From NCBI GenBank assembly GCA_019426215.1, contig CM033408.1, positions 32,563,409 to 32,627,408 of the forward strand: a stretch of 64,000 bases of DNA, in the 5' to 3' direction. The DNA is from Buddleja alternifolia (Eukaryota; Streptophyta; Magnoliopsida; Lamiales; Scrophulariaceae). The translations under genes were made by a program, and so were the position numbers. The notes under the pieces were generated by a model that saw nothing but the letters and a program-made list of their open reading frames with translations, had not been told where the DNA came from and made no database searches. How positions within the stretch are numbered: position 1 is the first letter of the stretch; each line of letters starts with the position of its first letter. Of this stretch, positions 1-64,000 are shown piece after piece.

Positions 1-108
1 TAGATTAAGATTATCCAATAATCTTTAGTATCCTGAATACTTGCGGTGTTCAAATTCGTACACAAAAGTGGTGGAAACCACACTTTGTAAAACCCATTTT
101 ATCTAACA
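1..108 (-). repeat. Copia LTR fragment (5' edge of 3' LTR, minus strand)
   Basis: On the minus strand this begins TGTTAGATAAAATGGG directly after a purine-rich stretch (GTGTGGGGGAT, plus 107-117) that fits a polypurine tract. The same 108 bases recur at about 7230-7337 with roughly 90% identity by eye. It is the start of the 3' LTR of the minus-strand Copia element whose RNase H lies at 673-1122. The rest of the LTR runs off the left edge of the window. Confidence 0.75.
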
Positions 109-672
109 ATCCCCCACACGAATGAAATTAATGCAATGCATGTTCTTGAGATTTCGGTTGAAAGTTTATCACATCAGAAGAGGTAGCTTTTGGTTTTGAA
201 CCTTTCCTAGTGAAATATCATCGGATTTACTAGGTTATCCAATGAACATGATGTCTTGAATTGGTCAACCGTTTGTGTAAACCCAGACAACGATATTCAC
301 ATAATAAACTTTCGGCAGTTTTCAGTTCTCACGGTTGGATCCATTTTGGCCTTGGCACCCCCTCTTGGTTTCAGAAGTGTTTATATTTTACTCAATGTTG
401 AGGCGGCCTACACCTCATACTTACATAGGCGACTTCCTAATTAAGAGTATCCTGTCATACTCCACTTCAGTTAGACAGTGTAGGAATTATTAAAAGCTCG
501 GCTTAACCTTGCCACAACTTGCAAGTTGCACTTCTTTATCATAGGCAATGGGTTTAGAGTTTATTAATTAAACTCTTAAGTGCCTCACTGAATGTTCACA
601 ACTTAGTTGTCCCATTAAACTAAGATCTTGGGATATCCAGTCAACATGGTTAGGTTACCGATGTGTCCATTC

Positions 673-1122
673 TTAATCTGTAGACTTTAAAGCCATTCCT
701 CTTGATAGGTATTCTATTAGATCTCTAGGCAATCCTTTCGTCAAAGGATCAGTAATATTTTCCTTTGATTTCACATAATCAATGGACATTATTCCGTTAG
801 AAATGAACTGTTTAATGGTATTGTGTCTACGACGAATATGTCTAGACTTACCGTTGTAAATACTATTTTGAGCCCTACCAATTGACGACTGACAGTCGCA
901 ATGAATTAAGATAGGAGGCACTGGTTTTTTCCAACAGGGAACATCTTCTAAGAAATTTCGTAGCCACTCAGCTTCTTCATCAGCTTTGTCTAAAGCTATG
1001 AATTCTGATTCCATTGTGGATTGGGCTATGCGAGTTTGCTTAGATTATTTCCATGACACTGCTCCACCACCCATGGTAAAAATGTACCCACTTGTAAATT
1101 TAGAGTCATTTGTGTCTGATAT
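673..1122 (-). pseudogene. Ty1-copia RNase H, C-terminal pol remnant
   Basis: The minus-strand reading frame carries the standard Copia RNase H tail: STMESEFIALDKA, EEAEWLRNFLEDVP, IHCDCQSSIGRA, NGKSRHIRRRHN and DYVKSKENITDPLTKGL. Read in the same frame, the homology continues upstream to about plus 1122 (TSGYIFTMGGGAVSWK), but a stop codon sits where the family has Ser/Lys just after SWK (about 1045). Upstream homology ends near 1125, where unrelated AT-rich DNA begins, so integrase and reverse transcriptase are missing. The frame leads into the LTR start at 108, as expected for a Copia 3' end. It is a dead fragment; I do not assign a lineage. Confidence 0.9.
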
Positions 1123-1208
1123 CCAATGGGAAAATTAAATAATTAATATAAAAATAATAGAAAAATCAGAAAATACCACCAAAGTTAGTGGTATTCAGAA
1201 AATAATAT

Positions 1209-1408
1209 GTTACGACATAGGTTATGTCGTAACAGTTGTGTTACGACATACCCTATGCCGTAACATGATAGTATTTTTTTTATATATAAATTAAAGTGAG
1301 ACGACATACGATATGTCGTCTCACTTTAATTTTTTTAAAAATATTGTGTCAGCTTTGACGGATGACATGAATAGTGAGACGACATACGTTATGTCGTCTC
1401 ACTATTCA
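1209..1408. repeat. Cluster of four palindromes sharing one core
   Basis: Four hairpin-capable palindromes lie at 1209-1233, 1240-1264, 1290-1330 and 1368-1408. All share the core ACGACATA-NNN-TATGTCGT (one mismatch in the second) with a three-base spacer: ggt, ccc, cga and cgt. Arms are 11, 11, 19 and 19 bases. Outer arms differ between the first pair (GTTACGACATA) and the second pair (GTGAGACGACATA). They lie upstream of the MULE transposase and may be its subterminal binding sites. No counterpart was seen on the other side (4826-6300). Confidence 0.8.
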
Positions 1409-2148
1409 GCCTTTTTTTGTCCTTCTCTTTTCTTTCTCTTCTCTTCTTATTTTCTCTTCTCCTTCTGCACGTTAAATTTTTCACTCTACTTTCCACCATC
1501 ATTGTCGACAAGCACGATTTTTTCTTCAAAATTTGTTCATCAACTACAAAAATTAAGGTAATTTTATGTATTATACTTTTGAACTTACTTAAATTTTGAA
1601 TTAGTATATTATTTTGTATTTTATTGTAATGTGAGTTCAAAACTTGAATTTTTAGGTATAGATTCAATTAGTTAGTTATAATTTTTGGATTATTTGGTAT
1701 AATTCTTGAATATGTTGGTATAATTATTGAATTAATAGGTTTTATTTTGACTTTTAGGTTAAATTTTGATCCTAAGGTATAATGTAGATTTTTAGTGTTT
1801 TTTTATGGTTTGAAATTTGATATAAATGTTAGTTTGTAATCGTGTAGAAATTTAAGTATAATTTCAGAGATATAATTTTAAATTTATTGTTAGGGTTTAA
1901 ATTTTCATATAAGTTGCAAACGAAATTTCAAATGTTTAGGTTTACATATTATGTATAATTTCGAATGAGTAGTTATAATTTTTAGGTTTAATTTGTAATA
2001 TAGAAGTATAGTTTGTATATATAAATTCTAATTTTGTAGGTATATAATTTCCAATTTTATGTATAATTTGTTGGTATTATTTTATTTTTTGACTATAATT
2101 TTAAATTTAGTGCTTCTTTGTGGTTTGAATTTTGATATTATATAGAAA

Positions 2149-4825
2149 ATGTCAAGGGCGAACACAGTTGACGTTTTGGTATACACGGATGGTCAAATTA
2201 TTGAAGACTCAAATTCAGTGAGATATAGCACTCGTCCAAGAACTAACATGAGAATATCTCATACGATCACATACGCTGAATTGTTGGAGAAGTTATATGC
2301 GAGAACAAGAACTAATCAGAATTATTTTTTATTAAAAGTAATTATAAAGTTTGAATTTGAAAATAGAAATGTGATGAGGGAGAGCACAATGGAGATCAAA
2401 GATGATGAAACTTTAGCGTTTTTCTTAGATCATAACATTGTTGATAAATTCGTCGAGCTTTATATTGAGAAAAAACCAATCCAACATCAGAGTCAATATA
2501 GCTCGTTGTTAACCCAAGTGACGTCGTTAACGCCACCCCAATTCATGTCGTACTTTACACAACCCTCAGTTCCTGATTTGAATATGCAGTCACAAACCCA
2601 ATTCATGTCGTATTTTACACAGCCCACAATACCAGATTTAAATACGCAGCCGCAATCACATGTGTTGGAAAATCGTCGTTTGAGGAATTTTGTAGTTCCT
2701 GACGTGGAAACAGATAATTCATGACTTGTTATTCTTATTTTTACATACTATCATCATATTTATCTTTAATTGTAGGTCCGTCTAAACAAAGCCATCATGA
2801 CTTTGAGCATCCCAATTTTGGGTCTAGTGATTTTGCAGACGTTGAGAATCGTGATATTGGAAGTGACTACGACAGTCGTGATTCTGATTGTTTGCTCCAT
2901 CATCATACAGACGCCAAGTTGGAAGAACAGCGCAACAATGCAACACTGGATGAGGATGAAGATGACCATGATAATAATGTACCGATGAATGAAGATGTCC
3001 CTCCCACAAGAGCCGAAGAAAGACTTCAGGAAGTGCTCCCATTCTATTCCACCACATACCCAGAAGGAGAAGGAGATTCACTCTATCGACAAAGTTCAGG
3101 TTTGAGCAGGAGACTAATTTATGATGATGCGAAAGGTAATCTTTGTAAGGGCCAAGTTTTTGACAACAAACTCAGCTTGCAAGCAGCGGTGAAAAACTAC
3201 CATGTGCCGCACGCACGACGCGAGTTTAAGGTCATAATTAGTAATCCGAGGGTGTATGCCGTAAAATGCAAAAACGGATGCCCTTTTAAAGTGTGGGGAG
3301 CTTTGTTGAAAAATACTAAATTTTGAAAAATTACAAGGTATGAAGGGGCACACACATGTTTTGTTGAAGATTGTTCCAAGAACCACTTTAACTTGGACAT
3401 AAACATGATCACAAATGAAATTCTACCAGAAGTTAGGAAGGATTCGTTATACAAAGTCAGTCTAATTGTACTAATAGTGCAAAAAAAATGGAAATTCGAT
3501 ATACATATGGGAAGGCTTGGTACAGTTTGCGACGTGCAAATGAGATTATATACGGGACGTGGGAGGAGTCCGTTACAAGGTTGCCTAAATTTTTGGGAGC
3601 AATCAAAAAGTGAAATCCGGGGACGGTTGTTGAATGGCGGCACAAAAGTCCGGATCAAAATGCAAAAATGCTGAAATTTATGTTTTGGGCGTTCAAGCCA
3701 TGTATAGATGGATTCCGACATTGTCGATGAGTCATATGTGTTGACGGGACTCATGTGTACGCATGACACAAGGTTAAGTTGTTATGCACATCAACTCTGG
3801 ATGGAAATCAGAATATTTTGCCTCTAGCATTCGCTATTGTTGATAATGAGTCCAACGAGTCTTGGTTATGGTTTCTACAATTGGTCTGCAAATATTTTTT
3901 GATGTTTGATGAAGGTGTTTGCCTTATTTCAGATCGTCATAAGGGGTTATTAAATGCTACTCGATATACGCCCGCGTTTACCCCTCCCCTGGGAGCTCAT
4001 AGATATTGCCTCCGACATGTGACTTCAAACTTTAATGTTCAATTCAAAAGTAAAGCTATGAATGAACTCTGTTATGCGGCAGGTATGGCACATAACCAAC
4101 GAAAGTTTAACCAAGCAATGGAACTTATTGGTAATAAGGATCCAATTGCGTTGAATTATCTGAAAGCTATCCCACAAGAAAAGTGGACACTGGCATATGA
4201 TGGAGGGATGCGCGAAGGTATTATGACGACGAATATGGTAGAAAGTTTAAACAATTTGTTGAAAGGTACTCGACATCTTCCACCCACATCAATTGTTGAG
4301 TGCACATTTTATCGTATTGTCCAATATTTTGCTGATCGAGTGCGAATGACTCATGCAATGAGGGCACAACCTTTCACGACATATGCATATAAAATGTACA
4401 ATGAGTGGGACAAAAAATCTACAAATCACTGGGCAGAAGTTTTTTCTTGGCAACATGAGATGGGTCACGTTAAAACTGCTCGACAGATCGGGTTCGGTAA
4501 TCATCATTACTCGGTCGACATCAAAGCTAAATATTGCTCTTGTGGAAAATGGACTCTTCATCGAATTCTGTGCTCACATGCAATGAAATTATGTACAAAA
4601 TTAGGGATTAGGTCGACCGAGCTTGTTGAAAAATATTGTCTGACCTTCAAATATTTGAAAACATATGAAGGGAGGTTCTATCCGTTGTCGGAATCACATT
4701 ATTGGGATACTCCCAATTTTGAGTTGGTCCATGACCCTGATCTGAGGAAGCCACCTACTGTAGGCCGGCAGCGGAGCACTCGTATTCACAATGAGATGGA
4801 TTGGCCAGAGTTAGACTCAGATTAA
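2149..4825 (+). pseudogene. Mutator-like (MULE) transposase, decayed
   Basis: This is a MuDR-family transposase in several pieces. Piece one is 2149-2724, an N-terminal region with imperfect repeats of QFMSYFTQPxxPDLN. A probable intron follows, ending TTGTAG at 2775. Piece two is 2776-3326, with the DNA-binding-like part (FDNKLSLQAAVKNYHV, CKNGCPFKVWG). The same frame continues after a TGA (3324) to a second TGA (3672). The catalytic part is at 3675-4825: VDGTHVY near 3735, SDRHKGL near 3930, TTNMVESLNNLLKG near 4230, and a SWIM zinc finger CSC...CSH near 4535-4580. At least one frameshift lies between 3674 and 3779, because the DGT motif and the following frame do not join. Family proteins are typically 600-800 residues, so most of the length is present but not translatable. 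It sits between two Copia pieces. Confidence 0.85.
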
Positions 4826-4841
4826 ACTCTCTTATGTAAAA

Positions 4842-5470
4842 AAAAAACTATTTTTTGTTAATTTTCGGGCTTATATTTGGCATGTTTCTGTGCGTTTTTT
4901 GGCTACGAGTTGAACATAAAAGTTGCAGGTGATGTTATGAACTTTGTAAAAACATAAGATTTGGCTGATTTCGATGCCCGGGTGAAGAGATATGGCCACA
5001 CAAAATAGTCCCATTTGGAAAGTTTTATGTTAAAAAACTGTTTTTTGTTGATTTTCGGGCTTGTATTTGGCATGTTTCTGTACGTTTTTCGGCTACGAGT
5101 TGAACATAAAAGTTGCAAGTGATGTTATGAACTTTGTAAAAACATAAGATTTGGCTCATTTTGATGCCCGAATGAAGAGATATGGCCACGCAAAATAGTC
5201 CTGTTTGGAAAGTATTAAAAATAGTTTAATTTTTAATTTTATTTTCTGGCTCAGAATAAAAAACTATTTATGCAAATTAGTCAATAATAAAAAATAATTC
5301 ATTGAAATTACAATTCAATAAAAAAGTATTTATTCAAAACAGCCCCACTTTAGGCTGTTTCTCAACAATAATTACATAATTTTTTTTTTGATTTTCTGGC
5401 TCAAAATAAAAAGTTATTTATGCAAATTAGTCAATAATAAAAAAAAATTAATTGAAATTACAATAAAATT
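4842..5470. repeat. Two sets of tandem repeats in the MULE 3' part
   Basis: Two units of about 188 bp (4842-5031 and 5032-5218) begin with a run like TTTTTTGTTNATTTTCGGGC and share long identical blocks, for example GGCTACGAGTTGAACATAAA. A second, shorter pair follows at about 5231-5320 and 5388-5470, centred on ATTTATGCAAATTAGTCAAT. Between them is a small hairpin, AAACAGCC...GGCTGTTT (5338-5361). No coding potential is seen. The position, between the transposase stop and the convergent minus-strand exon, suggests an internal non-coding part of the same element. Confidence 0.75.
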
Positions 5471-5564
5471 ATGTCAATAAAATTATATTATTAGCATGCA
5501 TTATCCAAAACACCACAAAAAAATATATGTACACAACGACCAATGTCTAAATAAACTATCTATG

Positions 5565-6170
5565 TTAACGATAACCACGATGTCCCCCCGTTCCACAATC
5601 TGGGGGCCGCCTCGTCCTCGTAGACCTTATTCTATCTGCTTCTTTCTCACCATCATTGTACTGATCTGGTGATACATTAAATTGTGCAGGAGGTGGAGGT
5701 GGAATTCTATGATGTAGAGGTGCATCACTCCACTGGTCTGTACTGAGATCAGAAAAATTCCACGTTGGCGTACTAAAACCTTGTCCTTGATTGTGAAAAT
5801 TGACGGGCATATCATGCTGTGGTGATTGGGCCATGGTGGGAATGTAAACGTCGTTAGGGTTGGGACGAGGTTGAGCCGAGCTCGATCCTCCGGCATTTAA
5901 TTGATCATGATAAGCCGAGCTCGATCCTCCGGCATTGAAGTGACCATGAAAAGCCAAGCTCGATCCTCCGGCATTGAAGTGACCATGAAAAGCCGAGCTC
6001 AATCCTTCGGCATGTTCCTTATCTACACGAGCGCCGATGGCTACATTGCCACTACATGTGACCATATCCTGGATGTTCCTCATTCTAGATCGCAGTTCCC
6101 TAATTGCCGTGGAATCACTAGTTTGGGCAATTTGTTCCATTGCAATTTGCACCTCTTCAATTTCTATGAA
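5565..6170 (-). CDS. Terminal exon of an accessory gene, possibly plant-mobile-domain type
   Basis: An open minus-strand exon starts after a good acceptor (TATTTTCAG, plus 6171-6179) and runs about 200 residues to a stop. It opens with an acidic/amphipathic stretch (EIEEVQIAMEQIAQT, REL RSRMRNIQDMV). It then has three imperfect copies of a 13-residue unit (SSAFHGHFNAGGS) encoded by 39-bp DNA repeats at about 5866-6010, a Pro/Gln/Asn-rich part, and the tail RTRRPPDCGTGGHRGYR. The basic CGTGGHR-like tail reminds me of C-termini of plant mobile domain (PMD/MAIN-like, PP7-long-form-like) proteins, some of which ride in MULEs; this is from memory. Upstream exons are absent: recognisable sequence ends near the LTR at 6302. 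It converges on the MULE transposase. Confidence 0.4.
   Translation of the reverse strand, partial: FIEIEEVQIAMEQIAQTSDSTAIRELRSRMRNIQDMVTCSGNVAIGARVDKEHAEGLSSAFHGHFNAGGSSLAFHGHFNAGGSSSAYHDQLNAGGSSSAQPRPNPNDVYIPTMAQSPQHDMPVNFHNQGQGFSTPTWNFSDLSTDQWSDAPLHHRIPPPPPAQFNVSPDQYNDGEKEADRIRSTRTRRPPDCGTGGHRGYR
5866..6010. repeat. 39-bp tandem repeat inside the accessory exon
   Basis: Three to four in-frame units are seen, each containing a near copy of GCTCGATCCTCCGGCATT followed by GAAGTGACCATGAAAAGCC. They encode the repeated Ser/Gly/His unit of the surrounding exon. Unit length is a multiple of three, so copy-number change keeps the frame. Confidence 0.8.
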
Positions 6171-6301
6171 CTGAAAATATAAAATAACAAACAGTATCAG
6201 CAAAAAAATGTTCCTAAATAAATAGCATTAAAATAAGTATCAATGGAAAACAATACCAAATACTAATCATATTATGCAATAGAGCGGCTGACCCAGCCTG
6301 G

Positions 6302-7337
6302 TGAGAAATTTAACGAACAAACTGAAAATGCAACGAACGATGAGGAATTTTTCGAGGCGAGAATGAACTCTATCCTTAACACGAAATTGCCCCGGCTATA
6401 GGTGGTACCGGCTTTGATAAAACGTGTCCCAAGATACAATGAAAATTTTCTGAAGATTATACCACTTTAATTTCAGAAAACAACGAACTTTTATTTTCTG
6501 CTAAAATTTCAAGAACAAGATGATGATTTGAAGAACTCAAGAACACTAAAGAGAATTTGTGTTTTGAGTTGGTGTGAAAATCTTGAATGCTGGAGGAGGC
6601 TATTTATAGCTGAAAAAATCAGACAGAATTAAAGCCCATATTTAATCTGCCATTTACAATTTTTGTAATAGCAAACAATTTCAGTTGTTATAGATATTGT
6701 GACTGTTGATGGTCCTTCTAGAAGGCAGATTAAAAAATTAAATTTAAAAAATCTGGCCAGCATTTTAAATTCAATTGGGTTTTAATTAACTCAGATTACT
6801 TCTTATTGGATTTTCTGGAGGGGTCCAATTAAACTTTATCCAAAAAGATTAATTGTGAAGCCCAAACCCAAGCCCATGACCCAGCCCAGGCCCAAGCCCG
6901 AGACCGAGCCAACCCGGACCCATACCCGGCCAGATCTCGAGCCCGAGGTCCGTGGTCCGGTCCGATCCACCGGACCGGACGAGTGAAGAGTTAAGAAATT
7001 GTGCCAAAGCCCAATGACATAGCTCCTCCCCCTTTCACACAAAGGCCCAAGCTGGATGACCCAAAAAGCCAACCCTTTACCTTGAGTCAAAGACTTATAA
7101 ACCCAATTAAATTATGATTTATATCCGATATCCCACAAGTTCAAACCCCTCATTTTAATACTTAATTTCTCATTCATTACAATTCCGATTTGAGAAATTC
7201 GAAATGCTAAACTCATCCACTCAGAACGTAGATTAAGATTATCTAATAATCTTTAGTATCTCGGATTCTTGCGGTGTTCAAATTTTATATACAAAAGTGG
7301 TGGGAACCACACTTTGTAAAACCCATTTTATCCAACA
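6302..7337 (-). repeat. Copia LTR, probable 5' LTR of the minus-strand element
   Basis: Read on the minus strand this starts TGTTGGATAAAATGGG (plus 7337) and matches the partial LTR at 1-108 at about 90%. It contains a TATA-like TATAAATAGC near plus 6601-6610 and plausibly ends ...AATTTCTCA at 6302. The inner boundary is approximate, because I see no clean tRNA primer site after it. The pair would bracket a Copia element whose gag, integrase and RT have been replaced by MULE-derived DNA. Confidence 0.65.
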
Positions 7338-8756
7338 AAAATAGGTTAAGTTTTTGTTAAGGAGTTCAAGTCTATTTTGTGATTGAAAATACTATTGTCA
7401 GATTTTCTGAATTTGTTTCCTCGGTTGAAAGTGTGTTGAGAAGGTAAACAATCTCTGTATTGATGTTGGAGACACTATCTTATTAGATATCTCATTTCTC
7501 CATCTTTACTTCTGCCTCAGAATATTTTGAATTCTCGGCTTCATGGTATTTATATGGTTATGAATATTTTATATTTATGAGGCTCATAATCAGTTTAATT
7601 TGACATCTTTTCGACATAAATTCATCTAAAAGTTTTATTTTGTGCATTATCTAGCTATATTTTTTGTGAACCATATTTTTTATCTTTTACCTCTACGATA
7701 TGCTCTAATGTCTGCGAATTAGACGAACACAGAAATAGATGAACGTATTATAGGAGTACAATGTTGGAGCATATATCGTTATTATGTATATATGACATTG
7801 TTAATTAGCTATATCCTGTTTCTGTTTCTAATTACCTTTTCCTAAATAGGCTTGCACTGTCTATGGGTGTGTAATCGTATGTTTGTCGATTTCCCATTGG
7901 TTATGTAAAGTATTTCTGATTTCATGATGTATCTATGTTTTTTAAAACTGACATATCCACTCTGAAATATATGTCTGATATAATCTTTGTATATTTGTTG
8001 TTTTGCATACTTTTATAGACAATGTTTTCTTGCATAACTGTAGCACTGGCCATGCTTTCTACCCATGTTCTTTTTCAGTTTGCTTTGTGCATAGCGTGCC
8101 TTATGGGTATTAAGTTATGGAAACCAAAAAATAGGCCATTTACACAGACAAAAGCAATTTGATTTATTTTTCTTGTTCAGCAACTACGTATGTAGACTTT
8201 GTTTTTACCCTTTATGGCAGGTGAGGCATCACTCATACCACTTAGACAAAAAAAATTCTGTAAATTTCCTTTTTGTGATTTGGTAGGGGCAGGTTTTGAG
8301 CTAATACCTATGCTGTTTAAGATAGGTTTGACAGCGGTATGTTCGTTTATTTCTGGAATTGTTTTGGCCATGTGAAAATTCGTTTGGGCAGTTGTTGTAA
8401 TAATACAAATCTATTCAAAATAGTGTTTATGCAAATTCAAAGTTTTTTTTTTAAGAAACCAAAGTTCGGGATATTATATATATACAGCCCAGACATAGGC
8501 ATGATGGAGAACATACTACAACTACAGAAAACATATTTTATGAGATAATTGTATGTTTGTTGATTGCAGGCACCCTACTTGTATATTTTGGAAACGCGGA
8601 ATAGCTTACTGAAGTAACTAGAGAGTGGAACCCGATTGAAACTCTTTACCTGGTGTTTGATAAAGAAATGAAAGCAAGTTGATATATAGCTAACGGTATT
8701 AATATAGTTTACAGTAAATAGTTTCAGTCAAAGGGTATAATCTGAAAATACACGTC
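7338..8756. other. AT-rich intergenic stretch, nothing recognised
   Basis: No gene, repeat boundary or terminal inverted repeat could be supported here. A 64-codon minus-strand frame (8177-8371) has plausible composition but no recognisable motif, no upstream exon and no homologue I can name. I leave it unannotated. Confidence 0.5.
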
Positions 8757-9289
8757 TGATGTAGGTGAAATTTACTTAGATTGGGTCAAGCTAAAAGAAG
8801 CCCAATTGCTAGTAAAGAAAGGTTAAATTTCCTAGGTGGGCTCAGGCCCAGGTGGCCGACTTGTCTTGCTGGATTCGGGTCGGATTATGGAAAGTCTTTG
8901 ACCAAGAGACAAAAACAAATCAAGATCAATTAAGAGGAAGACATGACCCAAAAATCAAGCTCTTATCATGCTGGGCCTCCTTCAATCAGGGCTTAATCCT
9001 CGCTGGATCTACTGCAAGACGCGCCTCCTGATTTTCAGCTATCCTGATTAGCTTTTTACCATAGTTAGATAAGAAAAGTAGCAAGCTTCATTCTAGCTGC
9101 CATGATTAGTCTAAGTCTTCAAGATTTGTATAAATACTCTCATTAAAGATAATAAAACAAGATATTTTATGTTTTACATTATTACTCTGTCAAAATATAC
9201 ATAAATATATATATTCCCTCATATATTGTACTCAATTTATCTTACATAAAATAATATAAATAATATTGGTGTAAATCGGATACGCATCA
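8757..9289 (+). mobile_element. Solo LTR with 5-bp target-site duplication
   Basis: The 533-bp unit begins TGATGTAGG and ends GATACGCATCA, giving inverted ends TGATG/CATCA. It is flanked by the perfect direct repeat ACGTC (8752-8756 and 9290-9294). A TATA-like GTATAAATACTC (9128-9139) followed by AATAAAAC suggests plus-strand orientation. There is no internal domain, primer site or polypurine tract, so it looks like the product of LTR-LTR recombination. Lineage unknown. Confidence 0.8.
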
Positions 9290-9493
9290 ACGTCCATGAG
9301 CTAAATTTACTGTCTATGATCTACCATTCTTTCAGTTTAAGAAATACTGCATGCGGTTTGACATTGTCAATACGAAGTATTGGTTATATTGATGCGCGGT
9401 GCCCGTTAACTATTATATATGATATATGCAAACAGACGTTATTCCGGTGCAGTCTCGTTTTCTACCCTCGCAGACCCTGTAAATATACTAATA

Positions 9494-9712
9494 CTAGCGT
9501 GAAACCCGTGCTATGCACGGATATATAATGCCTTTCTATAAGTTTGCTAATAGTAAAAGTAAATTAAGTTTAATTACATGTTAAAGTTGTTCTAATATCG
9601 ACACATATTGAAATAGTTTTGGTGGAACTAAATAATGTATCATCTTACACTTTCTAACAAAAAATTTCTCAACCTAAATGTAGTCAGTACATTAGAAAAA
9701 TTCTTATTAATA

Positions 9713-9746
<34 letters not shown>

Positions 9747-12700
9747 CCATGTCACAGTTTAAATATAAGATGTTAAATTTTATTTAACAGTAAACCTTTG
9801 AAGCAGTTTATCAAGTAATAGTATATAACTTTCAGGGTACAACTATATGATAATTTCATAATCTATCAAGGGTTAGACCAATCCACCAAGAACTAAATGA
9901 TTGTTGAGCAAGAACTAAATGATTGTTGAGTTCATGGTCACTTTGTTTGAGCAACTACCTTGCTTCATCATAGAAATTTCGCATCACATAAGTTTGAAAA
10001 TTTTATCAAAAATACCAAAATCCACGTGGTGTTTCTAAAATAAGTATAATTAATTAGAGGTTGTTTCATGTTGCCACGAAGTTTAAAAGCTTCAAATATT
10101 ATTGTTAAAAAAATAAGGTTTCAATATTAAAATAAAAAGAAGCAATTAGTTAAAAGGAAAGGATTACTAATCAACAATATGCTACTATAAACAGAGACAA
10201 ACACATTTGATTTCTTTTTTTAAATTAAATAATAAGCTTCAATAACATTTATGGTTCATAAAGTATAAATTTTGTGTTAGAGTCGGCCTTATGTAAAATC
10301 TTTACTTTAGCATTTCTAATGTTCAAATTTTGTTTAACTTAAGTATTTTAATTTGGTCATCTTTACCCTTAGATTTACTTGGTAATGCATGCTCTAATAA
10401 AAACTTGAATCAGTTTATGTAATAGGATTTACTTGAAGTCCATCAATGTTTATTATTGTAATTATGTAGCAATTTGAAGTCTCCCGACACTAAAATTAGC
10501 TTTATTCATTAATATCAAATATATTCGAGTATATTTATCTCTATAGATATTTAGTTAATTTAATAGTTCACCTACTTTGGAGTAAATTTTTTAACTCCTT
10601 CAAATTAATTTACAATGGAAGCAGACCCATAATAATAACGCATAAGCATGAGTTATAGATTCATGAAGTGAATTACTAACTCTATATAAACTAAGGACAT
10701 CATAATAGTGATTCTCACTTAAATTGAGAAGGATATCATAGAATTATAAAGGAAAAGAAAAGCAGTATTTTATGAAATATTCTAGTAATGTACATAGGGA
10801 CGCACTTTAAAATGTCAATCATGAAACAAAAATCTAAATGATAACTAACATCATGTACTGATGTAAATTGCAATTACAGAATTGGTAATGATGATAACTA
10901 TAGTGGCAGAATCTTCTCCTCTAACTTCCAAGGCAGAGGCTCGGGCTAGGTGCAAATTCCATTAATTCATGCACTACTATTGTAATAAAAAGAAGAGAAA
11001 TTTAAATCATAATTCAGTTGGAAAGTCTAACTACTCGTGACATTGGTTGTAAAACTTGCATGAACACCAAAAACATAAATAAAAGAATTGACAAATTGTT
11101 TAAGCTTTTCTTAGCAAAAATGAGAAAGAAGACTTTCTTGTGCAGACCCATAACCTTGTATATATTTCCGGAAGTAAATTATCAAAACTCCACAACATAG
11201 AAACAAAAGATAAGAAATAAGTGAACTTTTTCTTGAATGTACGAAAATTACATAAAAATAGAGAAGACAAAATACAGAAAATGCAAAATGTAAAATGAAT
11301 AAAGTTCTCCTATTTCAACCGAGCAAAATAGAAAATCTAAAGGCTACCAAATATCACCATATATAAGATATCTACAAACAAATCAAACTAAAAAGTTGAA
11401 ATCACAAATAAAAAGATACTAGAATGTGATTGGTTAAATAATAAAGTTAGGAAAAAATTATTAAACATTAGAAACTTTTAAACCATATCAAAAGTAAAAG
11501 TTAATTCCTTATTATATCTTCATATATCCAACTTCTAAACTAATGAAAGTTCTCAGTAGAATCTGATTTAGTTAAATGATAGAAATTAAATATATTTACT
11601 CAAAGAATTTCTACATATGAGGGACTTGAGTAAAAAAGTCCACGAAAATCCGTGAGAAAAAATCAGAATAAAAAAACAAAGATATAATGAATACCGATTT
11701 GAAATATAAAAATATAACAAATTGGACATAAAACTTAACAGACACAATATATAAAAGAAAATGACTAAAAGCATTGTGCAATGTCAAAATTACAAATAAT
11801 AAAGAATGAGAACAAATATATAAGTACAAAAAAAGAAGAAAAAAGGAAACCAAATAAAAAATAAAGTTGCTATAAGAAACCAAATTGAGGGTTGATAAAA
11901 AAAAATTGTGAAGAGGTTTGATAAAAACTTGAAATTACAAAATCAAAGAGAATGAATAATACCCATTAAGAAATTAAATTCAAATACATAAAATTCAAAT
12001 ATCAAGAAGATAATTAAAAGAAGGAAATGTTTGATAAATGGAAAAAAAATAGTTGAAAAGTTCATCATATATTTAAGTGAAAAGTAACTAAAAAGTGAAT
12101 GATTACTTGCTAATTTGTCAGCATATATATAATTAGAAGAATCCAACGAACTTCTTCCATATAATAGAAAAAATAAATTAAGAGAAGACAATTTCAATAT
12201 TGATCAACAAAATATGTAAAAAAAAATAAAAAATTGGATAAATGAAATCAAACAAAACAATATAACAAAAAGAAAAAAAATTCCAAAAATTGTGTAACTT
12301 AATAAAGAATGAAGAAAAAAGATACTTGAAACATTAATATACTTTTTCTGTTTTCTGTGTGAACGTTTATTCTCAATTAACCGTAACTAATAACGAAATA
12401 TTTGGGTTCATACAGTGGAAGGGCATAGAATATATCTTACATGCAATTACTTTAATAAGTATATGGTAAGATTTTTTCCTTCAACTCTCCTCCTCCTCTT
12501 CTCCATGCAAATAAGTGTCTCGTGAAAATTAAACAATTAGTTAAACTTTCAAATGGCAATCTCAACATTGAATAACAAAATACCTAAAGAAAGTTTTATA
12601 TATGAAATAAAATAAAACAATATAAAGAAAAAAAAAATCATATGTCAATCCGCATAAGCAACAGAAAAGTTAAGCTCGTCACATAATTTAATCAAGAGTG

Positions 12701-13567
12701 AATCAAAGAAATACTTGAAATGTTAAGCTATTATTTTTGTGGGACGTTCAATCTCAAACTTGACCGTAATTAATAACAAAACTTGTGGACTTATCACAGT
12801 GAATGGACATAGAATGTATCTTACATGCAATTACTATTAAGTACATGGTACGATTTTTCTTCAACTCTCCTCCTTTTCTTCTCACTGCAAAGAATAGTAA
12901 AGAACACTAAACAATTAGTAAAACTTGCAAAAGGTAAGAAGCTTTTCCAAATTCCAACAATGGAAGAGTAGGAAAACTTTGGGTGGAATATTACATTTCT
13001 TAATATATGCAAAATTAAGAAAACTCGAATAGGGTAAGTTGACGGCGGTTTATATCATTAAGGTATAATGATATTTTAAATTCAAATTTATGATTTGTTT
13101 GTGGCAATAATTAAGCACCTTCTCCATATAAATGCAAGGAAGAAAAGATATATTTAAAGTAATTGAATGAGAAGTTTTAGAAACTTACTTTTACGCAATT
13201 ATTTTGCATTGAAATTCTCAAAATTTAAGAATGATTCAAATTCTAAAAAATGGTCAACCAATTGGATGTTACTATATTATTTACCTAACAAAATGGACGT
13301 CACCATATTAATTTTAGGGTAAGGTAAATTTTATGGAAAATAGATTTACCCAAATGCACACGGTAAGCAAATTTGAAATTCAAATTTTATATAGAAAATT
13401 GGAAATTTGTATTAAACAGAGCAGGAAAAAATTAAATGTTGGGGAGTTAAGCCAATGAGAATTTTTCATTAAATTAAAAAAATTCAAAATTCTAAAAAAT
13501 TAAGATTTGAGTTTAGCGAGTAAAAATTAGTCAAACACCCCCTCAAATATATAATAATATAGATAGA
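9494..13567 (-). mobile_element. Non-autonomous Helitron, about 4.07 kb
   Basis: On the minus strand the right-hand end starts TCTATCTATATTATTATA preceded by A, and the left-hand end finishes CTAG followed by T. The hairpin CCGTGC-ATA-GCACGG lies 8 bases before CTAG (plus 9506-9520). TC start, CTRR end, a hairpin about 10 bases inside and A|T insertion are the defining Helitron features. An alternative start four bases inward (13563) also follows an A. The interior is very AT-rich. It contains a diverged tandem duplication and an AT microsatellite (9716-9744), and no Rep/helicase frame. The small open frames inside look like AT-rich noise. The element stops 97 bp before the TANGO2 start codon. 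Confidence 0.65.
12190..12870. repeat. Diverged tandem duplication inside the Helitron
   Basis: About 300 bp at 12190-12490 recurs at 12560-12870. Shared blocks include ATATCTTACATGCAATTACT / GTATCTTACATGCAATTACT, CTTCAACTCTCCTCC and ACATAGAAT-type stretches in the same order. Identity is roughly 75-80% by eye. It has no coding content. Confidence 0.65.
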
Positions 13568-13627
13568 TATTATCTCTGCCACCATATCACCAAATTGTTG
13601 TTTATACTTTATATAATTATTAATCAT

Positions 13628-13641
13628 AAACCCTAAACCCT
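13628..13641 (+). promoter_or_regulatory. Telo-box (double AAACCCT) before TANGO2-like gene
   Basis: AAACCCTAAACCCT lies 24 bp upstream of the start codon. The AAACCCTAA motif is known in plants from promoters and 5' leaders of housekeeping and translation-related genes and as a site for telomere-repeat-binding factors. The Helitron end lies 61 bp further upstream, so this box is in the short preserved stretch of original promoter or leader. Confidence 0.65.
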
Positions 13642-13664
13642 CTTTTGAATTGATAAGAAAGAAG

Positions 13665-16102
13665 ATGTGTATAGCGGTGTTCATCTGGAACTCTCATCCA
13701 CTCTACCCATTCCTCCTATTGCTCAACAGAGACGAATATCACAATCGGTATGTATGTATCTATCTATGTTGCCACCACTTTTCTTTATTTTGGTATATAC
13801 TCTTTCTTATTCAGCTAATTTAACCTCCAAACATTCCGTCTATATATATATATATATTGATGACTGTGTGTACAGTCCAACGAGGGCGTTGGGTTGGTGG
13901 GAGGACGGTGAGATAGTGGGGGGAAGAGATGGGGAGGCGGGTGGAACCTGGTTGGCTTGCACCAGGGCTGGAAAGCTCGCCTTTCTCACCAATGTCAGGG
14001 AAATCCGACCATCCACTTCACTACTCAAAAGCAGCAGAGGACACCTCCCCCTTCGCTTCTTCAAGGTGTGTGTGTGTGTGTGTGTGTGTTCATTCAATTG
14101 TTGCTTTTCACTTTTTTGTCCAGTAAGCCAGCAAATTCGTTCAAGTACCATTTACTATAATAGCTGTGTTGTGGACATCTTGCAGAGTGAAAAAAGTCCA
14201 GAAGAGTTTGCTGAGGAACTCGTGGGAGAAGTCGACCAGTATAATGGTTTCAATCTAATAGCAGCTGATCTACGCTCTATGTCGATGGTTTACATAACCA
14301 ACAGACCTAAAGATGATGGTCTATCTGTTGCACAAGTTTCTCCGGGTATTCATGTATTATCTAATGCAAAACTGGACACTCCTTGGCCTAAGGTAAGACG
14401 TCCCATGGTCTAGCCTTGACTTATGTTTTTCGTTTAATTAATACCATTGACTTCTGGATGCATGCTAATCCAACAGACACTCTTTTTATTGATCTGCTGC
14501 TCATACCCTCGGTTGTCAGTTTGAATATTCAACAATCGATTCGAGTTCAAGATCATGTGGAATCATCTTGTTAGATATGAAACTGGTCCAAATCTATCAA
14601 GCTCTGACATTTCAAAGGCCACAAAATGAGGATCTTGGAACTTAACACAGTTGGAAATAACATATAGGGACTAAGATCTGAAGAATTGATCTCAATCTGA
14701 GGATTAATGAGTATATGGCACCTCTGTAACGAAACTTAACTTTGTGGTAACCAACTTTTAGCAACATCAAGATATTCGGCTACTGGAAGCATGTGTTGTG
14801 GCAGACGTGTTTGATTAGCTGTGAAATGTCCTGAGATGGTTATTCTATGACATGTCAGTGTACTGGAATTAAAGCGTGCAACAGTGTAGGATTTAGGATC
14901 AACATGTGCACTTGCTTAGTGATAAGAGAGAGGGGGATTCCATAGGGCAACAAGGTATGAGTGTTAGGCACTCAGTCGCACAAGGCAGAAGATCAGTAAG
15001 GAGACTGGTTGGTGACGAGTGAAATTGTATCACATTTAGAATCCATATAAACATTTAAACTTCAAACTCAAAGGTTTCCTTAATTGATCTATAAGATATT
15101 TTGCGTGAAGTTCCAACATTTTCTTTGTTGGATATTGATGTAGCTAGGCTGCATGTTCTCATATCTTCAATGTATAAAACTTAGGTTGTTATAAATAGAA
15201 CGTCTGTTTCTTTCAGATCCAGCACTCTTTTCTGTGCGTGAGGCTCCTCCACCAGGTCCTCTTTTTTGTGTATCCGTAGAATGGATCTCCTACACATATG
15301 ATTGCTAGCATGTTTAGGGACAAACTAAAACTCTTACAGTTCCTTTATGGGATAATTTGTTTAGTATGAGAAATTTGTGGGTTGTTGAAACTGTATCGTA
15401 TCCAGATGATACAAGTGCAGAACCGCCACATAACTTCACCTGTTTATGCTTTTAGCTTATAGCTACTCTCTCCCCCACCCCCGTGTATTAGGATTCCCAA
15501 CTGGGTCTTCTTGTTTGTGTTATTGTGGTCACCCTACATAAGCCATTGATTTGTCTGAGTTGTGCCCCCCTTCCTCCCCTATTAGGATTTCCAACTGGGT
15601 CTTCTTATTTGCGTTATTGTGGTCATTTACTTCGTAATTATTTTCCTACATAAGCCATTGATTTGTCTGAGTTGCGTCTTTATTGTTGGAGGCTGAAAGG
15701 TTGCGACATAGTTTTGAGGAGGTGATGAGAAAATATTGTGAAGCTGAGATATCGATGGAAGATATAACTGAAAAGCTAATGAATGACACTACCAAGGATG
15801 ATGAAAGCAAGCTACCTCACATTTATCCTCCCGAATTTGAGTACCTTTTGAGTTCCATTTTTGTTGAAGCAGCTGATACACCTTTGGTAATTTTCAATTT
15901 ATAATGGTATCACGTTTAAACTCTCCTGATCAAATTTGTATGTCTCTGATTCAAGTTGTGTATTATTAATTGGTAGGGACGATATGGTACAAGAAGCACC
16001 TCTGGTGTGGTACTAAGAAGAAGCGGAGAAATATCATTCTACGAAAGAAATCTAGAAGGAGATTCGTGGAAGGAGCAAACAGTAAGCTACCATATCTTGT
16101 AG
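13665..16102 (+). CDS. TANGO2-like NRDE-domain protein, five exons, 266 aa
   Basis: Exons 13665-13747, 13876-14065, 14186-14392, 15692-15886 and 15977-16102 join in frame across GT..AG introns to give 266 residues, close to the usual plant length. The protein begins MCIAVF and has the name-giving NRDE motif at residues 21-24. It continues with GWWEDGEIVGGRDGEAGGTWLA, then GFNLIAADL, HVLSNAKLDTPWPK, KLPHIYPPE, and near the C-terminus GRYGTRSTS and EISFYER. This is the NRDE (TANGO2, transport and Golgi organisation 2) family. Animal members affect ER/Golgi organisation and cellular lipid/haem handling; the plant role is largely undefined. Cys2 exposed after Met removal is typical of the family. 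Intron 2 opens with a (GT)12 run and intron 3 (1.3 kb) contains a local duplication. The gene appears intact. An earlier ATG-less frame starting at 13667 is out of frame and not used. Confidence 0.93.
15479..15676 (+). repeat. Local tandem duplication at the 3' end of TANGO2 intron 3
   Basis: Two copies (about 15479-15567 and 15576-15676) share ATTAGGATT(C/T)CCAACTGGG, TCTTCTT(G/A)TTTG(T/C)GTTATTG and CTACATAAGCCATTGATTTG. The second copy has an extra 15-20 bases. Exon 4 starts 16 bp after the second copy, so the duplication doubles the branch-point region while only the distal acceptor fits the frame. Confidence 0.75.
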
Positions 16103-16657
16103 CTATACTAACCCAAGATTTACTCTTATGATGGCTAGCAGATTGGTTGATCGATGATGAATAAATATTATCGTGGAACTCTGGATTCGTATTCATATAT
16201 GAATGAATATCCACTAACAAGGCAAATCAATGGTGCACAATGAATTGTGCATTTTCTTGATTCTGCAACAAGGCAGCGGGTGATGACATATGCTTTCACG
16301 CCAACAAACGTCAATGTTCTTAATCAGGAGATGAGATGTAAATGCATTGCAGCAGGAAACAATTGTTAACCTCTAGAGTGAATTTCTTGATCAATTGTTA
16401 ACCTCTCTCCTCTCCTCTCCTCTCCTCTCCTCTCCTCTCCAAATTAAGAAGAATATACAATCTGGCCATTTTCACAATATACGAATATTACATCATCTAT
16501 CAGTATTAGTTGTCTTGATTTTGTTCTTCACTCATTAAAAGTCAGTGGATCTGGTACCATGGTTTAAATGTGTTCCAAAACAATATATATCATGTTAAAT
16601 TACTTTGAGCAAACAAAACAAGAAGGATAGACAAACAAGGCATTATTATTTCTTGTA

Positions 16658-16696
<39 letters not shown>

Positions 16697-16886
16697 AACT
16701 TGATTCTAAGATGGACAAACCAAATGCCTTTAGTCGCAACTTTAAAGGCACCAGACACATAGCTATATAGCCTAGGTGAATACAATACATACACATGATG
16801 ATATTGTGACCATTGATTATTAGTAGAAGAAGCTAAGTTGTTCTCCTGGCTGTCCTCATGTAGTAGTAGTAGTAGTAGTTCCTTCC
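16103..16886. other. Spacer between convergent genes, with microsatellites
   Basis: This 784-bp spacer separates the TANGO2 and metallothionein stop codons. It holds a (CTCTC)n pentamer run (16403-16440) and an (AT)16 run (16661-16692). Both 3' ends must process their transcripts here. No further gene is seen. Confidence 0.6.
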
Positions 16887-17147
16887 TTAAGCAGCAGCAC
16901 AAGTGGGACAGGTACAACCAGATCCGCAGGTACAAAAGGCCTTTCCCGTCCCCCTCATCTCGGTGGTCTTGGAACAGGTGCATGGGTTGCATCCGCAGTG
17001 TTCACCGCAGGAACACTGCTTGTGTTGATGCTCCTCTTCTCCGCTTGTTCCACCCGATGCGCACCTACAAGCCACGCCACCAGGGCACGGTGATGGACAC
17101 CCGCACCTGTCATCACATATGCTACCACTTCCTCTCATATCCGACAT
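16887..17147 (-). CDS. Class 4 (Ec-type, seed) metallothionein, 86 aa
   Basis: The uninterrupted frame of 86 residues has 17 cysteines in three blocks separated by two short linkers: [19 protein letters not shown], then [14 protein letters not shown], then [12 protein letters not shown]. Seventeen cysteines in three blocks, PCPGG in block one and GEHCGCNPC in block two are the signature of plant Ec/class 4 metallothioneins, cytosolic zinc-binding proteins made mainly in maturing seeds. His residues in the first linker (HQH) and in GEHC match the extra ligands used by Ec proteins. The ATG at 17147 gives the expected short N-terminus before the first Cys. Length and cysteine count match the family and no damage is seen. 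The upstream DNA carries seed-type elements. It is transcribed toward the TANGO2 gene. Confidence 0.93.
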
Positions 17148-17221
17148 ATTGATATCTCTCGAAGTGTTTATGATCTAGAGATCAGAGTATTACGCACATT
17201 TTACACTTATGTCATCATCGT

Positions 17222-17232
17222 TTTATATATAT
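17222..17232 (-). promoter_or_regulatory. TATA box of the metallothionein gene
   Basis: On the minus strand CATATATATAAAAC lies about 75 bp upstream of the metallothionein ATG. Position and sequence fit a plant TATA box giving a short leader. Confidence 0.6.
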
Positions 17233-17306
17233 GATTTAATTTAGATGGAGATGGAGGTGGAGTAAGACGTGGCCAAGAAAAGTACACTTGTCACAGAGGG
17301 AGGGCT

Positions 17307-17371
17307 CATGCACTCTTTACCACGTGCATGCTGCTTCGTTTTCCTCTCTACATTCATTGCTGACTCACGTA
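17307..17371 (-). promoter_or_regulatory. Seed-type promoter module: RY, ABRE/G-box and GCN4-like sites
   Basis: Within 65 bp upstream of the metallothionein TATA box are an RY core CATGCA (17307-17312), a G-box/ABRE CACGTG (17321-17326) that overlaps a second RY core TGCATG (17325-17330), and TGACTCACGT (17361-17370), a GCN4-like TGACTCA joined to an ACGT core. RY sites bind B3 factors (ABI3/FUS3/LEC2) and ABRE/GCN4-like sites bind bZIP factors; both drive maturation-phase seed expression. A further TGCATG lies near 17439. The fit with a seed-class metallothionein is good but inferred. Confidence 0.6.
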
Positions 17372-17491
17372 ACATGATTGCCTACATCTACATAGTTTGG
17401 ATAATTAACAACAAAGGCACCATAATATTGTAGTGGGCTTGCATGATAGAAACAATCGGGCCAGTTGTTTGTTAGAACCAGGCCCATATGA

Positions 17492-17501
<10 letters not shown>

Positions 17502-17523
<22 letters not shown>
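17502..17523. repeat. (GA)n microsatellite upstream of the metallothionein gene
   Basis: A run of AGAGAG follows a short TATATATA run. GA-rich tracts near plant promoters can bind GAGA-binding (BBR/BPC) proteins, but here it lies more than 350 bp upstream and no function is claimed. Confidence 0.7.
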
Positions 17524-18116
17524 GGACAGACAATAGAATAGTTATAGACCCACCTCTTATCTAAATTTTGACTACCAACCAAAAAGGTGGGAATTGTGAC
17601 TAGTGCAGATTAATGAATGTGAAATGAAATGAGCATGTTTTTGTGGGGAAGTGAGTGGGTCGATAGATATTTATATTCTGATGATGAAAAGTGTGCATAT
17701 GTAGGACAAGTATTGATTATAGTTGTTGTAGTTGGATGGGGAAATTTGCATATCCCCCCACCTCTTCTTTCTTCATTTCAATTTCAAAAGTGGTAAGTAA
17801 GGAGACTGAGGGAAACAATTGACAAGAAAATAATATTACTAATGTTTGATGTTGGGTGGGGTGAGGTGGGGTTTCCAATTTACTTAGATGTTGGGTCATT
17901 TTATTTCTGTTCCCCACTAATACTATCATGTATGTTTAATATATTGACTGTTATAGTACGTACGTTTAATTCAATCAAAGAGAATTAGCTGAGTTGTTAT
18001 GAATAATATTATTTTAATCAAATGTTACACTGAAAATAATCCGTGGTGCAAATAGATTTTGGCAGAAGTATGCAATCAATCCTGAGGCAAGCAAAAACTT
18101 GACACTAAACTGGCCA

Positions 18117-20403
18117 TCACATATCTCCCATTTGCTGTATATTCGCACGGAACTCGCTGGACGTGCCGTTGCAAAAAAAAAAAAAAAAAAAAGGAGCAAG
18201 AATTCGATTGGCTGCTTGAATTGGATGAGTGAAATCCCAGAATAAGTACTCATCTCTGTTGAAACATGGAACCTCTTTTGGAAGACAGATCAATTTACCT
18301 ATTGTATTATTTCCAATCCTACAACAAGCTTTATCTTTCACCTTGAGTCCCGTCACAACTCACAACACATCTTGCATTAGATCAATAATCAGTGTCTGTG
18401 CATTTCTTTTAATTAATATTAGGAATAATTACATGCACACCCCTTATTTATTGGTAAATACTATGAGTCTACGAGTCCATGAGGTTTTGCAAATTGCCAA
18501 GACACCCCTGTGAAATCCCATAGCTCGAAAAACAGGGTTGAAATTGTCATATGCTTTTAGTAACATTGGAAGTTATGGTAATTTCTCAAACATTAGGATG
18601 TTTTTCGTGATAATCACCTCATGCATGAGTGTGTATGTAATTTACCCTTCATATTATTAGTTCTTACCATAAGTATCGGCATTGTCACGTAGGTCGGTGA
18701 ACATTTGAAATGAAGCACCAAGTGTGAATATAGATCCAGGGCCTCCTGAATTCAGATTATGGACAAGGGATTTGGGTCGTATATTGAACATTTGAACCAA
18801 GTTATTAGAGGAGGAAGCACACTCTCCTGGTGATGTAGCTACGTGTATGGTCAATTCAATAGGTATGCAACCAACGGGTGGGATTTCTGTTAAGCAGAAC
18901 TTCCTCAAGCCTAACCTATGGAGTTCCTGAAAAAATAATTCTAAGTTTAAACTCAAAATGTTTCGAGTTTTCTTATTGCAAAATACGCTCAAGTAGTCAG
19001 CACTTACCAATATATGCACTTTGTAGAGCTGTACCAGTATGAGGAGATCAGCATACTGTTGAGGATCATAAATGAGGCTACTTTTGTACAACACAGGTAC
19101 CATGTAGTTATTAATGTAGTCATTACCACCTATTAACACAAACACTAAAGCCTTCGCCAAATAATTGCTCAATTCCTCTTTTTGCATTTGGTTTCCAAGT
19201 TGAATCACGGTGCTTTTCAAATTGTCAATTTGTTTACCAAACTCGAACACATGGCCCGGTTCAGATTTTTCACATTTAGTAATGATCATTTTGGTTATGA
19301 GTAATACCAAGAATTTTGTGAAATTACGAGAATATATCCGGTGTCCTCAAGAATTCTTGATCCAGATGAAACGTAATTTACTCCTGATAAAACGTCAGTG
19401 CCATTGGCAATAGTATCTGCATGGGATGGAATAACAAGAAATCTGAGTAGTTCACTGATCTAGCACGGATTTTACCCCACACTATTTCAATCAAGAAGAC
19501 CTCAAATACGGACCAACAAACGTACTCTCAAGATTATAGACTGCACTCGATTACTTCCGAGCTGTCTACGTACCTCTAAAGGATCAAGTCTAAACGTAAT
19601 TCATATAATGTGGTTGTAATATCCATGGTTCGTATTACGAAGTATCTTCTATTTATATTATAGGATCGTACTCTCAAGTCTATGAATAATCGTAGCTACC
19701 AGATATATTTCTCGTCGTATTTATTGCTCTCCTCCTCCCTTAAACCTTCATAAATGACGGTATTTATAGAGTTTCCACTCTGTACTGTTGAGTGAATGAC
19801 AGATGGAACGTCTTGCTTGTGGATCCCTTACACGTGTGTTTGATGGATGACACCGATTGACCATCGTAGGGTCGGGTCATGGGTCGACCCTACCCAGATT
19901 AACAAAAACACGCGGATCTTGGAGTGTAATGCAAATACCATTATATTAGGGACCTATTATGTAATCTGCCTCGCTCCCTCGTATACGAGGCACTCTAAGA
20001 GCCCCATGACTTTGCATTCATACTAAATACGAGGTAACGAGGACTTATATATTCAATATTGGTATTTTGGTATATCATTCACCTACATGGAAAGGAAAAC
20101 ATAATATATAAAACAATATAAGCTGATAAAAGATAAATGTGAAGAAAAAGTGGAGTAGTTGATAAATACCGAGAAAGTCTACAAAAAGTTTGCCGTTGCA
20201 GAATATTCCAGTTGGTCCTTTATCGAAATCAATAGTTCAATACCATAAGGCCAATAGTTGGCTGATACTTTCTCATTATTTCCAGGGTCACTCAGTGAAT
20301 CACCAAACGCATACATTGCTGTACATTGTGACTTTGCCATTCCGTCAATAATAGATGAAAGAGCTATTAGAATTAACAGCAGAATCAAACCTTGAGTTTC
20401 CAT
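18117..20403 (-). pseudogene. GDSL-type esterase/lipase gene, probably decaying
   Basis: Five exons can be followed on the minus strand: 20170-20403, about 19325-19456, about 19008-19270, 18668-18926 and 18117-18358. Exon 1 gives a hydrophobic signal peptide (LILLLILIALSSI) and block I with the nucleophile Ser (YAFGDSLSDPGNN). Exon 3 has the block III Asn (GGNDYINNYM). Exon 4 has LGLRKFCLTEIPPVGCIP. Exon 5 has CFNRDEYLFWDFTHP with the catalytic Asp and His. These are secreted SGNH hydrolases acting on lipid esters. Damage: exon 1 carries an extra 8 bp (about plus 20230-20245, between copies of ATTGA) that shifts the frame before ...DFDKGPTG, and exon 5 carries a 20-base T run (plus 18173-18192) inside the coding part. 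The exon 2/3 boundary has no clear acceptor. Catalytic residues survive. I judge it non-functional, although an annotation pipeline may call it a gene. Confidence 0.8.
18173..18192. repeat. 20-base A/T homopolymer within GDSL exon 5
   Basis: Twenty consecutive A on the plus strand. Read on the minus strand they encode Pro-Phe6-Cys between NRILA and NGTSSEF, where family members have a short basic/aromatic stretch. The frame is kept across the run as sequenced. Confidence 0.9.
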
Positions 20404-20481
20404 GATCTATTACTATTTCGATTTTTATTTCTTCCTCGATTGTGCCTCGGTGGTTTGTATAGGCATTAAGGGGGTGTAAGC

Positions 20482-21033
20482 ATGGTTCAAAGTCGCAGTA
20501 TCAATGATAATATCGGCAGGTGTTGTTCCATATTGGTCGCTGCATATCGGGATATTATCACGCGATACGAAATCATGCATGATAGGTTGCTCAAAAAATT
20601 ATAAAACATTTATATACTTTTAGAATAGATAGAAAACAAAAGTTTTCATTAATTGGTACATTGTAAAAAAAAATGACGCATTAGATATAAATATAATATT
20701 ATTGTCAAACTAAATCTGTAATAGAAAGGAGTATTTTGATAATTATATCATAAGTTTTCAAGGTATATGTAATAATATACTCATTAAATTATATCCTAAA
20801 GCATATTTATAAAAAATCAATGAAAGTTTTGTTCTTGCAAATAATTTCTACGATGCCCGATATTATCACCAATAATATCCTGATACGATAATATCATTGT
20901 ATCAGGGATATCATCCGATATTATCGGATGTTATCGGCTACATGTATAATCTTGGATAATATTAGATATCGCACTATATTATCGGATCGGCAAGGACCGA
21001 TCCGGATACGTATCCGCTGATACTTTGAACTAT
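20482..21033. mobile_element. MULE-type MITE, 552 bp, with 10-bp target duplication
   Basis: It is flanked by the perfect direct repeat GGGTGTAAGC (20472-20481 and 21034-21043). Ends are inverted: ATGGTTCAAAGT.. on the left and ..ACTTTGAACTAT on the right (one mismatch in the first 12). A target duplication of 9-11 bp is the Mutator superfamily signature. The interior has no frame but many copies of GATATTATC/GATAATATC-like and TATCGGATAT-like short palindromes (about 20500-20960). It lies about 80 bp upstream of the GDSL start codon. Confidence 0.75.
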
Positions 21034-21266
21034 GGGTGTAAGCATTAATTTTCATTAAGAATAACTTCATTGGAGAAAATATAGAGATGCATTAAACAGA
21101 TGGAATTCAATTGAGCTCTTTTTGCGTAGTTAGCTACTAAGTACTTTGTTTTTTTCGCAAATACTGCTAAGTACTTCGAAGATTAGGAATCTTAATTTTT
21201 CTTAGCTGTTTCATTGAAGAGGCTTTTATGTTTTGTACTATTTTATCTAAAGAATGTTATGTCATG

Positions 21267-22712
21267 TGATAGGTGTGAGATTTACATGTTTTTGAGCCTC
21301 ATATTCATGTACTTTATATTGGTTTATGCATGATTTATGTCACATATGCGTTTAATTTGTGTGATTATTGAGTAAAGGTGAGAAATCATTGCAATTGAGG
21401 AAAACTGGACGGAAATGCAGAATTTCAGAGTATTTGGAGATGGGATTTGACAAATATTTCTTCTACAAGTTGTAGAGATCTGTCTTAGCTTCACGTGGCA
21501 ACTTGAATCATCCAAATTGAAGGTCTATGGAGAAAGTTATGAAGGAAACAAGATCACTGCACAAAAGGCAAAATGTTACTGCTCCTAACGTTCGAAAGTG
21601 AGATTTCGGACGTTCGAACATTGTGTCTGACGGGAAAAATAGCAGATTTTTGGAAATTTCCAAATCTAATTCAAGTTGGAGTCTTCCCCTTCCACCCTTA
21701 TATATATTAGATCAGTTCTCTAGGGTAAAAGACACGAAATACACATAGAATAGAGCCTTAATGGGGTTTAGATATAGTTTTTACATATTCATAAAGATTT
21801 TCAAGAACCCTTGAAGATGAAGAAATCAAGAAGCATGAAAGAGATGAAGATCGAAGTTCGACCATCAAAAATACGAGGGAGTTTCTTAGATTTGGATTTG
21901 TTTTTGTCTATGAATATGAATCTTAATTTAAGTTTCTATCTTCATCTTTTATGATGAATTAGATTCTTCGAACTAAGGGCATGTTGAAGCTAAATTATGA
22001 TAATTGAGTTATAAATTGTATGTTTCATATTAATTCTATTGTTTCTTTGTGTCTTGGTCTTATTTGACTGCTTCATATGCTTAGCTACCATATGCATGAT
22101 TTATTACTTAAATTATTCGTTCGAGGGAAGGTAATTTAAGGTGCAAAAAGGATCATCACATCATCTGGAAAAAAATAAGGAATTGCCCCAAGAGATAGGT
22201 AGAGATTCCCGGGTGCAGTTAGCCAGATTTATCCGGGAAAATTTTAGAACTTGAATGCATGATTGTTGGTTAGATTCTCGGATAGACATATTTTAGAGAA
22301 CCGTCAATTAGTCATAGGATTAATACAGCCGAGACATCGGGTAGTAATTAATTAAGGAATTTCCACCAAAGCAACATTAGTATAATAATATGAAAACGTG
22401 ATTTTAACTAGAATTAATTAATTTATGCCAACACATGTGTCTTAGTTGCTCTCTTCCATAGCTATCTTGATTTCGACATCTTGTTTCTTGTATCTTGCCT
22501 CCATAATATTTTAGTTAATTTTTGTTTTAGTTTATTTTATTGCTTTTAAAATCTTTAAATCTTTAGTTTTAGTTTAATTATTGCTTGCTTTAAATTCAAG
22601 AAGTCTAAAATACAAGTCTCTGTGGGATTGACAATCCGGACTTATTGTCCACTTTATTACTACACACAACCAGTCCACTTGCTGTGCAAACACGTGAGGA
22701 TTATTCGTGTCA
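21267..22712 (+). repeat. 5' LTR of the non-autonomous gypsy-like element
   Basis: 1446 bp. It contains about 370 bp (roughly 22250-22600) that are absent from the 3' LTR and lacks the hAT MITE found in the 3' LTR. Otherwise the two LTRs are about 95% alike by eye. Confidence 0.9.
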
Positions 22713-22836
22713 AGTGTTTGGTGGCATTGTCGGGGACTTGTTTTTTTTAGTTTTTGTTTTTATTGGAAGTTTTTATAACTTTTGTTTAATATTTATTTTT
22801 GCTTTAGTTTTTTATCTTAATTCTAATTCCAATAAA

Positions 22837-23888
22837 TGGCAGAAAATCTTCCGTTTCTAACCCCGGAGCAATGAGAATGGTTTCTAGGACTCATTTAGGC
22901 TATGCTACTCACTCTCGAGGATTTGGATTGTCCGAGAAATAGGCAATGGGTGTCCGACGTCATTCAAGTATGTTATGCACAAGGGTTCTTTCCACAATAA
23001 GACCAAATGAGAATTCCTACTGTGGAGGAACAACATGACATCACCTTTGGAGAGCTTCGCCTTATGATAAAAGACGTATGTCAAGGAATAAAGGAGATCG
23101 GTCATCAAATTGAGCAACAATCAAGCATCACCTATCAGAGAACACCTACTGAGGAGGAACCACACGACATCACCTTTGAAGAGCTTCGCTTTATGGTGAA
23201 AGATGTATGTCGGGAAATAAAGGAGATGAGTCGTCAAATAGAGCAACAATCGAGCATCATCTATCACAGAGAACTCGAAACACTGTCGAGTGACACTGGT
23301 GAGAATTTGGAGGAACAATGCAATACCGTGGCTTTGAATGAAATAAAGTTGGAAAATTCAGAAAATCCGTCCCTACATCACAACATTCGAACGTCCGCGG
23401 AAGACTCTTCCATCGATGAGCATTCGACTCCCACACTTTCTGAGCTGGTTGACATTCCTTTACCATCTCCCCTAGCCATAGGTAAATCGATACTCGATGC
23501 CGATGATGGTAAGTTGTTATTTAATGTAGAAGATGATATGGTTAATTTCGATAACTATGAGGTCTTTGAGCATCCACTTGATTTTGATTTGTCTTTACAC
23601 ATTGATGCTTTTGATCCTTTTAAAGTTGAGCAATTTCAGGAGAAACGATCCAAGGATCTTCTACATCCCTACATCGCGGACTTCAAGTATGTCAAAGTGA
23701 CGGGTGAAGAACAACGAGACACTATTTCTAACTTGGAAAAGAGTCCACACCACCACTCGAAGCATGGGAAAAAAAGGGTACCAGAGGTGTTGAGAGACCA
23801 TAAAAAAACTCGTGAGTGGTTGATTGTTTGGTCTCAACCTAGGGTATTTATCACACACGATGGGCCAATCCTCAATACCAATGGCTAA
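22837..23888 (+). CDS. Gag-like frame of the non-autonomous element
   Basis: The longest open part is 23007-23888 (293 residues). The reading probably began at ATG 22837 (MAENLPFLTPEQ) but that part has in-frame stops. The open part starts with two tandem 43-residue units, encoded by exact-length 129-bp repeats (23016-23144 and 23145-23273), each holding HDITFxELRxMxKDVCxxIKE and QIEQQSSI, predicted helical. An acidic middle (about residues 90-200) and a basic tail (HHHSKHGKKRVPE) follow. No zinc knuckle or enzyme motif is seen. I call it gag-like from its position after the primer site, not from homology. Confidence 0.45.
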
Positions 23889-25722
23889 AGATTGAATCGA
23901 TGCCCGAGAGTGGATTGGAGAACAAATAAGGCATTCATACGTAAACTTCCTTGAGCCAACTCTGTAAAGTCAAGCTAGTGACTTTAAAAGAGCGCTTCTT
24001 GGGAGACAATCCAAGTTCGTAAGTTTTTCTTTCATCTTTTGTTTTTGTGTGTTTCTTTCATCTTTTGTTTTTGTGTGCTTAGTTTTTAGGTTTCCTTTCT
24101 GTTCTGGTGTTTTCTTTTAACATGCAATTTTGGCATGTGTTCCTTTATGCTTGATGCTTTGATTTGTTTTGAGTATGTTGAGCATGATTAGTATCCGGTC
24201 CCCTTCACTTTGGTTTGAGATGTTTGATTTTGATGATTTGAGCTGGAAAAACAACTTGTGGATGAAGGATTGTTTTTCAACATCCTTAGTTGTGAGTCTA
24301 CTTTTATACCCTTATTTCATGTGAGACAACATTGGGGACAATGTTGAGTTTAAGTTTGGGGGTGTATGAATGTTTAGATACTTTGTGCTTTTAATACATT
24401 CATATGATTGATCACAATGTGTTTGCTATATTTCCTATGCTATTCATATCATGTGTTCCTAGTTTAGCTCAAGTTTGGGGAAATTTTTATGCTATCATGT
24501 TTAGATGCTTTTATGTTGAGAAAATCGAGCATGAAAAAATTTTTAGCCTGCCAATTAATGCATTGAGATTGATTAACTTGAGACAATGGCATGATTTCTT
24601 GATTTATTTAGAATTTAATGGACTGTACATATCTTTGCTTTGCTCGTGGGACCCTAGATTAGAGTAGATTTTCCTTAGATGATTCACAAATGCACAATAA
24701 GTCGAGGGTAGAGGAGTTGGGTAGAGGAGTTAAGTTGGATAATCATTCTGAAACACTTAAGGAATTTTTCCCAGAAATATTGACTTAGATTCTTCTTAAG
24801 GTCATGAGTTGAGTATTTGCTTCATATGCTTAATGAATAATGAATGAGGTTGAATTTCGGTGTGACTTAAAGATTCAGGCTAATATATACTGGAGGTGAA
24901 AAGTTACATGCCTATAAACTGTACTATTATGCTAATTTGAGCTTTGTTCAAGCCAATTAAAGTTAAAAGTGAATGAAAGGTCTAGTTTTATTTTGTGGCC
25001 TTTGGCACTCGAGTGATTAAATCTGTAAGGAGTGTCTGGACACTTAATGCCCTAAAACTATCTAGTTTGGGAATCATTGGTCTAAAACTCGATACATGGG
25101 TGTCATAGAAAGCCTAAGGGAATAGAACATTGCACATGACCTAACCTTAATGAATTTAAATGGGAGTTTTATGAGAGTTTAAAGTCTAATTTGATTAAGT
25201 AATGACATTTAAGTAGCTATGGAGTTTCTTATGAGGCTTGTGCTTTAGGATTGGTCGAAGGTTAATAGATCTGGGATAGAGTCCGAAATTTGGTAAAGAT
25301 GCCACTTGACTATAATGCTTTAGACTTGTTTTCACTACATCCTTTGGAGATCTTTTCCAGTCTAGGTGTAATATCAGCAAGTATTTGATATGTATATATA
25401 ATTTTGAGCTTTACAGGTTGATTTTGTGTCATTGTTTTCTTGTTAATCATGTTAATTTGTATTGATTGGTTGTGGATGAAATTTTTAGATTTTGTGGGTA
25501 TATCGTCTGCAAACCCTCACGAGACTATACTCGTCCTTTTTGGGTAACAAAAAGGTTTAAAGGCTTATTGCACATGCTAAGTGCAATCGTTTACTCCACG
25601 AAAGTGAGTTTATCTTTTTGTTTTTGGTTTTTTGTGTTTGTCTCTCTTTGGTTGTTATTTCTTCATCTCATGTCTATGCTCTTCATTGCTCGAGGACGAT
25701 CAATGGGTAAGTTTGGGGGTGT
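23889..25722 (+). other. 3' untranslated region with conserved hairpin blocks
   Basis: Apart from small chance frames this 1.8 kb is non-coding. Five short hairpins can be drawn at 23998-24015, 25519-25534, 25535-25555, 25567-25587 and 25686-25703. Each has a positional counterpart in the gypsy element at 50585-54570, although the flanking sequence and LTRs differ. The last hairpin sits immediately before the polypurine tract. Confidence 0.6.
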
Positions 25723-27309
25723 TGATAGGTGTGAGATTTACATATTTTTTAGCCTCATACTCATGTGTTTTATATTGGTTTATGCATGATTTATGCCACA
25801 TATGCGTTTAATTTATGTGCTTATTGAGTAAAGGTGAGAAATCATTGCAATTGAGAAAAATTGGACGGAAATGCAGAATTTCAGAGTATTTGGAGACGGA
25901 ATTTGATAAATATTTCTTCTACAAAGTTGTAGAGATCTGTCTTAGCTTTACGTGACAACTTCAATCACTCAAATCGAAGGTCTATGGAGAAAGTTATGAA
26001 GGAACAAGATTACTGCATAGAAGGTAAAATGTTGCTGCTCCTAACGTTTGAACGTGAGATTTTGGATGTTCGAACGTTGCGTTTGATGGAAAAAATAGCA
26101 GATTTTTGGAAATTTCCAAATCTAGTTCAAGTTGGAGTCTTTTCTTTCCACCTTTATATATATTAGATCAGTTCTCTAGGCAGTGGTGGATCTAGGATTG
26201 AAAGTCAGTGGGGGCACTGGCGATAGAACGAGAAATTTTACTGAGGGGGTGAAGGCGAAAGATTTGAGGGGGGTGCGGGGGGCTTGTCCCCCGCGGTACG
26301 GTACGGTATATTTATGAGGAGAAATATAATAAAGAACTAGGTTCAATTACAACTTTTGACATAGTTTATACTCTTATATCTCTTTCGTTATAGCCAGGAT
26401 TTTGAGTTTCAAGGGGAACGAACTCAAAATAAAGGAAGAAAACATGATATTTTTCGATCTTTAAAAGGGGCGAAATTCAAATATAAAAAATTTTATAAGG
26501 TAAAAAAATGATTTTTCAAAATTTAGGGGGGGAGTGAGATGGAAATTGGAATTGAAGGGGGGCATTATGTAATTTATAAATTAAAATTTAAAAAAATGCA
26601 CATATAAAAAATAAAAATAAAATTTGAGGGAGGGCACTGCCCCCCCGGGGCCTTAATAGATTTGCCCCTGTCTCTAGGGTAAAAGACACGAAATACACAT
26701 AGAATAGAGCCCTAATGGGGTTTGGATATAGTTTTTACATATTCATGAAGGTTTTCAAAAACTCTTGAAGGTGAAGAAATCAAGAAGCATGGATGAGATG
26801 AAGATCGAAGTTCAACCATCAAAAATACGAGGGAGTTTCTTAGATTTAGATTTGTTTTTGTCTATGAATATGAATCTTAATTTAAGTTTCTATCTTTTAT
26901 CTTTTATATGAATTAGATTCTTCGAACTAAGGACATGTTGAGGCAAAATTATGATAATTGAGCTATAAATTGTATGTTTCATATTAATTCTAATGTTGCT
27001 TTCTGTCTTGGTCTTGTTTGACTACTTCATATGTTTAGCTACCATATGCACGATTTATTGCTTAAATTATTCGTTCGAGAGAAGGTAATTAAGGTGCAAA
27101 AAGGATCATCACATCATCCAGAAAAAATAGGGAATTGCCCCTAGAGATAGGTAGAGATTCCAGGGTGCTGTTAGCCGGATTTATCCGAGAAAATTCTAGA
27201 AGTCTAAAATACAAGTCTCTGTGGGATCGACAGTCCGGACTTATTGTCCACTTTATTACTACACTACCAGTCCACTTGCTGTGCAAACACGTGAGGATTT
27301 CTCATGTCA
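25723..27309 (+). repeat. 3' LTR of the non-autonomous gypsy-like element
   Basis: 1587 bp including an inserted hAT MITE with duplicated site (498 bp). Compared with the 5' LTR it lacks about 370 bp near 27195; the two sides of the missing block share the short homology AGAA, typical of illegitimate recombination. Confidence 0.9.
26181..26670. mobile_element. hAT-type MITE inside the 3' LTR
   Basis: 490 bp, starting CAGTGGTGGATCTA and ending TAGATTTGCCCCTG (imperfect inverted ends), flanked by the 8-bp duplication TCTCTAGG (26173-26180, 26671-26678). The 5' LTR has the empty site, so it inserted after the host element. Its outer parts are strikingly G-rich on the plus strand. No coding frame. 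Confidence 0.88.
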
Positions 27310-27314
27310 TCATG

Positions 27315-27614
27315 TCGCCAAAGAGTTAATGCTATAGCTTAAGCTTAGCAAGCAGAAACAGATCATGATTCATGGGTTAATGAAAATTATGTTGCCCAAT
27401 TTCTGATATTATCAAGATCATAGAAAATTCTGATAAGACATGCTCTTACAATTACGACTTGTGTCGAATGATAAACCATAAACATTCAGAATGCATATTG
27501 ATCTATGTTAATGCATGGCACAGACAACGGAAACATAATTAGCAATCTAAAATTTACTATCACATTAATTCGCGGCGTTAAATGGTAGGAATAGTTATAT
27601 TCAGTCACATTATG
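27315..27614. other. Short spacer between two retrotransposons
   Basis: These 300 bp are the original DNA between the gypsy-like element and the SIRE element. No gene or repeat recognised. Confidence 0.5.
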
Positions 27615-27619
27615 CACAC

Positions 27620-29160
27620 TGTTAGGAATTTCATGTTAGAAGTTTTGATGATGACAATTAGGATTTTATGTTAGACCCCAAAATATGTAAGTTTGATTTT
27701 ATTTAGAAATCATGTATAAGCTTTGAAGCGTTAGAATTGTAATAGGCTTTATATGCTTTGCTCTGTTTTATTCTAGATTGTTAGGCTAAGTATACTTAGG
27801 TTGAGCGTCTGATAAATTCTGAGTGAGTTTATCAGTAGTTTAGTTTGAAGACTCAAGTGCCTGAAGTCTGAATGAAGATAAAGATTCCAAGCGTCCAAAC
27901 GATAAGCTGCATCAAGTGTTTATTAGGACAAAAGTTATTTAAGGATGAATGAGCGTCTATCAATGACTGATTTCACCTGAATTTATTTCTAAATCCAGAA
28001 GGAGTTTAATGCAAATATTCTCAGTGCATTAAGTGCTAATGGGCATTTAATTCAAATGCATTAAATGCTGATAAGAGCATTAAATGTGATAAGCTCTTTC
28101 AGACGTACGGAGAAGCCACCCATTGGATAATCAATTTTCACAGATTGCAGCACCAACTTTTGTGCAGCAGATTTTCAGGAAAAGGGACAAAAGCTGTTCA
28201 CTCGCGGAAGTGAGAGACACGCGCCTGTGTATGTGTCAAACGGACACTTTTTCTAAGAATGCCTATAAATAGGACTTCAACAACAAGCCAAAAACTCCGA
28301 TCAATTCCAAGCCAAATTGTTGTTGCATTGAAGTATCATTCCTTAAACTCTCAGAAAAGCCAGAATATTTAAGCAAACATTTTCTTTGCTTTTCTTCAAA
28401 TCCTGAGACAGTCAACCAATATCTCAAACACTCTTTTAGGAGAAACCTATATTACTATTGAGATATTCACAGTTGTTTGAACTTTATCAAAATCAAACAA
28501 ACTATTCAGAAAAACCCCATCCAAGCCTCGCAATCTGTGTGAAGTCGAAGTTGGATACTTGCATTATTTCTAAGTGAAAGAAGCAAGAGGATAGAAGTGC
28601 CTTGGAGCAGAAATCTGTGTGATCAAGGAGCTCAAGTCATCAACATCCATTTCTTCCTAATTTGTAGAAAATTCTGTGTGATTCTTTAAGAATCATCTTA
28701 GTGGATTGCCTCCGAGTGTTCAAGGAGAAGAAGGACGTAGTTGGGATTACACCACCCAACAAACCTTACAAACATTATGTTATTTACTTTACAGTCAATT
28801 TTCTTATTATCATATCATTGAATAAATTGATTAAGTAAAACACAATCAAAAGCTAAGCAACTAAGAAACACCTTGTGACGCTAAAGCTTTCAAAAGAGAA
28901 GACTCTAAAATCATTCCGCTATGCTAACACTGAACAAAGAAGTGAACGCTTAAATCTATTTGGTTATAGTATTCAGATTTTGAAGTCTAGCTAAGTTAAC
29001 TTTCTAAAAACAGTCTTCAAGTAAACGCTTAGTCAAGCGTCTACATTTCAAGCGTCCAAAACCATTTTAATGCGAATAATTTTTGAAGTCGAAAAAGACT
29101 TCAGGGTCTATTCAACCCCCCCTCTTTCTAGACCCTTTCGTATGCCACTTGGGACCAACA
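27620..29160 (+). repeat. 5' LTR of SIRE copy A
   Basis: 1541 bp. It differs from the 3' LTR by scattered substitutions and small indels, such as an extra TATATGCT-like insertion near 27750 and a different C run near 29117. Confidence 0.92.
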
Positions 29161-29162
29161 AG

Positions 29163-29174
29163 TGGTATCAGAGC
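29163..29174 (+). other. Primer-binding site (initiator tRNA-Met)
   Basis: TGGTATCAGAGC follows the 5' LTR end by two bases, the standard Copia arrangement. Confidence 0.93.
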
Positions 29175-29261
29175 GGTTAAAATTGAAATTTTTAAAATTT
29201 CCAAGCATAACAGCTTGTTTAGATCCTTGTTTTTCAAAATCTAGTGGCTTTTAAATTTTTC

Positions 29262-31259
29262 ATGGCATTAGCTAAAGTTCCCAAAATGACTGAGTCAAAC
29301 TATGACACATGGAAAGTCAAAGCATTTACATGCCTCTGTTCATGTGATGATGACATGTGCGATATTATTTCAAATGGGCTAATCAAGATATATAAGGTTA
29401 TCACTAGAGCGCCTGGAGCCACGGAAGACACTCTAGATGGTTACGTAGAAAAGCCAAAATAAGAATGATCTCCAGATGAGCGTCGAAGAGCAGATTTGGA
29501 CAATGTTGGTCGTAATGCTCTATATACAGCTATCGGTGATAATGACAACTTATTCAACAAGATTAAGTCATGAAACACTACTAAGGAAATTTGGGATAAG
29601 TTAGTCATAATTTGTGGTGGTTCAGCTCAGATTAAAGAGAACAAGCTTTCCATTGCCAAGGAACGGTTTAACAGTTTCAAGATGTTGCCAAATGAGACTC
29701 TGGAACAATTAGATATAAGATTCACAGCTCTTACTACATAATTAACATCTTTGGGTATGGATCTACAGAATCGGTAAATGGTGGTCAAAATCTTTAGAAG
29801 TCTATCTAGTAGATTCTTGATGAAGACAACAGCTATGAGAGATTCGAACAATTTGGATAGTTTAACTCCCGAAGATGCCTTTTCAGAGCTCAAAGCATTT
29901 GAGTTTGAGTTGAATTTGACTAGTGATGCAGTGAAGAGTCCAGTGATTGAGTCTAGAGCGCTTATAGAGTCAATCAAGGATAAATCAGGTAACAAGGGAA
30001 AGGTGTCAGATATCAGCGAGGAAGAGGAGTTGGCTTTACTGAATAGATTCAGGAAGTTCTTGAGATATGAAAAGAAAGGAAAAGGTTCCAGCAATTAAGA
30101 ACAAAGTTCATATCAAGCGCCTGCTCCAATACATCAATAGTTTCAAGTACCTCAGTATTCTGCTCCTACACCCCAAGCGCATATTCAGTACCAAGCATCT
30201 GCTCAAAATCTCTCAGCGCCAGTGGTCTCAAAACCACACACTGCAAGGTTAACAAATGAACAAAAAATGAAAACTAATATTTGTTATAATTGCAGAAAAC
30301 CAAGGCACTACCAGGTAAATTGCCCTTATCCAAACTTATCCAAGCCCATAAGGCAGGATTACGTGGATAGAAACTAATTCAGGAGCAACCTTCGTCAACA
30401 AGGTTTGCTAGCGAAATCCAAACCAGCATCCGCATCTGAAGATTTGGAATCATCAGAGGAGAGTAGTGATGATGATGAGCCAGTGGATGACTCAGCGCTT
30501 ATTTATCTCATGGCCAGAGATAATGAAGCGTCCCCTGAGGTAAACACTGAATTATCTCTTCCTCTCTCTTATGAAGAATTACTTGGCAAAGTCAAAAAAT
30601 ATTACAATGATTGTCAAGATGCCGCCAAATTATACCAAAATCACTTTGATATCATTTCATAGCTCACAAGTGATAAAGTGACACTCAACACAGAGTTGCA
30701 AGTTCAGCAACAATGCATTGAGAAAAACCAATCGCTTGAGAGTGAAATAATCCAGTTGAAAAGTGATCTTGATATAATAGTTAAGAGAAAAGCTGAGCTG
30801 ATTGCTAGACTTGCTAAATCAGAACAACTCGTCTCATCATTGTCTAAAGCGTCAAGAAAGCTAGACAATGTGACTGAGGTAACAAGGTTATTTGGTGAAA
30901 AGACCGATTTAGGATGCAATAAATTCGGTAAACAACCAAACAAATCTAATGTTATGGCAAACAACAAAGGGAAGGGTGTTTTCTTTATTGAAGAAGGTTC
31001 ACTAAGTCAAACACAAATTGAACCAAGTGACAACGGCACAAGGCCAAGTGAGAAAGCCAAAGCTGACTCAGGCATGGGTAAGGCAAAGGCAAATGATTCA
31101 CAAAGACGAGTTCTTCCAAACGCTCAAAAGGCTAAGGGTAAACCTAACCACTGTGAATCAAGCGCTAAGCGTCCAGCACCAAAAGTGCAACCCAAGCCAG
31201 CGCCAAGAAAATACCAGCGTCAATATCCAAGGCAGTCAAGATCATACTATCGATACTAA
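29262..31259 (+). pseudogene. SIRE gag region, broken
   Basis: Starts MALAKVPKMTESNYDTWK, the typical Copia gag opening. It continues through in-frame stops (29460, 29466, near 29571, 29739 and 29775) with recognisable gag parts (RRADLDNVGRNALYTAI, IAKERFNSFKMLPNETL). A CCHC knuckle CYNCRKPRHYQVNC lies at 30282-30323. Behind it are an acidic patch (SSEESSDDDEP), a long coiled-coil-like stretch (30678-30870) and a Lys/Pro/Arg-rich tail ending near 31258. Open frames of 61-193 residues remain but no continuous protein. The nucleocapsid-like knuckle would bind the element's RNA in the particle. Confidence 0.85.
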
Positions 31260-34177
31260 ACTGAAAGGTAAAAGAACTAACAACATATATTTGGTAGATT
31301 GGGGTTCAACTACTGATAACAACCCAACATGCTTTGTTGCTAAAAATGAATCTAAAACGGGTTAGTTATGGCATAGAAAAATGAATCACCTCAACTTCAA
31401 GACAATCTCTCAGCTTATAAATCTAAATCTTGTAGAGGGATTACCAAAATGACCATTTCACAAGGATCGCCTTTGTGACGCTTGTCAAATGGGTAAACAA
31501 GTCAAATCATCTTTCAAGAGAAAACCTCAACTGTCTACCTCTAGAATACTTGAACTACTTCACATGGATCTATTTGGACCTGTTCAAACGATCAGTGTAA
31601 GCGGTAAAAAGTGTACTTTGGTAATAGTAGATGATTTTTCTCGATTTACTTAGGTGGAATTTCTTTCATCCAAAGATGAGACATGTGACAAGTTAACAAC
31701 GCTTATTCGGCAACTTCAAATATTGAAAAACCTTAAGGTTGCAAGAATAAGAAGCGATCACGGTACTGAGTTTACTAACAAGGTTGTTGAGAAGTTTTGT
31801 GCAGAGAATGGAATACATCATGAGTATTCAGCTCCCAGAACGCCCCAACAGAATGGTGTTGCGGAGTGCCAGAACAGAACGCTCAAGGAAGCCGCTAGGA
31901 CGATGTTAGCAGAGTCCAAGCTTGCTCCTAGGTTTTGGGCTGAAGTGATCAACACTGCTTGTTATACTCAAAACCGATGCATGATCAACAAACAGCATGG
32001 GAAAACTCCATGTGAACTATGGAAGGGACGTAAGCCAAATGTTTCATACTTTCACGTCTTTGGTTCTAAGTGTTTTATCCATAATAATGGATCCCAAAGC
32101 CTAAAGACATTTGATCCTAAAGCGGATGAGGGAATCTTTCTAGGCTACGCCAAGAATGGAAAGAATTTTCGCATCCTAAAGAAGATCAAATCGAAGGTTG
32201 AGAAATCTACTCATGTTGTTTTTGATGATGTTAACCAAGAACCGAGTAAGGTTAATATGAATGATGTAGGAGTTGAAGATATGTGTCATCAAGCATCTAA
32301 GATTACCATTGATGATGATAGTAACGACGATGATGAGATCTCAGTGCCACCTCCTAAGATTGTTCGTGAGGTTATGTCGGATAACAATGCAAGATCGGCT
32401 GATGATCATGAAGAGAGTGATCATCAAGAGCAATCAAGGAGAAGTGAACTTGAAGCGCCTACGCAAGATGGTAGTCAAGCGTCTGACCGTCAAGCGCCTA
32501 TTCAACCTCTTAACCCGCTCCAACCAGATAGACTATGGCTGCGTGATCATCCACCTGAGCAGATTATTGGAGATACTGAAGCGCCTGTTAGAACTAGAGC
32601 AGCTACATTCAATGAGGATATGTTCACAAGTTTTCTATCTCAAATGAAATCTAAGAAAGTGGATGAAGCGCTAAGCGACCCAAGTTGGATTGAAGCCATG
32701 CAAGAAGAGCTTAATTTGTTTGAACATAGTAAGGTTTGGACACTAGTACCAAGGCCAACTCACCAAGGAGTTATTGAAACTAGATGGGTTTATAGAAACA
32801 AGATGGATGAGAATGGCATTGTAAAAAAAAACAAGGCCAGACTCGTAGCTCAAGGATATTGCCAAGAAGAGGGTATTGACTTTGATGAGACATATGCTCC
32901 TGTCACTCGTCTTGAAGCAATCTACATGTTTCTAGCGTATGCAGTGCTCAACAAGTTTACTATATATCAGATGGACGTGAAGAGTGCCTTCCTGAATGGA
33001 AAACTCCAAGAAGAGGTATATGTGGAGCAACCATCAGGATTCATCAACAACCATGGTAAGAGTATGGCCTACAAGCTAGAAAAAGCACTTTATGGGCTTA
33101 AGCAAAGCACCCCGAGCATGGTATGACACTCTCTCTATTTTTCTTATTGGTAAAGGCTTTTCCAAAGGCAGCGTCGACACAACGTTATTCAAAATTACCA
33201 ATAACGAACATATTCTCTTAGTCCAAATTTATGTTGATGATATCATATTTGGTTCTACTAACAAGCGTCTGTGTGAGAATTTTTTTTAAATGATACAAGA
33301 ACAATTTGAAATGAGCATGATGGGTGAATTAACTTTCTTCTTAGGATTACAAGTTAAATAACTCCCTAATGGCATATTTATTAACCAAGCTAAATACACA
33401 CGTGATATGATTAAGAAATTTAGTATGGAAAATGCATCATATTCAAAAATTCCAATGAGCCAAACGCTTAAGTTAGATAAAGATGAAAGTGGGAAGAAGG
33501 TTGATATCACTAATTATAGAGGTATCATTGGATCGCTTCTTTATCTTACTACTAGTAGACCTGATATTATGTTTTCGGTATGCATGTATGCACTATTTCA
33601 AGTGGATCCTAAGGAGTCACACTTAATTGCTGCCAAGAAGATCCTTAAATACCTAAAAAGCACACAAAATGTGGGCTTATGGTATCCTAGGGAGTCTCCT
33701 TTTGAACTAATTGGTTACTCAGATATAGATTTTGCAGGCTGCAAAATAGATCGTAAGAATACTAGTGGTACATGTCAATTTCTAGGTGATAGGTTAGTTT
33801 CATGGCATAGTAAGAAACAACAATCGATAGCTACCTCTACAGCTGAAGCCGAGTATGTAGCTGCAGGAAGTTGTTGTGCACAAGTATTATGGATGAGGCA
33901 ACAACTTAGAGATTTTGGTATAATCCTAGGTCCAACCCCCATTCATTGTGATAAACAAAGCGCTCTAGCCATGACTCAGAACCCTGTTCTTCATTCCAGA
34001 ACCAAACATATTGACATTAGATACCATTTTTTTCGTGACCATGTTCAAAAGAAAGATATCTCCATGCACTTTATCGGAACTGACAAACAATTAGCAGATA
34101 TCTTCACCAAATCTCTCAACGAACAACGTTTTCTCACTTTGAGAAGTGAATTAGGTATGATCGATTTAAATGCTTAA
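31260..34177 (+). pseudogene. SIRE pol: integrase, RT and RNase H; protease missing
   Basis: The aspartic protease motif (D-S/T-G) expected here is absent: sequence jumps from the gag tail to NIYLVD and PTCFVAKN, which normally follow the protease. Integrase (about 31365-32250) has the HHCC zinc motif (WHRKMNH, CDACQMGK) and catalytic parts [15 protein letters not shown] and [12 protein letters not shown] (about 32650-33300) has [20 protein letters not shown] and YVDDIIFG. RNase H (about 33650-34150) has SWHSKKQQSIATSTAEAEYVA and HCDKQSALAM. Damage: stops at about 31363, 31450 and 31651, a frameshift near 33105 (GLKQ/APRAW) and stops near 33287 and 33358. The protein would copy and integrate the element; this copy cannot. 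Confidence 0.92.
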
Positions 34178-35249
34178 TCATTATTGGTACTAAAATATGA
34201 TTTTGGCTAATTCCAGCTTGTTTCTTGCTTGTTTGGTCGTAGAGGTGTGAAACATCTTGGCCTAAACTTATTTTATACGTCCTTTTTCCACCCTTTCTTC
34301 GATTGTATCCACTTAAGGACTGAAATCACTTAATGCACGAATTAAACACACAAGTGACAAAATCAAGCGATAAATGAACCTAAAACATAAACGCAAAGGG
34401 GCTTAATAACACGTAAAAATGACTCCTATCAATTATGCATCGTATTTTATTAGGAATATAATTTAAGGGGAATCCACCTTATTTATGTCCAAAATATCTT
34501 TGAAAAGTTGTTACAAGTTAACAAATTTAGGAGGAACCTTAAAATTGTACTTGAACCTAATTGTAAGCGTCAATGATCAAAAACTTTCATATGCATGATC
34601 ATCAACGCTCAGTATTATATGTGCATAATATGATTGGACGCTCAAACATAAAATATTTTGATCTCAAGGGCCAACATAAATCTTACTATTGGTATGTGTT
34701 AAGCGTTGAACTTATTCCCTTCAACACTTAATATAAAATTGTTTGTAAATTCATGCATAAATTTTACACGCTTCTTAAAGTAGTGGATAGACTCAAAAGT
34801 CTATTTTGTACTCTATCTACACTTTTCTATTACATCAAACTAGCGGGTAATCAAAAATTTTCAAAATGACGGTTCAAAAATAGCACGTGTTTGTGTACGT
34901 GTCAGTGTACCATCAGGCGTGTGTGTTACACTCTGAATATCCCAAACGTTTTTAAAACTTTAACTCGGATGTCAAATCTTTATATATGGGAGTTACCAAA
35001 TGTAACTTTCCTCTCTTGCTTAAAATTCACATCCGCAGTTAAAATTTTCATGGCTGAGATTAAATAACTTTACACGTGTCTAAATCCTAAAGAGACGAGA
35101 GAACACAAGTTTCAAAAATTCCTTTACTGTGTCATTTAAAACAAATTTTTTGCAAAAAAATTATTCACTATTACTCAAAGCTATCTGCAAAATTACTGTC
35201 TCTCTCTTTTCTTCCAAAAGAAAATCTCAGTTCATCTTTTTCAGTAAAA
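34178..35249 (+). other. Non-coding spacer between pol and the envelope-like region
   Basis: About 1.07 kb without an open frame. It probably holds the promoter or splice acceptor used to express the downstream frame. The left breakpoint of the segmental duplication (34704) falls inside it. Confidence 0.55.
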
Positions 35250-38200
35250 ATGGCACCAAAGAAGTCTACTGCTACTTCTGCCGAGCCTACCATCAAGGTC
35301 ACTAAAGGCCTTGTTGTCGACTGGAAATTTCTGTACGAACAGACTCAGGTTGATCTTACGGAGATCATAGACTCTGTCTCTGAGTCTGGACTAAAAACCT
35401 TCCTCACTAAATACTGCTATATATTTCCTAACGAAGTTGAATTCTTTTGGAAAAATGCCAAACTCTCAGAGGACAAGAAGTCTATCTCTTGTCTCTTCTC
35501 TCTGTCCAAAAAGGAATCTAAGGAATTTGTTCTTACTGCCGACACCATCGCCCAGAACTTCAAACTCCCGAACCAAGGTGCATCTTTGAACTCTGTTACT
35601 GCAGAACAAATAGAAGAAGCCTGGACAAAGATCAACGCTTATGACAACATCCTTTACAAGCCTCATTTCGGGAAGAAGGATATAGTCGCCCGATACAGAC
35701 TATTGGCTGATTTCTGCAGTAAGTTCATTGAATGCAGAGTGGGTACTTTTGACAAGGTAAACCCATTGCAGTTCCAAATGATGACTGCTATACTCCTGGA
35801 TATTAAGATCAATTGGAGTGAATACATTTTCGAAAGATTCAGAGACTGCCTAAACGCTTCAAACAAACCGTATGGTATAATTCTCAGTGATCTACTTTTT
35901 AGAGTTGAATGTGTTAACTCTGCTAGGATTACTCTAACCAAGGCAAAATTCTATGGAAAGAGAATCATCAGCAATTTCTTTCACCCACCCAGAGTTGGAG
36001 GTGCTGCAAGGCCTTTGTCTGAGCGTCAAGTAGTACGCGAAGCGTCAGATGAAGAAACTGAGCGTCCAGCTCCAGAAGAAGCCGTGGAGCATCCGGCTGC
36101 TACAAAGAAGAGGGCTCCCAGAAAGCCCAAGCCTCAAGCTATTCCGTCTCCTCACAAGGATGATGAGGAAACAGACGAAGACGAGGAGGACAAGATTCCT
36201 CTAGTTAGGCAGAGGAAATTGGAAGGCATTATTAAACAAATTGATTTTGAGGAACCAATTGCCGCTTCTTCCGCTCCAACGCTGAATCTCATTGAAAAAG
36301 TCAACGTCAAAAAGATTTTCAAGCGTTCCAGGACAAGTAAGCGTCAAGATGCTCCTGTTCCGGAAAAGCCTGAGATGGTTAAACCAAGTGCTTAAGTTGC
36401 TGTTCAGACAAGCTCTCAGGGTAAGTTTATTTCTTCCCACATCATTTCTATTCCTACTCTGTAGAAGATCCTGCTCTTATAGAGGATAATTCTTGTGCTA
36501 CAGCTTTAGTTCCAGCTGCTGCTGAAGCATCAATAGACGTCCATCTGGATGTTGAGATGACTGATGTTGTGGATATTGCCAAAGACATTGCCGCCGATGC
36601 TGCTGAAATTGAAACCGAAGAACCTCCTCCCAAAGAGGTTCAAACATCAACTATTGTCCCAGTTATAACAGAGGCACGCTCAGAAGGTCAGAACGTTGCT
36701 GAAGATGTTACTATTCCCCAGTACTTCTTCAAGCTGGACCCACTGAAAATGATTGATCAGTCAATCAACTACATGCCTCCAGCGCTCAAAGAAGATTTCA
36801 TCACAGCAGGATATAATAAAGAAAGATACATAGTTGCTGAGGATGAAATAGCCTCGCTGATTGAGTTTGATCGGTCCATTCGCGACACTTTGTTCGACTC
36901 ACAATTTACATCAGCCGAGAAGGCATATTATCTGGCTGTTCAGCTTGGGAAAACTCCCAGTCAGATTCCTACTTCTATTGCTCTCCAAGAAAAAAGGAAA
37001 GGAGGTAGGACTCCACTATGTGATGTGGATCTAGCTTATTATCGAGAATTTGGACACAGCAAGCCCACTGGCTTTGCTCTGAAGTATTTTAACATCAGAG
37101 CGTATGATCCTTTTCGCCCAACCTTTCTCAACCCATCAGAGGCAGTGTTAAATAGAGAAAGGTACACTCACTTTTCCCATGTCGCAAACAGTAAAGAAAA
37201 TAAGCGTTTAGTTAATCCCCTTCATCTCTGGAAGAACAAAAGTGTTCATGCTGGTGAGCGTCTAGCATCCTTATCTGATATGATCCAAGCTGAGGCTGAT
37301 GCGTACTTTGACAGTGTTTGGAACGCCAGCTATCAAACAGACAAACACCATTTTGAATCCATCAGGGATATTCACCACGAGGGCATTTGAGCGCTAATAA
37401 ATGCAGGTGCTGACTATTGCATGAGTGAAGTAAATTGGTGTGAATCGTATGTTGGCCATCAGTTTTCCTTTCAAGAATTAGTCAAAGCTCCTCATCTATT
37501 TGGCATAGGCATGCATGACAAGAGACGTCAATTTGCCAAGTATTGCCTTGAGAAGCGTCAAGAGAGAGTTGGGCTTTTGACAAGTTACCCGAAGTTCATC
37601 AACAGATAGAACTATTTCTACGACAAGCGCTGCACAGATTTTCCATCACTCCTCTTCAGTTCAACGCTCAAGCGTCCACCAGTGGTAGTTCATCAACTTT
37701 TTGCTTGAACTTCTCTCCAAGTCACTGTGATGACAACATCCGATTGATGATGAAGATCATGGCTCTCATTCCTCACTTCGACAAGATCTTCACTGAAAAT
37801 CTACGGAAGCCCAATGGCTCGAGGATTCGCAACTTCCAAGGTTATCCACTTCTACCTTCTATCAGACAGGAAGTAAGCGATCATTATGCCTACGTTCTGT
37901 CTTTGCTTGAACGCAATCAAGGCATAGCACGAGCAGTGTATCCGTATTTGGAAGACTATTACAGCATGTACGTACCAAAAGCTCACAAATTCGAGCGTCT
38001 TCCTACGGATCGGATTATTGGATTTTCTTTGCATTACAGCCCAGATACTTTATTTTTCATCCTGAAGCCGCGATCAAAGATCTTTCCAAACCACGTATTG
38101 GACATCATGGGTCCAATGTATGTCCGAACACGAGACAGTCATCTTCGCACCTTTATTTAAGGGACTTGCATCTCTCTCTCAAGACTGACTGAACTTCTGA

Positions 38201-39380
38201 AACCTGCTTCAGATTCCTATGCAAATCTTGCTAATTGGAACTTTCAATTCGATAATTTCTGCCAAACCGAGTCAGCGCTTGAGGAAGCGCCTATAAAGTT
38301 GATTGAAGAATCTGCACCAGCGTCCGTCTCAGCAGTTGCAAGCATTCCAGGGTCTGCTGAAGAACTTGTTCAAGAGTCTCCACCAGAGGATACTCCTGAC
38401 GCTTCTGAACACGTTGCTGATATGGCTGAGGATCCTCAATTCGATGTACGCGGTACAGTTTTTGATCCTGCATACCAATCTCGCCTTGACTCACTCAAGC
38501 ATACATCCAGATTTAAGCGACCAGCTCCTCAAGCGGTTCCTTAGGATGTGGGTCAAGATTTTGGACCTTTGTTGAAATCAGTCTTAGAGAAGGTGAGCAA
38601 TCACGCTACTCAGAATGAAGAATCCCTCCATTGGATCAAGACTAATTTGGCAAAGATTGAATCTCAAACTATGAGCGCCCAGAGTGCTCATATGCGTTGT
38701 TTTGCTCAGGCGGCAGTTGGTGAGTGTCGCAGAGAATTTCAAGAAATGAATGATGCTACTCGGGCCAACCAACTAGCTACGAAAGAACACTTTGAGAAGC
38801 GCCTAGACAACTTAGAGACTTCACTGACTGATGCTACCAGCGCCAAGCTACTCGCACTGCAGGAAAGTTTTGACAAGCGTCTGGATGATCTTATAGCGTC
38901 AATGTCTCAGATTGCTAATCAGGTCAGCCTACTCATAGAGCATTTTCTAAAGGTTGATGATGGCAATAAGGGGGAAGGGGAGAAGAGGAAAGCATCCAGT
39001 TCAAGAGCTTCCAGCCCTCCGCTCAAGCATCAAACTTTCTTTCAACTATTGCCAGTACCTTCAAGGGCATTGTCTGAACAGTTTGATGTTCCATTCTCTA
39101 GAACGTCTATTCCAGAGCCTTCTGACCCGAAGATCATTGCTAAAGAGCAAAATAAGTCAGACTTCATTAGAGCGTTCAGAGTATGCCTAAGGATGATTGG
39201 CATCAACCCAGTTGAATAGGATAAGCAATTTGTTGCTTATAAAAAGAGACAACAAGAAGAAAAGAAGACAATAATAAATAAAGAACATTCCGCCATGATT
39301 AGGCTTGAAGAAAATATTTCAGAAGCAATCAAGGCTGAGGTAAACAGAAGACTCAACGCTCAAGAAGAAGATGATGATTA
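35250..39380 (+). pseudogene. SIRE envelope-like region, copy A (interrupted)
   Basis: First frame 35250-36395 (381 residues, MAPKKSTATSAEP) has a globular part (about residues 20-250: LKTFLTKYCYIFPNEVEFFW, LTADTIAQNFKLPNQGAS, KPYGIILSDLLF). It resembles the plant transposon protein fold found in envelope-like genes of SIRE and some gypsy elements (from memory). A charged Pro/Ala-rich tail follows. After an in-frame TAA (36393) come frames 36557-37390, 37421-37609, 37705-38160 and 38548-39219. The last has a coiled coil (about 38600-38950) and a basic KRKASSSRASS patch. The TGA at 37388 and the later breaks are shared with copy B, so they predate the duplication. No signal peptide or convincing transmembrane helix is visible. 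Function unknown. Confidence 0.6.
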
Positions 39381-39613
39381 AGAGCTGCTGTTTACTTTTC
39401 ATTATCCATATTCTTGTCTCTTTTGTATTATTTTTATGTAGTTGTAAAATGCTTGAACTATCAGTAATATATATATATATATATAAAATGTATTTTCAGT
39501 TGAAACATCTCGTTGAAGCGTAATTAACTTTAACTAACTTTTACTAACCAAAGCTAACTTTCTTTTTAGCTGTCTAACTCTTGAACTATAAGAGAGTAAG
39601 TATTGCCATCATC

Positions 39614-39627
39614 AAAAAGGGGAAAAT
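39614..39627 (+). other. Polypurine tract of SIRE copy A
   Basis: AAAAAGGGGAAAAT sits directly before the 3' LTR, the position used to prime plus-strand DNA. The same tract precedes the copy B LTR at 59498-59511. Confidence 0.85.
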
Positions 39628-41155
39628 TGTTAGGAATTTCATGTTAGAAGTTTTGATGATGACAATTAAGATTTTATGCTAGACCCCAAAATATGTAAGT
39701 TTGATTTTATTTAGAAATCATGTATAAGCTTTGAAGCGTTAGAATTGTAATAGGCTTTGCTTTGTTTTATTCTAGATTGTTAGGCTAAGTATTCTTAGGC
39801 TGAGCGTCTGATAAATTCTGAGCGAGTTTATCAGTAGTTAAGTTCGAAGACTCAAGCGCTTGAAGTCTGAATGAAGATAAAAATTCCAAGCGTCCAAACT
39901 ATAAGCTGTATCAAGAGTTTATTAGGACAGAAGTTATTCAAGGATGAATGAGCGTCTATCAATGACTAATTTCACTTGAATTTATTTCTAAGTCCAGAAG
40001 GAGTTTAATGCAAATATTCTCAATGCATTAAGTGTCAACGGACATTTAATTCAAATGCATTAAATGCTGATAAGACCATTAAATATGATAAGCTCTTTCA
40101 AACGTACGGAGAAGCCACCCATTGGACTGTCAACTTTCACAGACTGCAGCACCAACTTTTGTGCAGTAGATTTTCAGGAAAAAGGACAAAAGTTGTTCAC
40201 TCGCGGAAATGAGAGACACGCGCCTGTGCATGTGTCAAACGGACACTTTTTTCAAGAATGCCTAAAAATAGGACTTCAACAACAAGCCAAAAACTCCGAT
40301 CAATTCCAAGCCAAATTGTTGTTGCATTGAAGTATCATTCCTTAAACTCTCAAAAAAGCCAGAATATTCAAGAAAAAATTCTCTTTGCTTTTCTTCAAAT
40401 TCTGAGACAGTCAACCAATTTCTCAAACACTCTTTTAGGAGAAACCTATATTACTATTGAGATATTCACAGTTGTTTGAACTTTATCAAAATCAAACAAA
40501 CCATTTAGAAAAACCCCATCCAAGCCTCGCAATCTGTGTGAAGTCGAAGTTGGATACTTGCATTATTTCTGAGTGAAAGAAGCAAGATGATAGAAGTGCC
40601 TTGGAGCAGAAATCTGTGTGATCAAGGAGCTCAAGTCATCAACATCCATCTCTCCCTAATTTGTAGAAGATTCTGTGTGATTCTTCGAGAATCATTTTAG
40701 TGGATTATCTCCGAGTTCAAGGAGAAGAAACATGTAGTTGGGATTACACCACCCAACGAACCTACATTGTGTTATTTACTTTACAGTCAATTTTCTTATT
40801 ATCATATCATTGCATAAATTGATTAAGTAAAACACAATCAAAAGCTAAGCAACTAAGAAACACCTTGTGATGCTGAAGCTTTCAAAAGAGAAGACTCTAA
40901 AATCATTCCGCTGTGCTAACACTGATCAAAGAAGTGAATGTTTAAACCTATTTGGTTATGATATTCAAATCTTGAAATCTAAGTTAACTTTCTAAAAACA
41001 GTCTTCAAGTAAACGCTTAGTTAAGCATCTACATTTCAAGCGTCCAAAACCATTTTAATATGAATAATTTTGAAGTCGAAAAAGACTTCAGGGTCTATTC
41101 AACCTCTCCCCCCCCCCCCCTTCTAGACCCTTTCGTATGCCACTTGGGACCAACA
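39628..41155 (+). repeat. 3' LTR of SIRE copy A
   Basis: 1528 bp, closely similar to 27620-29160 and almost identical (a handful of substitutions by eye) to the LTR at 59512-61043. Confidence 0.92.
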
Positions 41156-41160
41156 CACAC

Positions 41161-41636
41161 CCTTATTCGGTTGGTCATATCTAGATAACTCCAAAAATAA
41201 GAGATGAAGTTGTAAAGCTACTTTAAGTGATTAGAGGGAGGGTGCAATTGTAATAACGGATAAAATATGTTAATTTTTCGAATCTCCGAATTTTTTTTGT
41301 AACTCGTAAACAATACATGCGTTGCAGGTGAATCATATGATTTCGTTAAAATAATTCATATACATATATATTGTTTAACTTGATAAAATCTAAAACTTAA
41401 ACAATAACTCATCAACTAATGAATCATCATCTAATAAACTATAATTATTTGAAAATTTAATAATTAATTGGTATGAAAGGTTGAAAAAAACCTAATTTAA
41501 TTGGATATTGAAATTTAAATAATAGTGTAACTATACATAAATTCTTATGTAAATTGATGTTTCACTTACATGTTGTCTTGTTAATTTTGATGGATTAAGC
41601 GTTTCACTTTTTCTTTTCTCTCTTTGGGTTATGTGT
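41161..41636. other. Flank of the SIRE element, nothing recognised
   Basis: AT-rich DNA beyond the target duplication. It recurs at 61049-61522, which shows that the later duplication carried SIRE-external DNA. Confidence 0.6.
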
Positions 41637-41644
41637 GTATTTAA

Positions 41645-42192
41645 TGGGGGTGTACACAGTCGGGTTCGGGCGGTTTTATGCAAAGAGATCAACCCACCCG
41701 ACATGTGTGGTTTGACAAAATATCAAATCGAAACTTCATAATTATCTTTTCAAATTGAGTAGTTCGGGTTGCTCGGGTTGAAGATATTTAGCAATTGGGT
41801 TGGCTAGTTTTCGAATTATAGTAATTATTTTTTCTACTTTAAATCAAATAAAAAATAAAAACAAGTGTTCAAACAAGGTATTCAATTTTTTTGCCCAAAT
41901 AAAAAGTAAAGTGTTACATGAATATGAATAAAACCACTCTTGTTAGAAAGTATATTATTTTCAAAACTTGGTATTAATCTTTAACTATATATAGATATAT
42001 ATGTGCAACATATATAACTAGCGGTCGGGTTGCGGGTTGCAATTATTAAATCCACCACCCGACTCGAAAGTGGAGGGCTGCAACATTTTCAAACCGCCAC
42101 TATTATTTAAAAGAATTTAACCATCGATTTTCGGGCGGGTCAGCTTGGTTTGAGCGGTTCGGGCGGGTTGTGCGGGTCTATATACACCCCTA
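41645..42192. mobile_element. hAT-type MITE, copy A
   Basis: 548 bp with inverted ends TGGGGGTGTACACAG.. and ..CTATATACACCCCTA, flanked by the 8-bp duplication GTATTTAA (41637-41644, 42193-42200). The outer 100-150 bp are rich in CGGGTTCGGGCGGG on the plus strand, a style common in plant hAT MITEs. No frame. Confidence 0.85.
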
Positions 42193-42200
42193 GTATTTAA

Positions 42201-44704
42201 AATAGTCTTTTTATTATGGTTCAAAAACTGAATACTTGTACATAGTATCTTTTGTTTCTTAATTTTGATTATTTTTGTTATTTCTCCATTTCTAAAGTCA
42301 TCGTAGCATGTTTTTTCTCAAAATCATTCGACGTGTCTCCATTTTGAAAATCAATTTTATTCTCCACAAGTCACAATAGGTTTGCATAGATGATATTTAT
42401 ATATTGAATGTGTCCTTTTCATTTATAAGATTATATTTTATTGATAAAAATAAAGAAGAAGTAAAAAATACGTATGTTGCACATAAAAAGTTAATGCATA
42501 AATAATAGAAAAAATAATTAAAACATAGTGAGGAATATTTTTTTCTTTTCTTAACTTGATAATTGTTGTTATCGTATTTTCATTTTCAATTGGTAGTTCT
42601 ATTTCTCGGAACAAAGCGTTAGTCATATTTTAATAATATTTTTCTATTAATATTGATGATTTAGTTTTAAATATATTGGGTATAGTGTTAACCATGTTCA
42701 TTTATGTTTCCAAAATTTTTTAAAAAAATATATTTGGTAATATTTGCAATGTTTGTTTATGTTTTCAAAAATAATTTTCTTTTTATGAATTATAACTTTT
42801 TGAAAATTTTATCCACAACACATTTTCAACTAAAACTACATTGTTTTCAAATTCAATTTTATAATTCCAATTTTTCCTATATAACTACCTATAAATCAAT
42901 AAATTCATCACCTCACATTGTCTTTCATAAATAATTATATACTTCAATTACTCTTTTATATTTCGTTCTTACTTAACTATTTCTTTAATTAATCATATAA
43001 TCATTATCAAAATAACTAACTTAATCATTCTACACATCATATATTAACACATCACATTTGATTTGACACATGCTACTAATTCCAAGCGAAAAACATAAAT
43101 AAACACAACCAAAATCATATTATTTTCACCCGAATAGTTGAACACCTGTAAAGCACGTTTTCCAAAGAATCTTCTAAAATTCAACCGAAAAACATAAACA
43201 AACATCGCTGTATAAGAGTTTTGCAATTATTGAATATACATTTATAATATTTGAAGGTAATAAAATGAAAAACATCATTCTACTCAAATTCTTGAATAAG
43301 CTATTTAAAGGGACTAAATTAAACAATAATAATACACTTTAGTAGAGGGGATTCGTAAAGTTTATGATTTCCTAAAATATAAATGATATTATAAATTTAT
43401 AAATTTAATATGAAATAAATACATAAATCATATTATATGTCATATTGTTCGTCAAATGTCCTACTCAAACTAATTTAAAGCAAATATTTTAATCAATCTT
43501 TATATTACTTATCACAATTTGTAGCTTTTAAGAACATGAGAAAAAATTATGATATTCAATTAAAAATTCATTATTTCTACACAAATTCATTGCTATTCAT
43601 TGCTTGAATATAGAAAGAATGAGCACCTACTAAACCTCTATATGCAATATTTTTTTACTGTTCTTTAGTTCTATTCAAGAATAGTATGCAGTTAAATTTG
43701 AAGAAAAATTAAGAGATGCGGTTTAATGTTTTTTACCTAAAAATCGTATACATGTTAATATCTTGAAAAACTTAGTTCATATTTTTTGTGTTTTAATTTC
43801 AATCAAGGTACATGCAACATTTGAAAGAAAACAAATCACAAGAGTAATAATTTTGATCATTAAAATTACAAGGACAATATGCATGTAAGATCTGGAGAAA
43901 CTGCATAAGATTTATAGTGTTAATCTTTCTTTCGTGAGTTTTTTTTTTTTTTGTCTTGAGACAAAAGGGAAGAAGATTTGAGGTTTTGAATGAAAACAAT
44001 TTTGAATAAGTTTTTCTATTTTAATAAATTATAAAATCAGTAGTCACGTCTCTCTGAATGTCTTCTACATTGCTTAAAGTTCCTTCTTCTTTAGAAATAG
44101 TTTTTCCAAAAGAAAAACATAAACAAAAAGAAAATTAGGGAACTTAGAGAAATAGAAAATAAAATTAAAATAATGTTCAGTGGTAATTAAGACAATTGCA
44201 TGATAAGAAAAGGGGGTAAATGTTATTTTACATACTTGAGGGGGTAATTGGTACAATATATCAACTCATTAACTCAGTATAGTATTAGTAATATATATTT
44301 TATCATTTTAAGATTTTATTTTTTTGGCTAAACATTTTATCATTTCACGAATAGAAGATATTAGGGTCATTCTTGGTGGCACCAGGAGTATAGCTCCAGG
44401 CCACTTTCCTCTAATTGCCCAATGGTCCAGCCTTTTTTAAAAATATTACAAATTGGTCCTCATAGTTTTTAACATTTTTATAAAGGTGACAAATATATAT
44501 AAAATAAACAGTGTTACCAAATTTTTATTATTTAACGAGTTAAGCATTCTATTTTGAAATTCTCATGTAAGAGGGTTGCTTCATAAATCCGGTTGCTTCA
44601 TTAACGAAGACTTATATTGGATCTGGAGTAAAGTACCTATCTTACCCTGTTGAAATTTAAAATATAGTCTTAACTTATTTAATAATTTAAACTTAAAAAC
44701 ACCA
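42201..44704. other. AT-rich DNA, no gene; possible old fold-back remnants
   Basis: No coding content. TGTTTATTTATGTTTTC-like phrases occur on the plus strand at about 42690-42760 and on the minus strand at about 43085-43205, which could be the arms of a decayed inverted-repeat element. The part up to 44110 recurs at 62087-64000. Confidence 0.4.
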
Positions 44705-44787
44705 TTATGATAAATAGCTCAAGAAAACCTTTCTGATGTAGAAGATCAGATTAAACTGCGACCACAGAGCATACTCAGAATACTCAA

Positions 44788-44799
44788 GCTCTGATACCA
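44788..44799 (-). other. Pararetroviral primer-binding site (initiator tRNA-Met)
   Basis: The minus strand reads TGGTATCAGAGC. Caulimovirids start minus-strand DNA synthesis here, downstream of the pregenomic RNA leader, and the order promoter-leader-primer site is preserved. Copia elements use the same tRNA, but no LTR ends next to this site. Confidence 0.7.
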
Positions 44800-45177
44800 T
44801 TTTGCTTGCACTGGGGGGAATTATCCCGCACAATTTGTCTCCCGACCAGTAACACCGAGACGGTAAACAAATTCTTCCTAAAGCAGTATCAGATATTATT
44901 GGAAACAATAATTTGTACAGCGGAAACATATTTTTGAGACGATGAAAAGGTAGAATGTTACTACTGTTCATCATCATTTTTTATTTTTTATTTGTTTTTC
45001 GAGCATTTTTACTGTTTTTGGATTTTCGATTTTTAATGTTTTTGTATTTTTTGACCATGAGAGAGTTATAACATTTTTAAATAGTAGGGGAATCCCGTCC
45101 CTAGGGGTAAACTACTCACTATGCATTTTAATAAAGCATAAAAACTTACAAGAGATTTTTGCACACAAAGTAGATAT

Positions 45178-45183
45178 TTTATT
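45178..45183 (-). terminator. Putative pararetroviral poly(A) signal
   Basis: AATAAA on the minus strand about 90 bases downstream of the TATA box. Caulimovirids carry their poly(A) signal just inside the transcript start so that the RNA is terminally redundant; the spacing is compatible. Confidence 0.45.
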
Positions 45184-45270
45184 ACAAGAAAAGAGGAGAG
45201 ATTCTCTAGCAACCAAGAAGTGTGGGTTGGAGAATGTCAAGGTGCGAGTTTACAATATGAGTAATGAGGT

Positions 45271-45280
45271 CCTTATATAG
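45271..45280 (-). promoter_or_regulatory. TATA box of the pararetroviral pregenomic promoter
   Basis: CTATATAAGG on the minus strand lies between the end of the transactivator gene and the leader, where the 35S-type promoter sits in this family. Core promoter sequence looks intact; activity in the plant genome is unknown. Confidence 0.6.
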
Positions 45281-45746
45281 GCCTCGGACATGAAAGAAAT
45301 TACAACAAATTGAAGAGAGATTTGGCATCCGAACTACCATTATTACAAACAGTGTCTAAACAGTAAAAAGTACATAGGTGGCAATAGTAAACATTTAATA
45401 TGGTACAAAAGTTGCTGAGATTGTTGCTTTGAATTCAGTGCCTTGTTTGATAGCTGAATTATTGCTGCAAATTATTGTCCTTGCTGCTGATACATTTATG
45501 ACTTTTGTCTGGGAGATGCATTATTTTGCTGAAACTTTGAATGCTGTCTTCATGAGCTGTCTCTTAAATTTGTCTTGTAGCTGAATTATTGGTGCTGCTA
45601 ACCATTATTGCTGAACTGTTGAAGCTTTTGTCTTCTAGTATGTATCTCGACTGGTTCCTTCTAGATCTGGATTATATTCTGAATCAGGATTATACATATC
45701 AGGATTATATCTTGATGGGTATTCCACACTTGTCATTGCTCTTTTC

Positions 45747-47253
45747 CTAATGTAGTAAGGCGAATTTTGCATCTGGTCTTGGCCGGAATAATATGCTATG
45801 ATGAAGTGCCTGAAAAATAAGCTTGAGGTCTGAATCTGAATTGGACATCATATACTGCCGCTGCGTTTTCCTTCGTATTTCCAAAGCTAATTTGAGCTCT
45901 TCTATATTGGCTAAAGGATTTATGGCTTCAGGACAATTCCACAATGTTGACATTGGTTCCCATTTTTCATAATTCTCTGTTATCGAAAAGAATGAATGTC
46001 CTATTTCTATTCCTGTAGTGTTCCAAATTGGAGGTAGAGATACTATGTCAAGCTTGAGACTTTCTGCTGCTTGTTGCTCGAATATAAATTGACAGCGTCT
46101 GAAATATGTCGACCTATATGAGTCACTTGTACTGGATCTGATACAAATATTTTTGCTATGAAACCATAGTCTAATAACTTTTGAACGCTGATAAATTCTT
46201 CATCTATCCATCCTTCTCTAAAAACTGATGCGTCTATATGAACATTAGGCCATGAAAAATATTTTAGGGTGTAGAATTTTAATGATCCTTCGTGGCGAAT
46301 AGGTTCTCCCTTCCATTGTAATAGGCGAGTTTTTGAAATTATTCCTTCTATCTGCTGATTGATAATAATTTGGGCTACTTTTAACATTCTTTTGTAAAAG
46401 CTATCTTCTGCTTTTTGCCAAATGATATTCTGAATTTCTTCAGGTAAAGCTAGAACTGTTTGGCAAGGGTTAAAAAAAGTTCGAACAGACAAGAACTGGT
46501 AGGATTTATTTTTGATTTCCTTAGGAACATCATTTTGTCTGTGGTTTATTAAATGGGCTGATAACTTTGATGTTGGGCTAAAAGGTCTTGATAAAATTTG
46601 TTAAGGTTGGTAAACTGTTTAGTTATAGTCTCTAAGTCATCTTCGAGTGCTTCTACATCTGGGTTTATGGATTTCTTTCCCTTTGAAAGTATTTTGGGCT
46701 TTGCATTTTCGACATTAGGCTGTATGTAAAAATTTGGGCCTAAAATTCTTCTTGCTGCTGTTACTGCTTCATGAAAATGTTTAAAGGGTTCTAAGTATCC
46801 CTTTGCTACCTTCTGAATGCTTTGTATTGCTCGTTGATAATCTTCAAAGATTCCCACTGGTTCTCCTCTAATAACAAGATAAACTGCTGCTTCGTCTAAT
46901 GAAAAATTTTTGTTTTCCTTTTCAAAGTAATAACAAAGTGCATTTAGTGCTGTTAATTTGCTGGCTGAAGGATGAGCTTCTCATATAGCATTGAGTAAGA
47001 TACTTTGATCTTCGGTTATATGAGGGGTATCTTTTGGAAGTTTGAAATTATGTCTAACTGGAAGTGCTATTTTGCCAAAGGTTTTAAAAACATTTTGAGT
47101 GGCTGGATTAAATAACTGTGTTTCAATTGCAAAGGCTGGTCTATTTTGAATATTTTGCTGAAAGTTAGGCCTGAAAGCTGGTCTTCTAGCTATTTGGTTA
47201 TAAGCTGCAGAGGGAGGTCTTGTTTGTTGGTTTCCTTGGTTGTTGGATGTCAT
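45747..47253 (-). pseudogene. Viroplasmin/transactivator gene of the endogenous pararetrovirus
   Basis: The frame opens at 47253 (MTSNNQGNQQ) directly after RNase H, and is broken by a TGA (46981), a frameshift between 46549 and 46492, and another before 45953. The segment about 46740-46900 (VIRGEPVGIFEDY...FHEAVTAARRILG) matches the viroplasmin/RNase H1 N-terminal fold that defines caulimovirid transactivators. These proteins form inclusion bodies and allow reinitiation on polycistronic RNA. The middle part has WPNVHIDASVFREGW and ISDAVNLYSS. It cannot be translated as it stands. Confidence 0.7.
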
Positions 47254-47254
47254 G

Positions 47255-49250
47255 ATCTGTGACCCAAATTAAAGTTAATTGTCTGCTTAATAAATCTGCT
47301 ATACTATTGTTTGATCCTTTAATATGTTCAAAATCTACTTTATATCCATTACCTTCTATTGCATTTCTAAAATTTAACCATCTTTTATTATTTTGTTTTC
47401 TAGAATTTTCATTTTTTATGAATCTAACTACAGCTTCACAATCTGTTCTGATGGTAAAAGGTTTATTTAAATATAATCTAAAATGGTCTATTGCTTTAAC
47501 TATTCCTGCTATTTCATAATCTAGGCTAGTCCAATTACTTCCTGTTTTATTAAAATTACCACTAGAATACGCTGATATTTTTTCTTCACTTTTTGGAGAA
47601 AATTTATGAGGTTTACATTTTAATATTGCTCCTCATCCTTCTATAGAGCTATCTACTTCTATTATGACATAATCAGTACTTAAGGGTAATTCTAAAAGTT
47701 TTAAATCTTTAACAATTTCTTTAATTTTTCTGACTAAGTTAATATCTTCCTGATTAAAATGTCTTTGACCTGATTTTCCTGTTTTCTTATATAATGGTCT
47801 GACTAATTTACTAAGTTTAGGAATAAATTTTCTAGAGTAGTTTAATATTCCTAAAAACGCTTGTATTTGTTTTAAGTTTTCTAGCTTATCTGGGAAATCT
47901 AGAATTTTTTGAGCTATATGAGGTTGTAATTTAATTTGTCCGTTTCCTATTTCTAAACCTAAAAAGCTTATTTTTCTCTTAAAAAGTTCCATTTTCTTTT
48001 TAGATACTACTATTCCATTTTCTTCTATTAATTAAACACTTGTTTTAAATGATCCTGATGTTGCTTAAAAGTTTCAGAAGCTACTAAGATGTCATCTATA
48101 TACACTAAACAGAAATCTAAATGTTTAATATACTATCCATAAATCTTTGAAATATTGCTGGAGCATTTTTTAAACCAAAAGATAGAACATTCCACTCAAA
48201 ATGTCCTTCACTACAGCTAAAAGCTGTCCATTTTTTGTCTTCCTCTACCATTTTAATTTGATTATATCCGCTTTTTAAATCAAATTTTGAAAAAATCTTT
48301 TTATTTTGTATAAGATTAATTAACTCATCTTTATTAGGTATTCTATAAGCATCATCTTCTGTATTATCATTAAGCCTTTTATAATTATATACTATTCTAG
48401 GTTTCCTCTTTTTTATTTCTGCATTATTTCTTACTATAAAGGCTGCTGATCTATGAGGACTATCACTTCTTCTATAACACCGATTTCCAACATTTCTTTT
48501 ATTTGTATTTTGAATTCTTTTATATCTTCAGGAGTATATTCTATAGCTGCTGTTCTTATAACTAATCTGGGTTTAATATGTTTAGTTTAAAGTATATATT
48601 TACTTTGTTTTAGCTAAATCATCTCCTATAAATCCTAACATTTCTAATTTATGCAAAATTCTTCTCATTTTCTAGGTTTTAAAACTTCTAATCTCTTTCC
48701 TATATCTCGTATTTCTTCATCTAATAGAATATCTATAGTTTCAGGTTCTATATTATTTTGTTCTAATTCTTTGAAAAATCGAGTTCATTATTACCATGTC
48801 CACCACGCTTCGCAGTCAACTTTGATTGTTTAATGTATCTATAGTTGGAAAAGTATAATTATTTTGCTAATAGTATATAATTTTTTCCTATTAAGATACT
48901 ACCATTAATGCACAAATGAAGTTTAGCCCTAAAAGGAATTCATGGCTATTTATGTTATCTGGTGCTATAAGGACTTGTCCTAATGTATATTTGCTACTAT
49001 AATTCCTGAAAAATCTTTAAATTGTATTCCTCTGTTAATTAACTCTTTTGTTATTCTCATTAATCTATTTTCTGCAGTTCTACTAGTAACATTAGAACTT
49101 AATTGTGTTACAAATTCTTTTGGCACAAGACTAGCGCTAAGCATGCCTTTTTTGTACTTCCTGTATCTAAAAATGGCTTTAGTTTCATATATTCTTCTTG
49201 ATTACACATATTCGACAATCTAAAAGTATTAGACTACTAGTATAGGGTAC
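47255..49250 (-). pseudogene. Protease-RT-RNase H gene of the endogenous pararetrovirus
   Basis: In minus-strand order: protease motif FLDTGST (plus about 49150-49170); RT with [34 protein letters not shown] and the polymerase motif YIDDIL (plus about 48087-48105); the RT connection FLGLEIGNGQIKLQPHIAQK with FLGILNYSRKFI (47633-47992); and RNase H with EVDSSIEG, LDYEIAGIVKA, IRTDCEAVV and NSIADLLSR (47255-47640). Stops and frameshifts interrupt it at several points, for example near 48020 and 48135. The LQPHI and LNYSRKFI phrases are specific for plant pararetroviruses. Confidence 0.85.
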
Positions 49251-49639
49251 TTGTGTTGGGGTTCATACGCTGTTTTTGTAAATGAGTTTCTTCTAATAGT
49301 TGGTTAATTTCATCAAGTTCCTCTATAACTACACCTTTTCCTTTATTTTGATTACTACTTATGTTTTCATTATTTTTTAATTTTAATTCTATTAATTGTA
49401 TTCTTAAATCTAAATTCTCTATTTTATGGCTTAGAACTTCTATAGATTCTAGTTTTTACTAGGTTTAGGCGATACATCTGTTTCTATATTATATGCGTCT
49501 TTAGCACAAATAAAACAAATCTCGTCAAACATATATGCACTGATATCTTAAATGCATATCAGGATATAATCTACAAATACTACAGGCTACACTAATAGTT
49601 CCTTTTCCATTTATATATTATGTTCACATGAATTATTCA

Positions 49640-50250
49640 TAAGTATATTCTATTATATTTGGAATTTCTGGTCCTTCTTCACTTACTATACTAAATATGC
49701 TTTCATTATCACTTTCATTACCGTCTATACTTACTACATCTTCATCTAATTGTTCTGCTATGGCTGCTCTTTCCATATTAAATTGTCTTTTCGGACATCT
49801 GTTAGCTAAATGTTTAGGATCTCCACAAATATAACATGTGCATTTTCTTGTTGATGGCTTTTTAACATAATTAGGTGGTTTTCTTCTTTGCCTATATTGT
49901 CTAAAACTATATTTTGGTTTATTTGATTTTCTTAATATTTTGCGTTTTGACTTAATGTAATTCTTCTGTCCATATTGTTGTGGGGTGTATATAGCTTTTC
50001 TACAAAACTCATAAGATTGTTTTCTAATTTGTTCTCTAATAAATTCTTTTTTACACCATTCCTGAAGTTTAAAGAAAGTATATTGTACTCTAGGTCCTAT
50101 ACCTAATCCTGTAAGATTGCCATTAGTTTTTATCCATTCTTCATGTATTCTTTTTCCTAAATCTTGTGGTAATTTCGTAAAATATCTATTACATAATTTT
50201 TCATCAAATGCTTTATTAGCTTCTCCTATTAACCTTGTAAAATCCGACTA
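49640..50250 (-). pseudogene. Coat-protein C-terminal part of the endogenous pararetrovirus
   Basis: The minus-strand frame has GEANKAFDEKLCNRYF, KLPQDLGKRIHEEW and a basic stretch (KRRKPPNYVKK-like). The knuckle CTCYICGDPKHLANRC (CXCX2CX4HX4C, plus 49794-49842) is the diagnostic caulimovirid nucleocapsid motif. An acidic tail (IDGNESDNES) follows. Sequence to about 50580 still looks viral (APRSKNIWEHVYKTWE) but has stops and a T/A run near 50257. Confidence 0.8.
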
Positions 50251-50600
50251 AAGGTAAAATTTTTTTTTTTTAAAAAATAATTTATATCGTTATAGTCGTG
50301 GTTCTAGGTTTCTAAGGGCGTATATCTTGTATGAATGTATTTTCGCTTCCTGGACTATTCCTATTATTACGGTTCTAATTAAAAATAGTAAAATTATAAG
50401 GATTATTTCCTAAGGCTTATTTCATAATTTATTCGGATCCTTTTTTTTTACTTTGCCGTAGATATGCGGGGTCCTAGCAGGTTTCTAAAAAATTAAACAT
50501 CTCCATATTGCTTTTTTATTTATTTCCCAGGTCTTATACACATGTTCCCATATATTTTTAGATCTAGGAGCTTCTATTAATATCATATCTCGTTCTCTCT

Positions 50601-51040
50601 ATGAATCTTTGGATGTGGGGGAAAATTGAAAAGAACGGATGTGATTACCAATTAATTGATAGGTCTAATGTGTATCCTGATGGTGTTCTTGAAAATATAT
50701 TAGTTCAAGTAATCATTTGGTATTTCCTGCTGATTTTTATGTTATTGATATGGGTGAAGATAACTCTTGTGATTTTTGCTCCATTTTACTTGAAGACCAT
50801 TTCTTAAAACATCTAGAACTAACATTGATATTATAATGGGACAATTACTATGGAATCAAATGGTGAAATCATAGAATTAGTATTTATGATTCCATGAAAT
50901 ATCCTAATGATGATCATTCTATGTTTGTCAAAGATGATACTGACTTGTTGATGCAGCAAATTATTGAACTCAATGATGATGATCTACTAAAGGTACTTGG
51001 CACAATGATGGCTTTGAAACCTCCTACTTATGCAACTTGA
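50601..51040 (+). pseudogene. Gypsy aspartic-protease region remnant
   Basis: The three-frame reading gives QLIDRSNVYPDGVLENILVQV, then DFYVIDMGEDNSC and a LLEDHFLKTSRTNID-like phrase, then SMKYPNDDHSMF. This is the C-terminal half of the Athila-type protease region (LADRS.xYPxGVLExVLVQV...DFYVLDM). Frameshifts lie near 50735 and 50800. Confidence 0.75.
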
Positions 51041-51100
51041 GCCATAACCTCGTCTAGCCAAAGACGTTAAAGAAAGGCGCTACTTGGGAGGCAACCCAAG

Positions 51101-53343
51101 ATTTTACCTTTTCTAGTTCTTAAATTTATGTTTTTGTTGTTTTATTTTATTTTATTTCACCTTTTCTTTGAGGGGAAACACATCCAAGATCACACGGGGA
51201 CACTTTTTAAAATTAGAAAAATTTTCGGAAAAAAAAAAAAAATTTAATTGACAGATACAACTTCAAATTAGGCGTGCCCACGCTTTATCCAAGTTGCCAT
51301 CTGTTTAACTGTGCACCTTGTTAATAATTCATGACTCAAAATTAGGCGTGCCACGCCCAACTATAAGTCACACTCTGAATTTAAACACTTCAACCTTTGG
51401 GAAAATTTGAAAAAAAAAAAATTAATTAAAAAATTCGAATTTCCTTTTTCTCTCAGCAATTACTTACTTTTCAGCTTTTTCCCCTATCTTTTTCTTTCTT
51501 TGGACTTAATTGTCTCTCCCCAATTTTTCTTCTACAGAAGCAAAATAAAGCTTCAACTCCATAACCATTCCATCCATAATATCCACCATTGAAGCTTCAA
51601 GCTCCATCTCCACCAAACCACCGCCGGTCACCACCATGAGGAAGCGACCACCGCCGGATCTCGACCGCCGCTGCTACACGGCCGAAAAATCTCGCCGCCG
51701 AATCGCAGCCACAAGCGAGCGCCGACGCCGATCATCGTCTCAACCGCCACCTCCTCCCACAAACGCGATGCCGTCGCGTCACCACCAACAAACACACGCG
51801 CCGACGCTGCTCAAAAACAGATCTGGTAAACACGTCTTCATCACCGCAGACTTCCAATAACCCGACGCCGCCGCGAATCCGCCATCCAACCGCGCCGCCG
51901 CTACACAGACGAAAACGGTGACAAAATCAACCTCAAAACCCGATCTAGCCGCCGGCTGCTGACAAAGCCGACCACCCTCATCCTTCCTTAAATCCAGGAT
52001 ACGAAAATCTGTGTATGTAAATCAAGCAACTGCTATGCAACTGAAAGTGAATTGTGAATAGCCGTTCTTTTGAACACACAAATTGTGAATAGCCTCCGGT
52101 TCAAACTCATCCAGCCACAGTACACATCATTCAAACTCCGGATCCATATTCCATATTCCACCGGATTGATATCGGGTTCACACATCTAAATTCAGGGGGT
52201 CCCGTCCTTTACCTCCATTTTTTTTATTCCTCTTATGCTTTATATTTTTATACATTGAGATACATTGAGGACAATGCATGAAATAAGTGTGGGGGAGGGG
52301 GTTAAATCCTTTGTCGTGATGCGTGTATAATTCTCTTAGTGTGCAACGAGTTAAGTTAGTGTAAATTTTTTCGAAATATCAATTCTTTTGATTTGAGGAA
52401 ATTTGATGAAATTCATGAGAGAAGTCAAGATGCTTATACCATTACAATTGTTGAAGTACATGTTCTTTGAGAAATTTACGGAAGTTTGTAATTGGAATTG
52501 TGTATGTGATATTTGACTCGCAAAGTTCGTTGATATTTTCTTAGGTATTAATTTTGGTGAAATTAAATTGATGATGAGTTGAAAATATGGGTATTACGAC
52601 CCTATGAAGTAATTTGTGCTAAAATGTGTATGATATAACCTCTTGTAGCGCCTGGGGCTAACTACACTGAAAGGGATTAAGCCTGAGGAGTTTTCAAGCT
52701 TGGAACCTAAGGCCAAACTGGTCTGGGATCTATCGGCCCAAACCTGCTACTGTGGTAGTATCCTGATGGACTATAAGAGGGTATCACATGATAAATGATA
52801 AAACTTGTGAGTAACCGGTGCATTCATGACCAATGTTTGTATTCGCGTCAAAAGACAAGTAATTGCTTAAGTAAATGTAAGTGTGATATGTGGCTAAATT
52901 GGTTATAAAATGCTTGAGGAGATAGAAATGGATAATGCGAGTTGAGGTTGCTGTGATACGTGATTTTGCAATCATGGATTTTTGGAATTTTTGAAGAGTA
53001 TTGTATGGATACGAAAGTATAGTTGAGGCATGATGGATATCTTTAAAGAATTTTTGTTAAAATTTTTGAAGATAAGGGTTGATGTTTGGAAAATAAGTTT
53101 CTTTGACTTGCTTGTTTGTACATGAGAGATCGATTTTGTGGGTACATCATCTGCAACCCTCACGAGACACAACTCGTCCACTAGGGTAACCTAGGGGTTT
53201 AAAGGTTGTTGCATACGCTAAATGCCTCGTGATATACTACGAAAGTGGTTAGTTTTAGTTGTTTTTGTTATGTTTCCCTTTTCTAGATTTTGAGTCTTTT
53301 GTCTTTGCACGAGGACGTGCAAGAGTTAAAGTGTGGGGGAATT
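51101..53343 (+). other. 3' region of the truncated gypsy element, structured but non-coding
   Basis: It contains a GC-rich, CCG-repeat stretch (51600-51990) whose Arg/Pro-rich frame (51636-51860) looks like low-complexity noise. Four hairpin blocks at 53162-53177, 53178-53197, 53211-53225 and 53305-53322 lie just before the polypurine tract and are matched by the element at 21267-27309. Confidence 0.55.
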
Positions 53344-54570
53344 TGTTAGTGTGCATTTTATGCATTTTTACATATATTTCCTTTATTCGTTTATTAGTAT
53401 TTGAGTTTAAATTATAGATATTTATTAGATTTTTATTTTGATAGGTGAATTTGAAAAAGAAGAAAGGAAAGAAAAAGATGGAGAAAAGAGAAGACATGTG
53501 AAGTTGTAGGAGTCTTCCTATTTTTTAGGAGTCTTCCCATCTTGTAGGAGCTTTCTATTTCTTTTAAGAGTCTTATTAGTATTTTATTCTAGTAAGTAAT
53601 TATTTTCCTTCTTCATTATAATTAGAGTTTATTTAGTTAGGAGTCTTTTGGCTAGGCATATATAATTAGATATTGCTGGAATTTTATTCCTTCTTCTAGA
53701 CTTTAATCACTATTCACGTTTTGTACATGGAGAGGAGAAGAAAATTCTGCGTTTTTATTTCTTTCAAGATGTATTGCTAAAGACTCAAGTTCTAGCCAAG
53801 GATTATGAAGTTTGATTCTACAAAAGTTGTGAGATCTATTTTATATTTATTCCTTCTTTGTTCTTGAGTATTTGCATATTTTCTGTGTTTGTTGAAATTA
53901 TTATTTTGATAATTATAATAAAGGGCCCGTTATTTGATTGTCGAATAGTAAATAGCCATTTAGAATCCCAAATCCGTAATTGTTTGGTCAATTCTAATAT
54001 TTGTGGCAGTTAATAACATTGATTATGGACAAGTTTCGATTGTTGTTATGGGAATATGTGATTAATCTCTAAATGAACCGAGCTTGCGAGTTTGTTGGTT
54101 AGAATTGGTGTTTCTCTATTTCTTAATGCTATTGTTAAATTAAATCCTAAGAGCTTATTTAGGGTTGTTTAATCAATAAGAGAATAACCAAAGAGCTTAT
54201 TTTGGTTATCGATAAATTAAGGAGAAACTAGGTTGTTAGAGCTTGTTAATAAACTATAGCCAATTTATCATGAACATTGAAGTATCTTGCCTCAAGGATC
54301 AACTATTGGAATCAAAACGGAGATAACTCCTTAGGCTAGAATCTCACCACATATTGATTTCTTCTACTTGTTTAATTTTGCATCTCTTGATTTTAATAAT
54401 TTTTGTTATTTAGTTTAATTTTAGTTTAATCGATTATTAAAAAAACCCCTTTTATTTTATTCGTTTATTTGAGAAATAATCATAACCAATCCCTGTGGAT
54501 TCGACCCTGCTCATCGCTATCTACAAATTTAAGAGTAGGAATTATTTTTGTTTGGATTCGACACCCATCA
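53344..54570 (+). repeat. 3' LTR of the truncated gypsy element
   Basis: 1227 bp from TGTTAGTGTGC to GACACCCATCA, preceded by AAAGTGTGGGGGAATT. The end phrase ATTCGACACCCATCA is characteristic of Athila-type LTRs. Confidence 0.75.
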
Positions 54571-55123
54571 AAATTTTCGTTGAACTTATTCCCTTCAACA
54601 CTTAATATAAAATTGTTTGTAAATTCATGCATAAATTTTACACGCTTCTTAAAGTAGTGGATAGACTCAAAAGTCTATTTTGTACTCTATCTACACTTTT
54701 CTATTACATCAAACTAGCGGGTAATCAAAATTTTTCAAAATGACGGTTCAAAAATAGCACGTGTTTGTGTACGTGTCAGTGTACCATCAGGCGTGTGTGT
54801 TACACTCTGAATATCCCAAACGTTTTTAAAACTTTAACTCGGATGTCAAATCTTTATATATGGGAGTTACCAAATGTAACTTTCCTCTCTTGCTTAAAAT
54901 TCACATCCGCAGTTAAAATTTTCATGGCTGAGATTAAATAACTTTACACGTGTCTAAATCATAAAGAAACGAGAGAACACAAGTTTCAAAAATTCCTTTA
55001 CTGTGTCATTTAAAACAAAATTTTTGCAAAAAAATTATTCACTATTACTCAAAGCTATCTGCAAAATTACTGTCTCTCTCTTTTCTTCCAAAAGAAAATC
55101 TCAGTTCATCTTTTTCAGTAAAA

Positions 55124-57262
55124 ATGGCACCAAAGAAGTCTACTGCTACTTCTGCCGAGCCTACCATCAAGGTCACTGAAGGCCTTGTTGTCGACTGGAA
55201 ATTTCTGTACGAACAGACTCAGGTTGATCTTACGGAGATCATAGACTCTGTCTCTGAGTCTGGACTAAAAACCTTCCTCACTAAATACTGCTATATATTT
55301 CCTAACGAAGTTGAATTCTTTTGGAAAAATGCCAAACTCTCAGAGGACAAGAAGTCTATCTCTTGTCTCTTCTCTCTGTCCAAAAAGGAATCCAAGGAAT
55401 TTGTTCTTACTGCCGACACCATCGCCCAGAACTTCAAACTCCCGAACCAAGGTGCATCTTTGAACTCTGTTACTGCAGAACAAATAGAAGAAGCCTGGAC
55501 AAAGATCAACGCTTATGACAACATCCTTTACAAGCCTCATTTCGGGAAGAAGGATATAGTCGCCCGATACAGACTATTGGCTGATTTCTGCAGTAAGTTC
55601 ATTGAATGCAGAGTGGGTACTTTTGACAAGGTAAACCCATTGCAGTTCCAAATGATGACTGCTATACTCCTGGATATTAAGATCAATTGTAGTGAATACA
55701 TTTTCGGAAGATTCAGAGACTGCCTAAACGCTTCAAACAAACCGTATGGTATAATTCTCAGTGATCTACTTTTTAAAGTTGAATGTGTTAACTCTGCTAG
55801 GATTACTCTAACCAAGGCAAAATTCTATGGAAAGAGAATCATCAGCAATTTCTTTCACCCACCCAGAGTTGGAGGTGCTGCAAGGCCTTTGTCTGAGCGT
55901 CAAGTAGTACGCGAAGCGTCAGATGAAAAAACTGAGCGTCCAGCTCCAGAAGAAGCCGTGGAGCATCCGGCTGCTACAAAGAAGAGGGCTCCCAGAAAGC
56001 CCAAGCCTCAAGCTATTTCGTCTCCTCACAAGGATGATGAGGAAACAGACGAAGACGAGGAGGACAAGATTCCTCTAGTTAGGCAGAGGAAATTGGAAGG
56101 CATTATTAAACAAATTGATTTTGAGGAACCAATTGCCGCTTCTTCCGCTCCAACGCTGAATCTCATTGAAAAAGTCAACGTCAAAAAGATTTTCAAGCGT
56201 TCCAGGACAAGTAAGCGTCAAGATGCTCCTGTTCCGGAAAGCCTGAGATGGTTAAACCAAGTGCTTAAGTTGCTGTTCAGACAAGCTCTCAGGGTAAGTT
56301 ATTTCTTCCCACAGCATTTCTATTCCTACTCTGTAGAAGATCCTTCTCTTATAGAGGATAATTCTTGTGCTACAGCTTTAGTTCCAGCTGCTGCTGAAGC
56401 ATCAATAGACGTCCATCTGGATGTTGAGATGACTGATGTTGTGGATATTGCCAAAGACATTGCCGCCGATGCTGCTGAAATTGAAACCGAAGAACCTCCT
56501 CCCAAAGCGGTTCAAACATCAACTATTGTCCCAGTTATAACAGAGGCACGCTCAGAAGGTCAGAACGTTGCTGAAGATGTTACTATTCCCCAGTACTTCT
56601 TCAAGCTGGACCCACTGAAAATGATTGATCAGTCAATCAACTACATGCCTCCAGCACTCAAAGAAGATTTCATCACAGCAGGATATAATAAAGAAAGATA
56701 CATAGTTGCTGAGGATGAAATAGCCTCGCTGATTGAGTTTGATCAGTCCATTCGCGACACTTTGTTCGACTCACAATTTACATTAGCCGAGAAGGCATAT
56801 TATCTGGCTGTTCAGCTTGGGAAAACTCCCAGTCAGATTCCTACTTCTATTGCTCTCCAAGCAAAAAGGAAAGGAGGTAGGACTCCACTATGTGATGTGG
56901 ATCTAGCTTATTATCGAGAATTTGGACACAGCAAGCCCACTGGCTTTGCTCTGAAGTATTTTAACATCAGAGCGTATGATCCTTTTCGCCCAACCTTTCT
57001 CAACCCATCAGAGGCAGTGTTAAATAGAGAAAGGTACACTCACTTTTCCCATGTCGCAAACAGTAAAGAAAATAAGCGTTTAGTTAATCCCCTTCATCTC
57101 TGGAAGAACAAAGGTGTTCATGCTGGTGAGCGTCTAGCATCCTTATCTGATATGATCCAAGCTGAGGCTGATGCGTACTTTGACAGTGTTTGGAACGCCA
57201 GCTATCAAACAGACAAACACCATTTTGAATCCATCAGGGATATTCACCACGAGGGCATTTGA
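55124..57262 (+). CDS. SIRE envelope-like protein, copy B, 712-residue open frame
   Basis: Same start (MAPKKSTATSAEP) as copy A but open for 712 residues, because a run of four A near 36364 is three here and a run of three T near 36426 is two. The roughly 20 codons between the two changes are read in another frame (SLRWLNQVLKLLFRQ...), so copy B joins two parts through an out-of-register bridge, or copy A lost the frame. The parts: globular N-terminal region (residues about 20-250), charged tail (about 260-385), a second Glu/Ala-rich region (about 430-490), and a globular region with YFFKLDPLKMIDQSINYMPP and FGHSKPTGFALKYFNIRAYDPF. No membrane helix is evident. Function unknown. Upstream LTR and pol are absent, so expression is doubtful. 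Confidence 0.55.
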   Translation: MAPKKSTATSAEPTIKVTEGLVVDWKFLYEQTQVDLTEIIDSVSESGLKTFLTKYCYIFPNEVEFFWKNAKLSEDKKSISCLFSLSKKESKEFVLTADTIAQNFKLPNQGASLNSVTAEQIEEAWTKINAYDNILYKPHFGKKDIVARYRLLADFCSKFIECRVGTFDKVNPLQFQMMTAILLDIKINCSEYIFGRFRDCLNASNKPYGIILSDLLFKVECVNSARITLTKAKFYGKRIISNFFHPPRVGGAARPLSERQVVREASDEKTERPAPEEAVEHPAATKKRAPRKPKPQAISSPHKDDEETDEDEEDKIPLVRQRKLEGIIKQIDFEEPIAASSAPTLNLIEKVNVKKIFKRSRTSKRQDAPVPESLRWLNQVLKLLFRQALRVSYFFPQHFYSYSVEDPSLIEDNSCATALVPAAAEASIDVHLDVEMTDVVDIAKDIAADAAEIETEEPPPKAVQTSTIVPVITEARSEGQNVAEDVTIPQYFFKLDPLKMIDQSINYMPPALKEDFITAGYNKERYIVAEDEIASLIEFDQSIRDTLFDSQFTLAEKAYYLAVQLGKTPSQIPTSIALQAKRKGGRTPLCDVDLAYYREFGHSKPTGFALKYFNIRAYDPFRPTFLNPSEAVLNRERYTHFSHVANSKENKRLVNPLHLWKNKGVHAGERLASLSDMIQAEADAYFDSVWNASYQTDKHHFESIRDIHHEGI

Positions 57263-59260
57263 GCGCTAATAAATGCAGGTGCTGACTATTGCATGAGTGA
57301 AGTAAATTGGTGTGAATCGTATGTTGGCCATCAGTTTTCCTTTCAAGAATTAGTCAAAGCTCCTCATCTATTTGGCATAGGCATGCATGACAAGAGACGT
57401 CAATTTGCCAAGTATTGCCTTGAGAAGCGTCAAGAGAGAGTTGGGCTTTTGACAAGTTACCCGAAGTTCATCAACAGATAGAACTATTTCTACGACAAGC
57501 GCTGCACAGATTTTCCATCACTCCTCTTCAGTTCAACGCTCAAGCGTCCACCAGTGGTAGTTCATCAACTTTTTGCTTGAACTTCTCTCCAAGTCACTGT
57601 GATGACAACATCCGATTGATGATGAAGATCATGGCTCTCATTCCTCACTTCGACAAGATCTTCACTGAAAATCTACGGAAGCCCAATGGCTCGAGGATTC
57701 GCAACTTCCAAGGTTATCCACTTATACCTTCTATCAGACAGGAAGTAAGCGATCATTATGCCTACGTTCTGTCTTTGCTTGAACGCAATCAAGGCATAGC
57801 ACGAGCAGTGTATCCGTATTTGGAAGACTATTACAGCATGTACGTACCAAAAGCTCACAAATTCGAGCGTCTTCCTACGGATCGGATTATTGGATTTTCT
57901 TTGCATTACAGCCCAGATACTTTATTTTTCATTCTGAAGCCGCGATCAAAGATCTTTCCAAACCACGTATTGGACATCATGGGTCCAATGTATGTCCGAA
58001 CACGAGACAGTCATCTTCGCACCTTTATTTAAGGGACTTGCATCTCTCTCTCAAGACTGACTGAACTTCTGAAACCTGCTTCAGATTCCTATGCAAATCT
58101 TGCTAATTGGAACTTTCAATTCGATAATTTCTACCAAACCGAGTCAGCGCTTGAGGAAGCGCCTATAAAGTTGATTGAAGAATCTGCACCAGCGTCCGTC
58201 TCAGCAGTTGCAAGCATTCCAGGGTCTGCTGAAGAACTTGTTCAAGAGTCTCCACCAGAGGATACTCCTGACGCTTCTGAACACGTTGCTGATATGGCTG
58301 AGGATCCTCAATTCGATGTACGCGGTACAGTTTTTGATCCTGCATACCAATCTCGCCTTGACTCACTCAAGCATACATCCAGATTTAAGCGACCGGCTTC
58401 TCAAGCAGTTCCTTAGGATGTGGGTCAAGATTTTGGACCTTTGTTGAAATCAGTCTTAGAGGAGGTGAGCAATCACGCTACTCAGAATGAAGAATCCCTC
58501 CATTGGATCAAGACTAATTTGGCAAAGATTGAATCTCAAACTATGAGCGCCCAGAGTGCTCATATGCGTTGTTTTGCTCAGGCGGCTGTTGGTGAGTGTC
58601 GCAGAGAATTTCAAGAAATGAATGATGCTACTCGGGCCAACCAACTAGCTATGAAAGAACACTTTGAGAAGCGCCTAGAAAACTTAAAGACTTCACTGAC
58701 TGATGCTACCAGCGCCAAGCTACTCGCACTGCAGGAAAGTTTTGACAAGCGTCTGGATGATCTTATAGCGTCAATGTCTCAGATTGCTAATCAGGTCAGC
58801 CTACTCATAGAGCATTTTCTAAAGGTTGATGATGGCAATAAGGGGGAAGGGGAGAAGAGGAAAGCATCCAGTTCAAGAGCTTCCAGCCCTCCGCTCAAGC
58901 ATCAAACTTTCTTTCAACTATTGCCAGTACCTTCAAGGGCATTGTCTGAACAGTTTGATGTTCCATTCTCTAGAACGTCTATTCCAGAGCCTTCTGACCC
59001 GAAGATCATTGCTAAAGAGCAAAATAAGTCAGACTTCATTAGAGCGTTCAGAGTATGCCTAAGGATGATTGGCATCAACCCAGTTGAATAGGATAAGCAA
59101 TTTGTTGCTTATAAAAAGAGACAACAAGAAGAAAAGAAGACAATAATAAATAAAGAACATTCCGCCATGATTAGGCTTGAAGAAAATATTTCAGAAGCAA
59201 TCAAGGCTGAGGTAAACAGAAGACTCAACGCTCAAGAAGAAGATGATGATTATGAGCTGC
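57263..59260 (+). pseudogene. Continuation of envelope-like region, copy B
   Basis: After the TGA at 57260 the frames 57293-57481, 57577-58032 and 58420-59091 repeat those of copy A at 37421-39219 with few changes. The 58420-59091 frame has a coiled coil and a C-terminal basic/proline patch. The identical stops in both copies show that they were present before the duplication. Confidence 0.6.
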
Positions 59261-59336
59261 TGTTTACTTTTCATTATCCATATTCTTGTCTCTTTTGTAT
59301 TATTTTTATGTAGTTGTAAAATGCTTGAACTATCAG

Positions 59337-59338
<2 letters not shown>

Positions 59339-59371
<33 letters not shown>
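59339..59371. repeat. (AT)n microsatellite, expanded relative to copy A
   Basis: About 32 bases of TA repeats here, against about 18 at 39467-39485 in copy A. It is one of the few length differences between the two blocks. Confidence 0.85.
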
Positions 59372-59373
<2 letters not shown>

Positions 59374-59511
59374 GTATTTTCAGTTGAAACATCTCGTTGA
59401 AGCGTAATTAACTTTAACTAACTTTTACTAACCAAAGCTAACTTTCTTTTTAGCTGTCTAACTCTTGAACTATAAGAGAGTAAGTATTGCCATCATCAAA
59501 AAGGGGAAAAT

Positions 59512-61043
59512 TGTTAGGAATTTCATGTTAGAAGTTTTGATGATGACAATTAAGATTTTATGCTAGACCCCAAAATATGTAAGTTTGATTTTATTTAGAA
59601 ATCATGTATAAGCTTTGAAGCGTTAGAATTGTAATAGGCTTTGCTTTGTTTTATTCTAGATTGTTAGGCTAAGTATTCTTAGGCTGAGCGTCTGATAAAT
59701 TCTGAGCGAGTTTATCAGTAGTTAAGTTCGAAGACTCAAGCGCTTGAAGTCTGAATGAAGATAAAAATTCCAAGCGTCCAAACTATAAGCTGTATCAAGA
59801 GTTTATTAGGACAGAAGTTATTCAAGGATGAATGAGCGTCTATCAATGACTAATTTCACTTGAATTTATTTCTAAGTCCAGAAGGAGTTTAATGCAAATA
59901 TTCTCAATGCATTAAGTGTCAACGGACATTTAATTCAAATGCATTAAATGCTGATAAGACCATTAAATATGATAAGCTCTTTCAGACGTACGGAGAAGCC
60001 ACCCATTGGACTGTCAACTTTCACAGACTGCAGCACCAACTTTTGTGCAGTAGATTTTCAGGAAAAAGGACAAAAGTTGTTCACTCGCGGAAGTGAGAGA
60101 CACGCGCTTGTGCATGTGTCAAACGGACACTTTTTTCAAGAATGTCTAAAAATAGGACTTCAACAACAAGCCAAAAACTCCGATCAATTCCAAGCCAAAT
60201 TGTTGTTGCATTGAAGTATCATTCCTTAAACTCTCAAAAAAGTCAGAATATTCAAGAAAAAATTCTCTTTGCTTTTCTTCAAATTCTGAGACAGTCAACC
60301 AATTTCTCAAACACTCTTTTAGGAGAAACCTATATTACTATTGAGATATTCACAGTTGTTTGAACTTTATCAAAATCAAACAAACCATTTAGAAAAACCC
60401 CATCCAAGCCTCGCAATCTGTGTGAAGTCGAAGTTGGATACTTGCATTATTTCTGAGTGAAAGAAGCAAGATGATAGAAGTGCCTTGGAGCAGAAATCTG
60501 TGTGATCAAGGAGCTCAAGTCGTCAACATCCATCTCTCCCTAATTTGTAGAAGATTCTGTGTGATTCTTCGAGAATCATTTTAGTGGATTATCTCCGAGT
60601 TCAAGGAGAAGAAACATGTAGTTGGGATTACACCACCCAACGAACCTACATTGTGTTATTTACTTTACAGTCAATTTTCTTATTATCATATCATTGCATA
60701 AATTGATTAAGTAAAACACAATCAAAAGCTAAGCAACTAAGAAACACCTTGTGATGCTGAAGCTTTCAAAACAGAAGACTCTAAAATCATTCCGCTGTGC
60801 TAACACTGATCAAAGAAGTGAATGTTTAAACCTATTTGGTTATGATATTCAAATCTTGAAATCTAAGTTAACTTTCTAAAAACAGTCTTCAAGTAAACGC
60901 TTAGTTAAGCATCTACATTTCAAGCGTCCAAAACCATTTTAATATGAATAATTTTGAAGTCGAAAAAGACTTCAGGGTCTATTCAACCTCTCCCCCCCCC
61001 CCCCCCCCTTCTAGACCCTTTCGTATGCCACTTGGGACCAACA
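59512..61043 (+). repeat. SIRE 3' LTR, copy B
   Basis: Begins TGTTAGGAATTTCATG after the polypurine tract (59498-59511) and ends GGGACCAACA, followed by CACAC (61044-61048). Differences from the copy A LTR are few (about seven to ten substitutions seen, plus a longer C run near 61000). Confidence 0.92.
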
Positions 61044-61048
61044 CACAC

Positions 61049-61522
61049 CCTTATTCGGTGGGTCATATCTAGATAACTCCAAAAATAAGAGATGAAGTTG
61101 TAAAGCTAGTTTAAGTGATTAGAGGGAGGGTGCAATTGTAATAACGGATAAAATATGTTAATTTTTCGAATCTCCGAATTTTTTTTGTATCGTAAACAAT
61201 ACATGCGTTGCAGGTGAATCATATGATCTCGTTAAAATAATTCATATACATATATATTGTTTAACTTGATAAAATCTAAAACTTAAACAATAACTCATCA
61301 ACTAATGAATCATCATCTAATAAACTATAATTATTTGAAAATTTAATAATTAATTGGTATGAAAGGTTGAAAAAAACCTAATTTAATTGGATATTGAAAT
61401 TTAAATAATAGTGTAACTATACATAAATTCTTATGTAAATTGATGTTTCACTTACATGTTGTCTTGTTAATTTTGATGGATTAAGCGTTTCACTTTTTCT
61501 TTTCTCTCTTTGGGTTATGTGT
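61049..61522. other. SIRE-external flank, copy B
   Basis: Same DNA as 41161-41636. No gene. Confidence 0.7.
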
Positions 61523-61530
61523 GTATTTAA

Positions 61531-62078
61531 TGGGGGTGTACAGAGTCGGGTTCGGGCGGTTTTATGCAAAGAGATCAACCCACTCGACATGTGTGGTTTG
61601 ACAAAATATCAAATCGAAACTTCATAATTATCTTTTCAAACTGAGTAGTTCGGGTTGCTCGGGTTGAAGATATTTAGCAATTGGGTTGGCTAGTTTTCGA
61701 ATTATAGTAATTATTTTTTCTACTTTAAATCAAATAAAAAATAAAAACAAGTGTTCAAACAAGGTATTCAATTTTTTTGCCCAAATAAAAAGTAAAGTAT
61801 TACATGAATATGAATAAAACCACTCTTGTTAGAAAGTATATTATTTTCAAAACTTGGTATTAATCTTTAACTATATATAGATATATATGTGCAACATATA
61901 TAACTAGCGGTCGGGTTGCGGGTTGCAATTATTAAATCCACCACCCGACTCGAAAGTGGAGGGCTGCAACATTTTCAAACCGCCACTATTATTTAAAAAA
62001 ATTTAACCATCGATTTTCGGGCGGGTCAGCTTGGTTTGAGCGGTTCGGGCGGGTTGTGCGGGTCTATATACACCCCTA
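61531..62078. mobile_element. hAT-type MITE, copy B
   Basis: Same element as at 41645-42192, with the same GTATTTAA duplication (61523-61530, 62079-62086). It was carried along by the segmental duplication. Confidence 0.85.
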
Positions 62079-62086
62079 GTATTTAA

Positions 62087-64000
62087 AATAGTCTTTTTAT
62101 TATGGTTCAAAAACTGAATACTTGTACATAGTATCTTTTGTTTCTTAATTTTGATTATTTTTGTTATTTCTCCATTTCTAAAGTCATCGTAGCATGTTTT
62201 TTCTCAAAATCATTCGACGTGTCTCCATTTTGAAAATCAATTTTATTCTCCACAAGTCACAATAGGTTTGCATAGATGATATTTATATATTGAATGTGTC
62301 CTTTTCATTTATAAGATTATATTTTATTGATAAAAATAAAGAAGAAGTAAAAAATACGTATGTTGCACATAAAAAGTTAATGCATAAATAATAGAAAAAA
62401 TAATTAAAACATAGTGAGGAATATTTTTTTCTTTTCTTAACTTGATAATTGTTGTTATCGTATTTTCATTTTCAATTGGTAGTTCTATTTCTCGGAACAA
62501 AGCGTTAGTCATATTTTAATAATATTTTTCTATTAATATTGATGATTTAGTTTTAAATATATTGGGTATAGTGTTAACCATGTTCATTTATGTTTCCGAA
62601 ATTTTTTTAAAAAAATATATTTGGTAATATTTGCAATGTTTGTTTATGTTTTCAAAAATAATTTTCTTTTTATGAATTATAACTTTTTGAAAATTTTATC
62701 CACAACACATTTTCAACTAAAACTACATTGTTTTCAAATTCAATTTTATAATTCCAATTTTTCCTATATAACTACCTATAAATCAATAAATTCATCACCT
62801 CACATTGTCTTTCATAAATAATTATATACTTCAATTACTCTTTTATATTTCGTTCTTACTTAACTATTTCTTTAATTAATCATATAATCATTATCAAAAT
62901 AACTAACTTAATCATTCTACACATCATATATTAACACATCACATTTGATTTGACACATGCTACTAATTCCAAGCGAAAAACATAAATAAACACAACCAAA
63001 ATCATATTATTTTCACCCGAATAGTTGAACACCTGTAAAGCACGTTTTCCAAAGAATCTTCTAAAATTCAACCGAAAAACATAAACAAACATCGCTGTAT
63101 AAGAGTTTTGCAATTATTGAATATACATTTATAATATTTGAAGGTAATAAAATGAAAAACATCATTCTACTCAAATTCTTGAATAAGCTATTTAAAGGGA
63201 CTAAATTAAACAATATTTATACACTTTAGTAGAGGGGATTCGTAAAGTTTATGATTTCCTAAAATATAAATGATATTATAAATTTATAAATTTAATATGA
63301 AATAAATACATAAATCATATTATATGTCATATTGTTCGTCAAATGTCCTACTCAAACTAATTTAAAGCAAATATTTTAATCAATCTTTATATTACTTATC
63401 ACAATTTGTAGCTTTTAAGAACATGAGAAAAAATTATGATATTCAATTAAAAATTCATTATTTCTACACAAATTCATTGCTATTCATTGCTTGAATATAG
63501 AAAGAATGAGCACCTACTAAACCTCTATATGCAATATTTTTTTACTGTTCTTTAGTTCTATTCAAGAATAGTATGCAGTTAAATTTGAAGAAAAATTAAG
63601 AGATGCGGTTTAATGTTTTTTACCTAAAAATCGTATACATGTTAATATCTTGAAAAACTTAGTTCATATTTTTTGTGTTTTAATTTCAATCAAGGTACAT
63701 GCAACATTTGAAAGAAAACAAATCACAAGAGTAATAATTTTGATCATTAAAATTACAAGGACAATATGCATGTAAGATCTGGAGAAACTGCATAAGATTT
63801 ATAGTGTTAATCTTTCTTTCGTGAGTTTTTTTTTTTTTTTTGTCTTGAGACAAAAGGGAAGAAGATTTGAGGTTTTGAATGAAAACAATTTTGAATAAGT
63901 TTTTCTATTTTAATAAATTATAAAATCAGTAGTCACGTCTCTCTGAATGTCTTCTACATTGCTTAAAGTTCCTTCTTCTTTAGAAATAGTTTTTCCAAAA
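62087..64000. other. AT-rich DNA, copy of 42201-44110
   Basis: No coding content. It runs to the window edge still matching the first copy. Confidence 0.7.

What the first reader, a model, noticed from the sequence alone, without database searches (positions are those of the whole stretch)
23998..53322. Five matched hairpins with compensatory changes in the 3' UTRs of two gypsy elements with different LTRs
The element at 21267-27309 and the one at 50585-54570 have unrelated LTRs but share, in order, five small stem-loops. H0: CTTGGG..(T/C)CCAAG (23998-24015; 51083-51100). H1: ACGAG..CTCGT (25519-25534; 53162-53177). H2 directly abutting H1: CCTTTTTG-GGTAA-CAAAAAGG against CCACTAGG-GTAA-CCTAGGGG (25535-25555; 53178-53197), where at least three stem pairs change on both sides. 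H3: GCAC-ATGCTAA-GTGC against GCAT-ACGCTAA-ATGC (25570-25584; 53211-53225), one C-G to T-A pair change. H4: TTGCTCG-AGGA-CGATCAA against TTGCACG-AGGA-CGTGCAA (25686-25703; 53305-53322), one T-A to A-T change, ending just before the polypurine tract. Paired changes with kept loops suggest selected RNA structure, perhaps for packaging, dimerisation, plus-strand priming or 3' processing. A non-autonomous element would need such cis signals to use a partner's proteins. The AGGA-loop phrase seems familiar from plant Athila/Tat elements; I know of no structural description.
Basis: partly seen in the sequence, partly recalled or inferred. Interest (0 to 1): 0.75.

Follow-up and report, generated by a model that had tools for sequence, protein, structure and literature searches.

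The report
Paired RNA hairpins in plant retrotransposons
Thousands of copies of a plant jumping-gene group carry the same small set of RNA hairpins in their non-coding 3' region, with matching changes on both sides of several stems, so the RNA shape itself seems to be kept by selection, perhaps to help copy the element's RNA back into DNA.

Summary
All five hairpins are present as stated, and several stems covary across families of the same plant genome. In 70 distinct copies of the H1-H3b block, the two strongest-coupled of 4566 column pairs are an H3 pair and an H2 pair. H4 covaries at two of four variable pairs. H1 is unsupported; some families keep mismatches in H2 and H4. A further stem, H3b, covaries; another, H00 after the last stop codon, alternates A-T and C-G but was not tested against a null. 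At one H3 pair, U.G intermediates number 79 and C.A 31, which favours plus-strand RNA. H4 ends 18-21 nt before the LTR in 39 of 45 copies. I think the hairpin-PPT unit helps set the plus-strand primer and the other stems mark the genomic RNA; function is inferred, and all data come from one genome. My searches found no description of these hairpins.

The parts
21267..22712 (+). element A, 5' LTR
   Evidence: direct repeats D1-D7
25723..27309 (+). element A, 3' LTR
   Evidence: direct repeats
23007..23888 (+). only + strand ORF of at least 120 aa in element A (293 aa, no Pfam match)
23965..23986 (+). H00 hairpin, element A (TAAAGTC/GACTTTA)
   Evidence: sequence, fold, variants
51051..51066 (+). 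H00 hairpin, element B (CGTC/GACG)
   Evidence: sequence, fold
23998..24015 (+). H0 hairpin, element A
51083..51100 (+). H0 hairpin, element B
24328..24345 (+).
24352..24362 (+). internal PPT-like tract, element A
52263..52276 (+). I hairpin (CATTG-AGGA-CAATG) before the internal PPT, element B
52285..52295 (+). internal PPT-like tract, element B
25519..25534 (+). H1, element A (not supported by covariation)
53162..53177 (+). H1, element B (not supported by covariation)
25535..25555 (+). H2, element A
53178..53197 (+). H2, element B (one A.G mismatch)
25567..25587 (+). H3, element A, extended to 7 pairs
53211..53225 (+). H3, element B
25593..25609 (+). H3b, element A (ACTC-CACGAAAGT-GAGT)
53236..53249 (+). 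H3b region, element B (degenerate, ACT/GGT)
   Evidence: form ACC/GGT of its relatives
25686..25703 (+). H4, element A (one C.T mismatch)
53305..53322 (+). H4, element B
25709..25719 (+). 3' PPT core, element A; LTR starts 25723
53329..53339 (+). 3' PPT core, element B; LTR starts about 53344

Best explanation
The 3' non-coding region of these Ty3/gypsy-type elements (probably Athila-type) carries two RNA modules kept by selection on the plus-strand RNA. Module 1, just after the last stop codon: H00, H0, then the I hairpin and an internal PPT. Module 2, before the 3' LTR: H2, H3, H3b, then H4 and the 3' PPT. Shown: presence, covariation of H2, H3, H3b, H4 and I, fixed hairpin-PPT spacing, recurrence at two sites. 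Inferred: the RGGA-loop hairpin and the PPT work as one unit in plus-strand priming. My most likely mechanism is that reverse transcriptase, having copied the PPT, pauses at the foot of the hairpin; its RNase H site then lies about 18 nt behind, at the PPT/LTR junction, so that the primer end is cut at the right place. The remaining stems probably let element proteins or host factors recognise the genomic RNA, which would explain why elements without pol keep them.
For: Covariation: 70 distinct rows; H3 and H2 pairs rank 1 and 2 of 4566; H2 also 4, 6, 17; H3b 16 and 31; simulated p 0.001-0.008 for these; H4 pairs 3 and 8: p 0.005, 0.015; I pairs 7 and 8: p 0.001, 0.005. Plus strand: U.G 79 against C.A 31 among 4712 H3 sites (binomial p 5e-6); reconstructed internal-node states 68 G.U against 3 A.C. 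Ruler: H4 foot to LTR 18-21 nt in 39 of 45. Three distinct insertions without the H1-H3 block (L064/L065, L083, L250) keep both hairpin-PPT units.
Against: H4 pair 4 is not significant (p 0.11) and is a C.T mismatch in 17 of 45; pair 9 p 0.08. On tree branches, changes from Watson-Crick to G.U are 20 and to A.C 12, p 0.22. The RGGA loop and the innermost pair of H4 and I were fixed by the search pattern, so their conservation is not tested. The enzyme spacing of about 17-18 nt is recalled for retroviral enzymes, from no call; the enzyme of these elements was not studied. Behind the enzyme the template is in a hybrid, so only a pause in front of the hairpin is possible. The internal PPT need not be used. 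Everything comes from one genome.
Confidence: 0.42

Rival explanations
1. The whole set is a bipartite recognition signal of the genomic RNA (nuclear export or packaging), with hairpin loops read by Gag or a host factor; the nearness to the PPTs is a by-product of where the modules sit.
For: Elements with different coding ends (integrase end L114, protease-like end L116, unplaced L110) keep the same stems after their stop codon; loop letters recur between modules (GCTAA in H00 and H3; GGCAA and GGTAA in H0 and H2; RGGA in I and H4). [quoted passage not shown]
Against: Does not explain the fixed hairpin-to-PPT spacing at two sites, nor why some elements lack H1-H3 and keep I and H4.
Confidence: 0.33
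2. Module 1 acts in translation (termination, reinitiation or mRNA stability) because it lies at a fixed distance after the last stop codon.
For: The last long ORF stops 33-43 nt before GCGCT in 27 of the 29 distinct contexts printed (ORFs over 100 aa only, out of 59 H0 sites).
Against: The same spacing follows if the UTR module simply begins there and coding parts are swapped upstream; no ORF of 120 aa follows on the + strand in A or B; it says nothing about module 2.
Confidence: 0.1
3. DNA-level palindromes (protein-binding sites), not RNA structures.
For: Symmetrical stems alone cannot tell RNA from DNA; the branch counts of G.U against A.C changes are not significant.
Against: U.G over C.A excess at H3 (79 to 31; mutational context could contribute); asymmetric loops kept in H2 and H3; orientation fixed to the PPT.
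Confidence: 0.05
4. Shared ancestry only: a few young families with inherited arm types, no selection on pairing.
For: One genome; some arm types are carried by many related copies.
Against: Simulated nulls on trees; 4602 of 4712 H3 sites are Watson-Crick at the variable pair; only the module regions still match clearly between A and B.
Confidence: 0.08

Closest known systems
[quoted passage not shown]
   Same: A stem-loop tied to the PPT, proposed there to help RNase H form the right primer; extra PPT copies upstream.
   Different: There one arm is upstream of the PPT and the other inside the LTR, so the PPT lies in the structure, and upstream PPTs lack it. Here the whole hairpin is upstream of the PPT and the internal PPT has a hairpin of its own. 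Different superfamily.
Extra PPT in Athila4 and Calypso (Wright and Voytas 2002; paper not held; known here only as cited in PMC2829016)
   Same: An additional PPT between pol and the 3' LTR in env-bearing Athila-type elements; the internal PPT as such is thus known.
   Different: The citing passage mentions no hairpin at it; the original was not read.
Ty3 genomic RNA structure by SHAPE-MaP, PMC11381356 (12 of 17 found passages seen)
   Same: Ty3/gypsy element with structured RNA; its PPT lies in a base-paired region.
   Different: The passages seen describe no hairpin unit before the PPT and no second PPT.
HIV-1 central PPT; retroviral export elements such as those of MPMV and RSV (recalled, no call)
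   Same: A second plus-strand start inside the genome; RNA elements between the last gene and the LTR.
   Different: No sequence kinship was looked for; comparison rests on recall.

Membership tests
Athila-type Ty3/gypsy elements | PBS for tRNA-Asp about 5 nt after the LTR | tested here: inconclusive
   A has TGGTGGCATTGTCGGGGA 6 nt after the LTR; its likeness to the tRNA-Asp complement (14 of 18) rests on a recalled tRNA sequence; that Calypso and Diaspora have a tRNA-Asp PBS, 5 bp beyond the LTR, is in PMC1142308 (passages)
Athila-type Ty3/gypsy elements | extra PPT between the last gene and the 3' LTR | tested here: met
   A 24352, B 52285
Athila-type Ty3/gypsy elements | env-like ORF | tested here: not met
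   no ORF of 120 aa between I and H4 in A or B; both lack pol, so the feature may be lost; Diaspora of this lineage also lacks it (PMC1142308, passages)
Athila-type Ty3/gypsy elements | RT phylogeny | not tested
   no RT was found in A or B; a relative with the same module 1 (L114) ends in an integrase (PF00665, PF17921)
Sirevirus-type PPT inverted repeat | arms on both sides of the PPT/LTR junction | tested here: not met
   both H4 arms lie upstream of the PPT
any Rfam family | score at or above the family's gathering score | tested here: not met
   four matches up to E 5 in 21000-54600, all far below their gathering scores

The most novel reading that the evidence does not exclude
A hairpin-PPT unit that works as a molecular ruler: the RGGA hairpin stalls reverse transcriptase so that RNase H, about 18 nt behind, cuts at the PPT/LTR junction; the same unit sits at an internal site and gives a second plus-strand start. 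The unit and two accompanying covarying RNA modules would be a general feature of Athila-type elements.
Probability: 0.25. Interest if true: 0.8.

Novelty: new variant of a known kind. Interest (0 to 1): 0.62.

Why it matters
How plant Ty3/gypsy elements mark their RNA for copying, and how pol-less copies borrow the machinery, is little known. A covarying RNA module present thousands of times in one genome gives defined pieces to probe, a way to find and group non-autonomous elements by their UTR instead of their LTR, and a concrete test of whether RNA structure sets the plus-strand primer end.

Tried and rejected
IMG/VR scans with the PPT-hairpin and H0 patterns gave 11 and 29 stretches; the contexts printed look like prokaryotic or phage DNA to me and were set aside as chance. 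A search for loci coding a relative of the L114 protein in IMG/VR found none. So no other plant could be examined. Text searches for motif letters in papers (18 papers, 40 of 100 papers listed) showed no retrotransposon paper that I could use; one grasspea primer is not informative. Paper searches for a description (with 20 of 101 listed, 19, 64, 73, 98) showed no title or abstract about these hairpins; most subscription papers are not held.

H1 as a conserved stem: rejected for lack of canonical variation (one pair reaches p 0.028, through non-canonical rows). RNAalifold on unforced MAFFT alignments of 42 blocks finds H3 and three pairs of H3b but not H1 or H2, and pairs TTTGTGGG with CTCACGAG instead; I judge that H2 is missed because the H1 loop and H2 differ in length by one base between families, but it is a result against a naive reading. 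The structure-anchored alignment fixes where the arms lie, not which letters they hold. The G.U/A.C count on tree branches was not significant. For H4 pair 3 only the total of the four A/T combinations was obtained (807); the two split counts did not complete.
Full report
What is there. All five hairpin pairs are in the sequence at the stated coordinates. Element A is an LTR element of 6043 bases (LTRs 21267-22712 and 25723-27309) whose only + strand ORF of at least 120 aa matches no Pfam family. Element B has a 3' LTR starting at about 53344, no recognised 5' LTR, and upstream a broken stretch that I read as the protease of such elements (LGASINIISRSLYESL; not searched). The two clearly significant matches between A and B are the two hairpin regions.

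The genome. The window lies in a held genome of 853.6 Mb in 429 contigs, which I take to be a plant from its elements; no species name was given. Patterns occur thousands of times: loop plus PPT with outer stems free 3853 (reversed control 2), H1-H3 anchors with arms free 4066 (control 0), and H0, whose three inner pairs are fixed by the pattern, 5284 (control 0).

(a) An I hairpin, AACATTG-GGGA-CAATGTT in A and CATTG-AGGA-CAATG in B, before an internal PPT-like tract. The distance from the end of the loop to AAGT of the PPT is 11, 12 or 13 nt in 11, 29 and 5 of 45 distinct H4 copies, and 13 or 14 nt in 39 and 1 of 40 distinct I copies, where the pattern allowed about 7-23. The loop was fixed as RGGA by the pattern. 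(b) H00, a stem just after the last stop codon: the pair next to GTC/GAC is A-T in 18, C-G in 5, A-G in 3 and G-G in 1 of 27 distinct rows; no null test was made. (c) H3b, ACTC/GAGT against ACC/GGT around CGAAAG. (d) Loop letters recur: GCTAA in H00 and H3, GGCAA and GGTAA in H0 and H2, RGGA in I and H4, which suggests that the two regions are old copies of one module; that is inference.

Covariation of H1-H3b. Final run: 100 sequences (42 from loci, 57 distinct texts, and B) were placed in a structure-anchored alignment; 7 were dropped and 70 distinct rows left after collapsing truncated duplicates. A FastTree tree was built from the same rows and each helix pair was compared with 1000 simulations of its two columns on that tree. 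Of 4566 column pairs the best two by APC-corrected G are H3 59-67 (T-A 34, C-G 33, T.G 2, A.G 1; p 0.001, the floor) and H2 24-38 (T-A 41, C-G 28, C.A 1; p 0.001). H2 27-35, 26-36 and 28-34 rank 4, 6 and 17 (p 0.001, 0.003, 0.008); H3b 81-93, 80-94 and 82-92 rank 16, 31 and 99 (p 0.002, 0.007, 0.005). The remaining pairs of these stems have p above 0.09, except H2 23-39 (p 0.032) and H1 4-19 (p 0.028, through non-canonical rows). Twenty-four pairs were tested. Non-helix pairs also rank high (third is 26-35, within the H2 arms), as expected with related rows. Sliding the partner by 1-3 columns drops pairing from 0.90 to at most 0.62 for H2, 0.98 to at most 0.43 for H3, 0.89 to at most 0.53 for H3b, and also 0.96 to at most 0.53 for the unvarying H1, so this control alone proves little. 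Against: H2 keeps an A.G mismatch in 21 of 70 rows and runs of T.T mismatches in others, and RNAalifold on unforced alignments finds neither H1 nor H2. The first run gave the same picture but held duplicates.

Covariation of H4 and I. With trees made from flanks without the hairpin (45 and 40 distinct copies, 1000 simulations): H4 pair 3 (T-A 28, A-T 5, C-G 2, T.G 3, mismatches 7) p 0.005; pair 8 p 0.015; pair 4 p 0.11, with C.T in 17 of 45; pair 9 p 0.08. I pair 7 (A-T 29, T-A 10, T.G 1) p 0.001; pair 8 p 0.005; pair 6 p 0.08. Pair 1 is fixed by the search pattern. Tested only for pairing above chance instead of G, pair 3 of H4 gives p 0.18 and I pair 7 p 0.07. H0: 40 of 59 copies have the same arms; two (L110, L111) have a T-A to G-C double change, others single changes or mismatches; no null test.

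Which strand. At the variable H3 pair the genome has 79 U.G and 31 C.A sites among 4712 with the fixed rest of the hairpin; the other 4602 are Watson-Crick (p 5e-6 for 79 against 31 with equal expectation). Mutational context could contribute. Over all H1-H3b pairs there are 75 G.U and 14 A.C cells and 68 against 3 reconstructed internal-node states; branch events are 20 against 12 (p 0.22) and 21 against 12 in the repeat. Together this favours structure in the plus-strand RNA, without proving it for each stem.

Where it sits. In one search the last ORF of over 100 aa stops 33-43 nt before GCGCT in 27 of the 29 distinct contexts printed; the exceptions are L123 (110) and A (103). These loci end in different proteins: an integrase (L114), a protease-like end (L116, Pfam matches below the curated cut-off), an unplaced ORF (L110). 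The foot of H4 lies 18, 19, 20 or 21 nt from the LTR in 5, 23, 6 and 5 of 45 distinct copies; one is 26 (a long G run) and in 5 the LTR start was not parsed. Other spacings vary more: among the 31 I-H4 pairs matched (its pattern misses the TTGCACG form of B), H0 to I is 96-327 nt and I to H4 1.0-1.4 kb, with two at 2.0-2.3 kb; in B itself H0 to I is 1.16 kb. Of the 5 pairs that calls free of the H1-H3 block, L046 has it in a variant form; the others are three insertions (L064/L065, L083, L250), and L049, L052, L054 and L087 keep H4 without the block.

How it may work. The hairpin and the PPT recur as a unit with fixed spacing at two places, one of them not next to an LTR. The simplest function of an internal PPT is plus-strand initiation, so I place H4 and I there. 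A pause of reverse transcriptase at the hairpin foot would put the RNase H site, about 17-18 nt behind in retroviral enzymes (recalled), at the PPT/LTR junction. This is inference. For the Ty1/copia Sireviruses a stem-loop around the PPT has been proposed to help primer formation (PMC2829016, passages), and that paper cites the extra PPT of Athila4 and Calypso (section 17). H00, H0, H2, H3 and H3b are more likely a recognition signal of the RNA.

Limits. No function was tested. No report of these hairpins was seen in the listings, and no Rfam family reaches its gathering score, but most subscription papers are not held.

Noticed in passing
window 34704-44111 and 54578-64000: Two copies of at least 9.4 kb, 99.24% identical, start-to-start 19874; the second runs off the window, so a tandem duplication of about 19.9 kb or two copies of one element are both possible. 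ORFs of 381 and 712 aa inside; the 381-aa one matches no Pfam family.
   Followed up: no
window 27620-29160, 39628-41155, 59512-61043: A 1.5-kb stretch in three places; the first is about 92-93% identical to each of the others; LTR-like in size.
   Followed up: no
window 3779-4825: MULE transposase ORF (PF10551, PF00872, SWIM).
   Followed up: partly
window 51600-52000: C+G-rich looking stretch between H0 and the I hairpin of element B, where the copies matched have only 96-327 nt between the two; may be captured foreign DNA.
   Followed up: no
window 23009-23274: Tandem duplication of about 137 bases inside the ORF of element A (84.7% identical).
   Followed up: no
window 25490-25518 and 53134-53161: Strongly conserved TTTTGTGGGTA...TGCAAACCC block before H1, which can pair with the H1 5' arm region; a possible switch with H1.
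   Followed up: partly
P0027, P0050: Plant-type pol fragments filed under Salmonella enterica and a gammaproteobacterial MAG on contigs under 4 kb; probably contamination.
   Followed up: no
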